This document shows, in pieces, positions 1 through 64,000 of a stretch of DNA of 64,000 nucleotides. The notes beneath the pieces were generated by a model. It did not search any database. It was not told the origin of the DNA and saw only the letters and a list, made by a program, of their open reading frames with translations. The stretch is taken from positions 124,001 through 188,000 of the forward strand of contig NZ_SMKV01000002.1 in NCBI RefSeq assembly GCF_004348445.1, in the 5' to 3' direction. Position numbers and translations under genes: made by a program. Each line of letters starts with the position of its first letter. The stretch's first letter is position 1. Source of the stretch: Saccharopolyspora aridisoli (lineage in GTDB: Bacteria > Actinomycetota > Actinomycetes > Mycobacteriales > Pseudonocardiaceae).

Positions 1-343
1 AGATCGACGAGTACTTCTGCCGGCCGGTGATGAGCTTCTCGGTCAGGTCCTGCCGGTCGCCACCGAGCGTCTCGGCCGCCGAGTACAGGTACAGCCCGTG
101 CCCCGCCTCGTCCTGGACCTTCGCCAGCAGGATCGCCTTGCGGCGCAGCGACGGCGCCCGCGTGATCCAGTTGCCCTCCGGCTGCATGCCGATGATCTCG
201 GAGTGCGCGTGCTGGGCGATCTGGCGGACCATCGTCTTGCGGTAGCCATCGGGCAGCCAGTCCCGCGGCTCGATCCGCTGGTCCTTGTCGATGGTGCGCT
301 CGAAGTGCTCCTCGAGTTCCTGGTCGGACAACGTTGCTGTCAT
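1..343 (-). CDS. paaA: PaaA, phenylacetyl-CoA epoxidase catalytic subunit (partial, C-terminus off the window)
   Basis: This is the N-terminal ~114 residues of the di-iron catalytic subunit of the ring-1,2-phenylacetyl-CoA epoxidase, which adds oxygen to the aromatic ring of phenylacetyl-CoA in the cytoplasm. The translation starts [20 protein letters not shown] and contains [19 protein letters not shown] and [20 protein letters not shown]; the latter carries the E..H iron-ligand pattern of the family. Its ATG overlaps the TGA of paaZ (ATGA), so the two are translationally coupled; paaBCDE would be expected further left. The gene runs off the left edge of the window. Confidence 0.9.
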
Positions 344-2385
344 CGCTTCTCCTTGGAGACCAGGGTGAGCACGTCGTACTTGGCGACGGACTCCTGGTTG
401 TCGGTGGTCACGTCGGCATCCCAGCGGACTTCGCCGTAGTCAGCGTTCTCGCGGGGCGTGATCTGCTTGCACGTCAAGGTCACGGTCAGTGCATCGCCGG
501 GCTTGACCGGCGTGAGGAACCGCAGGTTCTCCAGTCCGTAGTTGGCCAGCACCGGTCCGGGCTCAGGCGACACGAACAGACCAGCCGCGAAGGAGACGAC
601 CAGGTACCCGTGCGCGACGATGCCACCGAACAGCGGGTTCTCCCGGGCAGCGTCTTCGTCGGTGTGCGCGTAGAAGGTGTCGCCGGTGAACTCCGCGAAG
701 TGCGCGACGTCCGCATCGGTGACCTGGCGCGGGCCGGCCACCACCGAGTCGCCGATCTTGAGTTCGGCCAGAGACTTCCGGAACGGGTGGACGCCGTCGG
801 TGGCACGAGGGGCGCCTTCCACCCATCGTCCGGTGACCTGGGACAGCACCGCTGGGCTGCCCTGCACCGCGGTGCGCTGCATGTGGTGGAGCACGCCGCG
901 AATGCCGCCCATCTCCTCACCACCACCGGCGCGACCGGGACCGCCGTGCACGAGCGCCGGCATCGGCGAACCGTGTCCGGTGGACTCCTTCGCGTCATCC
1001 GCATCGAGCACCAGCAGCCGGCCGTGCCAGGGCGCGACGCCGAGCACGACGTCGCGGGCGAACTGGGCATCCCCGCTCACCACGGAGCCAACCAGGCTCC
1101 CCTGGCCGCGCGCGGCGTAATCAACGACCTGCTCCACCGAGGTGTAGGGCATGAGCGTCGACACGGGTCCGAACGCCTCGACCTCGTGCGGTTCTGCTCG
1201 ACCGGGGTCCGCCTTGAGCAGTACCGGTGAGATGAAGGCTCCCTTTTCGGCATCGGCGTCGAACACCTCGACCTGCTCAGGGTCGCCGAAGACGATGTCG
1301 CCCGCGCCCTGCAACGCCTTCAGGGACCGGCGGACCTCCTCGCGCTGTTCGAGGCTCGCCAGCGCTCCCATGCGAACGTCAGCGTTGGCCGGGTTTCCGA
1401 CCTTGACCTTCGCCAGGCGCTCACCTGCCGCCTCGGCGACGTCGTCGAGCAGCTCCGCCGGGACGAAAGCCCTCCGAATTGCGGTGCACTTCTGGCCGGC
1501 CTTGACGGTCATCTCGGTGACCAGCTGCTTGACGTAGAGGTCGAATTCGGCAGTACCCGGCTTGGCGTCCGGTCCGAGGATCGAGCAGTTGAGCGAGTCG
1601 GCTTCGGCGTTGAAGCGCACCGAGTTGCGCACAATGGCCGGGTGAGCGCGCAGCTTCTGCGCGGTGGACGCCGAGCCGGTGAACGACACGAGGTCTTGCG
1701 CGGTGACGTGGTCGAGGAGGTCCCCTGCGCTTCCGCTGATCAGCTGCAGCGACCCTTCGGGAATGAGCCCGGACTCCACGATCAGCTCCACGAGCTTCTC
1801 GGTGAGGTAGGCGGTCTGGCTTGCCGGCTTGACCAGGCTGGGCACGCCGGCGAGGAAGGCCGGAGCGAACTTCTCCAGCGGCCCCCACACGGGGAAGTTG
1901 AAGGCGTTGATCTGCACTGCGACGCCACGCAGCGGCGTGGCGATGTGCTGGCCGAGGAAGGTGCCGCCCTTGCTGAGCGGTTCGACGTCCCCATCGACGT
2001 ACACGGTGTCGTTGGGCAGTTCGCGCCGCCCCTTGCTGGAGTAGGAGAAAAGGACCCCTATCCCGCCGTCGATGTCGAACTTGGAGTCTCCGAGGGTCGC
2101 ACCGGTCCTGGCCGACAGCTCGTACAGCTCTTCGCGGTGCTCGCGGAGGTGCGAGGCCAACGCTTTGAGCAGGGCTGCACGTTGGTGGAACGTCAGTTCC
2201 CTCAGTGCCGGCCCTCCGACCGCGCGGCCGTGTTCGAGCGCTGCGGCCATGTCAATACCGGCGGAGCTCATCCGCGCGACTTCAGCGCCCGTGACGGCGT
2301 CGTGCAGTGGTGTGCCTTCGGCTTCGCCCACCCTCCAGCCGCCACTGGTGTAGCTGCGCAGAACCTTGCTCGCACCTTGAGCCAT
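340..2385 (-). CDS. paaZ: PaaZ, bifunctional oxepin-CoA hydrolase / 3-oxo-5,6-dehydrosuberyl-CoA semialdehyde dehydrogenase
   Basis: A 681-residue two-domain enzyme that opens the oxepin-CoA ring and oxidises the resulting semialdehyde in phenylacetate catabolism. Residues 1 to about 520 are an aldehyde dehydrogenase: VSFTGSAS cofactor region, FNAEADSLN with the general-base Glu, and [14 protein letters not shown] with the nucleophilic Cys near residue 297. Residues about 530-681 are a MaoC/hot-dog hydratase ([15 protein letters not shown], then [12 protein letters not shown]). The length is normal for PaaZ. It is first in a leftward operon with paaA. A PaaR-type operator lies 22 bp upstream of the ATG, so repression relieved by phenylacetyl-CoA is likely. 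Confidence 0.95.
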
Positions 2386-2406
2386 CGTGCCTCGCCCTCC
2401 AGAATT

Positions 2407-2428
2407 ACTAACCGAACGGTCGGGAATT
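2407..2428. promoter_or_regulatory. PaaR-type operator upstream of paaZ
   Basis: A 22-bp imperfect inverted repeat that begins ACTAACCG, has CG at its centre and continues CGGGAATT. From memory, the site described for the TetR-family regulator PaaR of Corynebacterium has half-sites ACTNACCG and CGGTNAGT around NNCGNN; this copy matches the whole left half and most of the right. It ends 43 bp or less from the paaZ start, so a bound repressor would block transcription. The likely ligand-responsive regulator is the TetR gene at 4576-5193. Confidence 0.75.
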
Positions 2429-2719
2429 AATGCTAGCGCGCATCACCGGGGAGCGAAAGTGGCAACAGCCCGATCCACCTCACCGGACGGGGTGGAAGCG
2501 AGGCCGCCATCGACGCAGCGGCGCAGCGGGAGCGTTGACCCTTGCGCAGGCGCCCTCAGCAGCCTCACCGGGTTCACCACGAGGCTCACGTCCACGCGCG
2601 CGCCTACGCTGAGCTCAAGCCGGGGTGCGGCGACCCGGCCGGTCGCCTCCGGATGGGTTTCTTCCGAGGACGTCGGCCTTGACATCGGTTTGCGCACTGA
2701 CTTTTACTTGAGCAGATTT

Positions 2720-2741
2720 ATTTACCGTCCATTCGGTCAGT
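2720..2741. promoter_or_regulatory. PaaR-type operator upstream of paaI-paaK-tetR
   Basis: A second 22-bp site, ATTTACCG followed by TCCATT and CGGTCAGT. The right half-site is a perfect match to the CGGTNAGT half of the PaaR consensus and the left half is one base off. It lies 19 bp before the GTG of the thioesterase gene. With the 2407-2428 site it indicates coordinated control of both paa transcription units. Confidence 0.75.
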
Positions 2742-2760
2742 AAGAAGGCGGTGCAACCCG

Positions 2761-3192
2761 GTGTCACGCTCGCCGAACCGACTCAGCGACTCCGCGAGGA
2801 CCATGCTCGAATCCGACGTCGCCTCGTCGTCGCTGGGCATCGTCGTGACCGCAGCGCACGACGGCAGTGCGATAGCCCGGATGCGGGTGACCGAACAGAT
2901 GGTCAACGGGCACGACATCACGCACGGCGGTTACGTCTTCATGCTCGCCGACACGACTTTCGCAGCCGCGTGCAACAGCCACGGGCCTGTCACCGTCGCC
3001 GCCGGAGCGGATATCACGTTCGTCGCGAGCGCGCGTCTCGGTGACGAGCTGGTGGCCACCGCGCAAGAACGAACTCGATACGGCCGGAACGGCATCTACG
3101 ACGTCACGGTGCACCGGGACACCCCTGCAGGGCCAGAGGTCGTCGCGGAGTTCCGCGGCCGCAGCCGCACCGTCGGTCAGATCAAGCGTTGA
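2761..3192 (+). CDS. paaI: PaaI-like hydroxyphenylacetyl-CoA thioesterase
   Basis: A 143-residue single hot-dog thioesterase with GTG start. The family signature is visible in NGHDITHGGYVFMLADTTFA: N, H, GG and the Asp of the PaaI active-site helix. It is thought to release CoA from dead-end ring-hydroxylated phenylacetyl-CoA products and so save the CoA pool during phenylacetate breakdown. The stop lies just before the ribosome-binding site of paaK, so paaI and paaK form one unit, headed by a PaaR-type operator. Confidence 0.9.
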   Translation: MSRSPNRLSDSARTMLESDVASSSLGIVVTAAHDGSAIARMRVTEQMVNGHDITHGGYVFMLADTTFAAACNSHGPVTVAAGADITFVASARLGDELVATAQERTRYGRNGIYDVTVHRDTPAGPEVVAEFRGRSRTVGQIKR

Positions 3193-3206
3193 GGAGTCCC
3201 TCCCCC

Positions 3207-4553
3207 ATGACGACGACGCACAACGAAGTGCCGAGCGCCCGCCGACTTGGCGCCGCGCCACCGATCGACGACCTCTCGTCGGCCGAACGGCTGAGCACCG
3301 ACGAGCTTCGCGCCCTGCAGCTCGAGCGCCTGCAGTGGACGCTGCGACACGCCTACGAGAACGTTCCCTTCTACCGCAAGAAGTTCGACGACGCGCATGT
3401 GCACCCGGATGACTGCCGGGAGCTGAGCGACCTCGAGAAGTTTCCCTTCACCACCAAGCAAGACCTGCGCGACAACTACCCGTTCGGCATGTTCGCCGTT
3501 GCGCAGGACCAGGTCCGCCGGGTGCACGCCTCCAGCGGAACGACCGGCAAGCCGACGGTCGTGGGCTACACCGAATCCGACCTCGACGTGTGGGCCACCG
3601 TGGTCGCGAGGTCGATCTTCGCCGCCGGCGGACGCCCTGGCCACAAGGTGCACATCTCCTACGGGTACGGGCTGTTCACCGGAGGCCTCGGCGCTCACTA
3701 CGGTGCCGAGAAGCTGGGGATGACGGTCGTTCCGGCTTCAGGCGGCATGACCGCACGGCAAGCGCAGATCATCAACGACTTCCGTCCCGAGATCATCATG
3801 GTGACGCCGTCCTACATGCTGACGCTCCTCGACGAGTTCGAGCGCCAGGGGATCGATCCGCGCGGCACTTCCCTCAAGGTCGGGATCTTCGGCGCCGAGC
3901 CGTGGACCGAGCAGATGCGCCGCGAGATCGAGGAGCGCGCCAACATCGACGCGGTCGACATCTACGGCCTCTCGGAGGTGATGGGACCCGGTGTCGCGCA
4001 AGAGGCGGTCGAGACCAAGGACGGACTGCACGTCTGGGAAGACCACTTCTACCCCGAGGTCATCGACCCGATCGACGGCGTGCCGCTACCCGACGGGACG
4101 ACCGGGGAGCTCCTGTTCACCTCGCTGACCAAGGAGGCGCTGCCGATCATCCGCTACCGGACGCGCGACCTGACCGCGCTGCGGCCGGGCACGGCGCGAC
4201 CGGCCTTCCGACGAATGGACAAGGTGACCGGACGCAGCGACGACATGATCATCCTGCGCGGGGTCAACGTCTTCCCGACGCAGATCGAGGAGGTCGTGCT
4301 CGGCACCGCCGACCTGTCGCCGCACTTCCAGCTCAAGCTCACACGCCAAGATCGGATGGACCAGCTGACCGTGCTGGTCGAAGCGCTTCCCGAGACCACC
4401 CCGGCACGGCGCGAGAAGGCGTCGACGGAGATCGCGGAGAAGGTCAAGGACGGTGTCGGTGTCAGCGTCGGCGTGGAGATCGTCGAGCCCGGTTCCCTCG
4501 AACGCTCGGTGGGCAAGCTCCGCCGGGTCATCGACCAACGCCCTCGCGACTGA
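3207..4553 (+). CDS. paaK: PaaK, phenylacetate-CoA ligase
   Basis: A 448-residue AMP-forming ligase that activates phenylacetate to phenylacetyl-CoA, the first step of the pathway. Visible motifs are the P-loop SSGTTGKPTVVGYT near residue 109, IYGLSEVMGPG near 252, the hinge VTGRSDDMIILRGVNVFP near 341, and the C-terminal GKLRRV holding the catalytic Lys. I chose ATG 3207 because GAGGAG lies 10 bases upstream; a TTG at 3189 is possible. It is followed after 22 bp by the TetR regulator. Confidence 0.95.
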   Translation: MTTTHNEVPSARRLGAAPPIDDLSSAERLSTDELRALQLERLQWTLRHAYENVPFYRKKFDDAHVHPDDCRELSDLEKFPFTTKQDLRDNYPFGMFAVAQDQVRRVHASSGTTGKPTVVGYTESDLDVWATVVARSIFAAGGRPGHKVHISYGYGLFTGGLGAHYGAEKLGMTVVPASGGMTARQAQIINDFRPEIIMVTPSYMLTLLDEFERQGIDPRGTSLKVGIFGAEPWTEQMRREIEERANIDAVDIYGLSEVMGPGVAQEAVETKDGLHVWEDHFYPEVIDPIDGVPLPDGTTGELLFTSLTKEALPIIRYRTRDLTALRPGTARPAFRRMDKVTGRSDDMIILRGVNVFPTQIEEVVLGTADLSPHFQLKLTRQDRMDQLTVLVEALPETTPARREKASTEIAEKVKDGVGVSVGVEIVEPGSLERSVGKLRRVIDQRPRD

Positions 4554-4575
4554 AACGACTTGCGATAATGAGCTC

Positions 4576-5193
4576 ATGACCGAACCGCCCAGCACCCGTG
4601 CGACCAGACGCGGTCGGCCCGGCTACGACCTGGAGTCCTTGCTCACGGTTGCGGTCAAGCTGTTCAACGAACGCGGCTACGACGGCACCAGCATGGAGGA
4701 TCTGTCGCGCAAGCTTCAGATCACCAAGTCCGCGATCTACCACCACGTGCGCAGCAAGGACGAACTGCTGCGGCTCGCGGTCAACCGAGGACTGGACGGG
4801 TTGTTCGCCGAGGCGGACAAGCTGGAGACCATCGACGGGCGCGCCATCGACAAACTCGAATACCTGGTGCGAGCCAGCGTCGGCGTGCTCGTCGATCAAC
4901 TGCCCTTCGTGACCCTGCTGCTGCGGATTCGCGGCAACACCAAGGTCGAGAAGGCCGCGCTGGCCCGCCGCCGGGAATTCGATCAGATCGTCGCCGACCT
5001 GGTCAGCAAAGCCGCCGCGGACGGCGACCTGCGCCCGGACGTCGACCCGGCGACCGCGGCACGCCTGCTGTTCGGCATGGTCAACTCACTCGTCGAGTGG
5101 TACAGGCCACGTCAGGGCGCGGACGCGCAGACGCTGGCCGACACCGTCGCAGCGGTCGCATTCGACGGCCTCCGCGTGCGCGAGCAGGACTGA
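4576..5193 (+). CDS. paaR: TetR-family regulator, probable PaaR repressor of phenylacetate genes
   Basis: A 205-residue TetR protein with an N-terminal helix-turn-helix (GTSMEDLSRKLQITKSAIYH) and a TetR_C-type ligand domain. It is the last gene of the paaI-paaK unit, and both paa promoters carry 22-bp sites of the PaaR type, so a phenylacetyl-CoA-sensing repressor is the natural reading. The ATG at 4576 is in frame and follows the paaK stop closely. The name is inferred from context and operators; the DNA-binding domain alone would not decide it. Confidence 0.85.
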   Translation: MTEPPSTRATRRGRPGYDLESLLTVAVKLFNERGYDGTSMEDLSRKLQITKSAIYHHVRSKDELLRLAVNRGLDGLFAEADKLETIDGRAIDKLEYLVRASVGVLVDQLPFVTLLLRIRGNTKVEKAALARRREFDQIVADLVSKAAADGDLRPDVDPATAARLLFGMVNSLVEWYRPRQGADAQTLADTVAAVAFDGLRVREQD

Positions 5194-5194
5194 G

Positions 5195-5623
5195 CAGCCC
5201 GTCGAAGATCGCGTGCAAGCCAGTGGTCGGCGGAGGTGGCGTGCCGAGCCGCCTCGGGCAACGCCCACTCCTCCAGACAGCCGGGTCGGTGCCGTTGGAT
5301 TGACCGAGCGTCAGCTGCATCTTCAGCAGCGTTGAGAAACCCGGTGCCGGGGTGGCCGAGGAACACGCGTCCGCAGTCAGGGCCAGGTCGCACGTCGACG
5401 AAACCCAGCGCTTCGAGCACGCTCAGCGCTTCCCGCAGCGACGGCCCGGCTGACCCCGAAGGAGTTGCGCGAACTCTCGCTCGCTGGGAAGGCGGTCGCC
5501 GGGGCGAGTCGCCCCATCGAGAACACGTTGCTCGATCTGCGCCGTGACCTGTTCGTATGTCCGGACCTTGCGCACCGGTTCCGACGAGCTCTGGTTCGCG
5601 GAACTCCTCTCCGACTCGGTCAC
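5195..5623 (-). pseudogene. GntR/FadR-type transcriptional regulator, frameshifted and truncated
   Basis: A reading frame from ATG 5623 gives a GntR wing-helix start (RTYEQVTAQIEQRVLDG, then RPGDRLPSEREFAQLL). It then loses the family pattern, which resumes in another frame as SLREALSVLEALGFVDVRPG. Removing one T and one G between about 5440 and 5470 restores LGVSRPSLREAL, so two single-base insertions lie in the recognition-helix region. The C-terminal FCD domain is cut short at LEEWALPEAARHA near the tetR stop. This is best read as a dead gene. Confidence 0.75.
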
Positions 5624-5724
5624 CTGGCCGACTCACGATACGTCGCACTGCTCGGATGGGTGTCTCGCAGAACCGTGAGAAGGCTCGATCATGGCCGACT
5701 GGAAGTCGGCGGCGCCGAGAGCAC

Positions 5725-5762
5725 GGGAACCTTCCTGCCGGGGAAGTGGCAGGAAGGTTCCC
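5725..5762. repeat. Perfect inverted pair of the dispersed GGAAGGTTCCC repeat; likely terminator of the symporter operon
   Basis: GGGAACCTTCCTGCC (5725-5739) and GGCAGGAAGGTTCCC (5748-5762) are perfect inverse copies, 15 bp, with an 8-base loop. The hairpin starts 18 bp beyond the leftward symporter stop. There is no T-tract. It is the clearest head-to-head pair of the window-wide repeat. Confidence 0.8.
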
Positions 5763-5779
5763 ATGCGCGGTACGGCCGA

Positions 5780-7345
5780 TCAAGAAGCTCCGATGCCGGT
5801 CAGCGACCGGACCTCCATCTCGTCAGCTCGGTCGTCGCTCTCGCGCTCCCCTAGCAGGGTGCCGATGTAGCCGAACAAGAACGACGCCGGAATCGACACC
5901 AAGCCGGGGTTGTTCAGCGGGAACCAGGCGAAGTCGACTCCGGGCACGATCGAGGTCGGGGTTCCTGAAACCACCGGGGAGGAGATCACCAGGAGCAGGC
6001 AGATGCCCAGGCCGCCGTAAACCCCCCACAAGGTTCCTCGGGTGTTGAACCGTCGCCAGTACAGCGAGTAGAGCAAGGTCGACAGGTTCGCCGACGCGGC
6101 GAAGGCGAAGGCCAGAGACACCAGGAACGCGAGGTTCTGCCCGTTCACCAGGATGCCGCCGATGATCGAGGTGGCACCGATGATCAGGGCTGTCAGCCGC
6201 GCCACCTTGACCTCGGCTCCCGGCTCGGCGTGCCCGCGTTTGATGACGTTGGCGTACACGTCGTGGGCGAAGGATGCCGATGCGGTCAGAGTCAGACCCG
6301 CCACCACGGCGAGGATCGTGGCGAAAGCAACCGCGGCGACCACTCCCAGCAGGACCGTTCCGCCGATTTCGTAGGCCAGCAGCGGCGCCGCGGAGTTCTC
6401 GCCGCCAGGGGCGGCCACGATCGAATCCGTCCCGCTGATCGCCCCCGCGCCGAACCCGATCACCAAGGTGCACAGGTAGAACACCGACATCGTGACGGTC
6501 GCCCACACCACGGAACGCCTCGCCTGCACGGCGTTGGGCACCGTGTAGAAGCGCATCAGCACGTGCGGCAGGCCGGCTACACCGAAGATCAGCGCCAAGG
6601 ACAGCGAGACGAGGTCGAGCTTGGTGATCTCGCTCTTCCCGTACTGGGTTCCGGGCGAGAAGATCCGCTCACCGAGCGGGTTCTTCTCGGCGGCGTGCTG
6701 CAGCAACGAAGTGATGCTGAATCCGAACTTGCCCATCAGGAACAGCGCCATGAGCGCGACGCACAGCATCAGGGCGACCGCCTTGATGATCTGCACCCAA
6801 GTGGTTCCCCTCATCCCACCCACGAGCACGTAGGTGATCATCAGCGCGCCGACGCCGGCGATCACCAGGGCTTGGCCGGCCGCGCTGTGCACGTCGAGCA
6901 GCAGTGCTACCAGGCTTCCGGCGCCGGCGATCTGCGCAACCATGTAGATGAGAGAGATCACCAGGGTCGACACCGCCGCAGCGGCGCGGACGGGACGCTG
7001 CTTCATGCGGTAGCTGAGCACGTCGCCCAGGGTGAATCGGCCTGTGTTGCGCAGTAGTTCTGCGACCAGGAGCAGGTTCACCAGCCACCCGACCAAGAAT
7101 CCGATCGAGTAGAGGAAACCGTCGTAGCCGTGCAAGGCGATGGCGCCCGCGATGCCGAGGAACGCAGCGGCTGACATGAAGTCGCCCGACAGGGCGATAC
7201 CGTTCTGCGCACCGGTGAATTGCGAGCCCGCTGCGAAGTAGTCGGTGGTGGATCCCGTGCTGCTCCCCCGGTAGACGATGAACAGCGTGAGCAGCACGAA
7301 CGCGGTGAATATGCTGATGTTGAGCATCGGGTCGGTGCCCATCAC
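5780..7345 (-). CDS. actP: Cation/acetate-type sodium:solute symporter (ActP/MctC-like)
   Basis: A 521-residue SSS-family membrane transporter with about 13 hydrophobic segments. Family marks include TTDYFAAGSQFTGAQNGIA, SGDFMSAAAFLGIAGAIALH and the conserved region around VLVGGMRGTTWVQIIKA. The close relatives ActP and MctC take up acetate, propionate or pyruvate with Na+ or H+. GTG 7345 overlaps the TGA of the upstream DUF485 gene, and an ATG at 7342 is equally possible. The DUF485-symporter pair is the usual actP arrangement. The substrate cannot be fixed from sequence alone. Confidence 0.9.
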   Translation of the reverse strand: MMGTDPMLNISIFTAFVLLTLFIVYRGSSTGSTTDYFAAGSQFTGAQNGIALSGDFMSAAAFLGIAGAIALHGYDGFLYSIGFLVGWLVNLLLVAELLRNTGRFTLGDVLSYRMKQRPVRAAAAVSTLVISLIYMVAQIAGAGSLVALLLDVHSAAGQALVIAGVGALMITYVLVGGMRGTTWVQIIKAVALMLCVALMALFLMGKFGFSITSLLQHAAEKNPLGERIFSPGTQYGKSEITKLDLVSLSLALIFGVAGLPHVLMRFYTVPNAVQARRSVVWATVTMSVFYLCTLVIGFGAGAISGTDSIVAAPGGENSAAPLLAYEIGGTVLLGVVAAVAFATILAVVAGLTLTASASFAHDVYANVIKRGHAEPGAEVKVARLTALIIGATSIIGGILVNGQNLAFLVSLAFAFAASANLSTLLYSLYWRRFNTRGTLWGVYGGLGICLLLVISSPVVSGTPTSIVPGVDFAWFPLNNPGLVSIPASFLFGYIGTLLGERESDDRADEMEVRSLTGIGAS

Positions 7346-7761
7346 GGCCGCTCCTCTCCGGTGGCGTTGCGGTAGAGCTCAGCGACGCGCGGGTCGATCT
7401 CCTTGGCCGCGAAGCGCAGGTAGAGGGCCGTGATGACGAGGGTGCTGATGAACTGGCCGATGCCGAGGGCAAGTCCGATGTTGACGGCGCCGAACAGTCG
7501 AATCCCCATGAGATCTGGGAAGTACGCGGCGAGGACGACGTAACCGACGTACCAGACCACGAACACCAGGGTCATCGGGAACGTGAACCTGCGCAGCGTG
7601 CCGCGCAATTCGAGGAATTCCGCACTGCGAGCGATGCTGCGGAAGTCGGGACCCGAGTCGCCGGGTACCGGGAGATCGATGCGCCTGGCTGATTTGTCGA
7701 TCTGACCGAAGGCCGCTTCAGTTCGTCGAGATGGCGACGGGGGTTCGGTGGCGTTGCGCAT
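7342..7761 (-). CDS. DUF485 membrane protein (YjcH-like partner of the symporter)
   Basis: A protein of about 139 residues with two transmembrane segments (FPMTLVFVVWYVGYVVLAAY and the stretch after NIGLALGIGQFISTLVITAL) after a polar N-terminus; this is the DUF485 layout. DUF485 genes sit directly before actP-type symporters and are presumed to help their assembly or function. I prefer ATG 7761, which follows GGAAGGA, over the in-frame ATG at 7788. Its TGA overlaps the symporter start, so the two are co-translated. Confidence 0.85.
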   Translation of the reverse strand: MRNATEPPSPSRRTEAAFGQIDKSARRIDLPVPGDSGPDFRSIARSAEFLELRGTLRRFTFPMTLVFVVWYVGYVVLAAYFPDLMGIRLFGAVNIGLALGIGQFISTLVITALYLRFAAKEIDPRVAELYRNATGEERP

Positions 7762-8595
7762 GCATCCTTCCAAGCAATCGGTCATCACATCGACGTGTTT
7801 CTGCGCCGATGCCGCTCAGTCCCCCAACATCGTCCGAACTCCCGCAGCTGTTCGCGGCCTTCCTTGATTCGGGTTCCGCCAGGAGTCGGTGACCGCACGA
7901 CTTGCGATGCCAACCAAGGCGGGAGTCTAACGATCACGCCGCTCCACTTGAACCACAGCAGCGACACAGCACACCAACTGATGAATTCTAAGATCACTGA
8001 CCGTGATTGAATCTGAAGGGAGCCCATGCCCCCTCGAGACCGGAACGGAATCAGGCCAGCTCGCAAAACGACACTTCAAGGTCCATTTTCCCTGGTCGAC
8101 CGCCTGATTAGGCGAGGGTAACACGATGCGAGCGAGGGGACATACGCATTGCTTCCGCCCCCTTTGTCACCCAGTCGGCGAAATTCTCTCCAATGGGTGA
8201 CTAAAGCGCATCCAACCTCCGCAGCAATGAACACGATCAGTGTCCAAAGTGCCCAATGAGCTCCCGCGCACCCGCGAAGATGATCTCCATCGACTCGAAG
8301 CCACTGGTCAGTGCGCTGAATCCAAAACAGGTGGAAGATCATTCCGGTGATGTAGTGTTCTGCACGCCGACGACCGGTGAGAACAATTCGATGCCACCGC
8401 GATCACCCCCGACATCGCAGCGACTATCGGATACCGCCGTCGAGACCGCACGGCCACCCGCGAGAACCCCCCGGAACGCAGGCAGCGCCGCCAACCACGA
8501 ATGACCTGCCGCGCCTCGGAGGCGGGCCGGTCCGCCCACCACACGAACGCGCAGTTGGCGATGAAAGCTTCGACCGCGCGGGAAAGGACTGCGTC
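7762..8595. other. Long intergenic region upstream of the conservon
   Basis: About 830 bp of visibly lower GC than its surroundings with no reading frame that resembles a known protein. A short inverted repeat, ATCAC-TGACC-GTGAT, lies at 7995-8009. GGAAAGGA at 8581-8588 is the ribosome-binding site of cvnA. It presumably contains the divergent promoters of the symporter operon and the conservon, but I cannot place them. Confidence 0.4.
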
Positions 8596-11535
8596 GTGAG
8601 CAGCGGAGTAGAAGACTCGCCCGCGAACGCGACCCGGGCATCCATGTGGTCGCGCGCCACGTCACGAATCTTCACGTGGCACAACTGGAAGCTCCCGGTC
8701 AAGATCGCCGCCGTCGTGCTGGTCCCAGTCATCTTCGCGATCGTGCTTGGCGTCCTTCACATTCGCGGTCAGATCACCGAAGCCAGCAACTACGAGCAGA
8801 TGGACCGCGTCGTCTCGGCCGGCCGCGCCGTGCGCACCGCCGTCGACAGGTTGCAAGAGGAACGCAGCCAGGCCGCGGAATTCCTGGCTCGCGGCCAAGT
8901 GACCAACGCGGACGTCAGGAACCGGTTCGCCGCCTCCGACGAAGCACTGGCCGAGACGCAACGTCTGTTGAACGCCGCGCCGGACAGCGACGCCGTTCGG
9001 TACGCCGAACAGGAGACCGAACGGCAGTCGACCGAGCTCGACCCGGTCCGCGAGCTCGTGCTCGGCGGACGCGTCGACCCCGGCATCACCGCCCACGCCT
9101 ACACCGAGCTCATCGACGTGATGCTCGCGCTGGACCGCACGCTGATCAGCCAGATCTCGTCCTCGGAGCTGGTGGCCACCGCCACCACCGTGCACGAGCT
9201 CGCCAAGATCAGCGAAGAGGTGCAGCTGCAACAGGCCCTGGTACTCACCGGCCTGTTCCGCGACGACTTCACCAGCGACAACCTCGCCCGCCTGGCTGCG
9301 AGCGAAGCCCGCCGCACCGCGGCGGTCAAGGATTTCCGCGCCGCAGCGGACCCGCAGCAGCGCATCCGCTACGACCAGCTCTACTCCAATCCTCAAGTGC
9401 CGGCTCGCGAAACTTCGGTCCAGCTGGCGATTGCCGAGCAGAACGACACGCGGTCCACCCTGTCGTCGCACCTGGTGTCGACGGCGACGTGGAAGGACCA
9501 GTCGAACGCCGCTACCCAGGCGCTCAACACGCTGCAAACGCAGCTCGACCAGCAGCTGCACCAAACCGCGTTCAGCCTGCAGGACACCGCGGGGAACCTC
9601 GCCGGTCTCGAATCGGTCATCCTGCTCACCGCACTGCTGATCGCCGGGGCGATCGTGGTCATGGTGGCGAGGCACCTGCTCGGCTCGCTCAGGATGCTGC
9701 GGCACAGCGCGCTCGACACCGCCAACCACCAGCTCCCCAACGCCGTCGCCGACATCCGCGCCGGACACGCGCCACAGGCCGTCCGACCGGTGCCGGTCAA
9801 CACCATCGACGAAGTCGGCGAAGTTGCCCGAGCCTTCGACGACGTGCACACACAGGCGGTCACCCTCGCCACCGAGCAGGAAGAACTCCGCCGCAGCTTC
9901 AGCGACTCGTTCATCAACGTGTCGCGACGCAGCCAGAGCCTGCTCGAACGTCAGCTTCGACTCTTCGAGCAGCTCGAACACGACGAAGAGGACCCTGACC
10001 AACTGGCAACGCTGTTCCAGCTGGACCACCTCGCGACCCGAATGCGCCGCAACAACGAGAACCTGATGGTGCTGTCCGGCGCCGACCTGGCACGTCGCTT
10101 CACCCGGCCCACCACGCCGGTCGATCTCCTACGCGCCGCGATCTCGGAGATCGAGCACTACCCGCGGGTCAACGTGCAGCAACTACCGGACACCAAGATC
10201 GTTGGCTACGTGGCCAGCGACCTGGTGCGGCTGCTGGCCGAACTGCTCGACAACGCTGCGAACTTCTCCGCGCCGCAGACGCAGGTCCTGGTGTCGGGGG
10301 AGCGAAACCGCGATGGCTCGCTGCGCATCGACATCGACGACGACGGCATCGGCATGAGCCCGGATGAGCTCGCGGAAGCCAACCAGCGCCTGAACTCCGA
10401 AGAGGAGATCAAGCAGTCGACATCTCGGCGCATGGGCTTGTTCGTGGTGGGCCGTCTGGCACGCAGGCACGCCATCCGGGTGGAGCTGATGCCCGGCCAG
10501 AATGACACGGGCCTGCGGGTGTCCACGACCCTTCGGCGGGACCTGCTGATCGACGACGTCTCGCTCCCCTCCCCGCGCACCAACGGCGTCTACCGGCCCG
10601 GACACGACGACGACACGCTGATCAGGCAGTTCGACTGGGAGGCAGCCGAACAGGACGCGATCAGCATCCCGCCGACCCACAACGGGTTCCACCTGTTCCG
10701 CAGTGCCGAGGACGAAGACTCGTTGAACGACCTCTTCAGCACTCAGGAAACCTCCGCGGAGCCGCCGCCTGAGGTGGAGGTTCCCGGTACCCCTGAGTCA
10801 ATCCTCGACGAGCTGTCGTCGGCGTGGTTCTTGGAGCGAGAGGACGGAGACCCGGACGCGGAACCGAAGCTCCGCTGGCCCGACGAGACCGACGACACTC
10901 CGGTCACCGAGATCTTGCCGTGCGTAAGGCTGGAAGAGAGGGACCCTTCCTCCGATGAGGCCTTGAGCACGGCCGACGAGGACTCCCGCGACTGGACCTT
11001 CGCCAGCGATGAGGGTCAGCAACGCGCTGAGGAGGTCGCGGCCTCCGAACCGACCGAGTTCACCTCGGCCGGATTGCCCCGGCGGGTTCCGCTGGCGAAC
11101 CTGGTCGCCGGCAGCGCTGACCGGATGGACAACGACGAAGTGCGTCCCGCACGTGACCCCGACCGGGCGCGGGGCAGGCTGGCGAGCTTCCAAGCAGGCG
11201 TCCAGCGTGGCCGTCACCGTCTGAACCAAGCCTCGCACGTCACAGCAACGAGTGCGGAACAGCCGCTCACCCCCCAGCTGGACCCACCCGAGGATGGCAA
11301 CGCAGAGGCGGCGGAGCAGCAGGCCGGGAACGAGGCGCCGCAGTTCACGCCGTCGGGCCTGCCACGCCGGACCCCGAGAGCCCAGCTGGTATCGGGATCG
11401 GTCACCGATCCGACCGCCACACCACCGCGCGACGCCGACGTGACGCGCGGAAGGTTGGCCAGCTTCCAACGCGGTGTCCGCGCGGGCAAGCACAGCCTTC
11501 GCGACCCGCAGCCGTCCACGGATGAGACCCGGTGA
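8596..11535 (+). CDS. cvnA: CvnA-type sensor histidine kinase with nitrate/nitrite-sensing-like domain
   Basis: A 979-residue membrane kinase. A first transmembrane helix (KIAAVVLVPVIFAIVLGVLH, about residues 35-55) precedes an extracytoplasmic NIT-like helical sensor to about 330. A second helix (VILLTALLIAGAIVVMVA, about 340-357) follows, then HAMP, and a HATPase domain with N-box ELLDNAANFSAPQTQ near 548 and DDDGIGMS. GTG 8596 has GGAAAGGA seven bases upstream. The acidic C-terminal ~330 residues end with two related segments (GLPRRVPLANLVAGS and GLPRRTPRAQLVSGS, each followed by RGRLASFQ). It heads a cvnABCD conservon thought to act like a G-protein-linked receptor complex; no response regulator is adjacent. 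Confidence 0.92.
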   Translation: MSSGVEDSPANATRASMWSRATSRIFTWHNWKLPVKIAAVVLVPVIFAIVLGVLHIRGQITEASNYEQMDRVVSAGRAVRTAVDRLQEERSQAAEFLARGQVTNADVRNRFAASDEALAETQRLLNAAPDSDAVRYAEQETERQSTELDPVRELVLGGRVDPGITAHAYTELIDVMLALDRTLISQISSSELVATATTVHELAKISEEVQLQQALVLTGLFRDDFTSDNLARLAASEARRTAAVKDFRAAADPQQRIRYDQLYSNPQVPARETSVQLAIAEQNDTRSTLSSHLVSTATWKDQSNAATQALNTLQTQLDQQLHQTAFSLQDTAGNLAGLESVILLTALLIAGAIVVMVARHLLGSLRMLRHSALDTANHQLPNAVADIRAGHAPQAVRPVPVNTIDEVGEVARAFDDVHTQAVTLATEQEELRRSFSDSFINVSRRSQSLLERQLRLFEQLEHDEEDPDQLATLFQLDHLATRMRRNNENLMVLSGADLARRFTRPTTPVDLLRAAISEIEHYPRVNVQQLPDTKIVGYVASDLVRLLAELLDNAANFSAPQTQVLVSGERNRDGSLRIDIDDDGIGMSPDELAEANQRLNSEEEIKQSTSRRMGLFVVGRLARRHAIRVELMPGQNDTGLRVSTTLRRDLLIDDVSLPSPRTNGVYRPGHDDDTLIRQFDWEAAEQDAISIPPTHNGFHLFRSAEDEDSLNDLFSTQETSAEPPPEVEVPGTPESILDELSSAWFLEREDGDPDAEPKLRWPDETDDTPVTEILPCVRLEERDPSSDEALSTADEDSRDWTFASDEGQQRAEEVAASEPTEFTSAGLPRRVPLANLVAGSADRMDNDEVRPARDPDRARGRLASFQAGVQRGRHRLNQASHVTATSAEQPLTPQLDPPEDGNAEAAEQQAGNEAPQFTPSGLPRRTPRAQLVSGSVTDPTATPPRDADVTRGRLASFQRGVRAGKHSLRDPQPSTDETR

Positions 11536-11567
11536 TCCCCGAATCAATCAGGAAGGAAGGAGGCGCC

Positions 11568-12008
11568 ATGAACGCCCAGAATTCCCAGCCGAGCCAGTTC
11601 GGTTGGCTCGTCACGGACTTCACCGAGCGGGTTCCCGGTGTTGCCCACGCAGTCGTCGTATCGGCTGACGGACTTCTGCTGACCGCCTCGGCGAAACTCC
11701 CCACCGACCGCGCAGACCAGCTCGCCGCCGTCGCGTCCGGCCTGCTCAGCCTCACCCAGGGTGCGGCTCGGTGCTTCGAGGCGGGCGCTGTCACCGAAAC
11801 CGTCGTCGAGATGGAGCGCGGTCTGATGCTGCAGATGGCGATCAGCGACGGCTCCTGCCTGACGGTGTTGGCGGCGCCTCAGTGCGACATGGGTTTGATC
11901 GCTTACGAGATGACCTTGTTGGTCGAGCGCGTCGGTCAGATCTTGACGCCGGAGCTGCGTTCTCAACTGCAGGGAACAAGCCGAGTGATGACCGGACAGT
12001 CGGTGTGA
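11568..12008 (+). CDS. cvnB: CvnB roadblock/LC7-domain protein
   Basis: A 146-residue single roadblock/LC7 domain (FGWLVTDFTERVPGVAHAVV, then VSADGLLL), the second member of every conservon. In characterised conservons the equivalent protein interacts with the kinase and the GTPase, probably as a regulatory scaffold or GAP-like subunit. ATG 11568 follows a strong AAGGAGG; a GTG overlapping the cvnA stop at 11532 is less likely. Gap to cvnC is 7 bp. Confidence 0.93.
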   Translation: MNAQNSQPSQFGWLVTDFTERVPGVAHAVVVSADGLLLTASAKLPTDRADQLAAVASGLLSLTQGAARCFEAGAVTETVVEMERGLMLQMAISDGSCLTVLAAPQCDMGLIAYEMTLLVERVGQILTPELRSQLQGTSRVMTGQSV

Positions 12009-12015
12009 GGCGACG

Positions 12016-12669
12016 ATGAGCGAAGGTCCGGACCCGACCGGGCAACACCGGCGGCGCCCCTCCGGCCCGCCGAAGAGCGAGAGCGTGGCGGGAGTTTTCA
12101 ACCGGTTCTCCCCGGACAGCGGTCGACGCGGGTGGCGCCGCAAGCGTGCGCAGAAGGATCCCGGGCCACAGGGCACGACCGAGTCGGAGGAGGTCAAGGA
12201 CGCCTCCCAACCCCGGTCAGCCTCCCCCGGCGCAACCACAGCACCACAGGCGGCCGGTGGTCGCGGCAACCCCGCTCCGCCGACTGCGGCCAGCTCCCAG
12301 ACCGCACAGGATGGTTCGCCCACCGGCGAAGCGATGTCCACCTCCATCCGCCCGTACGCGTGGACCGGTGGCCGGACCAGGTCCAACCACCACCTGGAGC
12401 TGGAAACGCTGGTATCGGCGAGCGGTTTCTGCACGCCGGGGAGGTTGCAGCGGACCGAGCACCACGCCATCGCTGAGATCTGCCAGCACCCGCGGTCGAT
12501 TGCCGAGGTCGGCGCGATGCTGGGAGTTCCTCTCGGCGTGGTGAAGGTCCTGCTCGGCGACATGGCGGACCTGGGTTTGGTCACGGTCCACGAGACGGTC
12601 AGCGACAACAGCAGCTCGTCGCACTTCTCGTTGATGGAACGGGTCCTGAGCGGACTTCGCCGGCTCTGA
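12016..12669 (+). CDS. cvnC: CvnC DUF742 protein
   Basis: A 217-residue protein. The C-terminal ~115 residues form the DUF742 domain (RPYAWTGGRTRSNHHLELET, ICQHPRSIAEVGAMLGVPLG, LLGDMADLGLV), a winged-helix-like fold of unknown biochemical activity. The N-terminal ~100 residues are a low-complexity, Pro/Ala/Ser-rich and basic extension, longer than in typical ~120-residue CvnC proteins. It is third in the cvnABCD operon and likely bridges the kinase and the GTPase. Confidence 0.9.
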   Translation: MSEGPDPTGQHRRRPSGPPKSESVAGVFNRFSPDSGRRGWRRKRAQKDPGPQGTTESEEVKDASQPRSASPGATTAPQAAGGRGNPAPPTAASSQTAQDGSPTGEAMSTSIRPYAWTGGRTRSNHHLELETLVSASGFCTPGRLQRTEHHAIAEICQHPRSIAEVGAMLGVPLGVVKVLLGDMADLGLVTVHETVSDNSSSSHFSLMERVLSGLRRL

Positions 12670-12749
12670 CTTCCCCCGGCGCGCGGATCTCCTGAGCAGC
12701 GTGCCGAACGCAGAAACCCAGCTTTGACCTGATGACTGAGTAGGCAGAC

Positions 12750-13382
12750 ATGAATCCTGATGCGCAAGCCCAACCCGAATACCCCCGCAGGTCCCCGCCG
12801 ACCACCTCCGCGAAAATCGTCGTCGCGGGTGGTTTCGGCGCCGGCAAAACCACGTTCGTCGGATCAGTGTCGGAAATCGTGCCGCTGACCACCGAAGCGG
12901 TCATGACCGAGGCCAGCCACGGCATCGACGACCTGCACGCGACACCTAACAAGCAAACCACGACGGTGGCCATGGACTTCGGTCGTCTGTCGCTGGAATC
13001 GAACCTGATCCTCTACCTGTTCGGCACGCCTGGTCAGCATCGGTTCTGGTTCATGTGGGACGACTTGGTGCGCGGAGCGATCGGTGCGGTCGTCCTCGTC
13101 GACACGCGCCGGCTGGCCGACTGCTTCTCGGCCATCGACTTCTTCGAGGATAGGGAACTGCCCTACATCGTTGGTCTCAACTGCTTCGACGGCAATCTTC
13201 AGCACCGGGTTCAGGAGGTCCGAGAGGCGATGGCGATCCCCGACCACGTTCTGATCGTCACCTGCGACGCCCGAAACCGGCAGTCCACCAAGCAGGCTCT
13301 GATTCGGTTGGTCGAATACGCGATGCGGTGGTGGATGCAGAAGCATCCGGAAGAGCAGGGGAGCCTTTCTGCCACCCGCTGA
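12750..13382 (+). CDS. cvnD: CvnD small GTPase
   Basis: A 210-residue Ras-like ATP/GTP-binding protein of the conservon class. The P-loop is GGFGAGKTTF (residues 27-36), the switch-II region is LFGTPGQHRFWFMWDDL, and VVLVDTRRL precedes LNCFDG, which takes the place of NKxD as in other CvnD proteins. It ends the operon. A large imperfect hairpin (13396-13455) just after the stop probably terminates transcription. Confidence 0.93.
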   Translation: MNPDAQAQPEYPRRSPPTTSAKIVVAGGFGAGKTTFVGSVSEIVPLTTEAVMTEASHGIDDLHATPNKQTTTVAMDFGRLSLESNLILYLFGTPGQHRFWFMWDDLVRGAIGAVVLVDTRRLADCFSAIDFFEDRELPYIVGLNCFDGNLQHRVQEVREAMAIPDHVLIVTCDARNRQSTKQALIRLVEYAMRWWMQKHPEEQGSLSATR

Positions 13383-13395
13383 GCGGTCTTCTCGC

Positions 13396-13455
13396 GGTGG
13401 GTATGGGTACGTTCCGCCCGGCGGCTGGACTGACCGGAACGTTCCCATATCCACC
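13396..13455. terminator. Imperfect 20-bp hairpin after the conservon
   Basis: Arms 13396-13415 and 13436-13455 pair at 18 of 20 positions with a 20-base spacer. The right arm contains GGAACGTTCCCAT, a relative of the dispersed GGAAGGTTCCC repeat. It starts 14 bp after the cvnD stop, where a terminator is expected; there is no T-run. Confidence 0.6.
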
Positions 13456-13552
13456 CAGCGAGCCGGTAATCACCCACTCAGGTGAGCACGACACACGCAT
13501 CGACCGTGCCTGCTACACCAAATCGGCGCCTGATTTGCGGATAGTTCTACGC

Positions 13553-14296
13553 ATGCAGAAGACGACCGCCGCAAAAGCCGCCGCTCTGAGCTCCCACCGC
13601 CGCGTGTACCGGGTCAGTGAACTGACCAAGCTCGGGATCAGCCAGTCCACGGCTTATCGCTGGGCCCGTGCCGACGGCCCGTGGACTCGTCTGGCCCCAG
13701 GAATCGTGCTCGTCGCGCCCGGCCCTGCGACGGTGCGGGATCGCATCGACGCAGCTCTGCTTCGCGCCGGGCCTCACGCGATGCTCACCGGGCTGCACGC
13801 GGCTCGTCTGCACGGCTTGAAGTCCCCTCCGGAATCAGCCGACATCCACGTCCTCATCCCGCATCGACAGAAGATCCAGAGCTACGCGGGCACCAGGTTC
13901 GAGCGCACCACCCGACTACCGAAACCCGTTCTCATCGACGGGATTCCAGTGGCGCCGCCGGTGCGCGCGGTGATGGACGGCGCTCGCACCTTCATGTCGG
14001 CGGCGTTGACCCGGAAGATCCTCTTCGAGGCGATCGAGGCGGAAAACCTGTGCCGCTTCGAGGAGCTCGTGGCCGAGATGGAGAGTGGAAGCCGGCGGGG
14101 AACGGCCGTGCCCCGCGCGACGCTGCGCGCCTACAAATCCGGCCTTGAACCTCCACGAGATCTCCTGCGCGTGGCACTGACACCCGCCTCCGGGCCACCG
14201 CCACCACGTGCCGTGCGACCGCGCCGACGTTCCCTGTGGAGCGCGGGACGGTTGCTCAGCCGCACCGTCCTCAGAACGCTGGTGCCGAGTCCGTGA
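13553..14296 (+). CDS. AbiEi-like protein of unknown function, possibly C-terminally truncated
   Basis: A 247-residue protein with an N-terminal wHTH resembling the AbiEi antitoxin-type domain (VYRVSELTKLGISQSTAYRW, GPWTRLAPGIVLV) and the usual middle section (AMLTGLHAARLHGL, DIHVLIPH, IDGIPVAPPVRAVMDGA). Actinobacterial relatives usually continue into a nuclease-like C-terminal region. Here the last ~70 residues become basic and Pro-rich without that pattern, so a frameshift or decay is possible. No AbiEii-type toxin is adjacent, so a toxin-antitoxin role is not supported. Its end overlaps the convergent patatin gene by 26 bp. Confidence 0.7.
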   Translation: MQKTTAAKAAALSSHRRVYRVSELTKLGISQSTAYRWARADGPWTRLAPGIVLVAPGPATVRDRIDAALLRAGPHAMLTGLHAARLHGLKSPPESADIHVLIPHRQKIQSYAGTRFERTTRLPKPVLIDGIPVAPPVRAVMDGARTFMSAALTRKILFEAIEAENLCRFEELVAEMESGSRRGTAVPRATLRAYKSGLEPPRDLLRVALTPASGPPPPRAVRPRRRSLWSAGRLLSRTVLRTLVPSP

Positions 14297-15218
14297 TCCC
14301 GAACTGCTCGTCACCGACAGGTCTTCCGGCGATGTTGACGGGACGTCCTGCTCGAACGGGTGTGGCTTCGGGGAGCCAGCTGCGGGCGACCCGCCAGGCG
14401 CTGTCGATCAAAGCCCCGGAGTGCGCGAAGGAGTAGGGCGACAGCCCGACGATGGAAGGAGCCGGCACCACGTACAACTCGCAACGTGGCGCGTTGACCT
14501 GCATGTCCAATCGTGCTGCGGAAACCATCGCCGCACCCAGAGCAGCGCCGTTGACACCACTGATCGAGCGCGGCGGTGTCTTCGGCGGCGGCCAAGTCGC
14601 GATCGAACCGATTCCGCGTCGCCGATCCTGGGTGAACTCGAACGGCTCAGTACCGCCGCAGGGGAGCACGAACACCCGTTGTGCACCCTGCTCAACCGCG
14701 CGGCTGATGGGCATGAACGCGGCAGGTCCACCATCGACGAGCCAGCGCCCACCGACTTCCACAGGAGGGAACATCCCGGGGATCGAGCACGACGCCACCA
14801 GCGGGGGCAGGGCAGGGCCGTCTTCGAAGTAGACGGCATCACCGGTGTCGAGGTCGGTCGCGGTCACTGTCAGCGGGATCGCGCCCTGCTCCAGCCTGCG
14901 GAACGGCAAGGTCTCGTGCACCCAGCGGGCCAGGCCGTGGTTGCCCATGACGTGGTTGGACAGACCGAGCTTGCCCGCGAGGAGCCTGGTGGGCTGGATT
15001 GGGAACACGTCGGCTCGCCGCATCGACTTCCACAGGTCGCGCAGCTTCTCAGCACCGCGCGTGGTCGGATCACCGGCCAGCCACGCCGCGTTGAGCGAGC
15101 CCGCAGAGGTTCCCACGACGAGATCCGGGACGATGCCCGCCTCGAACAGTGCCGTGGCCAGACCTGCCTGAATGGCCCCGAAGGTGGAGCCGCCGGGCAT
15201 GACCCATGCTGTGCGCAT
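14271..15218 (-). CDS. Patatin-like phospholipase / acyl hydrolase
   Basis: A 315-residue patatin-domain protein. The oxyanion-loop GGSTFGAIQAG, the nucleophile elbow GTSAGS and the catalytic-Asp motif VDGGPAAFMP give the complete Ser-Asp dyad, so an active lipid acyl hydrolase is likely. ATG 15218 was chosen because GGAGGG lies about 10 bases upstream; an in-frame ATG at 15242 is weaker. There is no signal peptide or membrane segment, so it is cytosolic or peripherally membrane-bound. The substrate is unknown. Confidence 0.9.
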   Translation of the reverse strand: MRTAWVMPGGSTFGAIQAGLATALFEAGIVPDLVVGTSAGSLNAAWLAGDPTTRGAEKLRDLWKSMRRADVFPIQPTRLLAGKLGLSNHVMGNHGLARWVHETLPFRRLEQGAIPLTVTATDLDTGDAVYFEDGPALPPLVASCSIPGMFPPVEVGGRWLVDGGPAAFMPISRAVEQGAQRVFVLPCGGTEPFEFTQDRRRGIGSIATWPPPKTPPRSISGVNGAALGAAMVSAARLDMQVNAPRCELYVVPAPSIVGLSPYSFAHSGALIDSAWRVARSWLPEATPVRAGRPVNIAGRPVGDEQFGITDSAPAF

Positions 15219-15280
15219 CAGCTCGCTCCCTCCTGCGTTCACCTGTGCGCAAGAGTAACCAGGAACGCGGTATTCGCAGC

Positions 15281-15715
15281 TCAGGCGTCGCCGGCGTCAC
15301 CTCGTCTGCGCTGACGTTTGACTTCAGCGCGCCGTTTCTTGCCGGCGAGTCGTCGCCTTTGCGATCCCTTCGTCGGTTTGGTGGGGCGGCGCTTCGCAGC
15401 GGGGGGTGCGACGGCGGAAGCCAGCACAGCGACGAGGCGTTCCCGTGCGGCTTGGCGGTTGGCCAGCTGAGCTCGGTTCTCGGATGCGGTGATCGTGAGC
15501 ACGCCGTCGACCAACCGGTTCCCGAGCCTCTCTAGCGCGCGAGCACGCAGTCGCTTGGGGACCGAGGATGAGCGCGCCAGGTCGAACGAAAGCTCCACTC
15601 GCGAGTCGGTGGTGTTGACTCCTTGCCCGCCTGGCCCGGACGACCTGGAGAAGCGCTCGGACAGCTCCGCGGGCGGAATGCTCCAGCCACTCGTGATCGG
15701 CAGGTCGTCGGCCAT
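15281..15715 (-). CDS. arfB: ArfB-type peptidyl-tRNA hydrolase (ribosome rescue)
   Basis: A 144-residue class-I release-factor-like hydrolase. SSGPGGQGVNTTDSRVEL contains the catalytic GGQ loop, and a strongly basic C-terminal tail (RRRLAGKKRRAEVKRQRRR) matches the tail that enters the empty mRNA channel in ArfB/YaeJ. It hydrolyses peptidyl-tRNA on stalled ribosomes. An ATG at 15733 is possible, but MADDLPITSG from 15715 fits the family start. It is a single gene between convergent or same-strand neighbours. Confidence 0.93.
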   Translation of the reverse strand: MADDLPITSGWSIPPAELSERFSRSSGPGGQGVNTTDSRVELSFDLARSSSVPKRLRARALERLGNRLVDGVLTITASENRAQLANRQAARERLVAVLASAVAPPAAKRRPTKPTKGSQRRRLAGKKRRAEVKRQRRRGDAGDA

Positions 15716-15765
15716 ACCGCAAGCATGCCGCACGGGCTCTGCTCGGCATAGTCGCGCCCACCTGG

Positions 15766-15818
15766 GCAGCTTGGGTCCCTTCGTCCTCGATGGCTTGGCA
15801 GGGAGGAACCCAAGCTGC
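15766..15818 (-). terminator. Hairpin downstream of the serine hydrolase
   Basis: GCAGCTTGGGT (15766-15776) and ACCCAAGCTGC (15808-15818) are perfect 11-bp arms around a 31-base loop. The loop edges (GGGTCCCTTC and GGGAGGAACC) resemble the dispersed repeat. It begins 6 bp past the leftward stop at 15824, which suits a factor-independent or stabilising 3' end. Confidence 0.6.
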
Positions 15819-15823
15819 GCAGA

Positions 15824-17191
15824 TCAGCTGCCGGCAGGCCGCCATCCTGCAACGCCACCGGGTACCGGGGCGTCTGAGGCGTATGGGGTGCGAGTGAAGA
15901 TGAACGTGTTGAGGTTGAGGTGGTTGGGCGTGCCGTCGGCGTCTCGACCGATGCGCAGGATCTCGCCCGCGTAGTAGCCGTCCAGCCCCGTCCAGGTGCC
16001 GTCACCGTTGGGGCGGAAGCGCGAGGCCCTTCCTCGACGGCCGTGCCCGAGCCTGAGGTCGAGGAGTCCGTTGCTGAGCACGCGCAGCACGTGCGGCGAC
16101 GGGCCCCAGTACCACTCACCGGTCAGTTCCAGCAGCCCCATGTCCACGTCCGGTCGCGGGATCCAGGGCTTCGGGATTCGTGGTTCGTGCTCGGCCAAGG
16201 CGTCAAGCAGGTCCGTGCCCAGCGCCCCGGTGACTCCAGCCGTCGTGTTGGCCATGAAGATCACCGCCTCGTTCTCGGCGGGGTCGGTCCACACGCTGGC
16301 CAAGAAGCCCGGCATCGAACCGCTGTGCCCGGCCAGGCGACGCCCGTTGTGCCGCAGCAGCTGGAAACCGAGTCCGTAGCCGGAGCGCCACTCCGGCCCG
16401 TCGTCCACCGAGCCGGGCACGCGCATCTCGGCCACCGTGTCCGGGTGGAGCACCTCGCCGGTGTCGCCCAGGACGAAGCGGGCCCACCGGACCATATCGC
16501 CATAGGTCGACCACAACTGCCCTGCGGGCGCCATCGCCCCAGCGTCCTCCGCAGGTTCCGGCAACACCACGTCAGCCCACGGGTGGACCGCGAATCCCTC
16601 AGCGTGGGGCGCGACCGGACTCAAGGTCGTGCGGTGCATGCCGAGCGGCCGCAAGATTTCGCGCTCCATCACCTCGTGCCACGCGGCGCCACGAAGCCGG
16701 GCGACCAGTTCGCCCAGGATTCCGAAACCCACGTTGGAGTAGTGGAACTGGTGGCGTGGGGTCGGGCGCAGCGCACTGTCGTCGACGGAGGCGAGCAGCT
16801 CCTCCGGGCTTCCGCCCGGGGTGCGCTCCCACCACTGCCCTGCGGGCTCGGCGGTCAGGCCGCTGCGCTGGCTGAGGATCTCTCCGATGCTGCGGTTGCC
16901 GAGCGAGGTCCCCGGCAGGTACTCGTCAAGCTTGTCGGCGAGGTCGAGACGGCCCTCGTCGCGCAGCCGCATCACGAGCACGCCCACGAACGTCTTCGTG
17001 ATCGACCCGATCCTGTATTGGGTGTCCGTCGTGGAGGAAGCTTCGTTCACCTGGCCACGGGAACCGAACCAGACCGTCTCTCCATCACGCACGAGGCCGG
17101 CGATCAAGGATGGAACACGGTTTTCACTCTGCTCCACGGCCAGGCGCCGCAGCAGCACGCGCTGGGTGGAGGGCAGCAGACTCGTCACCAT
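15824..17191 (-). CDS. Serine beta-lactamase-family hydrolase (class C / esterase / D-Ala-D-Ala peptidase fold)
   Basis: A 455-residue enzyme. The catalytic SxxK is SITK in YRIGSITKTFVGVLVMRL near residue 63; the YxN motif is YSNVGFGILGEL and the third motif is HSGSMPGF. The C-terminal ~110 residues form a beta-rich extension (GEWYWGPSPH onward) like that of DUF3471-type hydrolases. No signal peptide is evident, so it is probably cytoplasmic. Members include esterases and D-aminopeptidases; beta-lactam resistance should not be assumed. Confidence 0.88.
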   Translation of the reverse strand: MVTSLLPSTQRVLLRRLAVEQSENRVPSLIAGLVRDGETVWFGSRGQVNEASSTTDTQYRIGSITKTFVGVLVMRLRDEGRLDLADKLDEYLPGTSLGNRSIGEILSQRSGLTAEPAGQWWERTPGGSPEELLASVDDSALRPTPRHQFHYSNVGFGILGELVARLRGAAWHEVMEREILRPLGMHRTTLSPVAPHAEGFAVHPWADVVLPEPAEDAGAMAPAGQLWSTYGDMVRWARFVLGDTGEVLHPDTVAEMRVPGSVDDGPEWRSGYGLGFQLLRHNGRRLAGHSGSMPGFLASVWTDPAENEAVIFMANTTAGVTGALGTDLLDALAEHEPRIPKPWIPRPDVDMGLLELTGEWYWGPSPHVLRVLSNGLLDLRLGHGRRGRASRFRPNGDGTWTGLDGYYAGEILRIGRDADGTPNHLNLNTFIFTRTPYASDAPVPGGVAGWRPAGS

Positions 17192-17251
17192 GCCTCAATG
17201 CTTGCACGCCAAGATCCCAACAGCGCGTGTTTCGCTACCGGCTGGAGCGAG

Positions 17252-17272
17252 GTGGCAGAAAGGCTCCTCTGC
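17252..17272. repeat. Variant copy of the dispersed repeat
   Basis: GTGGCAGAAAGGCTCCTCTG sits 6 bp past the leftward stop of the CPBP protease gene. Read in the transcript sense it is close to the GGGAACCTTCCTGCC form. Confidence 0.5.
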
Positions 17273-17277
17273 GCCGA

Positions 17278-18237
17278 TCACGCCTTTCGGCTGCGACGCT
17301 CGACCCCCTTGCTGATCCCTTGCCTGGTGATCTCGAAGCGCACGGGCAGCCTGCCGATCATGATCAGGACGAGGATGAGCAGGATCAGCACGATCCAGCC
17401 GCTCCACCCGAGCAGGCCGACGCTGGCGTTGTCGACGGGGTGACCGGCCTGGCTGAAGATCACCGCCATCGTTCCCGCTGAGTTGAGGAAGCCGTGTGCG
17501 ATCGCGGCCGGCCACACGCTGTCGGAGGCGAGCCTCAACCAGCTCAGCAGGGTTCCCACGAGCACGCAGAAGCAGCCCATCATCAGGAAGGACACCACGA
17601 TCGGAACCGTGGGGTAGTTGTAACCGAGGAGCAGAATCGGCGCGTGCCAAAGCCCCCACAGAACACCTGTGGTGAGGAAGGAACCTGGCTGGCCCAGCGG
17701 CAGCAGGGCTTTGGTCAGGTACCCGCGCCAACCGAGTTCTTCGCCGAGCGCCGGCAGCGTGTGCACCCATCCGAACAGGAAGACCTGGGCGAGCTGGGTC
17801 AGCGCGAGCGCCGTTGGTGAGGTCTGGTTCTGCTCACCGACGACGGTGGCGCCGAACTGCTCCACGAGCCCCGAGAACCCGGTCCAGTCCGACTTGTAGA
17901 CGCCGAGCAGGTAGCCGACCAGCAATGCGAGCAGCACTGCCAGCAGGGGCCCGACGCACCCCAGGACGGCGTATCTCCACCAATTCTTGATCCCGCCGGG
18001 GTTGGTGAGTCCCAACGCGCGCAACGAGGCGCTGCTCGGACTGATCCACTTGGTGACCACCACTGCCGCGACGGAAGGCATCAACATCATGAGGGTGAGA
18101 GCGACCGGCGCCCATTCCCACGACAGTCCTTCACCGGTCAGCCACATCGGCGTGGTCAGCAACCAAGCAGGCGCATAGGCGAGAACCACGAAGTAGACGG
18201 TGCCGCGAACATCCACTCGATCACGTTCGAGAACCAC
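17278..18237 (-). CDS. CPBP-family intramembrane metalloprotease (CAAX protease-like)
   Basis: About 319 residues with around eight hydrophobic segments. Motif 1 is EELGWRGYL (catalytic Glu pair), motif 2 is GLWHAPILL, and motif 3 is AIAHGFLNSAG with a metal-ligand His. Bacterial CPBP (Abi) proteins are intramembrane proteases, some linked to peptide self-immunity; none of those partners is nearby. I use GTG 18237 because translating further upstream runs through the hairpin repeat at 18296-18337, which is unlikely to be coding. The exact start is uncertain. Confidence 0.85.
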   Translation of the reverse strand: MVLERDRVDVRGTVYFVVLAYAPAWLLTTPMWLTGEGLSWEWAPVALTLMMLMPSVAAVVVTKWISPSSASLRALGLTNPGGIKNWWRYAVLGCVGPLLAVLLALLVGYLLGVYKSDWTGFSGLVEQFGATVVGEQNQTSPTALALTQLAQVFLFGWVHTLPALGEELGWRGYLTKALLPLGQPGSFLTTGVLWGLWHAPILLLGYNYPTVPIVVSFLMMGCFCVLVGTLLSWLRLASDSVWPAAIAHGFLNSAGTMAVIFSQAGHPVDNASVGLLGWSGWIVLILLILVLIMIGRLPVRFEITRQGISKGVERRSRKA

Positions 18238-18295
18238 GGAGGCATTTTGCCAAGGATTTCTGAGTTCTTGCTGAGTACGGCTCGATGGCACGAGA

Positions 18296-18337
18296 ATGGG
18301 GACCTTCGTGCCATTCACATGGCAGGAAGGTCCCCAT
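18296..18337 (-). terminator. 19-bp hairpin made of two inverse copies of the dispersed repeat, after the PBP gene
   Basis: Arms 18296-18314 and 18319-18337 pair at 18 of 19 positions with the 4-base loop TCAC. Both arms carry ATGGCA(G/C)GAAGGTCCCC or its complement. It lies 13 bp beyond the PBP stop at 18350. The tight loop and long stem make a terminator or 3'-end stabiliser very likely. Confidence 0.8.
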
Positions 18338-18349
18338 CCTCACATCCAT

Positions 18350-20473
18350 TTACGGCGCCGGTGCCGCGGGCGGCGCCGCGGGGGGCGGTGGTGTTCCCGG
18401 CAGAGCGACGACCGGTAGGCCGCTGTGGATCTTGGTCATCGCGTCGAACCACGTTCGCGCAGGCACCTTGCCGCCGTAGATGTTGCCGCCACCGCCGCAC
18501 AGGTAGGGCGGCGAGTCTCCGCCACCGTCGCAGATGCCTTCCGGGCGCTTGCCGTCGGAGTAGGTCAGCACGGCACCGGCCATCTGCGGGGTGGCCGCCA
18601 AGAAGGCTGCGGACTTGTGCTCCTGGGTCGTACCGGTCTTCCCGATCATCGGGCGCGCCCACTGGACGGCCTGCGCCGCCGCGCGGGAGGTTCCCTCGGT
18701 GTCGTCCTTGCTCAGCCCTTGCGCGAGAGCGGTCGCCACTGCCGGTGCCACCGCCTGCTCGCAGGCGGGCTCGCCGAGCTGCACCGGGTTGCCGTAGCGG
18801 TCCTTGACCTCTTCAATCGGGGTCGGCGGGCAGTAGACGCCATCGCTCATGATCGTGGCCGCGACGTTGGAAAGCTCCAGCACGCTCGTCGGCGTGAAGC
18901 CGAGGGTGAAGGATCCGTTGTTGCGCCGCTTGATCGAGTCGCCCAACGAGGGCCCGTTCGAGCCGTCGTCCTTGAGCGTCGAACCCAGCGAGTTGACACC
19001 GTTGATGCTCTTGCGCATGCCGAGCTTGGCGGCCATGTCGACGGCGTTGTTCAGGCCGGCCCGTTCCAGCAGCGCCACGAAGCCGGTGTTCGGCGAAGTC
19101 GCCAACGCCATCTGCAGCGTTCGCGGTCCCGGCCTCACGCCATCGGCGTTGTGCACGGTGTAGGGCGCCTGCCCGTTCTTGTAGATGCGTGAGGTGTAGC
19201 TGGCGGGGACATCGATCGTGTCGTAGATGCTCATGCCGCGCTCGATCGCAGCCCCGGCGGTGAAGATCTTGTAGATCGAGCCCGCGCCGAAGGGCTGCAC
19301 ACGGCTGACGATGTCGTAGGCCGTCTGACCCTTGCTCGGGTCGTTGCCGAAGTCGCGGTTGGCGACCAGGGCGCGGACCTTGTGCTTGTCCTTGCCCGGT
19401 TCGACGACCGACATGGCGTTGGCGATGCCTTCGGTCTGGGTCGGGACCTGCTTCTGGGCGGCCTGCTTGGCGGCGTCGGAAGCGGTGCGGTCCAGGGTGG
19501 TGCGCACGGTGTAGCCGCCGACCTTCAGCTTGTCGGTGTCGATGCCGTAGCGCTCGAGGTAATCCCGGACGTAGGTGCAGAAGAAGCCGTCGGTGGTGCC
19601 GTCGCCGATGCCGACGCACCCGTTCGGGGGCCGCCCCAGCGGCGACAAGACGCCCAAGGGCTCCTTCTTCGCGATCTCAGCGTCTTCCTCGGTGATGCGG
19701 ATGTCGTTGTTGCTGTCGGCCATCAGGTCGATGACCAGGTTGCGCCGGGCCAGCGCGTCCTGCGGGTTGCTGTTGGGGTTCAGCGAACCGGGCTGGTTGA
19801 CCACAGCGGCCAGCAGCGCCGCCTGGGCGATCGTCAGCTTGTCAGGAGTGGTGCCGAAGTAGGTCTGAGAAGCAGCGCCCACCCCGAAGGTCTGGTTGCC
19901 GAAAGGCACCACGTTGAGATACCCGGTGAGGATCTCTTCCTTGGACATGGTGCGTTCCAGCTCGACGGCGATTTTGGCTTCGCGGAGCTTGCGGGCGACC
20001 GTGGTCTCCTTGGCCTGCTCCGCCTCCAATTCGGTGGTGGCCGAGACGTGCACCAGGTAGTTCTTCACGTACTGCTGGGTGATCGTGGACGCGCCCTGCG
20101 CGGTCTCGCCGCTGCTGATGTTCGTCGCGAGTGCGCGGATCGTGCCGTGCCAGTCGACGCCGCCGTGATGCCAGTAGCGCTTGTCCTCGACAGCGGTGAT
20201 GGCAGCCTTCATGGTGTCGGCGATCTGCTCCGGGTGTGTTTCTACCCGGTAGTCCTTGAAGAAGTAGGCGATGGGTTTGCCGTTGCGGTCGGTGACGGTC
20301 GACACCTGCGGCATTTCGCGTTTGGCGAGCGAACTCGACATTTTCGCCATGGCATGGGTGGTCTGGTTGACCATCGCCCCAGCCCCGGTCGCAACTGGCA
20401 GCAGTAGAGCCGCCACGAGTACGCCGGCTAGGACGCACAGTCCGAACATCTTCAACAGCACGCCGCTGCGCAC
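18350..20473 (-). CDS. Class A penicillin-binding protein (glycosyltransferase/transpeptidase)
   Basis: About 707 residues. There is a short cytoplasmic N-terminus, one membrane anchor (MFGLCVLAGVLVAALLLPVA), a GT51 glycosyltransferase (EDKRYWHHGGVDWHGT, GASTITQQYVKN, RKLREAKIAVELE) and a transpeptidase with SxxK in GAGSIYKIF, SxN in SPNTGF and KTGT in IGKTGTTQEH. It polymerises and crosslinks peptidoglycan outside the membrane. The tail is Pro/Ala-rich. GTG 20473 is preferred, preceded by AGGGG; TTG 20491 is possible. It is alone, divergent from the small gene at 20764. Confidence 0.93.
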   Translation of the reverse strand: MRSGVLLKMFGLCVLAGVLVAALLLPVATGAGAMVNQTTHAMAKMSSSLAKREMPQVSTVTDRNGKPIAYFFKDYRVETHPEQIADTMKAAITAVEDKRYWHHGGVDWHGTIRALATNISSGETAQGASTITQQYVKNYLVHVSATTELEAEQAKETTVARKLREAKIAVELERTMSKEEILTGYLNVVPFGNQTFGVGAASQTYFGTTPDKLTIAQAALLAAVVNQPGSLNPNSNPQDALARRNLVIDLMADSNNDIRITEEDAEIAKKEPLGVLSPLGRPPNGCVGIGDGTTDGFFCTYVRDYLERYGIDTDKLKVGGYTVRTTLDRTASDAAKQAAQKQVPTQTEGIANAMSVVEPGKDKHKVRALVANRDFGNDPSKGQTAYDIVSRVQPFGAGSIYKIFTAGAAIERGMSIYDTIDVPASYTSRIYKNGQAPYTVHNADGVRPGPRTLQMALATSPNTGFVALLERAGLNNAVDMAAKLGMRKSINGVNSLGSTLKDDGSNGPSLGDSIKRRNNGSFTLGFTPTSVLELSNVAATIMSDGVYCPPTPIEEVKDRYGNPVQLGEPACEQAVAPAVATALAQGLSKDDTEGTSRAAAQAVQWARPMIGKTGTTQEHKSAAFLAATPQMAGAVLTYSDGKRPEGICDGGGDSPPYLCGGGGNIYGGKVPARTWFDAMTKIHSGLPVVALPGTPPPPAAPPAAPAP

Positions 20474-20729
20474 GCCAGCCCCTATCACCAAAGTGTCCGC
20501 AAGATCCGGCCGCCGACCGCGCCAAGTGGCGCGAACCCTCGCTCCCGCTCACCGATTCCAGCCGCCGGGAAGAACCACCGGCTTCCACTGCCCGGAAGCA
20601 ATCGGCATCCGTTTCGCTTTGCCGTCAACCAGTTCGTTGATATCACACCTGTCCGCGCGCTCAGCGTGCTGCCGAACAACTGAATTCGACTCGAAACCAA
20701 CACGGAAACAGGTCGAGCAACTACACTTC

Positions 20730-20750
20730 GTGACAGAAGGGTTCCCTTGC
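20730..20750. repeat. Dispersed repeat copy in the 5' region of the 20764 gene
   Basis: GTGACAGAAGGGTTCCCTTG is a close variant of the window-wide repeat, here placed 14 bp before a start codon rather than after a stop. Confidence 0.55.
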
Positions 20751-20763
20751 TCGCGGAGGAAAC

Positions 20764-21141
20764 ATGACCGATCCGTTCCTGGATTCGCTCGCCAGCGCCC
20801 TGGGCGGGCAGGCGGCCACCGCGCTGGGTGCCGCTGGGACGATGGCGTTGGCGAAGGTCCGCGGATTGCTTCGCCGCAGGTCGCAGCAGGACCCTGAAAC
20901 CCAGGTGGCCTTGGAGGCCGCCGAGCGCGACGACGCGGGCCCGGCTCAGGTCACGGCACTGGCGGAGCGGCTGGACCTGGTGTGCTCAGAAGACGAGGAG
21001 TTCGCCGAACTGCTGCGCCGCGAAGGCGCCGCCGTGCACGACGAGATCACGGCGTCGGACAACGTCGTCAACATCAACAACGGTCAGGTCAAGAATTTGG
21101 TGCAGACCCGCGAGATCAACGGCGGGATCACCTTCAACTAG
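20764..21141 (+). CDS. Small actinobacterial protein with C-terminal amyloid-signalling-like motif
   Basis: A 125-residue soluble protein of unknown function. Residues 1-95 are helical and Ala/Leu-rich (LASALGGQAATALGAAGTMA, LAERLDLVCSEDEEFAELL). The last ~25 residues switch to an Asn/Gln/Gly-rich beta-type sequence ending NGQVKNLVQTREINGGITFN. Many actinobacterial small proteins share this plan, with a tail of the type G-x-V-x-Q-x-R-D-x-x-G-x-x-F; such tails resemble RHIM-like bacterial amyloid signalling motifs paired with NLR-type ATPases. That link is inference: no NLR gene is nearby. GGAGGA precedes the ATG. Confidence 0.7.
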   Translation: MTDPFLDSLASALGGQAATALGAAGTMALAKVRGLLRRRSQQDPETQVALEAAERDDAGPAQVTALAERLDLVCSEDEEFAELLRREGAAVHDEITASDNVVNINNGQVKNLVQTREINGGITFN

Positions 21142-21559
21142 TGCGCTGATCCGACTGGTCGAGCCCAGCGAGATACCGGTTGTACTCGGCCAGCTCCGGA
21201 TCTTCATCCGGATCGACAGGCGGCGCCGGAGGCGGCACCAGCGGCCGTGACCGGCGTCGTTCCGGTCCTTCGGACGGCGCTGTGGCGGTGTCCTCCTCTT
21301 CCTCGGACTCGACGCTGCTCGCGGGTTCGGCCTCGCCGCGCTGCTGCGCGAAGTCCATGCGGATCATCTTGATCCAGAGGAAGATCGTGAAGGCGCCGAA
21401 CAGCGGCCACTGCAGCGCATAGCCGAGGTTCTGGAAGCTCCCCCCGGCCTCGTGCGCGCGATCCCACTGCCACACGGCGAGGAAGCCGGTGGCGATCGTG
21501 GCCACGATGAACAGCGCATGCAGGAGCAGCCAACGTGGGGTCATCAGGCTGCGCAACAC
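21134..21559 (-). CDS. Conserved actinobacterial single-domain membrane protein, function unknown
   Basis: About 141 residues. The N-terminus LRSLMTPRWLLLHALFIVAT begins a transmembrane helix followed by GFLAVWQWDRA and a second helix (WPLFGAFTIFLWIKMI). A cytoplasmic, acidic, Pro-rich tail ends in ELAEYNRYLAGL, a pattern that recurs at the end of this actinobacterial family. I chose GTG 21559 because family members begin with a short MLR-like start before TPRW. It overlaps the 3' end of the convergent gene by 8 bp. No known enzyme motif is present. Confidence 0.75.
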   Translation of the reverse strand: MLRSLMTPRWLLLHALFIVATIATGFLAVWQWDRAHEAGGSFQNLGYALQWPLFGAFTIFLWIKMIRMDFAQQRGEAEPASSVESEEEEDTATAPSEGPERRRSRPLVPPPAPPVDPDEDPELAEYNRYLAGLDQSDQRTS

Positions 21560-21743
21560 GCACCCGATTCTAGGTGCTCCCGCTGTACGGCGACGGCCCG
21601 GCACCGCTGCCCCCGCGTCTCAGCCACTGTGCCCGACCTCGGTCGTCTGCCCGAGCCCAAGGAACTCCTGCTGGTGAATGCGCAGGTCAGAAAGGTCTTC
21701 TTCGATCGTGGCCGTGCGGCGGGTGATCGGGAGGTTCCCTCGC

Positions 21744-22913
21744 TCACGCCCACCGGCGGCCGGCCAGGGCGCGGCAGGCGAGCAGCAGTGCGCCCGTGAT
21801 CGCGAAGGTCACGGGGTAGCCGGATGCGGCGATGAGGACTCCGAACCCGATCGCGCCGAGTCCGTGACCTCCGTCGTAGGCGATGTTCCAGGCGGTGCTC
21901 GCGGTTGCCGAGTCGGCGCGTTCCAGCATGAGGATGAGGGTCGTGTTCTGAACGGCACCGAAGCCGGTGCCGAACACCGCCGCGCCTGCCAGCGCCACCG
22001 GGTCGGCAGTCCACGCGGCCAAGGCCAGCAGCAGCACTCCGAAGCCGCCGAACAGCACCGATGGCGCGAGGACGCCCTGCTGCCCGAATCGGTCTCCCAG
22101 GTGCCCGGCGAGCCACCGGCCGAGCATGGTGGCGGCGGCGAAGATCAACAGCGCTGGCGGTGCGACCGACGGGCTGACCGCCAGCGGCAGGAACGCCGTC
22201 AAACCCCCTGCCGCAGCCGTGTTGACCGCCATGACCGTCCAGGAGGGCAGCAGCGCGACCGGCCGGGCCTGCGTTCCTCGCTCCTGGTCGCGGATGCGCA
22301 CCCGCTCGATGCCCAGGATCGTCAGCGCGGCGAGGACGGGGATCGCACCGGCGGCCCAGAACAGGGGGCCGAACCCGATCCGGCCGCTCAACCACACCCC
22401 GGTAGGCAGGAGGGCTACGTTGGGCAGGCCGATGGCGAGGCCGTAGTAGGCGGCCGCCCGGCCTCGTTGTGCGAGGGGCACCAGTTCCGCGGTCAGCGCC
22501 GAGCCGGTGACCGTCAGCACCCCGAACCCGATTCCGCGCAGCGCCGAGACTCCGAGCAACACCCACATGTCGCTGGAGAGCGCGAACAGCGGTGTCGGCA
22601 GTCCGATCATCGCGGTTCCCAGGGCGAACAGCCCGCGGCAGTCCATCTTCCTGAGCAACCATGGCATCGCCAGCTGCGCGAGCACCGTGACCAGCATGAA
22701 CACCGCGTTCGTCGCACCCGCTGCGATCTCGCCCGCACCTCCGGCCACTGCCCACAACGGCACCACGGGCAGGAGCAGGGCATACCCGGAGAACCCTCCG
22801 ACCGTCGCGATCAGCAAGTAGCGGAACGAGCGCTGCCCTAGCGGGGTCCGGGATCCGGTCGAGAAGGGTGTACGCACCTGCTCTTGATAGGTGGTGGACC
22901 TTCGCCTGTCCAT
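21744..22913 (-). CDS. MFS transporter, probable drug/metabolite exporter
   Basis: A 389-residue major facilitator with 12 predicted segments, starting SFRYLLIATVGGFSGYALLL. The MFS motif-A-like loop is present as LLRKMDCRGLFALGTAM, and GRWLAGHLGDRFGQQG carries the second-half equivalent. The size suits the DHA-type 12-TM class. ATG 22913 has GAGG five bases upstream; longer frames upstream have no ribosome-binding site and would run into the divergent peptidase promoter. The substrate is unknown. Confidence 0.88.
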   Translation of the reverse strand: MDRRRSTTYQEQVRTPFSTGSRTPLGQRSFRYLLIATVGGFSGYALLLPVVPLWAVAGGAGEIAAGATNAVFMLVTVLAQLAMPWLLRKMDCRGLFALGTAMIGLPTPLFALSSDMWVLLGVSALRGIGFGVLTVTGSALTAELVPLAQRGRAAAYYGLAIGLPNVALLPTGVWLSGRIGFGPLFWAAGAIPVLAALTILGIERVRIRDQERGTQARPVALLPSWTVMAVNTAAAGGLTAFLPLAVSPSVAPPALLIFAAATMLGRWLAGHLGDRFGQQGVLAPSVLFGGFGVLLLALAAWTADPVALAGAAVFGTGFGAVQNTTLILMLERADSATASTAWNIAYDGGHGLGAIGFGVLIAASGYPVTFAITGALLLACRALAGRRWA

Positions 22914-23020
22914 TCGGCCTCGTCGAGAACCTTCCGAGATGTCCCCTCTTGGCCGATTGTGCGCTTTCTGTCGATCGACTTGTCTGGTTCCCCGTTTCGG
23001 CAACGGCAAGGAGTCCGGCA
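22914..23020. promoter_or_regulatory. Divergent promoter region of MFS exporter and M14 peptidase
   Basis: 107 bp between two divergent starts must hold both promoters. AAGGAG at 23008-23013 serves the peptidase. I see no clear operator palindrome. Confidence 0.4.
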
Positions 23021-24265
23021 ATGCAGAGATGGCAAGCACTGGCGTTGGCGGGTGTCGCGGTAGGCACCGCGCTGGTCCCCGCGACCGCAGGAGCACCACC
23101 GACCATGGCCGCACCACCCCCGTGCAGCGAGGAGCCTCGGGAGAACCCGATCACCGAGTTCACCAGCTACGACGAAATGCTGGTGGAGCTCGACCGCATC
23201 GAACGCGTCAGCGCCGGCCGCGTGGCCGTTGAAGACGTGGGCGCTTCCAACAAGGGCCGCGACGTGATGCTCGCGCGCGTGGGCACCGGGCCCAAGGTCG
23301 TGTTCGTCACGGCCGAGATCCACGGCAACGAGAAGACGGGCCCTGACGCCCTGCTCGACATCCTCGACTACTTGGGCACGTCGGACTCCACCACCGCGCA
23401 GCGAATCCGTGACCAGCTGACGGTGGTCGCCATGCCGAAGATCAATCCGGACGCCGGTTCTCTCGACCGGCGCGGCAACGACATGACCTGGCAGGAAGTT
23501 CAGTCCCGGTTCCCCCAGCTGGCCACGTCGCCACCACCGTGGAACTACATCACCGATCAGCGGCAGGGCGACGATTACTCGCATCGGCCGGGATTCGACG
23601 TCAACCGCGACTACCACCCGGACCTGGCGTACCAGCCGCAACCGCAGGACTTCCCCGGCAGCAGCGATCGGCCCGGCTGGTTCATCACCCCGGAGACGCA
23701 GACGGTCCGCGACGTCTACACGGGACTGCAAGCCGAGTTCGGTGCGGTTGACACCTATGTCGACCTTCATCATCAGGGAGCCTGCTACACGGTTCCCGGA
23801 ACTGACAGGTTCGTGACCATGAGCCTGTCCGGCAAGTTCGTCGCGGACCCGGATACGCCCGAAGGTGCCGCCTTCGCCGAGTTCGCCGACAGCTATCGCC
23901 CGGAGTACTCCAAGCAACTCAACGTCGCGGCTTACAACGCGCTTCAAGACGCTGCGGAGCGCAATCCCGACTTCGGCGACATCACGTTGTACCCGCAGGA
24001 CATCAACCTGCCCGGGACGGGTCTCGGAGCCTTCCAGCTCAACGGCAGCGGCGCCGTTCTGTTCGAAGTGCGCGGCCAGACCCAGACGCTCGGTGAACAA
24101 CACCGCGAAATGCTCACGCGGACCGTTTACATCGGTCTGGACGGGATCCTTTCGTCCATCGCCTCGGGCGAGGTGACCCAGCTCGACCCGGCCGCCTACG
24201 ACCAGATTCCGCCGACCGACCGCGGCCAGCGGACACTGCAGGGGACGACCGACATCGAGGACTGA
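23021..24265 (+). CDS. Secreted M14-family zinc carboxypeptidase
   Basis: A 414-residue exported metallopeptidase. A signal peptide (MQRWQALALAGVAVGTALVP, likely cleaved near ATAGA/AMAA) precedes an M14 domain. The first zinc ligands are H and E in TAEIHGNEKTGPDAL; the Arg/Asn region includes NPDAGSLDRRGND and DVNRDYHPD; the second zinc His is in VDLHHQGACY; a conserved Glu late in the domain (VLFEVRGQTQ) is the likely catalytic base. AAGGAG precedes ATG 23021. It probably trims peptides or cell-wall material outside the cell. Confidence 0.9.
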   Translation: MQRWQALALAGVAVGTALVPATAGAPPTMAAPPPCSEEPRENPITEFTSYDEMLVELDRIERVSAGRVAVEDVGASNKGRDVMLARVGTGPKVVFVTAEIHGNEKTGPDALLDILDYLGTSDSTTAQRIRDQLTVVAMPKINPDAGSLDRRGNDMTWQEVQSRFPQLATSPPPWNYITDQRQGDDYSHRPGFDVNRDYHPDLAYQPQPQDFPGSSDRPGWFITPETQTVRDVYTGLQAEFGAVDTYVDLHHQGACYTVPGTDRFVTMSLSGKFVADPDTPEGAAFAEFADSYRPEYSKQLNVAAYNALQDAAERNPDFGDITLYPQDINLPGTGLGAFQLNGSGAVLFEVRGQTQTLGEQHREMLTRTVYIGLDGILSSIASGEVTQLDPAAYDQIPPTDRGQRTLQGTTDIED

Positions 24266-24333
24266 TCCCGATCACCGCTGCGCTGTCGTTGACAACCAGC
24301 GGCGTGACTAGAGCGACCCGGGAATCGGGAGGA

Positions 24334-24352
24334 GGCAGGAAGGTTCCCATGC
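24334..24352. repeat. Dispersed repeat copy
   Basis: GGCAGGAAGGTTCCCATGC, a consensus-like copy between the convergent M14 peptidase and the Ala/Pro-rich gene. It has no partner arm here. Confidence 0.7.
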
Positions 24353-24408
24353 TCCGCAGGTACTCCACGCGACCTTCGGGCACGGGCGTGATGGTTCAGG
24401 AGAGCGGG

Positions 24409-24438
24409 TCGTTGTCGTCCCCGCTGGGACGACAACGA
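24409..24438 (-). terminator. Perfect 13-bp hairpin after the Ala/Pro-rich gene
   Basis: TCGTTGTCGTCCC (24409-24421) and GGGACGACAACGA (24426-24438) pair perfectly around CGCT. It abuts the leftward stop at 24440 and can also serve the convergent peptidase gene. Confidence 0.75.
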
Positions 24439-24439
24439 G

Positions 24440-25138
24440 TCACTCGTCGAGTTCCTCGAGCGCCGCCTCGGCAGCTTCGAGCTCGGCTCGGAGCTGCTCG
24501 ACGCGTGCGCGGTGCTGTTCGCGTGCGGCTTCGATCAGCGGCTCGACGGCCCCGGCGACGTCGTCGTGCAGCAGTTTCGCCGCCTGGGCGACGGCGTTGG
24601 CCGGCACCTGGGTGGGTTTGACCAGTTTCCGCTTGGCGTTGGCGACCTCGACGCTCCACTGACCGTCCTGGTCAGCGGTGAGCGTCACGACGGCACCGCC
24701 GACCGGCTGCTTGACCTGTCGCGGTTTGCGCCGTGCCGCAGCGGTGTCGGCGGGTTTGGCCGTGGCCTCGTTGCTCGGCTTGGCGGCGGGAGCTGGCGCC
24801 GGTTTCGCCGCGGGCTTCTCGACCGGCTTCGTCTCGGTCACCCGACTCGGTGTGCTCGCCGGAGTTCTCGCGGCGGGTTTGGCCGGCTCCGGCGTCGGCT
24901 TCTTGCGAGGCGGCTTGACCTGGGTGACTTCTGCGGTGGAGAAGGACAGGACGTCCTTCGAACCGGCCGGGCGGACCTGGATGAAGTCCCCTTCGGCCGG
25001 TTCGCCGAGCGCGATCACCTTCCCGGAGCGCCCTTCTTGGACTCCGACGGCAGAGCTGGTGAACCACACCGTCGGCGTGGTTCCAGCGCTGAGCTCCTCG
25101 CGGATTGTGCGCAGTTCATCGGACGACAGCGGTGACAT
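24440..25138 (-). CDS. Ala/Pro/Lys-rich conserved actinobacterial protein (DUF6319-like)
   Basis: A 232-residue soluble protein in three parts. The N-terminal ~75 residues form a compact domain (SSDELRTIREELSAGTTPTV, GKVIALGEPAEGDFIQVRP). A ~75-residue Pro/Ala/Lys linker follows. The C-terminal ~80 residues (GQWSVEVANAKRKLVKPTQV, then a charged helix ending EAAEAALEELDE) look like a DNA- or protein-binding coiled segment. I recall similar proteins as DUF6319, but that label is from memory. No function is known. It is a single gene ending in a strong hairpin. Confidence 0.75.
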   Translation of the reverse strand: MSPLSSDELRTIREELSAGTTPTVWFTSSAVGVQEGRSGKVIALGEPAEGDFIQVRPAGSKDVLSFSTAEVTQVKPPRKKPTPEPAKPAARTPASTPSRVTETKPVEKPAAKPAPAPAAKPSNEATAKPADTAAARRKPRQVKQPVGGAVVTLTADQDGQWSVEVANAKRKLVKPTQVPANAVAQAAKLLHDDVAGAVEPLIEAAREQHRARVEQLRAELEAAEAALEELDE

Positions 25139-25245
25139 CGCCGCCCCTAGCTAGGTGCGCCCCTGAAGGGGCTGCTCGACAGTGACTCGATCACCATATC
25201 GAACGCCCGTGCGAAGCTTCAACGGGGTGGGGCGATCCAATCACA

Positions 25246-26733
25246 TCAGCGCGCGGTCACCTCGTAGTCGGACAGGTCCGCCTTCCTCGTGCGCATCCAG
25301 TACTTCCAGGTGAAACCCGGCCACAGCGTGCGGTTCACGCCGTTCTCGTCGAGGTACCAGCTCCGGCAACCGCCGACCGACCAGACCCCGTCGCCCAGTG
25401 CGGACTGGAGCTCGCGGTTGAAGGCGTCCTGCACCGGCTGACGAACGTCGACCTGGCCGATCTCACCCTTGTGAATTCGGCGGATGCAGTCGATCACGTA
25501 GTTCAGCTGCGATTCGATCATGAACACGACCGAGTTGTGGCCGAGGCCGGTGTTGGGGCCGAGGAGGAAGAACAGGTTGGGGAAGCCGGAGACGGTGATG
25601 CCGAGGTAGGTCTCCGCGCCGTCGCGCCAGGTGTCCTGGAGCTTGCGCCCTTCTCGCCCGACGATGGCGAGGTGGTCGTAGGCGTCGGTGACGTGGAAGC
25701 CGGTGCCGTAGATGATCGCGTCGACCTCGTGCTCCTGGCCATCGCCCGTCACCACGGAGTTCTTCCGGACCTCGGCGACGCCGCTGGTGTCGACGTCGAC
25801 GTTGGACCGGTTGAGCGCCGGGTAGTAGTCGCTGGAGAGCAGGATGCGCTTGCAACCCATCGAGTAGTCCGGCGTCACGGCGTTGCGCAGCTCCGGATCC
25901 GAGATCGCCTTGCGGATGTAGCGCTTGGACAGCCATTCGGCGGCCTTGCCCAGGCGCTTGTTGAACACCGCGAAGAACCGGGCTTCGAGGATCCAGTACA
26001 TCGCGACGCGCGCCGCGCGCTGCACCATCGGGACGCGGCGGAACAGCTTCTTGACCGACTCCGGGATCGCCCGGTCCGGCTTGGGCTGGATCCATGGGGG
26101 CGTGCGCTGGAACAAGCGCAGCTTCTGGACCTGCTCCGCAACGCGTGGGACGAACTGGATCGCGCTCGCGCCCGTACCGACGACGGCGACGCGCTTTCCT
26201 CGCAAGTCGTAGTCGTGGTTCCACTCCGCCGAGTGAAAGATCTCGCCTTCGAAGTCCTGCACACCCGGCAGGTCCGGGTAGCTGGGGATGTGCAGGGCGC
26301 CCACGCCGGACACCAGGGCGCGGCCAACGTACTCGGTGCCGTCGCCGGTGGTGACCAGCCAGGTCTTGGCCTGCTCGTCGTATTCGGCGCCGGTGAACTC
26401 CACGCCGTGGTGCACGTGGTCGCGGACCTGGTACTTGTCCGCGCAGTAGCTCAGGTATTCGTTGATCTCACCCTGCTCGGCGAACAACCGCGACCAGTTC
26501 GGGTTCTGCTCGAACGAGAACGAGTACATCAGCGACGGCACGTCGCAAGCGCAGCCCGGGTAGGTGTTGTCCCGCCAGGTCCCGCCGAGGTCGGAGGACT
26601 TCTCCAGGACGACGAAGTCATCGATGCCGGCCTGCTTGAGCTTGATCGCCATGCCGAGACCGGAGAACCCGGCTCCGACGATGACGACCGAGGTTTCGTA
26701 TCGACGCTGGCCAGGCGACTGCTTCTGCACCAT
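25246..26733 (-). CDS. Flavin-containing Baeyer-Villiger-type monooxygenase
   Basis: A 495-residue FAD/NADPH oxygenase. The FAD Rossmann motif is VGAGFSGLGMA (residues ~18-28), the Baeyer-Villiger fingerprint FxGxxxHxxxW is FEGEIFHSAEW near residue 163, and the NADPH motif is VVGTGASAIQF near 183. The late GTGFHVTDAY and FFLLGPNTGLGHNSVVFMIE are typical. These enzymes insert oxygen next to ketones or oxidise sulfides and aldehydes. ATG 26733 has GGAGGGG upstream. It is divergent from a TetR gene with an array of operator-like repeats between them, so it is probably induced by its substrate. Confidence 0.92.
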   Translation of the reverse strand: MVQKQSPGQRRYETSVVIVGAGFSGLGMAIKLKQAGIDDFVVLEKSSDLGGTWRDNTYPGCACDVPSLMYSFSFEQNPNWSRLFAEQGEINEYLSYCADKYQVRDHVHHGVEFTGAEYDEQAKTWLVTTGDGTEYVGRALVSGVGALHIPSYPDLPGVQDFEGEIFHSAEWNHDYDLRGKRVAVVGTGASAIQFVPRVAEQVQKLRLFQRTPPWIQPKPDRAIPESVKKLFRRVPMVQRAARVAMYWILEARFFAVFNKRLGKAAEWLSKRYIRKAISDPELRNAVTPDYSMGCKRILLSSDYYPALNRSNVDVDTSGVAEVRKNSVVTGDGQEHEVDAIIYGTGFHVTDAYDHLAIVGREGRKLQDTWRDGAETYLGITVSGFPNLFFLLGPNTGLGHNSVVFMIESQLNYVIDCIRRIHKGEIGQVDVRQPVQDAFNRELQSALGDGVWSVGGCRSWYLDENGVNRTLWPGFTWKYWMRTRKADLSDYEVTAR

Positions 26734-26764
26734 CAGAGCCCCTCCTCGGACACCGGCACCTTAT

Positions 26765-26807
26765 CTACTCCGCGGTAGGCTACTACGAGTAGGTTACTTG
26801 CGGTAGG
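26765..26807. promoter_or_regulatory. Three tandem near-palindromic operator repeats between the monooxygenase and TetR
   Basis: CTACTCCGCGGTAGG (26765-26779), CTACTACGAGTAGG (26780-26793) and TTACTTGCGGTAGG (26794-26807) are head-to-tail copies of YTACT-N-CG-N-GTAGG, each nearly self-complementary. They fill the space between the two divergent starts (8 bp before the tetR GTG). This is the expected place for the TetR protein to bind and control both genes; the triple array is unusual. Confidence 0.75.
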
Positions 26808-26815
26808 GTTGATCC

Positions 26816-27421
26816 GTGACGAGGTCTACTGCACCGGCCAGCGGCCGCAAGCGAATGTCCCGGGCTGAGCGCGAGACGCAGATCCTGGAAGTCGCGGAGC
26901 GGGTTTTCGCCGACGACGGTTACCAGGCGACCTCGATGGACGACATCGCCAGCCAGGTGGGCCTGTCCAAACCGATGCTCTACGAGTACTTCGGCTCCAA
27001 GGAAGGGTTGCTGCTGGCCTGCCTGCAGCGGTCCAAGGCCGAACTCCTCGAAGCCACCAGCCGCGCCGCCGCCGAGGCCACCAGTCGCGAGCAGAAGCTC
27101 TACGACTGCCAGTTGGCCTTCTTCCGCTTCAGCGACGACCACGCGCAAGCCTGGGCGCTGCTGCGCAACGAGTTCTCCATCCCCAGCGCCTCGGTCAACA
27201 CCGAGCTGGAGGCCATCCGCGTCCAGCAGCGCAACTTCACCGCGGACCTGCTGCGGTCGGTTTGCGAAGGCCTCGACGACGAGCAGGCCGAGGCCTACGC
27301 CGAGGCGATCATCGGAGCCAGCGAGCGGCTCGCCCTCTGGCGCGACCACCACCCGGAGGTCACCGCCGAGAAGGCCACCGAGCACATGATCGCGCTGTTC
27401 GCTCCGGGCCTGGGCTTCTAG
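26816..27421 (+). CDS. TetR-family regulator, probably controlling the monooxygenase
   Basis: A 201-residue TetR protein. The helix-turn-helix is TSMDDIASQVGLSKPMLYEY with the usual FGSKEGLL continuation; the rest is the all-helical ligand domain. The GTG start lies 8 bp after the last of three palindromic repeats, so strong autoregulation is likely, and the transcript may have little or no leader. Its ligand would be a substrate or product of the divergent Baeyer-Villiger enzyme (inference). Confidence 0.88.
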   Translation: MTRSTAPASGRKRMSRAERETQILEVAERVFADDGYQATSMDDIASQVGLSKPMLYEYFGSKEGLLLACLQRSKAELLEATSRAAAEATSREQKLYDCQLAFFRFSDDHAQAWALLRNEFSIPSASVNTELEAIRVQQRNFTADLLRSVCEGLDDEQAEAYAEAIIGASERLALWRDHHPEVTAEKATEHMIALFAPGLGF

Positions 27422-27452
27422 AACCACCGCCGGGTGCGGGGTGCGGAGCGGT

Positions 27453-27473
27453 GCATGGGAACCTTCCTCCCAC
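27453..27473. repeat. Dispersed repeat copy after the TetR gene
   Basis: GCATGGGAACCTTCCTCCC lies 31 bp after the tetR stop, in the sense orientation seen after several other genes. Confidence 0.65.
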
Positions 27474-27605
27474 TGCCGCACCCCTGCCAACGCACAGACT
27501 TTCACTCGTTCGTGCTGCATTCGCCGCCTGCGGCTCAAGATCCTCTACAGCGTCTCCGATGTCGAGTCAGCCGTGCCAACACCCCCGACTCGAGGAGATC
27601 CAATC

Positions 27606-28385
27606 TTGCGCTCCTGGACCACGCGCACAGTCAAGGCGGCCGTCATGGCCGCGAGCCTCGCCACCGTCGGCACCGGTGCCGCGAACGCGGCGGGAACAAC
27701 CGACATCGAAAAGCCCGATCTGACGTCCGTTCCGGACGAGATCACCGCCGGAATCCCGGCCCACGCCTGCCAGATGCAGGAAGGGCCCTCGTTTAGCACC
27801 ACCAAGGCACCGTGCGCCGACACACAGCTGGACGTGAGTTCACCGAACGTCATCAAGAAGGTCGGCGTGGACATCACCAAGACCGGGCACGGCGTCGCCG
27901 GTGAGCTGCAGGACGGCCGTCCCGTGCTCGCCCCCGGCAAGACGAACCGCGTGCTCGGACACGTCTTCGCCGAGACCACCCGCGTTTCGAAGATGACCGG
28001 GACCCGGCCGACCGTCGGTGGCTCGGTGACCCCGGGCCACCTCGGCGTGGTGCACGAGCACACGCCCGACGCGGCGCTGCTGGACACCGAGATCGGCCCG
28101 CGCAAGCCGAACCACCAGGGCTTCTCGGCGGTGGACACGGCCGTGGCGCTGACCGCCGCCCAGGGCTACGAGTCCGAACCCATCAGCAACCCGGTGGCCC
28201 TGGTCGCACCGACCCCGCAGAACAACCCGCTGCAGGCCTCCGGTGAGCCGCTGACGCTCGCCAAGCCCAGCGACGTGCTTCCCGCGACGAAGAACGCTCC
28301 GGTCGTGTCCGAGGCCGACAAGGTCGTCAGCGGAGTCGCGGAAGCTCCGCTGCAGCGGATCAGCGGTGTCCTGCCGCTGAACTGA
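27606..28385 (+). CDS. Secreted protein of unknown function
   Basis: A 259-residue exported protein. A TTG start at 27606 is chosen because GAGGAG lies 8 bases upstream and it gives a clean signal peptide (RTVKAAVMAASLATVGTG, cleavage near AANA/AG). The mature part has two Cys (HACQMQ and APCADT), a middle region with repeated short polar motifs, and no domain I recognise. It is followed by a second secreted gene (28588), and both may act at the cell surface. An upstream in-frame ATG at 27441 would remove the signal peptide from the N-terminus and is unlikely. Confidence 0.75.
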   Translation: MRSWTTRTVKAAVMAASLATVGTGAANAAGTTDIEKPDLTSVPDEITAGIPAHACQMQEGPSFSTTKAPCADTQLDVSSPNVIKKVGVDITKTGHGVAGELQDGRPVLAPGKTNRVLGHVFAETTRVSKMTGTRPTVGGSVTPGHLGVVHEHTPDAALLDTEIGPRKPNHQGFSAVDTAVALTAAQGYESEPISNPVALVAPTPQNNPLQASGEPLTLAKPSDVLPATKNAPVVSEADKVVSGVAEAPLQRISGVLPLN

Positions 28386-28587
28386 GCAACGCGCAGCTGA
28401 CAATCCACAGTGGACTGTCTAGGCACATCACTCCATCGAGGGTATTCGGCTGAAAACGCCGTTCTAAGTTCGACTTGAGCGCGCGCCATGCCGCAAACTC
28501 TGCCGCGCGACACCGGAGAAGCGCAGGAATTCCCCGTGCCGCAGGGGTTAACGCCCTGAACAACAGTCATCCATAAGGAGAACCACA

Positions 28588-28836
28588 GTGCGTACCGCTG
28601 CACGTATCGCCGGCGTTGCCGGCGCCGCCACCGCCATGCTGGCCCTGGCCGGCCCGGCGTTCGCCGACAGCGCGGACAACGAGGGCGTCAACGGGGCGAA
28701 CGACAACAACATCAGCGCCGTTCCGGTGCAGCTGTGCGGGGACAACGTCGCCGTCCTCGGCGCGGTTGCCCCGGTTCTGTCGCCGCAGACCCCGCAGTGC
28801 GTCAACGCCCCGGTTGTGGACCACCCCGAGGGCTGA
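28588..28836 (+). CDS. Small secreted chaplin-like protein
   Basis: 82 residues. A signal peptide (residues 1-26, ending AGPAFA) is followed by a 56-residue mature chain. Its core NNISAVPVQLCGDNVAVLG with a second Cys 21 residues later (SPQTPQCVNAP) follows the chaplin pattern (VPV-x-x-CG-N-x-V-x-V-x-G ... C-x-N). Chaplins assemble into hydrophobic amyloid coats on aerial hyphae. This chain ends without a sortase signal, as in short chaplins. GTG start with AAGGAG upstream. A strong terminator follows. Confidence 0.75.
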   Translation: MRTAARIAGVAGAATAMLALAGPAFADSADNEGVNGANDNNISAVPVQLCGDNVAVLGAVAPVLSPQTPQCVNAPVVDHPEG

Positions 28837-28851
28837 GCTCGCTGAGCTAAC

Positions 28852-28888
28852 GACGAGGCGCCGGGCCGTTCGGGTCCGGCGCCTCGTC
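28852..28888. terminator. Bidirectional 13-bp perfect hairpin
   Basis: GACGAGGCGCCGG and CCGGCGCCTCGTC pair perfectly around an 11-base loop. It lies between the chaplin-like gene (rightward stop 28836) and fadB (leftward stop 28897), so it can end both transcripts. Confidence 0.85.
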
Positions 28889-28896
28889 ATGTCAGC

Positions 28897-31116
28897 TCAC
28901 TCGGCCGCAGTGGCCTTGACGATCCCCGCGTCCGGCTCGCCGCTGTCGAACGGCTCGCCGTTGGCAGCACGCTTGACCAGCGACTCCGGCGGCTGGAACC
29001 GGTCGCCGTAGCGCTCCGCGAGTTCGCGGGAGCGAGCGACGAAACCAGCCAAGCCACCCGGGTAACCGTTCATGTACTGCACGACGCCGCCGGTCCACGG
29101 CGGGAAGCCGATGCCCATGATCGAGCCGATGTTGGCGTCCGGCACGGATGTGAGCACCCCCTCGTCGAGGCACTTCACCGCTTCCAACGCCTCGACGAAC
29201 ATCATCCGCTCGATCAGGTCGGTCAGGTCGACCGAGGCGGGGTCGGTGTCGGCGGACCCGAAGTGCTCCACCAGACCCGGCCACAGCCCGGTCCGCTTGC
29301 CGTCGGCGTAGTCGTAGAAGCCAGCACCGCCGGAGCGACCGGGACGGTCGAACTCCTCCACCATGCGGTCGATGACCTGCTCGGCAGGGTGCGGAACCCA
29401 TGTGCCGCCAGCAGCTTCCACGGCCGCCTTCGACTCGTCGCGGATCTTGCGGGGCAGCGTGAGGGTCAGCTCGTCGAACAGCTGCAGCACCGGAGCCGGG
29501 AACCCGGCCTGCGAGGACGCCTGCTCGATGGAAGCCGGGCGGATCCCCTCGGCCAACATCGCCACGCCCTCGTTGATGAAGGTGCCGATGACCCGGCTGG
29601 TGAAGAACCCGCGGCTGTCGTTGACCACGATCGGCGTCTTGTTGATCTGACGCACCACGTCGAACGCGCGGGCCAACGTGCGGTCGCTGGTCTGCTCGCC
29701 CGAGATGATCTCCACCAGCGGCATCTTGTCGACCGGCGAGAAGAAGTGCAGCCCGATGAAGTCCTCGCGCTTGCGGACCCCTTCTGCGAGGTCGGTGATC
29801 GGCAGCGTGGAGGTGTTCGAGCACAGCAGTGCGTCGTCGTCGATGACGTCCTGGATCTCGCCGAAGACCTGGTGCTTGAGCTTGAGGTTCTCGAAGACCG
29901 CCTCGATGACCAGGTCGCAACCCGACAGCGGCTCGATCTGGTCGGTCGCGGTGATGCGTCCGAGCAGCTCGTCGGCCTTCTCCTGCGTGGAGCGGCCCCG
30001 GGCGACTGCCTTGTCCAGGATCTTCGCCGAGTAGTCCTTGCCCTTCTCGGCGTTCTCCAGCGAGACGTCCTTGAGGACGACCTGCATGCCTGCCTTGGCG
30101 CAGACGTAGGCGATGCCTGCTCCCATCATGCCGCCGCCGAGAACCGCGACCTTCTTCGCGTGGAACTCCGGTTCACCGTCGGGACGGCTTCCACCGGCGT
30201 TGATGTGCTGCAGGTCGAAGAAGAACGCCTTGCTCATGTTCTTCGCGGTCTGGCCGCAGACCAGCTCGACGAAGTAGCGGCCCTCGATGTCCAGGGCTGT
30301 GTCGAAGTCGACCTGGCTGCCCTCGACCGCTGCGGCCATGATGTTGCGCGGCGCGGGCATGGGGGCGCCCTTGAGCTGCTTGCGCAGGTTGGCCGGGAAC
30401 GCGGGCAGGTTGGCGGCGAACTTCGGGGACGACGGGGTGCCACCGGGGATCTTGTGCCCGGGGTCGTCCCACGGCTGAGCGGCCTCCGGGTTGGCCTTGA
30501 TCCAATCCTTGGCCTTGGTCAGCATCTCCTCGGGAGTGTCGACCAGCTCGTGGATCAGGCCGGTCTTGAGTGCCTTGTCCGGTCGCAGCTGCTGCCCCTG
30601 CAGCAGAACGTTGAGCAGCGCTTCGGCGATGCCCAGCAGCCGCACGCTGCGCACCACGCCGCCGGCGCCGGGCAGCAGCCCGAGGCTGACCTCGGGGAAG
30701 CCGAAGCGGGCCGTGGGGTTGTTCAGCGCGATGCGGTGGTGGCAGGCCAGCGCGATCTCCAGGCCGCCGCCGAGCGCGGTGCCGTTGAGCGCGGCGACCA
30801 CCGGCTTGCCGAGCGTTTCCAGTCGCCGGAGCTGCTTTTTGACGTTGGCCGTGGCCGTGAAGACGGACTCGGCGTCGCAGGGACGGGCTTGGATGAGTTC
30901 ACGCAGGTCGCCACCCGCGAAGAAGGTCTTCTTCGCGGAGGTGAGGACTACGCCGGTGATGTTGTCGCGCTCGGTTTCCAGGCGGTGCAGGATCACGTCC
31001 ATGCTGGCCTGGTAGCGCAGGTTCATGGTGTTGGCCTGCTGCTGGGGATCGTCCAGGGTCAGCACGACGATTCCGTCGGCGTCGGACTCCCAGCGGATGG
31101 TGTTCTGCTCGCTCAT
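28897..31116 (-). CDS. fadB: FadB/FadJ-type fatty acid oxidation complex alpha subunit
   Basis: A 739-residue multifunctional beta-oxidation enzyme. The N-terminal crotonase domain carries the oxyanion loop KTFFAGGDLREL and the catalytic pair in GFPEVSLGLLPGAGG. From about residue 325 there is a 3-hydroxyacyl-CoA dehydrogenase (NAD motif VLGGGMMGAGIAYVCAKAG; HFFSPVDKMPLVEI with the catalytic His; PIVVNDSRGFFTSRV). It converts enoyl-CoA to 3-ketoacyl-CoA. ATG 31116 has GAGGGA upstream and lies 14 bp after the thiolase stop, so fadA-fadB are one operon. Confidence 0.93.
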   Translation of the reverse strand: MSEQNTIRWESDADGIVVLTLDDPQQQANTMNLRYQASMDVILHRLETERDNITGVVLTSAKKTFFAGGDLRELIQARPCDAESVFTATANVKKQLRRLETLGKPVVAALNGTALGGGLEIALACHHRIALNNPTARFGFPEVSLGLLPGAGGVVRSVRLLGIAEALLNVLLQGQQLRPDKALKTGLIHELVDTPEEMLTKAKDWIKANPEAAQPWDDPGHKIPGGTPSSPKFAANLPAFPANLRKQLKGAPMPAPRNIMAAAVEGSQVDFDTALDIEGRYFVELVCGQTAKNMSKAFFFDLQHINAGGSRPDGEPEFHAKKVAVLGGGMMGAGIAYVCAKAGMQVVLKDVSLENAEKGKDYSAKILDKAVARGRSTQEKADELLGRITATDQIEPLSGCDLVIEAVFENLKLKHQVFGEIQDVIDDDALLCSNTSTLPITDLAEGVRKREDFIGLHFFSPVDKMPLVEIISGEQTSDRTLARAFDVVRQINKTPIVVNDSRGFFTSRVIGTFINEGVAMLAEGIRPASIEQASSQAGFPAPVLQLFDELTLTLPRKIRDESKAAVEAAGGTWVPHPAEQVIDRMVEEFDRPGRSGGAGFYDYADGKRTGLWPGLVEHFGSADTDPASVDLTDLIERMMFVEALEAVKCLDEGVLTSVPDANIGSIMGIGFPPWTGGVVQYMNGYPGGLAGFVARSRELAERYGDRFQPPESLVKRAANGEPFDSGEPDAGIVKATAAE

Positions 31117-31130
31117 GTCTGATGTGTCCC

Positions 31131-32345
31131 TCAGCCGATCCGTTCGACGATGGTCGCGATTCCCATGCCGCCACCGATGCACAGCGTTGCCAGGCCGTAT
31201 CGGAGGTTGCGGCGTTCGAGTTCGTCGATGACGGTGCCCAGGATCATCGCGCCGGTAGCACCCAGCGGGTGGCCCATGGCGATGGCACCGCCGTTGACGT
31301 TGACCTTGTCGTGGTCAACGCCGAACTCCTTCATGAACTTCAGCGGAACAGCGGCGAAGGCCTCGTTGATCTCGACAAGATCGATCTGCTCGATGCTCAT
31401 GTCGGCCTTGGCCAGCGCCTTGCGCACGGCCGGTCCGGGGCCGGTGAGCATGATCGTCGGGTCGGCGCCTGAGAGCGCCGCGGAGACGATGCGGGCGCGC
31501 GGCTTGAGCCCGGTGCGTTCCCCCAGGCCCGCGCTGCCGATCAGCGCCAGGGCGGCGCCGTCGACGATGCCGGAGGAGTTCCCGGCGGTGTGCACGTGGT
31601 CGATGTTCTCGACCCAGTGGTACTTCTGCAGGGCGACGGAGTCGAAACCGCCCATCTCCCCGATGTCGGCGAAGGAGGGCTTGAGACCGCCGAGGGAGTC
31701 GGCCGTGGTGCCGGGGCGGATGTGCTCGTCGCGGTCGAGGACGGTCACGCCGTTGCGGTCCTTGACCGGAACCACGGAGTTGCCGAAACGGCCGTCGGCC
31801 CACGCCTTGGCGGCGCGGTCCTGCGACTCGGCTGCGTAGGCGTCGACGGTGCCGCGGTCGAAGCCTTCGATGGTGGCGATGAGGTCGGCGCCGATGCCCT
31901 GAGGCACGAACGACGTGGCGTAGTTGGTCTCCGGGTCCATCGCCCAGGCTCCGCCGTCGGAACCCAGCGAGACGCGCGACATGGACTCGACACCGCCGGC
32001 GAGGACCGCGTCTTCCCAGCCGGATCGGACCTTCTGCGCTGCGATGTTGACGGCCTCCAAGCCCGAAGCGCAGAAGCGGTTCAGCTGGACGCCGGCGACG
32101 GTCTCGGGGAGACCGGCGGCGAGCGCGGCGGTCTTGGCGATGTCGCTGCCCTGATCACCGACGGGCGAGACCACGCCGAGCACGACGTCATCGATCAGCG
32201 CGGGATCGAGCTGCGGATGACGGCGCTGCAGCTCATCGATCAGGCTCACGGCGAGGGTGATCGGCTTCACCCCGTGCAGCGAACCGCTTTTCTTTCCACG
32301 ACCCCGCGGTGTGCGGATCGCGTCGTAGACGAACGCCTCGGACAT
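31131..32345 (-). CDS. fadA: Acetyl-CoA C-acyltransferase (thiolase), FadA
   Basis: A 404-residue thiolase II that splits 3-ketoacyl-CoA to acetyl-CoA and a shortened acyl-CoA. The nucleophilic Cys is in [14 protein letters not shown], the catalytic His in [16 protein letters not shown] and the second Cys in [10 protein letters not shown]. It is the first gene of the fadA-fadB operon, opposite to the enterobacterial order but usual in actinomycetes. A 21-bp perfect-arm inverted repeat lies 43 bp upstream of the ATG and is the probable operator. Confidence 0.94.
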
Positions 32346-32387
32346 GTGTGGCGTGCCTCCTCATTGCGGCAGGTGCTCCACCCAGAG

Positions 32388-32408
32388 TGTGACACCAATG
32401 CTGTCACA
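32388..32408. promoter_or_regulatory. Inverted-repeat operator TGTGACA-N7-TGTCACA upstream of fadAB
   Basis: Perfect 7-bp arms with a 7-base spacer, preceded by AG and followed by G. The same architecture (TGTTACA-N7-TGTAACA, also with AG before and G after) occurs at 40693-40713 in the MerR/CaiB promoter. A shared regulator of fatty acid degradation is inferred. Confidence 0.75.
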
Positions 32409-32457
32409 GTCAATGACCACCGCGCTGTCGGCCGGTTGGAGCAGAGCGGTGTTCCGA

Positions 32458-32472
32458 GCAAGGGAACCTTCC
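32458..32472. repeat. Dispersed repeat copy between fadA and glcF
   Basis: AAGGGAACCTTCCGATCACC is a shortened copy. Its orientation is the reverse of that usually seen after a leftward gene. Confidence 0.55.
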
Positions 32473-32546
32473 GATCACCACCCACCCACGAGCCCTGCAT
32501 GGGCTCAGCGATGGTGGTCGCCCTGCTCTCAACCTCTCAACGACGA

Positions 32547-32575
32547 AGCGGGGCCGTCGCAACGACGACCCCGCT
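32547..32575 (-). terminator. Hairpin after the glcDEF operon
   Basis: AGCGGGGCCGTCG and CGACGACCCCGCT pair at 12 of 13 positions around CAA. It starts 12 bp past the glcF stop at 32588. Confidence 0.75.
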
Positions 32576-32587
32576 CATCGACAGAAC

Positions 32588-33904
32588 TCATCGCAGCAGT
32601 GAGTCCGCCGCCACGCCGCGGATCGAGGCGTCCAGCACCTGCACCGTGTGCGCCATCGACATGCTCTCCCCGCGGCGCTCCAGGGCGGTGCGGATCTGCA
32701 TCGAGCAGCCCGGGTTGGCCGTCACCAGCAACTCCGCGCCGGTGTCGAGCACGTTCGCGGCCTTGCGGTCACCGAGCTCCCGGGCGGGCTCGGGCTGCAG
32801 CAGGTTGTAGACGCCGGCCGAACCGCAGCACAGCTCGGATCGGTTGATCTCGCTGAGCTGCAGCTCGGGGATGGCGCGCAGCAGTTCGCGCGGCTGCGAC
32901 CGGATGCCCTGTCCGTGCGCGAGGTGGCACGCGTCGTGATAGGCGATCTTGACCGGCAGCGGGTGGCGTTCGGCCACGGGGCCGAGCTCCACCAGCAGTT
33001 CGGCGATGTCGCGCACCTTCGACGAGAACCGTTCGGCCTTCTCCCGGTACACGGGGTCATCCTGGAGCAGACGCGGGTACTCCTTGAGCGTCGACCCGCA
33101 CCCGGCCGAATTGATGACCACGTGGTCCACGCCGGACGCTTCGAAGGTGTCCAGCAGCTCACGGGCGAAGCTGACCGCTTCCTCCTCGCGCCCGGAGTGC
33201 TCGCTGAGCGCACCGCAGCACCCCTGCGAGGGCGGGACCACCACGTCGCATCCTTCAGCTGCGAGGATTCGGGCCGTGGCCGCGTTGACGTCGGGGAAGA
33301 ACGCCGACTGGACGCACCCGGTGATCATGCCGACGGTCGCGCGCCGCTCACGCGTGGCCGGGATCCGCTGCGGGAGCTTCTCGGCGCGGTTGATGGGCGG
33401 GGCGAGGGATTCCATGACCTGGAGCCCTGCGGGGAGCTTGTCCAGCAGGCCGGTGCGCTTGAGCAACCGCCCCAGCCGGGACCACTGGTAGAGGGCGAGC
33501 GGGCCGCGCATCGCGCGGAGCCGCTTCGGATAGGGGAACAGCGTGAAAATGGCCGTGCGCAGCAGTTTCTCGAACCGGCTGCGCTCGTGGTGGCGTTCGA
33601 CCTGCGCACGCGTCTCGGTGATCAGCGTGCCGTACTGCACACCTGATGGGCAGGCGGTCACGCAGGCCATGCAGCCCAGGCAGGCATCGAAGTGCTCGAC
33701 CATGTTGCCCGTGAGCGGCTCACCTTCGAGCCCTTCCTTCATCAGGTAGATGCGCCCGCGAGGGGAGTCCATCTCCTCGCCCCACAGGTCGTAGGTGGGG
33801 CAGCTGGGCAGGCAGAAGCCGCAGTGAACGCAGTCGTCGATGAGTTCGCGCTGCGGCGGGTGGAAGGCGTCGAAGGCACCTGGGCGGGCCGGGGTCTCGG
33901 TCAT
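32588..33904 (-). CDS. glcF: GlcF, glycolate oxidase iron-sulfur subunit
   Basis: A 438-residue electron-transfer subunit. Two ferredoxin-type clusters are visible: DDCVHCGFCLPSCPTYD (Cys 25, 28, 31, 35) and DACLGCMACVTACPSG. Two CCG domains follow (SQGCCGALSEHSG and SELCCGSAGVYN), probable ligands of further cofactor binding. It passes electrons from the GlcD/GlcE flavoproteins to the respiratory chain. The ATG shares one base with the glcE TGA, so translation is coupled. Confidence 0.93.
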   Translation of the reverse strand: MTETPARPGAFDAFHPPQRELIDDCVHCGFCLPSCPTYDLWGEEMDSPRGRIYLMKEGLEGEPLTGNMVEHFDACLGCMACVTACPSGVQYGTLITETRAQVERHHERSRFEKLLRTAIFTLFPYPKRLRAMRGPLALYQWSRLGRLLKRTGLLDKLPAGLQVMESLAPPINRAEKLPQRIPATRERRATVGMITGCVQSAFFPDVNAATARILAAEGCDVVVPPSQGCCGALSEHSGREEEAVSFARELLDTFEASGVDHVVINSAGCGSTLKEYPRLLQDDPVYREKAERFSSKVRDIAELLVELGPVAERHPLPVKIAYHDACHLAHGQGIRSQPRELLRAIPELQLSEINRSELCCGSAGVYNLLQPEPARELGDRKAANVLDTGAELLVTANPGCSMQIRTALERRGESMSMAHTVQVLDASIRGVAADSLLR

Positions 33905-35142
33905 CAGATTCCTCCCACGAACCGGCCGGGGGCGAGCCGGCGTTGCGGATCGAACTGGTCCTTGGTGCGGCGCATCAGCGTGAGCGGTCCGGCGGCGATG
34001 GGCCCCCACGGGTCCACGACCTCCAGGACCTCGCGCGGAGCGCGTTCGAGCACCGCGTAGTCGGCGCGGTCTCGCAGCTGCGCGACCAACCGGGCGATCG
34101 CCGACGGGTCCACTCCTGCCGGCAGGCCCACGTGCAGCACGCCGAGCCCGATCGCGCCGCGCACTGTGATCGGCATGTCGCCGGAGCTCTGCTCGATGCC
34201 GGTCAGCAGGGCGCGCATGGAGGCGGGCTCGGCACCGACGCGCAGCCCGGTGCCGTCGGCGTTGAACGGGTGCTGACCCCACCACTGCGGCGGCTGGTCG
34301 ACGACCTCACCACCGACCGCGGCCGCCAGTTCCAGCGCACGATCGTGAGTGGCAGAAGGGCGTCCTTCCAACTGCCCGCAAACCGTGAGCGCACCACCGA
34401 CCGGCCGGTCGATCTCCAGGGCCGTGGGCATGGCCTGCGAGTGGCGGATCGTGTCGGCGGCTTCGGCGGCCGCGGCGGGATCGTCGGCGGAGACGGTGAT
34501 CCACCGGTGTTCGGCGGACACGGGGTGCAGCCGGAACACGGCTTCGGTGATCACACCGAGCGTTCCGAACGAGCCGGTGTAGAGCTTGCAGAGGTCGTAG
34601 CCGGCGACGTTCTTGACGACCTTCCCGCCCGCTGTGGTGACGGTGCCGTCGGCGAGCACCACGGTGATGCCGATCAGCAGGTCGCGGACGCCGCCGAAGA
34701 GGTACCTGCACGGCCCGGAGGTCGCAGTGGCGATGACTCCGCCGACCGTGGCGGTGGCGAGCGGCTGGTCGATGGCGAGTTGTTGACCGCCTTCCCGCAC
34801 GAGGCGGTTGATGTCGGCGATCGGGGTGCCCGCCAGCGCGTGCACCACCAGATCGCCCGCGGCGTGCTCGACGACCTCGTTGGCCGGCGAAACGTCCAGC
34901 AGCAGGTCAACGTTACGGGGCGAGCCGCCCCAGTCGAGCTTGCTGCCCGAGCCCGTGGGCACGACGCGCAGTTCGTGTTCGGCGGCGACCTTCATCGCCG
35001 CTGCTGCCTGCTCGGTTCCCTTCACCGCGGCCACGAGCTGGTGGCCGATTCCCTTGGCATCGTCCGCGGCCGGGCGCACGTTGTCGGCGCCGAGCGCGGC
35101 CGCCAGTGCGTCCTGGGCGGCGTCGGTGGTCTTCGTGCGCAT
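33904..35142 (-). CDS. glcE: GlcE, glycolate oxidase FAD-binding subunit
   Basis: A 412-residue FAD-linked subunit of the glycolate dehydrogenase complex. The PCMH-type FAD domain shows VVPTGSGSKLDWGG, ATVGGVIATATSGPCRYLFGG and KNVAGYDLCKLYTGSFGTLG, all characteristic of GlcE. With GlcD it oxidises glycolate (for example from phosphoglycolate salvage) to glyoxylate. ATG 35142 overlaps the glcD TGA by one base. Order glcD-glcE-glcF is the usual operon. Confidence 0.93.
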   Translation of the reverse strand: MRTKTTDAAQDALAAALGADNVRPAADDAKGIGHQLVAAVKGTEQAAAAMKVAAEHELRVVPTGSGSKLDWGGSPRNVDLLLDVSPANEVVEHAAGDLVVHALAGTPIADINRLVREGGQQLAIDQPLATATVGGVIATATSGPCRYLFGGVRDLLIGITVVLADGTVTTAGGKVVKNVAGYDLCKLYTGSFGTLGVITEAVFRLHPVSAEHRWITVSADDPAAAAEAADTIRHSQAMPTALEIDRPVGGALTVCGQLEGRPSATHDRALELAAAVGGEVVDQPPQWWGQHPFNADGTGLRVGAEPASMRALLTGIEQSSGDMPITVRGAIGLGVLHVGLPAGVDPSAIARLVAQLRDRADYAVLERAPREVLEVVDPWGPIAAGPLTLMRRTKDQFDPQRRLAPGRFVGGI

Positions 35143-36644
35143 CAGAACTGGTCCGCCAATCCCGCTTCGGTCAGGGGGTGCACGCCTTTTCGCCGTCCCG
35201 GCACTTCCCCGCACAGCCTTGGTGTGGGGAAGACCTTGCCCGGGTTGCAGATCCCGACCGGGTCGAACGCGCAGCGAACTCGCTGCATGGTGTCGAGGTC
35301 ATCGGTGGTGAACATGCGGCCCATGTACTTGACCTTGTCCGCACCGACCCCGTGTTCGCCGGTGATGGAACCTCCGTGCTCGATGCACAGGTCGAGGATC
35401 GCGCCGGAGACGGCCTCGGCTCGTTCGCCCGCACCGGGTTCGGCGTCGTCGAAGAGGACCAGGGGATGGAGGTTCCCGTCACCGGCGTGGAAGACGTTGG
35501 CGACGCGCACGCCCGATTCGCTGGACAGGCGCGAGATGCGCCCCAGCACCTCGGGCAATGCGGTGCGGGGGATGACGCCGTCCTGAACGATGTAGTCAGG
35601 GCTGATGCGGCCCACTGCTGCGAAGGCCGATTTGCGCCCCTTCCAGATCATCGCCCGCTCCGCGTCGTCGGCGGCGACCCGGATCTCGAAGGCGCCGTGC
35701 GCGCGGCAGAACCGCTCGACCTCCGCGAAGGTGTGCTCGACCTCGGCCGCCGGCCCGTCGAGCTCGACGACCAGCACCGCGCCGGCCCCGTCGGGGTATC
35801 CGCACTGCACGGCTTGTTCCGCGGCCTCGATGGCCAGGGCGTCCATCATCTCGATGGCCGCCGGGGTCACGCCGTCGGCGATGATCGCCGACACCGCGCC
35901 GCCCGCCTCGTCGGTGGACGGGAACCCGGCGAGCAGCGTTTGCACCACTTCCGGTTTGCGCAAGAGGCGCACGGTGATCTTGGTGACGATGCCGAGAGTC
36001 CCCTCGCTGCCGACGAAGGCCCCCATGAGGTCGTATCCGGGAGCGTCGCGCGCATCGGAGCCGAGTTCGACGAGTTCGCCGTCAGGGGTGACCACTTCGA
36101 TGCCGAGGATGTGGTTGACGGTGAAGCCGTACTTCAGGCAGTGCGCGCCTCCGGAGTTCTCGGCCACGTTGCCTCCGACCGAGCAGACCTGCTGGCTCGA
36201 GGGATCAGGGGCGAAGTAGTAGCCCTGCGGTGCGGTGGCTTTGGTGACGTCGAGGTTGATGACGCCGGGTTCGACGACGGCCCTTTCGTTGGCGATGTCG
36301 ATCTCCACGATGCGACGCATCCTGGAGGTGACCACCAGAACTCCGGAGGAGTGCGGGAGCGCACCACCCGACAGGCCGGTTCCAGACCCTCGCGCGACGA
36401 AGGGGATCCCATGAGCGGCGCAGGTTCGCACGACGTCCCGGACCTGCTCGGCGGTCTCGGGGAGCACGACCACCGCTGGCACGACCCGGTGGCTGGCGAG
36501 TCCGTCGCATTCGTAGGTCCGCAGTCGCTGCGGGTCGGTGATGACCGCTGCGTCCGGCAGCACCGCGCGGAATTCCCGCATCGCGGTGTCCAGCGCGGCT
36601 GGGCTTCCCGCCGCTCGCTCGGTTTCGACACTGGCCGACTGCAT
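35142..36644 (-). CDS. glcD: GlcD, glycolate oxidase catalytic flavoprotein
   Basis: A 500-residue FAD-binding oxidoreductase (PCMH plus FAD-oxidase C domain). FAD-binding motifs are VARGSGTGLSGGALP, CSVGGNVAENSGGAHCLKYG and GSEGTLGIVTKI; the C-terminal substrate/metal region is FHAGDGNLHPL and ITGEHGVGADK. It oxidises glycolate or a related 2-hydroxyacid such as D-lactate; only the complete glcDEF set favours glycolate. First gene of the operon. Confidence 0.92.
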   Translation of the reverse strand: MQSASVETERAAGSPAALDTAMREFRAVLPDAAVITDPQRLRTYECDGLASHRVVPAVVVLPETAEQVRDVVRTCAAHGIPFVARGSGTGLSGGALPHSSGVLVVTSRMRRIVEIDIANERAVVEPGVINLDVTKATAPQGYYFAPDPSSQQVCSVGGNVAENSGGAHCLKYGFTVNHILGIEVVTPDGELVELGSDARDAPGYDLMGAFVGSEGTLGIVTKITVRLLRKPEVVQTLLAGFPSTDEAGGAVSAIIADGVTPAAIEMMDALAIEAAEQAVQCGYPDGAGAVLVVELDGPAAEVEHTFAEVERFCRAHGAFEIRVAADDAERAMIWKGRKSAFAAVGRISPDYIVQDGVIPRTALPEVLGRISRLSSESGVRVANVFHAGDGNLHPLVLFDDAEPGAGERAEAVSGAILDLCIEHGGSITGEHGVGADKVKYMGRMFTTDDLDTMQRVRCAFDPVGICNPGKVFPTPRLCGEVPGRRKGVHPLTEAGLADQF

Positions 36645-37003
36645 CGTTCAGCCTCCCGGGAAATTCCGCCTAGCAGAACATCGGTTCCGTGAGAGGAAAT
36701 CCTAGGTTGCTCACAACATAGATACAAGAGGTGGACAAGGCGGGTTCCTCTCTCCTCGAGTGTGCACGAATATGCGCGTCGAAGACGATCTCCGCAGGTC
36801 GAGGGCGCGGTGGAGCGGTGAGCGGAAGGTTCCCTCCCACCACCCGATCGTTCCCGAACCCGCCACTGCCCGCGGTGAACGGAAGGCTCCTCCAGGCCGG
36901 AGCCGACCTCGAGGGGCCGGCCACACCAGGTCGTCAGCAACGGGGCCGAACCGGCACGCCAGACGAGCTGCGCTGCTCGCCGACCACAACCCGCCGTAAG
37001 CGC
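36645..37003. other. Intergenic region between glcD and the phosphodiesterase gene, with two repeat copies
   Basis: About 360 bp without a gene. It contains the dispersed repeat as GCGGAAGGTTCCCTCCCAC (36822-36840) and a weaker copy GGAAGGCTCCTCC (36882-36894). The glcDEF promoter should lie in its left part, where AT-richer sequence (36690-36730) is seen. Confidence 0.5.
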
Positions 37004-38164
37004 TCAGCCTCCTGTCACCAGCACCGGAACCAGTTGTTCCGCGGCTGTCAGGGAACCGTGGTGACCACGCAGCTTCGACTCGCCGGGCTCGACCACCGAG
37101 CGAATCACCCCGGTCGTCCGCAGGATCGCCAGCACGTCACCGATGCGCGGGCTCACCACCGCAGACACAGGGCCGAAGTAGCCCTCGTCGATGGCCTGCT
37201 CCTTGGTGATCACCGCACCGCGCTCACCGATGGTGTCCCGCCACGCGGCGAGCACGTCGTCCCGCGCCCCTGGATGGGAGTAGACGTGGCGCACGCGCAC
37301 CTCGCCGCCGAGCAAGCGGACGCCGTCCAGCAGCGCGGGGTCGCTGTCGGCGTCGATCATCGCTGCCGGGTCCAGGTCGACCATGCCGTGGTCGGCCACG
37401 ACGCCGAGCACCACGCCTGGCGGTAGTCGTTCGGCCACCATCTGCACGAACGCGTCGATCTGCCTCAGCTGCATGCACCACTGGATCGACCCGGGCCCGT
37501 GGATGTGTCCGAGCAGGTCAACGCCGCTGTGGTAGCCGTAGCAGAGGGTGGGGCCCGGGCTGTGGGCCGCGTCGAGGAGCTCTGCGGCGAGGTCACCCAG
37601 CTCCCGCACTCCGCGGAACCGCCCGCCGCGCAACGAGGCCCTGGTCAGGCCGGACCCTTCGAAATGCCGGGGCACCGCGGTGCGGACGTCGACACCGGCG
37701 GCCACGGCGCGTTCCAGCACGGTCGTGTTGGGTTGCACCTGCTCCGGGGGCCATTGCTCCACCAGGCTGGCCCGCTCGCCATCGGGGCCGGTGGGAGAGC
37801 TGCGCACGGTCCAGCTCAGCGGGTGCAGCAGGCCACCGCCGGGTTCCGCGAACGTGTAGCCGACGAGTCCGTGTTCACCGGCGCACCGTCCGGTGGCCAG
37901 CGAGGTGATGCTGGTGACCGTGGTGGTGGGGAACCCTGCTGTCAGTGGCCGCGAGTGCTGCAAGCTCGCCAGGAACGGCGCATCGGATTCGTGCGCTCGC
38001 AGCAGCTCGTGCCCGAGCCCGTCGATCAGCAGCACCAGAGCGTTGCGGCAGGGTGGGATGCCGATGGTGTCGGTGTAGCGGTCGACACCCATCGCGGCCA
38101 GCATCGACGGCAAGACGTCGCGCAGCGCGCGGCCGTCGGGGTCGGGGGCGACGATCCACTCCAC
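37004..38164 (-). CDS. Alkaline phosphatase / nucleotide pyrophosphatase-family protein
   Basis: A 386-residue type I phosphodiesterase-like enzyme. Metal ligands and nucleophile region are visible: LVLLIDGLGHELL (first Asp), FPTTTVTSITSLATGRCAGE (Thr nucleophile), HSGVDLLGHIHGPGS and VVADHGMVDLD (Asp/His pairs). The substrate could be a nucleotide, phosphodiester or phosphonate. GTG 38164 follows AAGGAGG, so the longer upstream frame is rejected. It is 59 bp behind the acyl-CoA dehydrogenase gene and may share its transcript. Confidence 0.88.
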   Translation of the reverse strand: MEWIVAPDPDGRALRDVLPSMLAAMGVDRYTDTIGIPPCRNALVLLIDGLGHELLRAHESDAPFLASLQHSRPLTAGFPTTTVTSITSLATGRCAGEHGLVGYTFAEPGGGLLHPLSWTVRSSPTGPDGERASLVEQWPPEQVQPNTTVLERAVAAGVDVRTAVPRHFEGSGLTRASLRGGRFRGVRELGDLAAELLDAAHSPGPTLCYGYHSGVDLLGHIHGPGSIQWCMQLRQIDAFVQMVAERLPPGVVLGVVADHGMVDLDPAAMIDADSDPALLDGVRLLGGEVRVRHVYSHPGARDDVLAAWRDTIGERGAVITKEQAIDEGYFGPVSAVVSPRIGDVLAILRTTGVIRSVVEPGESKLRGHHGSLTAAEQLVPVLVTGG

Positions 38165-38223
38165 GGCTCCTCCTTCACGGCGGGATGCGGGAACCGGTGG
38201 GGCGCCGGTTCCCGACGACGCCG

Positions 38224-39366
38224 TCAGAATCCCATGGATCGGCCGATGATCTCCTTCATGATCTCGGTCGTGCCGCCGTAGATGGTTTGAACCCGGGCGT
38301 CCAGGTAGGCCTTGGCGACCGGGTACTCGGTCATGTAACCGAAGCCGCCGTGCAGCTGCAGGCAGCGGTCGATGACCCGCTTGTTGAGTTCGCTGAGCCA
38401 CCACTTGGCCATGGCGGCGTGCTCGATGCTGAGCTCACCGCGCACGTGCTCCTGCACGCAGCGGTCGGCGAAGACCTGCCCGATCTGGACCTCGGTGGCC
38501 ATCTCCGCGAGTTCGAAGCGAGTGTTCTGGAACTTGCCGATCGGGCGACCGAAGGCGGTGCGATCACGGCAGTACTCCTTGGTGATCTCCAGGATCTTGG
38601 CGGCCGAGGCGATCGAGGACACGCCGATCGACAGCCGTTCCTGCGGCAGGTTCTGCATCAAGTAGATGAAGCCCTGCCCCTCCTCACCGAGGAGGTTGCG
38701 GGCGGGCACGCGGACGTCGTTGAAGAACAGCTCGGCGGTGTCCTGCGCCTTCTGGCCGATCTTGTCGAGATTGCGGCCGCGTTCGAAGCCGGGCATGTCG
38801 CGCTCGACCACGAGCAGGCTGATCCCCTCGTGTCCCGCGTCCGGGTCGGTGCGGGCCACCACGATCACCAGATCGGCCATGATGCCGTTGCTGATGAAGG
38901 TCTTCTGCCCGTTGATCACGTAGTCGTCGCCGTCGCGGACCGCGGTGGTGCGGATGCCCTGCAAGTCGCTGCCAGCACCGGGCTCGGTCATGGCGATGGC
39001 CGAGATGAGCTCTCCGGAGCAGAACCCGGGCAGCCAGCGCTGCTTCTGCTCGTCGTCGGCCAGCTTCATCAGGTAGGGCGCGACGATGTCGTTGTGCAGC
39101 GGTGATCCGAACCCGGAGACACCTGCGGAGACGAGCTCCTCGTCGAAGACGACGTTGAACCGGAAGTCGTCGACCCCGCCGCCTCCGTATTCGTCGTCGA
39201 CGGCAAAACCGAGCAGGCCCTGCTCACCGGCGGCCCGCCAGGATTCCCGGCTGACCTGGCCTGCGGCCTCCCACTCCTCGATGTGCGGGACGAGCTCCTT
39301 GTTGATGAAGGTCCTAGCCGTTTCGCGGAACGCCTCGTGCTCGGTCTCGAACAACTCCCTGCGCAT
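38224..39366 (-). CDS. Acyl-CoA dehydrogenase (long-chain type)
   Basis: A 380-residue FAD enzyme catalysing the first step of beta-oxidation. FAD/substrate motifs: AIAMTEPGAGSDLQGI, INGQKTFISNG, RTAFGRPIGKFQ, QLHGGFGYMTEY. The final YGGTTEIMKEIIGR lacks the Glu used by medium-chain enzymes (YEGT); a Glu in LPQERL is placed as in the long-chain and isovaleryl enzymes and is the likely base. ATG 39366 sits 8 bases after AAGGAAG. It lies in the acyl-CoA cluster with the CaiB-type gene. Confidence 0.92.
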   Translation of the reverse strand: MRRELFETEHEAFRETARTFINKELVPHIEEWEAAGQVSRESWRAAGEQGLLGFAVDDEYGGGGVDDFRFNVVFDEELVSAGVSGFGSPLHNDIVAPYLMKLADDEQKQRWLPGFCSGELISAIAMTEPGAGSDLQGIRTTAVRDGDDYVINGQKTFISNGIMADLVIVVARTDPDAGHEGISLLVVERDMPGFERGRNLDKIGQKAQDTAELFFNDVRVPARNLLGEEGQGFIYLMQNLPQERLSIGVSSIASAAKILEITKEYCRDRTAFGRPIGKFQNTRFELAEMATEVQIGQVFADRCVQEHVRGELSIEHAAMAKWWLSELNKRVIDRCLQLHGGFGYMTEYPVAKAYLDARVQTIYGGTTEIMKEIIGRSMGF

Positions 39367-39405
39367 CTTCACGCTTCCTTCCGGTTGGTGGCGGGTGGCG
39401 CGAGG

Positions 39406-39425
39406 AAGGGAACCTCCCTGTCATC
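39406..39425. repeat. Dispersed repeat copy
   Basis: AAGGGAACCTCCCTGTCATC lies between the CaiB-type gene and the acyl-CoA dehydrogenase. Orientation is opposite to the common pattern for a leftward transcript. Confidence 0.6.
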
Positions 39426-39479
39426 GCCCACGCGTAGCCGCTGTGTGGGAACGAATCTGCCCGTCGACCGCTCCGCAGA

Positions 39480-40610
39480 TCAGCGCGGAGCGGAGTGCAT
39501 CGCTCCCGAGTCGAGCAGGTCCTGGGGAAGTCCCCAGTCGCGCAACACCTCTTCGGTGTGGGCGCCGGGTGCGGCGATGGCGCCGGGCGCGGGGTTCGGG
39601 GTGCGGCTGAACCGGGGTGCGGGCGCAGGCTGCACCCGTCCGTCGCGGCGCACCAGGGTCTCGCGGGCCGCCATGTGCGGGTGCTGTTCCGCTTCGGCCA
39701 TGGACAGCACCGGTGCGACGCAGGCGTCGGAGCCGTCGAACACCTCGGTCCACTCCTGGCGTGTGCGCTGCTTGAACGTCTCGGCGAAGATCTCCCGCAG
39801 TTTTTGCCACTTCGTGGCGTCGTCGCGGTCTGGGACCTTTCCCGTCAGTTCGAGCTTGTCCAGCAGTTCGGCGTAGAACTTGGGTTCCAGTGCGCCGACG
39901 GACATGTGTCCGCCGTCGGAAGTTTCGTAGACGTCGTAGTAGGGCGCGCCGGTGTCGAGCAGGTTCGTGCCGCGTTCCGTGCTCCACCCGCCGGTTCCGA
40001 AGAAGCCCCACAGCATGGTTCCCAGGTGGGCGGTTCCGTCGACGATCGCGGCGTCGACGACTTGGCCGCGTCCGCTCACGCGGGCTTCCAGCAGCGCGGC
40101 CAGCACGCCGACCGCCAGGTACATGGCACCGCCACCGAAGTCACCCAGCAGGTTCGCCGGTACCTGCGGCGGTCCGTCCCTGCGACCGATGAGGTGCAGC
40201 ATTCCGGTGAGCGAGACGTAGCCGACGTCGTGGCCGGAGGTGTGGGCGAGCGGCCCTTCCTGACCCCACCCGGTCATTCGCCCGTAGACGAGCCGGGGGT
40301 TGAGCTCCCAGCACTGGCCGGGGCCGACGCCGAGCCGTTCGGTGACCCCCGGCCGCAGACCTTCCAGCAGCACGTCGGCTTCCTGTGCCAGCGCGAGCAC
40401 CGCTTGCGGGCCCTGTTCGTGCTTGAGGTCGACCTGCACCGACCGCTTGCCCCGGTTGAGCAGGTCATCGGCGGCGCCGGCGCCGGGCCGGTCGACGCGA
40501 ACGACGTCCGCGCCGAGGTCGGCAAGCAGCATCGCGCAGAAGGGTGCCGGGCCGAGGCCGGCGAGCTCGACGACTTTCACTCCGGCCAAGGGGCCGCCCG
40601 TTGCGGTCAC
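39480..40610 (-). CDS. mcr: CaiB/BaiF family CoA-transferase, alpha-methylacyl-CoA racemase type
   Basis: A 376-residue class III family enzyme. The N-terminus GVKVVELAGLGPAPFCAMLLA, GADVVRVDRPG, RGKRSVQVDLK and the region GHDVGYVSLTGMLHLIGR with PANLLGDFGGGAMYL are those of alpha-methylacyl-CoA racemase, including the His and Asp of the racemase active site. It epimerises 2-methylacyl-CoA so branched chains and sterol side chains can enter beta-oxidation. GTG 40610 has GAGAGGA upstream. It is divergent from the MerR gene. Confidence 0.88.
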   Translation of the reverse strand: MTATGGPLAGVKVVELAGLGPAPFCAMLLADLGADVVRVDRPGAGAADDLLNRGKRSVQVDLKHEQGPQAVLALAQEADVLLEGLRPGVTERLGVGPGQCWELNPRLVYGRMTGWGQEGPLAHTSGHDVGYVSLTGMLHLIGRRDGPPQVPANLLGDFGGGAMYLAVGVLAALLEARVSGRGQVVDAAIVDGTAHLGTMLWGFFGTGGWSTERGTNLLDTGAPYYDVYETSDGGHMSVGALEPKFYAELLDKLELTGKVPDRDDATKWQKLREIFAETFKQRTRQEWTEVFDGSDACVAPVLSMAEAEQHPHMAARETLVRRDGRVQPAPAPRFSRTPNPAPGAIAAPGAHTEEVLRDWGLPQDLLDSGAMHSAPR

Positions 40611-40692
40611 GACAGAATCCTCTCCACGACGCGCCAAGCCCGAGCCTCGGACAACGCTGTGTCACGCGACATGCGAATCATGACGCAATCAG

Positions 40693-40713
40693 TGTTACAT
40701 CGTTGGTGTAACA
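40693..40713. promoter_or_regulatory. Inverted-repeat operator TGTTACA-N7-TGTAACA in the MerR/CaiB divergent promoter
   Basis: Perfect 7-bp arms around a 7-base spacer, 17 bp before the merR GTG and 83 bp before the racemase GTG. It matches the fadAB site (32388-32408) in arms, spacing and flanking bases (AG before, G after). The MerR protein at 40730 is the obvious candidate to bind both. Confidence 0.78.
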
Positions 40714-40729
40714 GCGGTCAAGGAGTAAC

Positions 40730-41455
40730 GTGACCGGCATGCTCCGAACTGCGGACGAAGAGCTCACCATCGACGAACTGGCCGCCCGTGCCGGAGTGAC
40801 CGTGCGAACGGTCCGGTTCTACTCGTCGCGCGGCCTGCTGCCGGCCCCCCGCCTGCGCGGCCGTCTCGGACTCTACGGCGCTGAACACCTCGCGCGACTG
40901 GATCTGATCCGTGAGCTGCAGACGCTCGGTTTCACCCTGTCCGCGATCGAGCGACACCTGCAGCGCATCCCCGAGGGCTCTTCGCCGGAGGAACTCGCCC
41001 TGCAGCGCGCGCTGATCGCGCCGTGGACCGACGAGCACGCCGAAGATCTCGACCGCCACGAACTGGACCGCCGCGCAGGCCGCCACCTCGATGACGACCT
41101 GGTCGCGCACCTGGTGGAGCTGGGAATCCTGCAACGCATCGACGATTCCGACAAGCTGCGGTTGCCCAGCCCGGCGATGCTGGGAGTTGGCCTGCAGATC
41201 CTCGACCTGGCGCTGCCGCTGGAGATGTTGGTGCAGGCCAAGGGCATCGTCGAACGGCACACCGCGCAGATCGCCACCGAGCTGCGTGAGCTGTTCGCGG
41301 AGAACGTGCTGCGCCCGTACATGGAGCACGGACGCCCGGAAGACGAGCGCGAGCGAGTGCGCGTGGTGACCGACCAGCTCCGGCCGTTGACCATTCAGGT
41401 GCTGGTCAACGGCTTTCAACACGCCGTCAACGACGTCATCCGCGACCACGTCTGA
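40730..41455 (+). CDS. MerR-family regulator, probably of acyl-CoA catabolism
   Basis: A 241-residue MerR protein. The wHTH is ELTIDELAARAGVTVRTVRF followed by YSSRGLLPAPRLRGRLGLYG. The C-terminal ~140 residues form a large helical effector domain with no Cys cluster, so a metal sensor is unlikely; an acyl-CoA or other organic ligand is more plausible. GTG 40730 follows AAGGAG. It faces the racemase gene across a perfect inverted repeat that is also found at fadAB, and it is followed by a degenerate acyl-CoA ligase. Confidence 0.85.
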   Translation: MTGMLRTADEELTIDELAARAGVTVRTVRFYSSRGLLPAPRLRGRLGLYGAEHLARLDLIRELQTLGFTLSAIERHLQRIPEGSSPEELALQRALIAPWTDEHAEDLDRHELDRRAGRHLDDDLVAHLVELGILQRIDDSDKLRLPSPAMLGVGLQILDLALPLEMLVQAKGIVERHTAQIATELRELFAENVLRPYMEHGRPEDERERVRVVTDQLRPLTIQVLVNGFQHAVNDVIRDHV

Positions 41456-41612
41456 TTCATCCTGGTTTTTCCGGTTGATCAGTGAATTGGACCGGTTCGT
41501 CGGAACGCGATTCCAGCTTTCGGCGCTGGTTTCGACCATGCCTGATCAGGTTTCATCGCCTCAACGCGCGTCAATCGCAACCGCTGTTCGGGGCGAGGGG
41601 AGATCGGCTGCG

Positions 41613-42947
41613 ATGAGCACCTTGGACGACTGGGCCGAGGCAGCACTGGAAACGACGATCCCACGACTGTTCTCCCGCAACACCACGCAGTTCCCTGACC
41701 AGCCCGCGCTGACCGACGACGACCGGACCCTCACCTGGAAGCAGGCGGGTGAGGAGGTCGAGCTGCTGGCGGCCGCGCTCTACGAACTCGGCTTGCAGCG
41801 GGGCCAGACGATCCTGCTGATGATGTCCAACCGGGCCGAGCATTGGCTCGCAGACGTCGCCGCAACACATCTGGGCGCGGTTCCCAGCACGTTGCACCCG
41901 TTGTTGAGCCAGGACCAGGTGCACGCCATCGCCACCCACAGCCGCGCCCGAGTGGTGGTGCTGGAGAGCAGCGACCAGCTGCGGCGGTGGGCGAAAGCGC
42001 TGCGCAACGACAGCGCGGTCGAACACGTCGTGGTGCTCGACGAAGCCGTGATGATCAGCGCGGACCACCGCTTCAGAACTTGGTCCGACCTGCGAAGACA
42101 CGGCGCGGACCGGTTGCGCGACGACCCCGCTCTGCTGCAGCGGGAAAGCGCACCCGTCACCCCTGCGACGCCGGCGGCCATCATCTACCCGAGCGCGGAC
42201 AGCGACCGGCTCAAGGGCGTGGTGCTGACCCACAGCAACATCTGCTTCGCCGCCGCCGCGCTGCACCACCTCACCCGCCCCGAACCGCATTCCGCGCGCC
42301 TGAGCTACCTGCCGCTGAGCCACATCTCCGAGCGCGTCGTGGGCGTCTACGCGGCGATCCACGACGCCGCGCACGTGCACTTCTGCGGTGACCGCGACGA
42401 GGTGCTCAACGAGCTTCCGAGGGCCCGGCCCGCACTCTTCTTCGCCTCGCCGCAAGTGTGGTCGCAGCTGGCAGGTCTGCTGCGCAGCATTCCGGCGGAG
42501 CAGCGGCGAACACCCCGGGGCCGCCAGCGGGTGCGGGCCCGCGTTGGGCTGGACCGGACGGTGTGGCCATCGATCGGCTCCGGCCCCATCGACCCCGAGG
42601 TGCTGGAGCTGTTCACCGGCGTCGGGGTGGAGATCTGCGAGCTGTGGGGCGTGATCGAGACGACCGGTTGCGCCACCACGAATCGTCCCGACGCCCGTCG
42701 CACCGGCACGGTCGGCCGCGCGATGCCCGGCATGGAGGTGCGCATCGCACCCGATGGCGAAGTGCTGGTGCGAGGACCGCTGGTGTGCGCGGGCTACCTG
42801 GAGGCCGACGGCATGATCCGTCCCGTCACCGACGCGGAAGGTTGGCTGCCCACGGGCGACGTCGGCGAGCTGGACGCGGACGGGTACCTCACGATCACCG
42901 GGCACAAGCCGGAGCTGTTCGGCGGCGACATACCGTTGGCCTTGTGA
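41613..42947 (+). CDS. Degenerate, C-terminally shortened AMP-binding (acyl-CoA ligase-like) protein
   Basis: A 444-residue relative of long-chain acyl-CoA ligases (FadD15 type). The overall fold is recognisable (DRTLTWKQAGEEVELLAAAL, LTHSNICFAAAALHHL, LSYLPLSHISERV, GWLPTGDVGELDADGYLTIT). The P-loop, normally TSG(T/S)TGxPKG, is here YPSADSDRLKG; the hinge Arg is His (ITGHKPEL); and the protein stops right there, so the whole C-terminal AMP-binding domain with the catalytic Lys is missing. It may be a non-catalytic remnant or a binding/regulatory protein. ATG 41613 has GAGGGGAG upstream. Confidence 0.8.
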   Translation: MSTLDDWAEAALETTIPRLFSRNTTQFPDQPALTDDDRTLTWKQAGEEVELLAAALYELGLQRGQTILLMMSNRAEHWLADVAATHLGAVPSTLHPLLSQDQVHAIATHSRARVVVLESSDQLRRWAKALRNDSAVEHVVVLDEAVMISADHRFRTWSDLRRHGADRLRDDPALLQRESAPVTPATPAAIIYPSADSDRLKGVVLTHSNICFAAAALHHLTRPEPHSARLSYLPLSHISERVVGVYAAIHDAAHVHFCGDRDEVLNELPRARPALFFASPQVWSQLAGLLRSIPAEQRRTPRGRQRVRARVGLDRTVWPSIGSGPIDPEVLELFTGVGVEICELWGVIETTGCATTNRPDARRTGTVGRAMPGMEVRIAPDGEVLVRGPLVCAGYLEADGMIRPVTDAEGWLPTGDVGELDADGYLTITGHKPELFGGDIPLAL

Positions 42948-42961
42948 CCGCAGGTCGCGAG

Positions 42962-42981
42962 CATGGGAACCTTCCTGCCAC
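42962..42981. repeat. Dispersed repeat copy after the ligase-like gene
   Basis: CATGGGAACCTTCCTGCCAC, consensus-like, 14 bp past the stop at 42947 and in the common sense orientation. Confidence 0.7.
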
Positions 42982-43016
42982 CCCGACCGAGCCGGTCGCC
43001 GGACCCGCGTGGGGTC

Positions 43017-43360
43017 TTACCGGCCGCGGTCACTCGTCGCGGCGGGACCAGTGGGTCGGTTTCCGGTGAGGGCCAGGCAGCCGATGGTGATCGCGGCGCC
43101 GAAGACCAGGTAGACCGAGGTGGGCCCGACTGCCCGCCGGAACCGGTCAGCAGTGCGGTGGCCACCACCGGGGACAAGCCGCCGTCGAGGACCGATCCGA
43201 TTCGGTTTCCCAGCGAAGACCGGTGTGGCGAACCTGGTGGGGGACAGTTCCGCGCAGAAGGCCGCCATCTGCCCGAACACCGCGAGGAAAGTTCCCACGA
43301 TGAGCTCACCTGGGTTGCTGCCGAGCCGGTCCGCCAGGTGTGAGAACAACAGCATGCGGG
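43017..43360 (-). pseudogene. Remnant of an MHS-type MFS transporter (C-terminal part)
   Basis: Fragments of one membrane protein appear in alternating frames: LLFSHLADRLG and AVFGQMAAFCAELSPTRF in one, SLGNRIGSVLDGGLSPVVAT in another, then VYLVFGAAITIGCLALTGN back in the first. This order is the C-terminal third of metabolite:H+ symporters (ShiA/ProP-like). At least two frameshifts and loss of the N-terminal two-thirds make it a pseudogene. The end reaches into the region left of 43030. Confidence 0.7.
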
Positions 43361-43515
43361 ACGCGCGGCACTGAGGTTCATGCCGTCGATCACCGGCCGT
43401 CGGGCAAACAGCCAGCCTTCTCTCACGCACAGGATCCGCCGGGACGTGGTGTGCGCCCCACAGTTCCCGCAGGCACTGGCTCTCTTGCGCCATCCGGACG
43501 AGATAACGTGAGGTC

Positions 43516-43908
43516 ATGGCGACCGATGGCGAAGGTGAGAGCGCGCGCTGGCCGCGGCGGCTTTACGAGGAGGGCGACGAGCCCGACCCCCGGTTCACGC
43601 TCGCCAACGAGCGGACGTTCCTGGCGTGGATCCGCACCGCGTTGGCGCTGATGGCCGGTGGGGTGGGTGTTGAGGCCCTCAACGCCGTGGCCGCTGAGCC
43701 CAGCGACATCCGCACGGTGCTGGCGGTCGCGTTGCTGCTGGCCGGAGTCCTGTGCAGCGGTACGGCTTTCACCAGGTGGGTGGCGACGGAGCGCGCACTG
43801 CGCAGGGGCAAGCCGCTGCCGGCTCCGCGTCTGGCTCCTGTGCTGGGCTACGGGTTGGGCGTGGTCGGTGTGGCAGCCTGTGTGCTGCTGTTCGTGACCG
43901 GGTTCTGA
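43516..43908 (+). CDS. DUF202 (YidH-type) membrane protein
   Basis: A 130-residue inner-membrane protein. DPRFTLANERTFLAWIRTAL is the DUF202 signature, followed by three membrane helices (LALMAGGVGVEALNAV, VLAVALLLAGVLCSG, LGYGLGVVGVAACVLLF). The function is unknown; relatives include YidH and the Vtc1-like domain. One base separates its stop from the GTG of a second DUF202 gene, so they are co-transcribed and may heteromerise. Confidence 0.88.
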   Translation: MATDGEGESARWPRRLYEEGDEPDPRFTLANERTFLAWIRTALALMAGGVGVEALNAVAAEPSDIRTVLAVALLLAGVLCSGTAFTRWVATERALRRGKPLPAPRLAPVLGYGLGVVGVAACVLLFVTGF

Positions 43909-43909
43909 G

Positions 43910-44236
43910 GTGGGCGAGCACCAGCCCTGGGACCCGGGGTTGCAGATCGAGCGCACGACACTCGCCTGGTTGCGCACGGCGTTGGCGTTCACCGTGAGCT
44001 TGCTCGTGCTGCTCAGGTTGATCTCGCACCACAGCGCGATGGCCGCGGTCGGGTGCGCGCTGGCGACGTTGCCGGTCAGCGGCGTGGTGGCGTGGCTGGT
44101 GTGGCGGCGTCACCAGCGCAGCGATCGGCGTTTGCGCGCGGAAGCACCACTGCCGGGCGGGGCTTTGCCCGCCGCGACAGCGGTGCTGGCGATGCTCGCC
44201 GGGGCGACCGGCGCGGTGTACGTCCTGTTCGCTTAG
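43910..44236 (+). CDS. Second DUF202 membrane protein
   Basis: A 108-residue partner of the preceding gene. DPGLQIERTTLAWLRTALAF carries the same signature in the shorter YidG-like form, with three helices. GTG 43910 starts one base after the upstream stop. The 3' end overlaps the convergent ohr gene by 4 bp. Confidence 0.86.
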   Translation: MGEHQPWDPGLQIERTTLAWLRTALAFTVSLLVLLRLISHHSAMAAVGCALATLPVSGVVAWLVWRRHQRSDRRLRAEAPLPGGALPAATAVLAMLAGATGAVYVLFA

Positions 44237-44649
44237 GCGACGCGGACTTCGAGGCCGATGTTGCCGCGCACCGCGTTGGAGTACGGGCATACCGCGTCCG
44301 CGGCTTCGGCGAGCTGCTGAGCCTGTTCCTCGGGCACGCCGGGCAGTTCAACGAGGAGGGAGACGTTGAGGGCGAAGCCTCCGTCTCCGTTAGGGCCGAT
44401 GCCGACCTCGGCGGTGACCGAAGAGCCTTCGATGCCGACCTTCTGCTTGCGGGCCACGAGCTGGAGGGCGCTGTGGAAGCAGGCGGAGTAGCCGGCCGCG
44501 AACAGCTGCTCGGGGTTGGTGGCGCCGCCGGGGCCGCCCATCTCCTTGGGGATGGCCAGTTCGAGGTCGACCAAGCCGTCCGAGGTGCGGGTGCGTCCGC
44601 TGCGACCTTCGCCGGTCGCGGTGGCCTCCGCCGTGTAGAGAACTGTCAT
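44233..44649 (-). CDS. ohr: Ohr, organic hydroperoxide resistance protein
   Basis: A 138-residue Cys-based thiol peroxidase of the OsmC/Ohr family that reduces organic and fatty-acid hydroperoxides. It shows ARTSDGxxxLxLAxPxE-like sequence (RTSDGLVDLELAIPKEMGG), NPEQLFAAGYSACFHSAL with the peroxidatic Cys, and DAVCPYSNAVRGNI with the resolving Cys. The ATG overlaps the TGA of the upstream MarR/OhrR gene (ATGA), so regulator and enzyme are one operon. Confidence 0.94.
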   Translation of the reverse strand: MTVLYTAEATATGEGRSGRTRTSDGLVDLELAIPKEMGGPGGATNPEQLFAAGYSACFHSALQLVARKQKVGIEGSSVTAEVGIGPNGDGGFALNVSLLVELPGVPEEQAQQLAEAADAVCPYSNAVRGNIGLEVRVA

Positions 44650-45113
44650 CGCTTCGTCTCCCGATTCTCGGTGACCCGGCGTGCCGCGTCGTTCAACGTG
44701 GTCGTCAGGTCTTCCAATGTGGACCGCAACTGCTCGACCTCGCCGAGGTCCATCCCGGTGGCCGAGACCATCCGCTGGGGGATGTCGCGCGCCTGCTGCC
44801 GCAACGCCCGTCCTTCGTCGGTGGCCTTGACGCGAACGGACCGCTCGTCGGTCGCGCTGCGCGTGCGGACGAGCAGCCCACGGGTCTGGAGTCGTTTCAG
44901 CAGGGGCGACAACGTTCCCGAATCGAGCCGGAGCAGGCCTCCCAGCTCCTTGACAGTCAATGACTCGCGCTCCCACAGCACCAGCATCACGAGGTATTGC
45001 GGGTAGGTCAGGCCGACCTCGTCGAGGAACGGCCGGTAGAGGTTGGTGATGGCCCGCGACGCGCTGTGCAGTGCGAAGCAGAGGAGCCGATCCAGCGGCG
45101 GTTCCGTCGTCAC
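44646..45113 (-). CDS. ohrR: OhrR, MarR-family organic peroxide sensor
   Basis: A 155-residue winged-helix MarR protein. LLCFALHSASRAITNLYRPF contains the single N-terminal Cys (residue 12) characteristic of peroxide-sensing OhrR, with YPQYLVMLVLWE following; the wing is RTRSATDERSVRVKAT. Oxidation of the Cys releases DNA and derepresses ohr. Three operator half-sites lie 14-49 bp upstream of the start, so the ohrR-ohr operon is autoregulated. Confidence 0.92.
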   Translation of the reverse strand: MTTEPPLDRLLCFALHSASRAITNLYRPFLDEVGLTYPQYLVMLVLWERESLTVKELGGLLRLDSGTLSPLLKRLQTRGLLVRTRSATDERSVRVKATDEGRALRQQARDIPQRMVSATGMDLGEVEQLRSTLEDLTTTLNDAARRVTENRETKR

Positions 45114-45126
45114 GCGTCAAACAGTA

Positions 45127-45162
45127 GTGCACAATTCAGTTGTGCACAATTGGATGTGCACA
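45127..45162. promoter_or_regulatory. OhrR operator: overlapping inverted repeats
   Basis: GTGCACAA-TTCAG-TTGTGCAC (45127-45147) is a perfect 8-bp inverted repeat. The right arm continues into TGCACA-ATTGGA-TGTGCA, a second inverted repeat that shares the central half-site. The three half-sites sit just before the ohrR start, the expected place for MarR-type autorepression. Confidence 0.78.
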
Positions 45163-45207
45163 CCCATCCCGTCGTTGATCGCGCGAGGATGGTCAGCGCA
45201 GCAAAAC

Positions 45208-45251
45208 GGCCCGAGGTGATGACAGGAAGGTTCCCATCCACACCTCGGGCC
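45208..45251 (-). terminator. 11-bp hairpin with a dispersed repeat copy in its loop, after sdaA
   Basis: GGCCCGAGGTG (45208-45218) and CACCTCGGGCC (45241-45251) pair perfectly. The 22-base loop contains GACAGGAAGGTTCCCATCC. It starts 6 bp past the leftward sdaA stop. Confidence 0.75.
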
Positions 45252-45256
45252 GCCGC

Positions 45257-46612
45257 TCAGCACTCGATGACGTTGACGGCCAATCCGCCGCGTGCTGTCT
45301 CCTTGTACTTGTCCTTCATGTCGCGCCCGGTCTCCCGCATCGTCTTCATGACCTTGTCGAGGGACACGAAGTGCGTACCGTCGCCGCGCAACGCCATCCG
45401 GGCAGCGGTGATCGCCTTGACCGAGGCCACCGCGTTGCGCTCGATGCACGGGATCTGCACCAGACCGCCGATCGGATCGCAGGTGAGGCCCAAGTTGTGC
45501 TCCATCGCGATCTCCGCGGCGTTCTCCACCTGGCTCGGCGTGCCACCGAGCACTTCGGCCAAACCGGCGGCGGCCATCGAGCACGCCGAACCGACTTCAC
45601 CTTGGCAGCCGACCTCCGCTCCGGAGATCGACGCGTTCTCCTTGAACAGCACGCCGATCGCCCCGGCCGTGAGCAGGAAGCGCACCACGCCGCCCTCGTC
45701 GGCACCCGGCACGAACCGCGCGTAGTAGTGCAGCACCGCAGGCACGATGCCCGCCGCTCCGTTGGTCGGCGCGGTCACCACACGCCCGCCCGCGGCGTTC
45801 TCCTCGTTGACCGCCAGCGCGAACAGGGTGATCCACTCCAGCGGGTCGTCCTGATCGGTCAACTTCGCGGCCAACTCGGCCGCCCGCCTGCGCACCTTCA
45901 AACCGCCGGGCAGCTCACCGGTGTTGCGGCAACCGTTGTCGACGCATTCCCGCATCACCCGCCAGATGTCCAGCAGCCCCGCCCGCACCGCGGGCTCTTC
46001 CCGCCACGACAGCTCGTTGGCCAGCATCACCCCGCTGATCGGCAGACCCGACTCGGCGCTGCGGATCAGCAGTTCGGCACCCGTGTTGAAAGGCATGGGA
46101 ACCGCTGCTCCATCCGCCTTGATCCGGTCGGCACCAACCGCGTCCTCATCCACGACGAAGCCGCCACCCACCGAGTAGTAGACCGCCGACTCCAGCTCGC
46201 CCCCGTCGTTGCCGATGGCGGTGAAGCGCATGCCGTTGGGATGTTCCGGCAGCGATTTGCGCCGGTGCAGCACCAGGTCTCGCGCACTGGTGAAGGACAG
46301 CACGTGATCGCCGCCGAGCCGCAGCAACCCGCTCCTGTCGATCTCGTCGACGCGCTGCGCACCGGTCACCGGATCCACCGACTCCGGGCGATGCCCTTCC
46401 AGCCCGAGCAGGACCGCGTTCGGGCTGCCGTGACCGCGGCCGGTCGCGCCAAGGGAACCGAACAACTCCGCCCTGACCCTGCTGACCCTGGAAATGGTCC
46501 CGTTCGCCCGCAGCTTCGCCGTGAACCGCTGCGCTGCGCGCATCGGCCCCACGGTGTGCGAGCTGGACGGGCCGATCCCCACCGAGAACAGGTCGAAGAC
46601 ACTGATCGCCAT
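45257..46612 (-). CDS. sdaA: L-serine ammonia-lyase, single-chain iron-sulfur type
   Basis: A 451-residue enzyme that deaminates L-serine to pyruvate. The N-terminal beta domain has [13 protein letters not shown]; the alpha domain has the 4Fe-4S cysteines in [16 protein letters not shown] and [14 protein letters not shown], plus a C-terminal Cys (NVIEC) that fits the tail Cys of this class. It is second in an operon with gcvH, 31 bp downstream, under a glycine riboswitch, so glycine-derived serine is drained to pyruvate. Confidence 0.94.
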
Positions 46613-46643
46613 TGATCGCCTCGCCTCGTTCCGGGCTTCGCGG

Positions 46644-47015
46644 CTACTCGTTGATCAATTCCGAGTACTGCTGGGCCGTGAGGGTCGCACCCGTCTCGGT
46701 CACGCGCACCTCGATCAACCAGCCCTCGCCGTAGGGGTCGGAGTTGACCACGGCCGGGTCGTCCACAACGGACTCGTTGATGGCCACGACTTCGCCGGTG
46801 ACGGGCGCGAACAGGTCACTGACGGACTTGGTGGATTCGAGCTCACCACACGCCTGGCCGGACTCGATCTTGTCGCCGACCTCGGGGAGCTGGACGAAGA
46901 CGATGTCACCCAGGGCGCCTGCGGCGTGCTCGGTGATGCCGATGCGCGCGATCTCGCCGCGGTCCTCGATCCACTCGTGCTCTTCGGTATAGGACAGGTT
47001 CGTGGGCAGCGACAT
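46644..47015 (-). CDS. gcvH: GcvH, glycine cleavage system H protein
   Basis: A 123-residue lipoyl carrier that shuttles the methylamine group between the P, T and L proteins. The start TEEHEWIED is typical, and the lipoylated Lys is in [24 protein letters not shown] ends the domain. It is led by a tandem glycine riboswitch and followed by sdaA. gcvP, gcvT and glyA are not in this window. Confidence 0.95.
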
Positions 47016-47074
47016 GAGGGAGGCTCCATAGCGGTATCAAAGGGACGTTCGTCCCCGGTTTCGGCTGGGCCTCC

Positions 47075-47256
47075 CCCTCTGTTGCGGAACCTGAGAGCTT
47101 CGCCGTGCGAACGGCTTGCACCGTGGGTGGCCCGTCGGTGGCGACGGACGCTTTCCAGAGTTGCCTAGCCCGAGCGGTCATGGGTGCCTGAGAGTTTGCT
47201 GGGGAGTGTTGCTCCTTCGGCGCCCTGCGCTGCTGGCAGGGTCTCTCCCGCACGGG
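47075..47256 (-). ncRNA. Tandem glycine riboswitch upstream of gcvH-sdaA
   Basis: Read leftward, the RNA starts GCGGGAGAGACCC, continues with GGCGCCGAAGGAGCAA and CAAACTCTCAGGCA (aptamer 1, about 47256-47180), and after a short linker repeats the plan with CAACTCTGGAAAGCG, ACGGCGAAGCTCTCAGGT (aptamer 2, about 47165-47080). These are the conserved segments of the two cooperative glycine aptamers. It ends about 60 bases before the gcvH start. Glycine binding is expected to switch the operon on, so it acts as a glycine-overflow sensor. Confidence 0.93.
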
Positions 47257-47370
47257 GTCGATGGCCGGTATGCGATTGTCGACTTGCTCAGCAACGATAA
47301 ACGGGCCAGCGAGACTGTCAATGCACATGTGATCTCCGCCGGCACGTCCTTGGTCGAGGAGGGCCCTTCG

Positions 47371-48924
47371 ATGCTCGACATCCGGGCACTGGTCGAGAGG
47401 GTGGGCCCGGCACTGCTGCGCACAGTCATCAGCCCGGAACCCAACACCGTCGCCGGCGACGTGGTGATCGCCGAGCCGGATCAGGCCACGGCGGCGACCG
47501 GCGGCGACCTGGTGCTGGGGGTCGGGATCAGCGACGTCGAGCAGGCGGTGCGGCTGGTGCGCGACTGCGGCGAGCAGGGCGCGGCCGCGGTGCTGCTCAA
47601 GCCACCGGTGTCGGCCGAGGCCGCTGTCGTGGAAGCCGTGCGCGGCGCCGACGTGGCACTGGTCGAGGTGCGCCCCGGTACCGCGTGGGCGCAGCTGGTG
47701 TGGCTGATCCGCGCGGCCCTGGCGGGCGGGATCAGGCAGGCGGAGGAGAGCGGCATCGGTGTCGCGGACCTGTTCAGGCTCGCCGACGCGGTCGCCGACG
47801 TCGTGGACGCGCCGGTGACCATCGAAGACGCCCACTCGCAGGTGCTGGCGTACTCGGCCAGGCAGGACCTGACCGACCCGGCGCGGGTCTCCACGATCAT
47901 GGGCCGCAAACAACCGGACGACGTGCTCGCCAAGTTCCGCGCCCGCGGCACGTTCCGGCAGCTCACGAAGGGCAGTTCGGCGATCTTCGTGCCCGCTCAG
48001 CAGGACGGGACGCTGCCGCGTCTGGTGATGCCGATCAGGATGGGCGGCGAGCTCCTGGGCTCGATGTGGGCGGTGGTGCCCGGCCCCGTATCGGAGGAGC
48101 GGGCGACCGCCTTCGCCGACACCGCACCGCTAGTGGCTCTGCAGTTGTTGCGCTGGCGCGCGGTCGCCGACGTGCAGCGACGGAGAACGGCCGAGCAGGT
48201 GCGGCTGCTGCTCGACGGCAGTGACGGCTGGCGGGCGGCGGCCAGCGAACTGGCGGTGCCCAACGAGGAGCATCGCGTGATCGCGATCGAGATGCCCGCT
48301 TCCGACGAGCCGGCCGAGGGACAGCGGCTGGCGATGTGGGAGTGGATCACGCGGGGCATCGGACGACGGCCGTTGGTCACCGAGATCGGCACCGTGCTCT
48401 ACGCGCTGGTTCCCGACCGGGCTCGCGGGGGCGGCTGGCCGGAGCTCCGGCAGGCACTGCTGTCGCACGACCTGTCCCCTCGCCCGCTCGTCGCAGTGGG
48501 AACTTCCGTGGCGGTCACCGACATCGCGTTTTCCCGAGCTCAGGCCGATGAGCTGATCGGGATGCTGCGCACGGGGTTGGTGCGGCAACCCGTCGCGGTC
48601 TACGAGGACCTGTGGCACCTGCTGGTCCTCAGCCGAATGGCAGGTGCCGCCACTGACGCCGGTGTTGCGACGCTGGGCCCCTTGACGGTGCTGCGGGAGC
48701 ACGATCGCGGGCAGGGCACCGACTACCAGGCGACCCTGCACGCCTGGCTGCGACACCCCGGAGACCCGCGGCAGGCGGGCCGTGAACTCCGGGTGCACCC
48801 CAACACCCTCCGGTACCGGATGAAGCGGATCGGCCAGCTGGTGGAGGTCGATCTCGACGACCCGGACGTCCGGTCCGCGCTACTGGTGCAGCTGCTGGCC
48901 GAACGCTGGGCGCAGCACGGCTGA
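47371..48924 (+). CDS. PucR/CdaR-type regulator, probable activator of alanine dehydrogenase
   Basis: A 517-residue regulator. The N-terminal ~150 residues form a PucR-type receptor domain (VGPALLRTVISPEPNTVAGD), the middle is a GAF-like segment, and the C-terminus carries the PucR helix-turn-helix (LRVHPNTLRYRMKRIGQLV). ATG 47371 follows GAGGAGGG. It is directly upstream of ald; in Bacillus the PucR-family protein AdeR activates ald in response to alanine, so the same role is inferred. It is divergent from the riboswitch-controlled operon. Confidence 0.85.
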   Translation: MLDIRALVERVGPALLRTVISPEPNTVAGDVVIAEPDQATAATGGDLVLGVGISDVEQAVRLVRDCGEQGAAAVLLKPPVSAEAAVVEAVRGADVALVEVRPGTAWAQLVWLIRAALAGGIRQAEESGIGVADLFRLADAVADVVDAPVTIEDAHSQVLAYSARQDLTDPARVSTIMGRKQPDDVLAKFRARGTFRQLTKGSSAIFVPAQQDGTLPRLVMPIRMGGELLGSMWAVVPGPVSEERATAFADTAPLVALQLLRWRAVADVQRRRTAEQVRLLLDGSDGWRAAASELAVPNEEHRVIAIEMPASDEPAEGQRLAMWEWITRGIGRRPLVTEIGTVLYALVPDRARGGGWPELRQALLSHDLSPRPLVAVGTSVAVTDIAFSRAQADELIGMLRTGLVRQPVAVYEDLWHLLVLSRMAGAATDAGVATLGPLTVLREHDRGQGTDYQATLHAWLRHPGDPRQAGRELRVHPNTLRYRMKRIGQLVEVDLDDPDVRSALLVQLLAERWAQHG

Positions 48925-48995
48925 GCCCGGGCGCGGTCGCGGCGATCGCGCGCACGGGGTTCCACTCGTGCCCTGCCGCGTGCACCGACGGACGT

Positions 48996-49012
48996 TGTGC
49001 TGGTGGCACAAA
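48996..49012. promoter_or_regulatory. Inverted repeat upstream of ald
   Basis: TTGTGC-TGGTG-GCACAA is a perfect 6-bp inverted repeat 88 bp before the ald start. It is a candidate site for the adjacent PucR regulator. Activity is inferred from position only. Confidence 0.5.
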
Positions 49013-49099
49013 CACCCACGACCAATCTCATGCCGTGGAAATGATGCGCTGTGCGTCACGCCGTCCGATCGTTGTTCCACACGACGAAAGGACCCCACG

Positions 49100-50215
49100 G
49101 TGAAGATCGCAGTGCCTCGCGAGATCAAGAACAACGAGTACCGGGTCGCGATCACCCCAGCCGGTGTGCACGAGTTGACCGCCCGTGGTCACGACGTTTT
49201 CGTCGAGGCGGATGCCGGGGCCGGCTCCTCCGTTCCCGATGAGGACTACCTCGCCTCCGGCGCGAAGGTGCTGGCCACGGCCGACGACGTGTGGGCCGAA
49301 GGCGACCTCGTGCTCAAGGTCAAGGAACCGATCGCCGAGGAGTACCCGCGGCTGCGCCGCGACCAGGTGTTGTTCACCTACCTGCACCTGGCCGCCTCCG
49401 CTGAGCTGACCGACGCGATGCTGACCTCGGGCATCACCGGCATCGCCTACGAGACCGTGCAGACCGAAGACGGCGGGCTGCCGCTGCTGGCGCCGATGAG
49501 CGAGGTCGCCGGGCGGTTGGCGCCGCTGGTGGGCGCGCATTCGCTGATGCGGCCCAGCGGTGGTCGGGGTGTGCTGCCCGGCGGAGTTCCCGGAGTTCAC
49601 CCGGCGCGGGTCGTGGTGATCGGCGGCGGGGTCGCCGGCCTCAACGCGGCTCGGGTGGCCCTGGGGATGGGTGCCGAGGTGGAGCTGCTGGACACCAACG
49701 TCGACAAGCTGCGCGAGATCGACCGCGACTTCCACGGCCAAATCCGCACGGTCGCGTCCAATCGCTACACGGTCGAGCAGTCGGTGCGCGCTGCCGACCT
49801 GGTGATCGGCGCGGTGCTGATCGCCGGCGCGAAGGCCCCGAAACTGGTGTCCAACCACCTGGTCTCGGAGATGAAGGCCGGCAGCGTGCTGGTCGACATC
49901 GCCATCGACCAGGGCGGATGCTTCGCCGACTCCCGGCCGACCACGCACGACGACCCTACCTACCGGGTGCACGACTCGGTCTTCTACTGCGTGGCGAACA
50001 TGCCGGGCGCGGTGCCCACCACCTCCACGCACGCGCTGACCAACGTGACGCTGCCCTACGTGCTGCGCATCGCCGACGCCGGTTGGCAGCAGGCGTGCCG
50101 CGCGGATGCCGCGCTTGCCGGCGGTCTCAACACCCACGCAGGCGGTCTGGTCAACCAGGCCGTCGCAGAGGCGCACGACCGCCCCGCCGTGGCGCTGAGC
50201 AGCGTCCTGGACTGA
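49100..50215 (+). CDS. ald: Alanine dehydrogenase
   Basis: A 371-residue NAD-dependent enzyme interconverting L-alanine and pyruvate plus ammonia. [20 protein letters not shown] opens the N-terminal domain; LVLKVKEP and FTYLHLAAS carry the substrate Lys and His; the NAD Rossmann motif is [29 protein letters not shown] and [14 protein letters not shown] complete the active site. GTG 49100 has GAAAGGA upstream. The neighbouring PucR gene probably controls it. Confidence 0.95.
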
Positions 50216-50235
50216 TGCCTCCCAGCGCCTGGTGA

Positions 50236-50280
50236 GCGGACGGGCTGCGCGGAAGGTTCCCTTCTCCGCAGTTCGTCCGC
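50236..50280 (+). terminator. Hairpin with a dispersed repeat copy in its loop, after ald
   Basis: GCGGACGGGCTGCG (50236-50249) and CGCAGTTCGTCCGC (50267-50280) pair at 12 of 14 positions. The loop carries CGGAAGGTTCCCTTCTC. It has the same design as the hairpin after sdaA (45208-45251). Confidence 0.65.
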
Positions 50281-50723
50281 CCTGCTGTGGCAGGAAGGTT
50301 CCCCTGCGCACATCAACAGCGACGGGCTCGCCGGGAATTTGCGCCGAGTTCCAATTCGAATTGGTTGGTCGGTAACCGAGGTCGCGAATGCAGTGGAATT
50401 CCCGCATCCAGGAATCGGATTCACCGTGAAAAAGAAATCAGGGGCGGCCCGCTCAACCAGCCTGGGGGTCACCGGGAGCAGGCCGCCACTTTCAAGTGTA
50501 GGGGAAGATCGCCGGTTTGCCGACGACGTGAGCGAGCACTTCGCCGCCAATTGCCAGCCGAATCGATAACCACTCGATGGGGTGAGTCTGGTCGGGCTGC
50601 CGTGCAGGCGTGAACCCTCGATGCCGATGTCACCCATCGGAGTAACGGCGTGGTGACGGATCAACCGTCGCTCTCCAGCGGGAACTCCGACGCAGGAAAC
50701 GCGCTGACGGGTGGGAGAAAAAC
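50281..50723. other. Intergenic region with a repeat copy and a 14-bp palindrome
   Basis: About 440 bp with no recognisable gene. GTGGCAGGAAGGTTCCCCTG (50287-50306) is a dispersed repeat. CCAATTCGAATTGG (50351-50364) is a perfect palindrome in a locally AT-richer stretch. The promoter of the 50724 gene should be at the right end. Confidence 0.5.
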
Positions 50724-51239
50724 GTGACGGACACGGCACTGCGCAAGGCGGTTCTCGATCGGATCGACGCCTTGGACCGAGCGATGGGCGAAGACACCCC
50801 CGAAGTGCTGCTACCGATTGCCCGAACCGAGCTGTACCGCTTTACCGAAGCCCTTCGAAACCTGTTAGACGATCACGAGCCGGACTCCGACGGGCGCTGC
50901 CCGTCCTGCCGGGGGACGCTGCGCCGCAGACCGTGGCCCTGCAAGGTGTGGCAGGCCGCGCACCACCAGCTGATCACCGAACGCTCCGGATCACCGGAGC
51001 GCCGTGCCAGGCTCCGCCGCCGCACCCGCTCCCACCGCTCCCGGAACTCCGAACCCGCCGTCGCGGTGATCCCGGAGCCGATCGTGTCCGCCACCGGCCC
51101 AGGGCCGTCCGACTGGGACACCGACGAGTTCATCCGCCCCGACCTCACGACCGCGCCCACGACCCCACCGCCGCTAGCCGAACGGCTTGAGACCAACCAC
51201 AGCAGGATCTACCGCGCAGCGGTGGTCGAACGCTCGTGA
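50724..51239 (+). CDS. Small Cys-containing protein of unknown function
   Basis: 171 residues. A helical N-terminal part (LRKAVLDRIDALDRAMGEDT, RTELYRFTEALRNLLDDHEP) precedes GRCPSCRGTLRRRPWPCKVW, whose CxxC and following Cys suggest a small zinc ribbon, and then HHQLITERSG. The rest is Arg-rich then Pro/Thr-rich. I recognise the pattern from other Pseudonocardiaceae but know no function. It is alone, upstream of the ABC exporter. Confidence 0.6.
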   Translation: MTDTALRKAVLDRIDALDRAMGEDTPEVLLPIARTELYRFTEALRNLLDDHEPDSDGRCPSCRGTLRRRPWPCKVWQAAHHQLITERSGSPERRARLRRRTRSHRSRNSEPAVAVIPEPIVSATGPGPSDWDTDEFIRPDLTTAPTTPPPLAERLETNHSRIYRAAVVERS

Positions 51240-51361
51240 CCTGCTGAACTCCCCGCGTCCGGCGCCCGCGACCCGCAGCGGCCACGACACCACACCTCCA
51301 CTCCTCCCCCTGTCCGGCAGGATGGAGCCATCAGCGGTGACACACTGACGGGTGACCGGAC

Positions 51362-52354
51362 GTGGGAGGGCGTGTGCACGACGGCAGCGGTCGCATCCAC
51401 GTGCAAGGGCTGAACAAGAGATTCGGCCCCGTGCACGCGGTGCAAGACCTCAGCTTCACGGTGCATCCCGGGGCGATCACGGGCTTCCTAGGCCCCAACG
51501 GGGCGGGCAAGACAACCGCACTGCGCATGATCCTCGGACTGGTGACGCCCACGTCGGGCACCGCGACCATCAACGGACTGCCGTTCAACCGGCTGGCGAA
51601 CCCCGGTGGGGTCGTCGGCGCCGTGCTCGACGCGCACGGATCTCACCCGAGCCGCACCGCACGCCACCACCTCCGCTGCTACGCGGCCGCCATGAACATC
51701 CCAGACGGGCAGGTCGACAAGGCCCTGGAGCTGGTCGGGCTCGCGGCCGCCGGAGACCGCAAGACCGGCGGGTTCTCGCTGGGCATGCGGCAGCGCCTGG
51801 CACTGGCCACCGCGCTGCTCGGCGACCCGCAGATCCTGATCCTCGACGAACCCGCGAACGGACTGGACCCCGAGGGCATCGCGTGGCTGCGGGGCTTCCT
51901 GCAGACCTTCGCGGCCGGAGGCCGGACCGTGCTGATGTCCAGCCACTTCCTGCGCGAGATCGAGCACACCGTGGACCGGTTGGTGATCATCAGCCAGGGC
52001 CGGTGCGTCTACGACGGGCACATCGAAGAGCTCCGCGCCGCTCAGCAGTCACGAGCCCTGGTGCAGGCCGACTCCCCGGAGGTTCTGGTCGCCGAGGTCC
52101 AGGCAGCCGGTTACGGGGTCGAATACCTCCCGGACGGGCGGCTGGCCGTCCTCGGGGCCGACTCCCGCGCCGTGGCCGACCTGGCGTTGCAGGCCGGGGT
52201 CGCGCTCTACGGGATGCAGGACGAGCGCGTTGATCTGGAGCAGTTGTTCTTCCACCTCACCCAGGGGCAAAGCGCGGGTGTTCCGCAACATGTTCCGCCG
52301 ACATCGCAGACGTGGGTCGGGCCGGGGCAGCCGGGCGATGGCGGGAGCGTGTGA
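51362..52354 (+). CDS. ABC-2 type transporter ATP-binding protein
   Basis: A 330-residue ABC ATPase. Walker A is GPNGAGKTT (residues ~44-52), the signature is FSLGMRQRLALATALLG, Walker B is ILILDEPANGLDPEG, and the H-loop is SSHFLREIE. The C-terminal extension is typical of ABC-2 drug or peptide exporters. GTG 51362 is the longest start; GTG 51374 is possible but sits only 3 bases after GGGAGGG. It overlaps the permease gene (TGATG). Confidence 0.9.
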   Translation: MGGRVHDGSGRIHVQGLNKRFGPVHAVQDLSFTVHPGAITGFLGPNGAGKTTALRMILGLVTPTSGTATINGLPFNRLANPGGVVGAVLDAHGSHPSRTARHHLRCYAAAMNIPDGQVDKALELVGLAAAGDRKTGGFSLGMRQRLALATALLGDPQILILDEPANGLDPEGIAWLRGFLQTFAAGGRTVLMSSHFLREIEHTVDRLVIISQGRCVYDGHIEELRAAQQSRALVQADSPEVLVAEVQAAGYGVEYLPDGRLAVLGADSRAVADLALQAGVALYGMQDERVDLEQLFFHLTQGQSAGVPQHVPPTSQTWVGPGQPGDGGSV

Positions 52355-53208
52355 TGATCGGGCTGATCAAGGCCGAGTACCGGAAAATCTTCACCACCAG
52401 CCTGTGGTGGGCGCTGCTGATCCCCGTGGTGGTGCTGGGGTTCGCCGCCGGTTGGCTGGGCACCGCGTTCGGCGGGGTCATCGACATGGTCGAGGAGTTC
52501 AGCGCGTCACTCCCACTGGGTCTGCTGTCGGTGGCGCTGTCGACGAACTTCGGCACGATCTTCGCGCTCCTGTTCGGCGCGATGGCCTTCGCCAGCGAGT
52601 TCCGCGCCAAGACCATCACCACGACGTACCTCACCGCCAACCCGCGCAGCTCCGTGCTGTGGGCGAAGTTGATCGTCTGCGCAGGCATCGGAGTGCTCTA
52701 CGGACTGGCGAACGTGCTGTTCGCCAGCCTCGGCGCGTTGCTCGGTGCCGGCCACGACATGAGCAACTTCGGCGGGTTCACCAGCTGGCTCGGCGTCGGC
52801 GGAGCGGGCGTGCTGTCGATGTTGCTGTGGACGCTGCTCGGGGTCGGTTTCGGCGCGCTGATCGCCAACGCCGTACTGGTGGTCATCCTGCCGCTGGTCT
52901 ACAAGTTCGTGGTCGAGTTCATCCTGTCGATCAGCCTGATCGACAGCGCCGTGTCCGGGATCGAGCCCTACCTGCCCGGCTCAGCCGGCAACGGCATCGT
53001 GTCCAACCTGGCGGTACCGCTGTTCGTCTCCGCGGTTGCGGGCCCGAACGAACCGAACACACCGCGCGCCGCGTTCGAACTCCTGCACCTGTTCTTCGGC
53101 GGCAGCTACGGGCACCCGTGGTGGGCCAGCCTGCTGACGTTCCTCGGCTACACCGCGGTCTTCGTGGCCGGCGGTTGGTTCGTGGGCGCGCGGCGCGACG
53201 TGGCGTGA
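52354..53208 (+). CDS. ABC-2 type transporter permease
   Basis: A 284-residue membrane protein with six predicted helices: MIGLIKAEYRKIFTTSLWWA starts the ABC-2 pattern, then AVALST-type segments, AFASEFRAKTITTTYLTANP (cytoplasmic loop typical of ABC-2), and two long hydrophobic stretches. It pairs with the ATPase at 51362 in a two-gene exporter of unknown substrate. The ATG shares one base with the ATPase stop. Confidence 0.9.
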   Translation: MIGLIKAEYRKIFTTSLWWALLIPVVVLGFAAGWLGTAFGGVIDMVEEFSASLPLGLLSVALSTNFGTIFALLFGAMAFASEFRAKTITTTYLTANPRSSVLWAKLIVCAGIGVLYGLANVLFASLGALLGAGHDMSNFGGFTSWLGVGGAGVLSMLLWTLLGVGFGALIANAVLVVILPLVYKFVVEFILSISLIDSAVSGIEPYLPGSAGNGIVSNLAVPLFVSAVAGPNEPNTPRAAFELLHLFFGGSYGHPWWASLLTFLGYTAVFVAGGWFVGARRDVA

Positions 53209-53210
53209 GC

Positions 53211-53276
53211 AAGGGAACCTTGCTGTCACCCGGGCACCGCGTCGACCGAATGGCAGAAAGGTTCCCATCCTCACCC
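53211..53276 (+). repeat. Inverted pair of dispersed repeats after the permease gene
   Basis: AAGGGAACCTTGCTGTCACC (53211-53230) and ATGGCAGAAAGGTTCCCATC (53250-53269) are inverse copies pairing at about 15 of 18 positions with a 20-base spacer. It starts 2 bp after the stop and may terminate the exporter transcript. Confidence 0.65.
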
Positions 53277-53341
53277 GTTGGCGCCGGTCATACCGCAGGA
53301 TTCGGTCCTGCACCGTCGGTGCCGGGGCCTAACCTGGCGGG

Positions 53342-56300
53342 GTGAGCGACTCCGAAAATCCCCGCCGTTCCCCCGGCGGCTGGATCCGTCGCCTCTTCGC
53401 CGCTTGTCGGCGCCACCCGGTCGCACTGGTGTTGGCGATGGGCGCCTCCGTGACCGCGGTGGGGTTGGAGGCACTGGTCCCGCTGCTGACCAAGCTCGCG
53501 GTCGATGACGCCGTGGCGCGCAGCACCGAGCGGCTGTGGTGGATCGTGGTCGTGCTCCTGGTGCTGGGCGTGTTCCGGTTCGCCGCCGCCTTCGTCCGCC
53601 GCTACAGCGCGGGCCGGCTGGCGCTGGACGTGCAGCACGACCTGCGGCGGGCGGTGTTCGCCGCCATGCAGCGTCTCGACGGCGGCAAGCAGGACGCGCT
53701 GCGCACCGGGCAGGTGGTGTCGCGTTCCATCAGCGACCTGCAGCTCGTGCACTCGCTGCTGTCGATGCTCCCGCTGGCGGCCGGCACAGCGGTGCTGGCC
53801 GTGTTCGCGATCGCGGCGATGCTGTGGCTGTCGCCGCTGCTGACCGTGGTGGCGCTCGTCGTGGCGCCGCTGATCGCCGTGGTCACCGCGCGCAGCAAGA
53901 AGAAGCTGTTCCCCGCCACCTGGTCGGCTCAGCAGCGCGCAGCCGACATCGCCCAGCACGTCGAGGAGACCGTCACCGGTGTGCGCGTGGTGAAGGGCTT
54001 CGGCCAGGAGGAGCGTGAGGTCGGCCGGCTCGACTCGCGGGCTCGGCGACTGTTCGCCGAGCGGCTGCGAGCCGCTCGGATGACGTCTCTTCCCGCAGCG
54101 AGCCTGGCGACGCTTCCCGCGGCCGGTCAGGTGGGCGTGCTGGGTCTGGGCGGCTGGCTGGTGTTCCAAGGTCAGGTGAGCTTGGGAACCTTCGTCGCAT
54201 TCGCCGGCTACGTGGCGATGCTGTCCGGTCCGGCCCGGATGCTCTCCAACGTGATGATCCAGGCCCAGCTGGCGAGGGCTGGGGTGGAGCGCATCCACGA
54301 GCTCACCGACTCGCAACCCGAGGTCGAGGAGAAGCCGGACGCCCGCTCGCTGCCCGAGGGCCCGCTGGAGGTCCGGCTGGACGAGGTCAGCTTCGGCTAC
54401 ACCCGGGACCAGCCGGTGCTCCAGGACGTGACCTTGCGCGTCAGCCCGGGCGAGACCGTCGCGCTGGTGGGGCCAGCGGGGTCGGGCAAGTCGACGGTGT
54501 CTTTGCTGCTTCCCCGGTTCTACGACGTCCACTCGGGGCGCATCGCGATCGGCTCCACGGACACCGACGAGACCTCCGACATCCGCGACCTTCGGCTGGA
54601 TTCCCTGCGCAGCGCGGTGGGGGTGGTCTTCGAGGAAGCGTTCCTGTTCTCCGACACCATTCGCGGCAACATCGCCTTCGGGCGTTCCGACGCGAGCGAG
54701 GACGACGTGATCGCCGCCGCCAAGGGCGCGGAAGCTCACGAGTTCATCACCGGCCTGCCCGACGGCTACGACACGGCGGTCGGCGAACGCGGCCTGACGC
54801 TGTCCGGTGGGCAGCGCCAGCGCGTGGCGCTGGCGAGGGCGCTGCTGTCGGACCCCAGGGTGCTGGTGCTCGACGATGCGACGTCGGCTGTCGATCCGGC
54901 GACGGAAGCCGCCATCCACGACACATTGCGTTCGGTGACCGCGCAGCGCACCACGCTGCTCATCGCGCACCGCCGCTCGACGCTGGCGCTGGCGGACAGG
55001 ATCGCCGTGCTCGACGAGGGGCGCGTCGTGGACATCGGCACCGAGGCTGAGCTGCGGGATCGGTGTGAGCTGTTCCGCTCGCTGCTGGCGGGGCCGGGGG
55101 AAACGATCGACGACCCGCGCGACCAGCACGCCGAGGCCTCCCCCGACGGCATCACCCCAGAGCTGTGGCCGCAGGAGCAGCCGCCGGAGTGGTCGGCCGA
55201 AGGTCCGTTGGTGGCTACAGCGGGCCGCCACGGCATGAGCACCACGTCGACTCCCCCCACGCCGGAGCTGGTGGAGGGCATCCGCGGTCTGCCGCCGACC
55301 CGCGACCTGCCTCAGGTGACGGGAACCGATCCCACCGCCCCGGACCCGGAGTTCCGGTTGGCGCGGCTGTTCCGGCCGATCCGGTGGGGGCTGCTGCTGA
55401 CGATCGCCCTCGTCGCCGGCGACGCGCTGACCTCGGTGCTGCTGCCGTCGCTGGTGCGGCACGGCATCGACAGCGGCGTCGGGAACGCGCACCTCAACGC
55501 GTTGTGGCTGGCCACGGGGCTGGCGGGACTGCTGGTCGCCGGCGGGTGGCTGGTGATCAGGCTCCAGACGGTGATCACCGCACGCACCGGCGAAACCCTC
55601 CTCTACGTGCTGCGGCTGCGCAGCTTCGCGCACCTGCAGCGACTCGGGCTGGACTTCTACGAGAGGGAGCTGGCCGGACGGATCATGACCCGCATGACCA
55701 CCGACGTCGACGCGCTGTCGACGTTCCTGCAGACGGGCCTGGCCACGTTCGTCGTCAGCGTGCTGACGCTGCTGGGCATCGCCGGAGCCCTGCTGATCAC
55801 CGACCCGTCGCTGGCGCTGGTGGCGATGGCGGTGCTGCCTGTCCTGGTGGTCGCCACCATCATCTTCCGCAGGGTCTCCTCCACCGCCTACGCCGAGGCC
55901 CGGGAACGGGTCAGCACCGTCAACGCAGACCTGCAGGAGAACGTCTCGGGCATGCGGGTGGCCCAAGCGCACCGCCGCGAGGGGCATGCGGCGAAGGCGT
56001 TCGCGCAGCGCAGTGACGCCTACCGGCGTTCCCGGCTGCGCGCGCAGCGCTACATCGCCACCTACTTCCCGTTCGTGGCGCTGCTGTCGGAGATCGCGCA
56101 GGCGGCGGTGCTGGGGGTCGGCGCTGCGCGGGTCGCTTCGGGCGCGCTGACGGCCGGTGTGCTGGTCGCTTTCCTGCTGTACCTGAGCCTGTTCTTCTCA
56201 CCTGTGCAGCAACTGTCCGGCGTCTTCGACGGGTATCAGCAGGCCAGGGTGGGTTTGCGGCGCATCGGCGACCTGCTGCGCACGCCGACGTCGGTGCCTG

Positions 56301-57109
56301 CCGCCACCGAGCCGGTGGCGGTGCCCGAACGGTTCCGCGGCGAGGTGGAGTTGCGGGCGGTTTCGTTCCGCTACCCCGGCACCGAGCAGTACGCGCTGCG
56401 GGAGGTGAACCTGCGGGTGCGACCTGGCGAGACGGTGGCGCTGGTCGGTGCCACGGGTGCGGGCAAGTCGACCTTGATCAAGCTGATCGCGCGGTTCTAC
56501 GACGTCTCCGAGGGCGCGGTGCTGGTCGATGGGACGGACGTGCGCGGCTACGACCTGGCCGCGTTCCACCAGCGGCTAGCAGTGGTGCCGCAGGAAGGGC
56601 ACCTGTTCACCGGCACCGTCGCCGACAACATCGCCTACGCCCGTCCCGACGCCGGGCCGGCCGAGGTGGAGGCGGCTGCCCGCGCGGTGGGAGCCCTTCC
56701 GGGGATCTCGATGCTGCCGCACGGGTTCCGCCAGGAGGTCGGTGAGCGCGGCCGGGGGCTGTCCGCCGGTCAACGCCAGCTGGTCGCGCTGGCCCGGGCT
56801 CAACTCGTGGACCCCGATGTGCTGCTGCTGGACGAGGCCACGGCCGCGCTGGATCCTGCGACCGAGTCGATGGTGGTGGCCGCCAGCGATCAGCTCGCCG
56901 CTCAACGCACCACTTTCGTCGTCGCGCACCGGCTGGGCACAGCTGCCCGCGCCGACCGGATCGTGGTGGTCGATGGCGGGCACATCGTCGAGCAGGGCGG
57001 GCACGAAGAGCTGTTGACCCGTCGCGGCCACTACGCCCGGCTGTGGCGGGCGGCCGACGCCCACGGCGGCGGGGTGGACGATGCCGCGGAGACGAGCAAC
57101 ATCGCGTGA
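53342..57109 (+). CDS. Fused four-domain ABC exporter (TMD-NBD-TMD-NBD)
   Basis: A 1255-residue single chain with two complete half-transporters. Half 1 (to ~620): six helices, Walker A GPAGSGKST, signature LSGGQRQRVALARALL, Walker B LVLDDATSAVD. Half 2 (from ~670): six helices, Walker A GATGAGKST, signature LSAGQRQLVALARAQL, Walker B LLLDEATAALD. In half 1 the catalytic Glu after Walker B is Asp, and in half 2 the signature is SAGQ instead of SGGQ, so the two ATP sites are unequal as in heterodimeric exporters. Drug or lipid export is probable. GTG start without a clear Shine-Dalgarno. Confidence 0.92.
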   Translation: MSDSENPRRSPGGWIRRLFAACRRHPVALVLAMGASVTAVGLEALVPLLTKLAVDDAVARSTERLWWIVVVLLVLGVFRFAAAFVRRYSAGRLALDVQHDLRRAVFAAMQRLDGGKQDALRTGQVVSRSISDLQLVHSLLSMLPLAAGTAVLAVFAIAAMLWLSPLLTVVALVVAPLIAVVTARSKKKLFPATWSAQQRAADIAQHVEETVTGVRVVKGFGQEEREVGRLDSRARRLFAERLRAARMTSLPAASLATLPAAGQVGVLGLGGWLVFQGQVSLGTFVAFAGYVAMLSGPARMLSNVMIQAQLARAGVERIHELTDSQPEVEEKPDARSLPEGPLEVRLDEVSFGYTRDQPVLQDVTLRVSPGETVALVGPAGSGKSTVSLLLPRFYDVHSGRIAIGSTDTDETSDIRDLRLDSLRSAVGVVFEEAFLFSDTIRGNIAFGRSDASEDDVIAAAKGAEAHEFITGLPDGYDTAVGERGLTLSGGQRQRVALARALLSDPRVLVLDDATSAVDPATEAAIHDTLRSVTAQRTTLLIAHRRSTLALADRIAVLDEGRVVDIGTEAELRDRCELFRSLLAGPGETIDDPRDQHAEASPDGITPELWPQEQPPEWSAEGPLVATAGRHGMSTTSTPPTPELVEGIRGLPPTRDLPQVTGTDPTAPDPEFRLARLFRPIRWGLLLTIALVAGDALTSVLLPSLVRHGIDSGVGNAHLNALWLATGLAGLLVAGGWLVIRLQTVITARTGETLLYVLRLRSFAHLQRLGLDFYERELAGRIMTRMTTDVDALSTFLQTGLATFVVSVLTLLGIAGALLITDPSLALVAMAVLPVLVVATIIFRRVSSTAYAEARERVSTVNADLQENVSGMRVAQAHRREGHAAKAFAQRSDAYRRSRLRAQRYIATYFPFVALLSEIAQAAVLGVGAARVASGALTAGVLVAFLLYLSLFFSPVQQLSGVFDGYQQARVGLRRIGDLLRTPTSVPAATEPVAVPERFRGEVELRAVSFRYPGTEQYALREVNLRVRPGETVALVGATGAGKSTLIKLIARFYDVSEGAVLVDGTDVRGYDLAAFHQRLAVVPQEGHLFTGTVADNIAYARPDAGPAEVEAAARAVGALPGISMLPHGFRQEVGERGRGLSAGQRQLVALARAQLVDPDVLLLDEATAALDPATESMVVAASDQLAAQRTTFVVAHRLGTAARADRIVVVDGGHIVEQGGHEELLTRRGHYARLWRAADAHGGGVDDAAETSNIA

Positions 57110-57650
57110 GGAAGGGACCCTTCACCTCACCTCCTCCACCCGGCGAGCTGACGGGAAGATTGCTCGCATGACACCGCGAGGTCGCTTCCAGGTGTGAGGA
57201 AGGGAACTTCTCCGTCACGATCGCCACGCCACGTGTCGCCACGTGCGCGCAACGAAGCCGAACAGGCACTCGTCGGGCGTTTCTGACCAGGCAAACCGGG
57301 CGATGAGGCCGACGGCGCGGGGCCGATCCCAGGATGCGAACCGGTCCGGCTACGAGTTGAGAGCACAGCGTGTCGGTGAAACGCCATAATGAACGGGTAC
57401 GACAACCCGTATGGACTAGTGCCAAGCGGCGCTGATCAGCGAACGACGCACACCAGGGGCGGTTGATGTTCGGTCGGATGGCCCGAACGGGGGTACATCC
57501 CCCCTGGCCGGACGATCCTGATCGATTCTGTGAGGAGAGTCGATCAGCCGAACGGCCGTCCTGTGTGTCAACCTCGCGAATCGGGCGGCTAGCCTGGTAC
57601 CCGAGTGTGTCTGTAAATCACGAGCATATGGATCGAGGCGAACGCCAGCC
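57110..57650. other. Region between the ABC exporter and kgd, with repeats and an inverted repeat
   Basis: About 540 bp, no gene. Two variants of the dispersed repeat flank its left part: GTGAGGAAGGGACCCTTCAC (57106-57125, stem with CCTCAC) and GTGAGGAAGGGAACTTCTCC (57193-57212). ACGGGT-ACGACA-ACCCGT (57393-57410) is a perfect 6-bp inverted repeat. The kgd promoter should lie right of it. Confidence 0.5.
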
Positions 57651-60600
57651 GTGTCCAGCAGCCCCGCGTCACAGTTCGGCCCCAATGAGTGGTTGATCGA
57701 GGAGATGTACGAGAAGTTCCTCCAAGATCCCACTTCCGTAGACTCGGCGTGGCACGAATTCTTCGCCGACTACAAGTCGGGTCAGGCTACAAACGAGAAC
57801 ACCGCTACCGCTGCTGCGGCCGGCACTGCGGCGCCGCCGACACCGACGGCCACGGCGACTCGCGCCGGTGAGACCAACGGTCAGGCACCCGCGCCAGCGG
57901 CTGCCACACCCGCGGCCAAGCCCGCCGCCGCCCCGAAGCCTTCTCCGCAGCAGGCCGCCAAGGCCGCCCCGGTCAAGCAGCCCCAGGCAGAGGGCGATGT
58001 GAAGACCCTGCGCGGCGCTGCGGCCGCGATCGCCAAGAACATGGACCAGTCGCTGACGGTCCCCACCGCGACGAGCGTGCGCGCGGTGCCCGCCAAGCTC
58101 CTGTTCGACAACCGCATCGTCATCAACAACCACCTCAAGCGGAACAAGGGCGGGAAGGTCTCCTTCACGCACCTGATCGGCTACGCGCTGATCAGGGCGG
58201 TCAAGGACTTCCCGAACATGAACCGCCACTACGGCGAGGACGCCAAGGGCAAGCCCGCAGCGGTCACGCCGGAGCACATCAACCTGGGCCTGGCGATCGA
58301 CATGCCGGGCAAGGACGGTTCGCGCAACCTCGTGGTCGCCTCCATCAAGGGCTGTGAGGACATGACGTTCTACCAGTTCTGGCAGGCCTACGAGGACATC
58401 ATCCGCAAGGCGCGCAGCAACGCGCTGACCGCGGACGACTTCTCCGGCACCACGATCTCGCTGACCAACCCGGGCCCGTCGGGCACCAACCACTCGGTGC
58501 CGCGGCTGACCAAGGGTCAGAGCGCGATCATCGGTGTCGGCGCGATGGACTACCCCGCCGAGTTCCAGGGCGCCAGCGAGAAGACGCTGGTCGACATGGG
58601 CATCAGCAAGATCGTGACGCTGACGTCCACCTACGACCACCGCGTCATCCAGGGTGCCGAGTCCGGCGACTTCCTGCGCCGCGTGCACCAGTTGCTGCTG
58701 GGCGAGGACGGGTTCTTCGACGACATCTTCGCGTCGCTGCGCATCCCGTACGAGCCGGTGCGCTGGACGCAGGACATCCCCGAGGGCGCGGTCGACAAGA
58801 CCGCCCGGGTGCTCGAGCTCATCGACGCCTACCGCACCCGCGGTCACCTGATGGCCGACATCGACCCGCTGAACTACCGGCAGCGCCGGCACGAGGACCT
58901 CGACGTCCTGTCGCACAGCCTCACGCTGTGGGACCTCGACCGCGAGTTCGCCGTGGGCGGTTTCGCCGGCCGCGAGAAGATGAAGCTGCGCGACGTGCTG
59001 GGCGTGCTGCGCGACTCCTACTGCCGCACGGTCGGTGTGGAGTACATGCACATCCTGGAGCCGGACGAGCGCGAATGGCTGCAGCAGCGAGTCGAGAAGC
59101 CGCACACCAAGCCGGACTCGACCGAGCAGAAGTACATCCTGTCGAAGCTCAACGCGGCTGAGGCCTTCGAAACGTTCCTGCAGACCAAGTACGTCGGGCA
59201 GAAGCGGTTCTCGCTGGAAGGCGCCGAGACCGTGGTTCCCCTGCTGGACGCGGTGCTGGACAACTCCGCTGCGAACGAGCTCGACGAGGTCGTCATCGGC
59301 ATGCCGCACCGCGGCCGCCTGAACGTGCTGGCCAACATCGTCGGCAAGCCGATCTCGCAGATCTTCCGCGAGTTCGAGGGCAACCTCGATCCGGGTCAGG
59401 CCCACGGTTCCGGTGACGTGAAGTACCACCTGGGTGCCGAGGGCAAGTACTTCCGGATGTTCGGTGACGGCGAGACCAAGGTGTCGCTGACCTCGAACCC
59501 CTCCCACCTGGAAGCCGTGGACCCGGTGCTGGAAGGCATCGTCCGCGCCAAGCAGGACATCCTGGACAAGGGCCAGGAGGGCTTCACGGTGCTGCCGGTG
59601 CTTCTGCACGGCGACGCCGCGTTCGCCGGTCAGGGCGTGGTCGCCGAGACGCTGAACCTGTCGCTGCTGCGCGGCTACCGCACCGGCGGCACGGTCCACG
59701 TGATCGTCAACAACCAGGTCGGTTACACGACGGCCCCGGAGCACTCGCGTTCCAGCAAGTACTGCACCGACGTCGCGAAGATGATCGGCGCGCCGGTGTT
59801 CCACGTCAACGGTGACGACCCCGAGGCCTGCGTGTGGGTCGCGCGGCTGGCCGTGGAGTACCGCCAGGCGTTCGGCAAGGACGTCGTGATCGACATGGTC
59901 TGCTACCGCCGTCGTGGTCACAACGAGGGCGACGACCCGTCGATGACGCAGCCGAAGATGTACGACGCGATCGACAAGATGCGCAGCGTCCGCAAGGTCT
60001 ACACCGAGTCGCTGATCGGCCGCGGTGACATCACCGTGGACGAGGCGGAGAAGGCCCTCAAGGACTACGCGGCGCAGCTCGAGCACGTGTTCAACGAGGT
60101 CCGCGAGTTGGAGAAGCACCCGCCGGCACCGAGCCCGTCGGTCGAGGCCGAGCAGCAGGTGCCGCGTGGCCTGTCCACCGCGATCTCGCAGGAGACCCTG
60201 GAGCACATCTCCGAGGCGCAGATCAACCTGCCGGACGGCTTCTCCCCGCACCCGCGCGTGAAGCCGGTCCTGGAGCGTCGGGCCAAGATGGGCCGCGAGG
60301 GCGGCATCGACTGGGCCTTCGGCGAGCTGCTCGCGTTCGGCTCGCTGGTGATGGAGGGCCGCCAGGTCCGCCTGACCGGTCAGGACAGCCGCCGCGGCAC
60401 GTTCGGTCAGCGCCACTCGGTGCTCATCGACCGCAAGAACGACTCGGAGTACACGCCGCTGCAGAACCTCTCGGGTGAGCAGGGCAAGTTCCTGGTCTAC
60501 GACTCGGCGCTGTCGGAGTTCGCCGCACTGGGCTTCGAGTACGGCTACTCGGTGGGCAACCCCGAGTCGCTGGTGCTGTGGGAAGCGCAGTTCGGTGACT

Positions 60601-61334
60601 TCTTCAACGGCGCACAGTCGATCATCGACGAGTTCATCTCGTCCGGTGAGGCCAAGTGGGGCCAGCGCTCCGACGTGGTGATGCTGCTCCCGCACGGCCA
60701 GGAGGGCCAGGGCCCGGACCACAGCTCGGGTCGCATCGAGCGGTGGCTGCAGCTGTGCGCTGAGGGCTCGATGACGGTCGCGATGCCGTCGACCCCGGCG
60801 AACTACTTCCACCTGCTGCGTCGGCACGCCTTGGACGGCATCCACCGTCCGCTGGTGGTGTTCACGCCGAAGTCGATGCTGCGCCTGAAGGCCGCCACGA
60901 GCCCGGTCGAGGACTTCACCGAGGGCAAGTTCACCTCGGTGATCGACGACCCGACCCAGCCGGACCCGTCGCAGGTCACCAAGCTGGTGCTGTGCACCGG
61001 CAAGCTCTACTACGAGCTGGCGGCCCACCGCGACAAGAACGGCATCACCGACACCGCGGTCGCGCGGCTCGAGCAGCTCTACCCGCTGCCGCACCGCAAG
61101 TTGGGCGCGCTGTTCGAGCGGTACCCGAACCTGGAGTCGGTCCGCTGGACGCAGGAGGAGCCGGCCAACCAGGGTGCGTGGCCGTTCCTGGGCTTGGCGC
61201 TGAACGAGCAGTTCCCGGAGCTGGTCGGCAAGCTCAAGCGGGTCTCGCGTCGTCCGATGGCCGCTCCGGCCACCGGTCTGGCCAAGGTCCACGAAGTCGA
61301 GCAGGCCGAGGTCGTGCAGACCGCGTTCGCCTGA
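57651..61334 (+). CDS. kgd: Kgd, multifunctional 2-oxoglutarate dehydrogenase E1 / succinyltransferase
   Basis: A 1227-residue fused enzyme of the TCA cycle. Residues 1-40 ([20 protein letters not shown]) are the E1 N-terminal segment; 41-115 is a Pro/Ala linker with no lipoyl domain; 116-360 is an E2-type acyltransferase with the active-site [15 protein letters not shown]; the rest is the thiamine-diphosphate E1 ([58 protein letters not shown]). It decarboxylates 2-oxoglutarate, feeding the E2/E3 complex. Standard for actinomycetes. Ends with a strong terminator. Confidence 0.97.
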
Positions 61335-61343
61335 TCTTCTCGC

Positions 61344-61390
61344 TGAGGCGGGCCGCCGGTTCCTTCGGGAGCCGGCGGCCCGCTCTTTCG
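61344..61390 (+). terminator. Strong terminator after kgd
   Basis: GCGGGCCGCCGG (61348-61359) and CCGGCGGCCCGC (61372-61383) pair perfectly; four more inner pairs around a TTCG tetraloop extend the stem to 16 bp, and TCTTTCGT follows. It begins about 14 bases after the stop. Confidence 0.9.
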
Positions 61391-61417
61391 TGCTCGGGTG
61401 CCGTCGGCGGAGTGCGC

Positions 61418-61436
61418 ACGGGAACCTCCCGCTCAC
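61418..61436. repeat. Dispersed repeat variant after kgd
   Basis: ACGGGAACCTCCCGCTCAC, a variant copy in the common sense orientation. Confidence 0.55.
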
Positions 61437-61534
61437 TTCGACCGGGGCGCATCGCTTGTGGTGGAGGGCCGTTTCGTACCCTGCTGTACCCAACCACACC
61501 GCGTCGAAGATCGACGGAGCACTAGGAGGAAGCG

Positions 61535-61711
61535 GTGTATTTCACCGACCGCGGCATTGAAGAACTCGAAGAGCGTCGCGGTGACGACGAGGTCACCTTG
61601 GCGTGGGTCGCTGACCGGATGCGGGCCTTCGTGGACCTCAACCCCGATTTCGAGGACGCCACTGAGCGTTTGGCGACCTTCCTCGCACGCGACGACGCCG
61701 ACGACGAGTGA
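61535..61711 (+). CDS. DUF6104-like small protein
   Basis: A 58-residue acidic protein with a GTG start preceded by AGGAGGA (61524-61530). The sequence is MYFTDRGIEELEERRGDDEV, then TLAWVADRMRAFVDLNPDFE and TERLATFLARDDADDE. It is highly conserved in actinomycetes and commonly found just downstream of kgd; I know it as DUF6104. It has no known function. A convergent hairpin follows. Confidence 0.85.
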   Translation: MYFTDRGIEELEERRGDDEVTLAWVADRMRAFVDLNPDFEDATERLATFLARDDADDE

Positions 61712-61717
61712 GGCAGC

Positions 61718-61749
61718 CCCGGCCGCGCACCCCCGGACGCGCGGCCGGG
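61718..61749. terminator. Bidirectional 11-bp hairpin
   Basis: CCCGGCCGCGC (61718-61728) and GCGCGGCCGGG (61739-61749) are perfect arms with a 10-base loop, between the DUF6104 stop and the leftward oxidoreductase stop at 61757. Confidence 0.82.
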
Positions 61750-61756
61750 CCCACCA

Positions 61757-62722
61757 TCAGGGGCGCAGCACTGCGCGCCCGACGATCTCGCGCTGCTCGA
61801 TGGCGGTGTGCGCGTCAGCGGCGCACTCGAGTGGGAAGGTTCGTCCGATGGTTGGGGTGATGTGTCCGGCGGCGGCTTCTGCCAGTGCCGTGATGAGCAC
61901 GTCCTTCCGCTGGTGGCGTGAGAGTTGCTGGATCTCGAGGAGCCCGGTAGTGGTCACGTCGCGCCGCCGCGCTTCGTCGGCGTCGATCTCGGCGAAGTCC
62001 TCGTCGGAGGCGCCGTAGGTGATGACGCGCGCGCCGTTGTCGGCTGACTGGAACGCGGCTCGCCCGTACGCGCCGCCGGCGCCGTCGAAGACGACGTCGA
62101 CGCCGCCTGTCAGTTCGCGGACCCCCTCCACCCAGTCCGGTGCGCTGTAGTCGACCGGTTCGGCGCCGAGTTCGCGCACCAGGTCGAGCTTCTCCGCGCC
62201 TCGTGCAGCGCCGATGACCTGGGCCCCTGCGGCCTTGGCCAGCTGGACGATGATGGACGCGGCTCCGCCCGCGGCCGCGGTGACGAGCACTCGTTCTCCC
62301 GGGCGCACGGCCGCGTGGTCGATCAGTCGCATGGCGGTGGTGGCGTCGTGCAGGAGCACCACGGCTGCCTGCTCGTCCAGTCCGCTGGGGATCAGCGCGA
62401 GTTCTGCTTCTTCGACCGTGACCAGTTCGGCGTAGGTTCCGCTGTGCTCGGTGCTGGCGACCACCTTCTTGCCCAGCCACGCCGACTGGACGTCCGCGCC
62501 CAGCGCGACCACTTCACCGGCGATGCCGTCTCCGGGTATGTAGGGCGGATTCACCTCGAAGTACTTCCGCCCCCAGCCTTGGCGGAGCCGCGTGTCGAGG
62601 AACAGCACGTCCACGGCCGCCATCCGCACCAGCACCTGACCCGACCGTGGCACGGGATCGACCTCCTCGATCATCGACAGGACTTCCGGTCCCCCGAATG
62701 TCGTCACCTGCACCGCACGCAT
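61757..62722 (-). CDS. Zinc-independent quinone oxidoreductase-type MDR protein
   Basis: A 321-residue medium-chain reductase. The N-terminal GroES-like domain (GGPEVLSMIEEVDPVPRSGQ, YIPGDGIAGEVVALG) is followed by the NADPH Rossmann region (GERVLVTAAAGGAASIIVQL, where AAAGGAAS is the quinone-reductase variant). No zinc-binding Cys cluster is present. It likely reduces quinones or enones with NADPH. ATG 62722 has GGAG about 12 bases upstream. Confidence 0.9.
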   Translation of the reverse strand: MRAVQVTTFGGPEVLSMIEEVDPVPRSGQVLVRMAAVDVLFLDTRLRQGWGRKYFEVNPPYIPGDGIAGEVVALGADVQSAWLGKKVVASTEHSGTYAELVTVEEAELALIPSGLDEQAAVVLLHDATTAMRLIDHAAVRPGERVLVTAAAGGAASIIVQLAKAAGAQVIGAARGAEKLDLVRELGAEPVDYSAPDWVEGVRELTGGVDVVFDGAGGAYGRAAFQSADNGARVITYGASDEDFAEIDADEARRRDVTTTGLLEIQQLSRHQRKDVLITALAEAAAGHITPTIGRTFPLECAADAHTAIEQREIVGRAVLRP

Positions 62723-62800
62723 GCTGATCACTCCGCTCTCGATCGACTCCTGCCCACCCTCTGACTTCGAGTTAACTGGAGGTCAAGGGCAGTGGGAGGA

Positions 62801-63496
62801 TCAGCAGCAGTGCTCACCGCGCCAGGCTCGCCGGCCTTCGTTGACCGCGACGGCCGTGATCACCGACCCGACCAGCGGATCGGCCCACCACCAGCCGAGA
62901 AGGCTGTTGAGGACGAGCCCGAAGAGCAGCACTCCGGACAGGTAGGTGCAAATCAAGGTCTGCTTGGAGTCGGCGACGGCGCTCGCCGATCCGAGTTCGT
63001 GCCCTGCTCGCCGTTGCGCGTAGGACAGCAGCGGCATGATCAGCAAGGAGAGGGAGGCGACCACGATGCCGGCGGTGGAGTGTTGAGCAGCCTCCCCGCC
63101 GAACAGGCTGCGCACGGATTCCACAGCCACGTAGAGCGCCAGCGCGAAGAACGACACGGCGATCACCTTCAGCGCGGTTCGCTCACGCGCCTCCGGGTCG
63201 GAACCGGCGAACTGCCAAGCGACCGCGACCGCGGAGGCGACCTCGATGATTGAATCCAGGCCGAACCCGATCAGCGCGGTGGAGGACGCGGCAGCGCCTG
63301 CGCTGATGGCCACGACCGCTTCGATCACGTTGTAGGAGATCGTGGCGCCGACCAGCCATCGCACCCGCCGCTGCAGCGCACGGCGCCGCGCGTCCGCGCT
63401 GACGGTCGCCGTTCGCGCACAGCACTGGTCGCCGCAGGCGTCGGCACCGGCCTCGTTGACGTGCGCTGGGCGGTGCTGCTGCCCGTCGTCACACAT
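62801..63496 (-). CDS. CDF-type cation transporter-like protein
   Basis: A 231-residue membrane protein with about five to six helices after a Cys/His-rich N-terminus (CDDGQQHRPAHVNEAGADAC, GDQCC). The cation-diffusion-facilitator core is seen in TALIGFGLDSIIEVASAVAV (Asp in TM2) and SASAVADSKQTLICTYLSGV (Asp and Ser in TM5). The C-terminal HCC adds another potential metal ligand. It overlaps the metal-sensor gene by 8 bp, so it probably exports the metal that the sensor detects (Cd, Pb or Zn). Confidence 0.85.
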   Translation of the reverse strand: MCDDGQQHRPAHVNEAGADACGDQCCARTATVSADARRRALQRRVRWLVGATISYNVIEAVVAISAGAAASSTALIGFGLDSIIEVASAVAVAWQFAGSDPEARERTALKVIAVSFFALALYVAVESVRSLFGGEAAQHSTAGIVVASLSLLIMPLLSYAQRRAGHELGSASAVADSKQTLICTYLSGVLLFGLVLNSLLGWWWADPLVGSVITAVAVNEGRRAWRGEHCC

Positions 63497-63845
63497 GCCG
63501 AGCCTCGTCGCGAAGCGTCTCCGTGCCGTAGTTGGGGCAGAGGGCGACCGCGTTCCCGGTCGCCGCGAGCAGGGCCTCGGCGGCTGTCAGCACCTCGATC
63601 AGTTCCGGCCGGGCGAGCGAGTAGAACACCTGCCGCCCTTGTGGACGGCCGTCGACCAGGCCGCAATCCCGCAGGCAGGCCACGTGCGCCGACACGGTCG
63701 ACTGCGCCAGCCCGAGATGTCCCACGAGATCGGCGACCCGCGCCTCACCTCCGGCAAGACGTCGCACGATGGCCAACCGCGTGCCGTCGGACAGTCCGTG
63801 GAACAGTGCCGCCGCCGCGTCCAGCTCCACACGTTCGATCGTCAT
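63489..63845 (-). CDS. cmtR: ArsR/SmtB-family metal sensor, CmtR-like
   Basis: A 118-residue winged-helix repressor. The recognition helix is LGLAQSTVSAHVACLRDCGL. Cys57 and Cys61 (ACLRDCG) and Cys103 (ALCPNYG) match the CmtR ligand set (57, 61, 102) that binds Cd(II) and Pb(II); other ArsR ligand sets are absent. With the CDF gene it forms a metal-inducible efflux operon. An AT-rich stretch upstream (63850-63875) is the likely promoter/operator. Confidence 0.9.
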   Translation of the reverse strand: MTIERVELDAAAALFHGLSDGTRLAIVRRLAGGEARVADLVGHLGLAQSTVSAHVACLRDCGLVDGRPQGRQVFYSLARPELIEVLTAAEALLAATGNAVALCPNYGTETLRDEARHV

Positions 63846-63881
63846 TCGGCGATGTTATCAATTTTTACCGATGAAGACCGA

Positions 63882-64000
63882 TCAACCCAGACGCTTCGCC
63901 AGGGCGAGCTGCGTCACGTACCGCTTGGTGATCACGCCGCCGTGATCACCATCGATGCGCTCCCCGATGCAGTCCAAGAGCCGGTCCCGTGCCGAGGGCG
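63882..64000 (-). CDS. C-terminal fragment of an unidentified protein (runs off the window)
   Basis: The last ~38 residues of a leftward gene end RYVTQLALAKRLG before TGA at 63882-63884; upstream it reads RDRLLDCIGERIDGDHGGVI. I do not recognise it. The 37 bp between its stop and the cmtR start hold no more than the cmtR promoter. Confidence 0.55.
   Translation of the reverse strand, partial: PSARDRLLDCIGERIDGDHGGVITKRYVTQLALAKRLG

Follow-up and report, generated by a model that had tools for sequence, protein, structure and literature searches.

The question raised by the window analysed here, a 64-kb stretch (64,000 nucleotides) of the Saccharopolyspora aridisoli genome, is what a short sequence repeated between so many of its genes is for. 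An earlier note, made from the letters alone, had described about 20 such copies and proposed a 3'-end signal, a REP-like element or a protein-binding site. The dispersed repeat is real: its core GGAAGGTTCCC is matched 22 times at no more than one mismatch across the whole window, compared with 1.05 expected from 100 dinucleotide shuffles of the window (shuffle maximum 3). The repeat unit is a site of about 25 bp, GGTGACAGGAAGGTTCCCATGCTCGC or close to it, and a site matrix (PWM) of 26 columns, refined on the window's own contig, found 28 sites (Table 1). Within a tolerance of about 20 bp, 21 of the 22 positions listed earlier coincide with a matrix site; at the remaining one, 36882, there is none. 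Over the whole genome the exact core occurs 44 times, compared with two matches of a reversed control pattern.

Table 1. Repeat sites and candidate binder gene in the window, in order of position (PWM, site-matrix score).
Feature	Position	Strand	PWM	Remark
Weak match	1226..1251	+	16.5	within gene; may be chance
Site, inverted-pair half	5717..5742	-	24.9	pair with 5745..5770 folds as hairpin
Site, inverted-pair half	5745..5770	+	33.0	
Left site upstream of AbiEi-like gene	13351..13376	-	27.6	overlaps 3' end of preceding gene
Right site upstream of AbiEi-like gene	13429..13454	+	21.8	78 bp from left site
AbiEi-like DNA-binding protein gene, 247 aa	13553..14296	+		no nuclease-like domain; from ortholog profile, structure models and fold search
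Site	17251..17276	+	21.3	
Site, inverted-pair half	18290..18315	-	22.1	
Site, inverted-pair half	18318..18343	+	28.7	
Site	20729..20754	+	30.8	divergent gap
Site	21722..21747	+	28.0	
Weak match	24135..24160	-	18.2	within gene; may be chance
Site	24331..24356	+	31.0	convergent gap
Site	27449..27474	-	33.3	
Site	32454..32479	-	32.3	
Site	36817..36842	+	27.4	
Weak match	37921..37946	-	17.0	within gene; may be chance
Site	39400..39425	-	33.3	
Site	42957..42982	-	37.2	convergent gap
Weak match	43279..43304	+	16.1	within called gene; may be chance
Site	45218..45243	+	36.4	
Site, direct pair	50244..50269	+	23.1	42 bp apart
Site, direct pair	50286..50311	+	31.1	partner of 50244..50269
Site, half of widened inverted pair	53205..53230	-	35.7	
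Site, half of widened inverted pair	53249..53274	+	35.9	
Possible site	54176..54201	-	27.0	within called gene; lower trust
Site	57106..57131	-	23.8	
Site	57194..57219	-	26.4	
Site	61412..61437	-	28.4	

The sites are confined to one segment of the chromosome. In four near-complete genomes, in which this segment is syntenic and measures 120-290 kb, nearly all exact cores fall inside it: 77 of 77 within 190 kb of 5.78 Mb in G008, 80 of 86 within 288 kb in G001, 31 of 33 within 243 kb in G017 and 85 of 86 within 122 kb in G119. In the genome of the window, 37 of the 44 are found on the window's own contig (282,869 b of 6.01 Mb). P values for this confinement refer to a region delimited by the sites themselves. 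No matrix site was present in 360 kb taken from arbitrary places outside the segment in G008, G001 and G017, while the outside stretches of G000 (105,635 b, 10 matrix sites) had been chosen for holding a core and are an unfair background. Three further genomes, G098, G066 and G013, carry 8, 7 and 9 exact cores, respectively, and these are scattered. The repeat is not a genome-wide 3'-end signal, its cores being concentrated in one segment. This confinement is its main property and is invisible from the window alone.

A mobile island was rejected as the nature of the segment, since in three genera it belongs to the syntenic core genome; the stretches from G054, G042, G024 and G037 match just 18-32 C23 genes and cover the segment in part. 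A location at the replication terminus, first favoured from a mid-contig position in G001, was ruled out by the placement of dnaA: the distance from that gene to the segment is 0.84-1.44 Mb in three genomes, equal to 13-19% of a chromosome assumed to be circular.

Near the middle of the site array lies a gene for an AbiEi-like protein, which, judged by its sequence context, is probably the cognate binder of the sites. In each of the six segments, the gene falls between the 42nd and 67th percentiles of the site positions. All 22 orthologs have a site upstream, and 20 of the 22 an inverted pair, 15 at an offset of 26-28 and five widened to about 76-78; with the same lenient scan, the other genes of the segments showed an upstream site in 61 of 360 cases and an inverted pair in 31 of 360. 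Of the 83 gene groups for which each of the six segments has an ortholog, the AbiEi-like gene is the sole one to display the pair in six of six, the next-best group reaching four and the remaining ones at most two. For this ranking the binder orthologs were placed by hand-entered coordinates and the remaining groups were built from reciprocal best hits; one half of the G000 pair counted is a weak site. The candidate was chosen after its upstream sites had been noticed, and the rankings and the 360-gene control came afterwards. In the window, the two upstream sites may act as operators of the gene.

Gene and site cluster are also missing together. In G098, and in G013 over 60 kb, the segment was read and holds no site family, and the ortholog profile found no AbiEi-like ortholog in G098, G066 or G013 (57 of 65 candidates scored in G013). 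G020 has 41 exact cores, yet no ortholog above 306 bits among the 57 of 74 candidates scored. Genes 67-74, which are present in genomes with sites and missing from the G098 stretch, were considered as the binder and discarded, being mostly metabolic by eye.

In a Foldseek search, the structure model of the S. rosea protein matched Rv2827c (1zel, E 1.3e-05), AbiEi (6y8q, E 1.7e-04) and the catalytic domain of I-Bth0305I (3r3p, E 0.027, TM-score 0.78 on target). The C-terminal domain of the longer relatives resembles Vsr/homing-endonuclease folds in the models and is a predicted nuclease. S. rosea retains this long form, as do two further genera of the same family, and 17 of 20 Saccharopolyspora orthologs are devoid of the domain. 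The Pfam AbiEi models stayed below the cut-off for the window protein; it was passed only by the G020 paralog (AbiEi_1) and the G098 paralog (AbiEi_4).

Where the sites lie relative to genes bears on two other readings. That nearly all copies are intergenic mostly holds, for 22 of the 28 window sites by our own simple codon-bias gene-calling script and for 338 of 356 over four segments. Transcription terminators or other mRNA 3'-end signals would be consistent with the median position in tandem gaps, 41-86 bp past the stop codon, with the enrichment of convergent gaps (97 of the 338 intergenic sites vs. about 59 expected), and with the strong folding of the two inverted pairs tested (z -6.7 and -4.7 vs. 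shuffles). Three single sites tested, however, fold no better than shuffles, and there is no clear bias in orientation: in tandem gaps of four segments, 90 sites are co-directional with the genes and 110 opposite (p 0.18; 26 vs. 46 in G001 alone). The earlier claim that the upstream transcript mostly reads GGGAACCTTCC was not confirmed as a general rule. Moreover, the sites are confined to about 2-5% of the genome, though genes elsewhere also need 3' ends. On strand, folding and confinement, the terminator reading was rejected, and we regard a 3'-end function as highly improbable. The same positions weigh on a regional regulon, in which the AbiEi-like protein would be a repressor and the sites its operators at many segment genes. 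Such a regulon agrees with the conserved sites upstream of the AbiEi-like gene itself, but divergent promoter gaps are depleted (41 of 338 vs. about 102 expected) and tandem-gap sites are nearer to stops than to starts (medians 41-86 vs. 124-187 bp), making it an improbable explanation. The share of exact cores oriented one way along the replication fork is 62% in G008, 63% in G001 and 68% in G000 (p 0.04, 0.02 and 0.02, fork direction in G000 being assigned by synteny), and 42% in G017. KOPS-like polar sequences are spread genome-wide, whereas the sites here are in one segment.

Inverted pairs of REPIN type occur among the sites, to differing extents. An offset of 26 was displayed by 75 of 78 pairs in three genomes with the long protein, compared with 5 of 24 pairs in three short-protein genomes; 28 inverted pairs are found among the 61 sites of G034, compared with seven to nine among 93-130 sites over about 200-290 kb in three short-protein genomes. 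In G119, 33 pairs of neighbouring sites have a spacing of exactly 29 bp. Pooled direct-repeat spacings lie close to multiples of 10.5 bp (n=101), arrays and pairs common by descent inflating such pooled figures; the window's own genome revealed no 10.5-bp phasing (n=13, p 0.87). Paralogs of the candidate binder have repeats of their own: at eight of nine loci, a subset of the paralogs detected by profile, one repeat is common to the upstream and downstream sides (scores 19-83; none of 120 control genes scored above 15), the G098 and G066 loci being near-identical and those of G098, G066 and G020 having a common core. Two other paralog repeat families that were searched are largely genome-dispersed. 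For the G098 family, 5 of the 21 places listed are within 27 kb of its gene, which fits plain local spread. G036 and G061 carry a homolog 114-200 kb from kgd; a variant motif clustered around these homologs had been predicted, but the repeat adjoining the one in G036 is spread over seven contigs.

The fixed-offset pairs of long-protein genomes, the paralogs flanked on both sides, the 29-bp pairs of G119, five site differences between close relatives and the G098 copies near their gene could all be read as the work of selfish REPIN-like elements, whose nuclease copies pairs into nearby gaps with no host function, single sites being decaying remnants. Against such hopping stand the wide spread of the two other families and the persistence of the segment and its centre across three genera. 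Conservation also argues against it. In 13 pairs of species with the short protein, identity is 89.7% at aligned sites, 79.5% at positions up to 60 bp away and 84.9% in the remaining intergenic DNA; these values become 75.0% for sites and 73.4% for other intergenic DNA if unaligned bases are scored as mismatches. Site identity exceeds that of the flanks in 12 of the 13 pairs of species without the nuclease-like domain, and in one of the 13 it is not above other intergenic DNA. We consider purely selfish local hopping unlikely, if less so than terminators or a regulon. Of the ideas put forward earlier, a protein-binding site is the best supported, given conserved core columns and a candidate binder in mid-segment with its own upstream site.

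The likeness to known systems is partial in each case. REP and REPIN sequences are short extragenic palindromic repeats, often in inverted pairs, and a RAYT gene is flanked by its own family (PMC2817692, PMC3116915). The proposed REP-like nature holds for the extragenic location and the paralog genes flanked by their own repeat, and in part for the inverted REPIN-type pairs. As to its RAYT side, a Pfam scan of the window protein and 12 further members of its family showed no Y1 (IS200/IS605-type) transposase domain. The candidate resembles AbiEi; some relatives add a homing-endonuclease-like domain that is missing in most Saccharopolyspora, and the window family is not genome-dispersed. In MatP/matS and MaoP/maoS, too, a dedicated protein recognises a specific sequence that recurs across a single chromosomal region; relative to matS, with 23 copies in 800 kb (PMC5023128), the predicted fold here is another one, the sites are much denser, and the segment is away from the terminus with the gene near its centre. 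The targets of AbiEi are two inverted repeats of 23 bp separated by 3 bp (PMC7319586), close to the pairs found here with 24-26 bp between centres, depending on the assumed site end. The predicted fold and the inverted repeats upstream of the gene are common to AbiEi/Rv2827c of type IV toxin-antitoxin systems. AbiE differs in that no toxin gene is adjacent in the window (the two neighbours are ATP_bind_1 and patatin proteins by Pfam, and neither is a DUF1814 toxin gene), dozens to about 130 further sites exist here, and some relatives have the extra nuclease-like domain. An 11-mer search of open-licence papers gave, by title, no work on bacterial genomes, and no title or abstract start there described the repeat or an AbiEi-nuclease repeat system, which is weak evidence of absence; PMC3610266 treats other features of S. 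erythraea.

We therefore favour, with somewhat better than even confidence, an interpretation of the sites as binding sites of the AbiEi-like protein, within a REPIN-like, non-RAYT nuclease system turned into a local chromosome mark. The long protein form would spread or maintain palindromic repeats in the manner of REPINs without a RAYT transposase, and most of its sites would form inverted pairs at a constant offset. In most Saccharopolyspora the C-terminal domain would have been lost; the DNA-binding part persists together with the upstream sites and, across the three short-protein segments read, the site array. The short protein would then bind the sites across the segment around its gene as a local non-coding mark, mostly away from promoters, probably bridging or condensing the segment and regulating its own gene. 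More tentatively, and at somewhat less than even probability, a selfish repeat-nuclease element unrelated to RAYTs may have been domesticated in Actinobacteria into a self-centred, macrodomain-like domain of about 100 conserved sites over 100-290 kb. If true, REP-like palindromic repeats in bacteria would have another protein class behind them, independent of the first, and a REP-like element would in this instance have become a region-specific chromosome mark. With a dense site array arranged around the binder's own gene, one could ask directly how a protein acts locally in a cell that lacks compartments.

The dispersed repeat pointed out in the earlier note is real: the window holds 22 matches to the core GGAAGGTTCCC (at most one mismatch) against 1.05 expected, and 21 of the 22 positions listed there fall on a site of our 26-column weight matrix. 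At its full extent, the motif covers about 25 bp and closely resembles GGTGACAGGAAGGTTCCCATGCTCGC; G034 (another genus), G012, and G015 use the shifted forms GGAAAGTTCCC or AAGTTCCC within the same syntenic segment.

The sites are largely confined to this segment. In the source of the window (G000:C23, 124001–188000), a draft genome of 6.01 Mb, 37 of 44 exact cores share one contig; in other genomes, 77 of 77 lie within 190 kb (G008), 80 of 86 within 288 kb (G001), 31 of 33 within 243 kb (S. rosea, G017), and, in another genus, 85 of 86 within 122 kb (G119). The site-bearing segment is ordinary core genome with a gene order conserved across genomes and, since it lies 0.84–1.44 Mb from dnaA in three genomes (13–19% of the chromosome, taken as circular), it is located away from both the origin and the terminus. 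The exact core is present in 21 of 22 genomes of Saccharopolyspora; among 120 genomes sampled from 46 genera of Pseudonocardiaceae, 8 genomes in 4 genera had a 16-base form, one of them with a single match. G098, from the genus of G119, carries the segment with no site family in it, as does G013 in the 60 kb read, and the stretches read from four more genera, spanning just part of the segment, yielded no site family either. Scattered exact cores remain in G098 (8), G066 (7), and G013 (9). The stretch of C23, the window's contig, that includes a phenylacetate-type gene block is apparently an insertion in the otherwise syntenic segment.

Coordinates of the candidate binder gene, its surroundings, and other repeat loci
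Sequence	Position	Feature
Window	13553–14296 (+)	Gene of the candidate AbiEi-like DNA-binding protein (binder)
Window	13454–13552	Interval between upstream sites and start codon, with a CGACACRCG-like block in most aligned orthologs
Aligned orthologs		GATAGT-like box directly before ATG in most (three alignment rows wrongly oriented)
Window	340–5193	Phenylacetate-type gene block: paaZ, paaK, TetR regulator (by similarity)
C23	~118–129 kb	Holds the phenylacetate-type block; no reciprocal best hits in other segments read
G013:C77 (L161)	3885–5082	Distant AbiEi-nuclease paralog near kgd, own repeat TCGTGAGTGGCGATGG on both flanks
G037 segment, another genus (L151–L156, joined)	~48.3–48.6 and 72.9–73.1 kb	GGCCAACACGAGGTAC as tandem 22-bp arrays and as inverted pairs
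G024 segment (L144–L150, joined)	~71.8, 103.3, 118.6 kb	Inverted pairs of GATCAGCACTCACGAC-like sequence

The candidate binder gene is syntenic in the six segments with sites, missing from the matching place in G098, and located between the 42nd and 67th percentile of site positions in all six, though the stretch read from G034 may not reach the leftmost sites of the cloud. Scoring at most 57 candidates per genome, we found orthologs above 345 bits in 20 of 22 Saccharopolyspora, in G034, and in G119 (39 genomes searched), and all 12 binder loci found in named genomes belong to Saccharopolyspora. No ortholog exceeded 345 bits among the at most 57 candidates of G013, a Saccharopolyspora without a site cluster, and G098 and G066 revealed only a distant paralog, located elsewhere. 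G020 is the exception, with 41 exact cores (C1, C2) and no close ortholog detected among at most 57 candidates, reflecting either a recent loss of the binder or a gap in assembly or search.

All 22 orthologs have an upstream site and 20 an inverted pair, 15 of these at an offset of 26–28 and five, including that of the window, widened to about 76–78. When the same lenient scan was applied to 360 other genes of the six segments, 61 had an upstream site and 31 an upstream pair. Of the 83 gene groups represented in every one of these segments, that of the candidate binder is the only one to have the pair throughout. The CGACACRCG-like block and the GATAGT-like box perhaps form a leaderless promoter.

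For the 319-aa long form from S. rosea, the predicted model (pLDDT 85) matches Rv2827c (1zel) and AbiEi of S. agalactiae (6y8q). The C-terminal part of this model matches the catalytic domain (3r3p) of I-Bth0305I, a homing endonuclease, with a TM-score of 0.78 on the target; at an E of 0.027, this match is suggestive. Pfam agreement was weak: AbiEi_1 and AbiEi_4 passed the cut-off in one paralog each, and the MTES_1575 endonuclease stayed below it in two members. The C-terminal domain is absent from 17 of 22 orthologs (218–249 aa), including the window's protein, for which a compact fold of residues 10–200 with a low-confidence tail is predicted. Full length is retained in G017, G119, G034, G012, and G015; the E-x-D motif, putatively catalytic, is present in the first four and lost in G015. 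The sequence bound by AbiEi consists of two inverted repeats of 23 bp with 3 bp between them, as outlined in PMC7319586. Here, an offset of 26 in the 26-column frame was displayed by 75 of 78 pairs in three long-protein genomes versus 5 of 24 in three short-protein genomes, pairs shared by descent not being independent; as this offset equals 24–25 bp between core centres, the likeness to the AbiEi spacing outlined there is close, not exact.

In four segments, 338 of 356 sites are intergenic, with 41 in divergent gaps versus about 102 predicted from the share of intergenic bases and 97 in convergent gaps versus about 59; in tandem gaps, the two orientations relative to the genes number 90 and 110. 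RNA folding of three single sites was no better than that of shuffles, whereas two inverted pairs folded better. The reading as a 3'-end signal proposed in the earlier note does not hold. A mild replication-fork bias, with 62–68% of exact cores pointing the same way, was seen in G008, G001, and the window's genome (p 0.02–0.04 each) and was absent in G017; the spacing between neighbours on the same strand is close to multiples of 10.5 bp in G001 (p 0.002) and G008 (p 0.01), not in the window's genome. The G119 segment (L104–L111) displays tandem arrays: 33 pairs of neighbours have a spacing of exactly 29 bp, runs reach four sites, and one gap holds six copies.

The two other proposals, a REP-like element and a protein-binding site, each hold in part and combine into a single model. 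At eight of nine paralog loci examined, a repeat is common to both flanks (scores 19–83; 10 at the remaining locus; at most 15 for 120 control genes), the loci of G098 and G066 being near-identical and their repeat sharing its core with that of G020. The flank repeats inspected are inverted repeats. Genome-wide, GCGAACGGNCCGTTCG has 97, 34, 32, and 10 matches in G020, G098, G066, and G119, counts that cover both strands of this near-palindrome, and TATGAAAGGTCCTTTC has 16 over seven contigs of G036. Both families are largely dispersed, although in G098 five of the 21 listed places are no more than 27 kb from the paralog. This recalls RAYT genes flanked by REPs as outlined in PMC2817692 and PMC3116915, but the protein is unrelated. 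The pairs in G024 are possibly another palindrome family.

Conservation was compared over 13 pairs of short-protein Saccharopolyspora loci of about 20 kb each, some loci being shared between pairs. Aligned identity was 89.7% for sites, 79.5% for flanks within 60 bp, 84.9% for other intergenic DNA, and 89.1% for coding DNA; in 12 of 13 pairs, sites were more conserved than other intergenic DNA. Among the 11 core columns, identity is 91–100%, with one exception (81%); columns just outside reach 65–85%, but 85–94% at 6–15 bases before the motif, where a partner site is often located. Counting unaligned bases as mismatches, sites (75.0%) are barely above other intergenic DNA (73.4%), so site gain and loss occur too; five site differences between close relatives were seen.

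The weakest links of the model are direct binding, nuclease activity, and domain function, all of them inferred. Taken together, confinement, placement, and conservation suggest a local architectural role, in which the candidate binder would bridge or condense the segment around its own gene.
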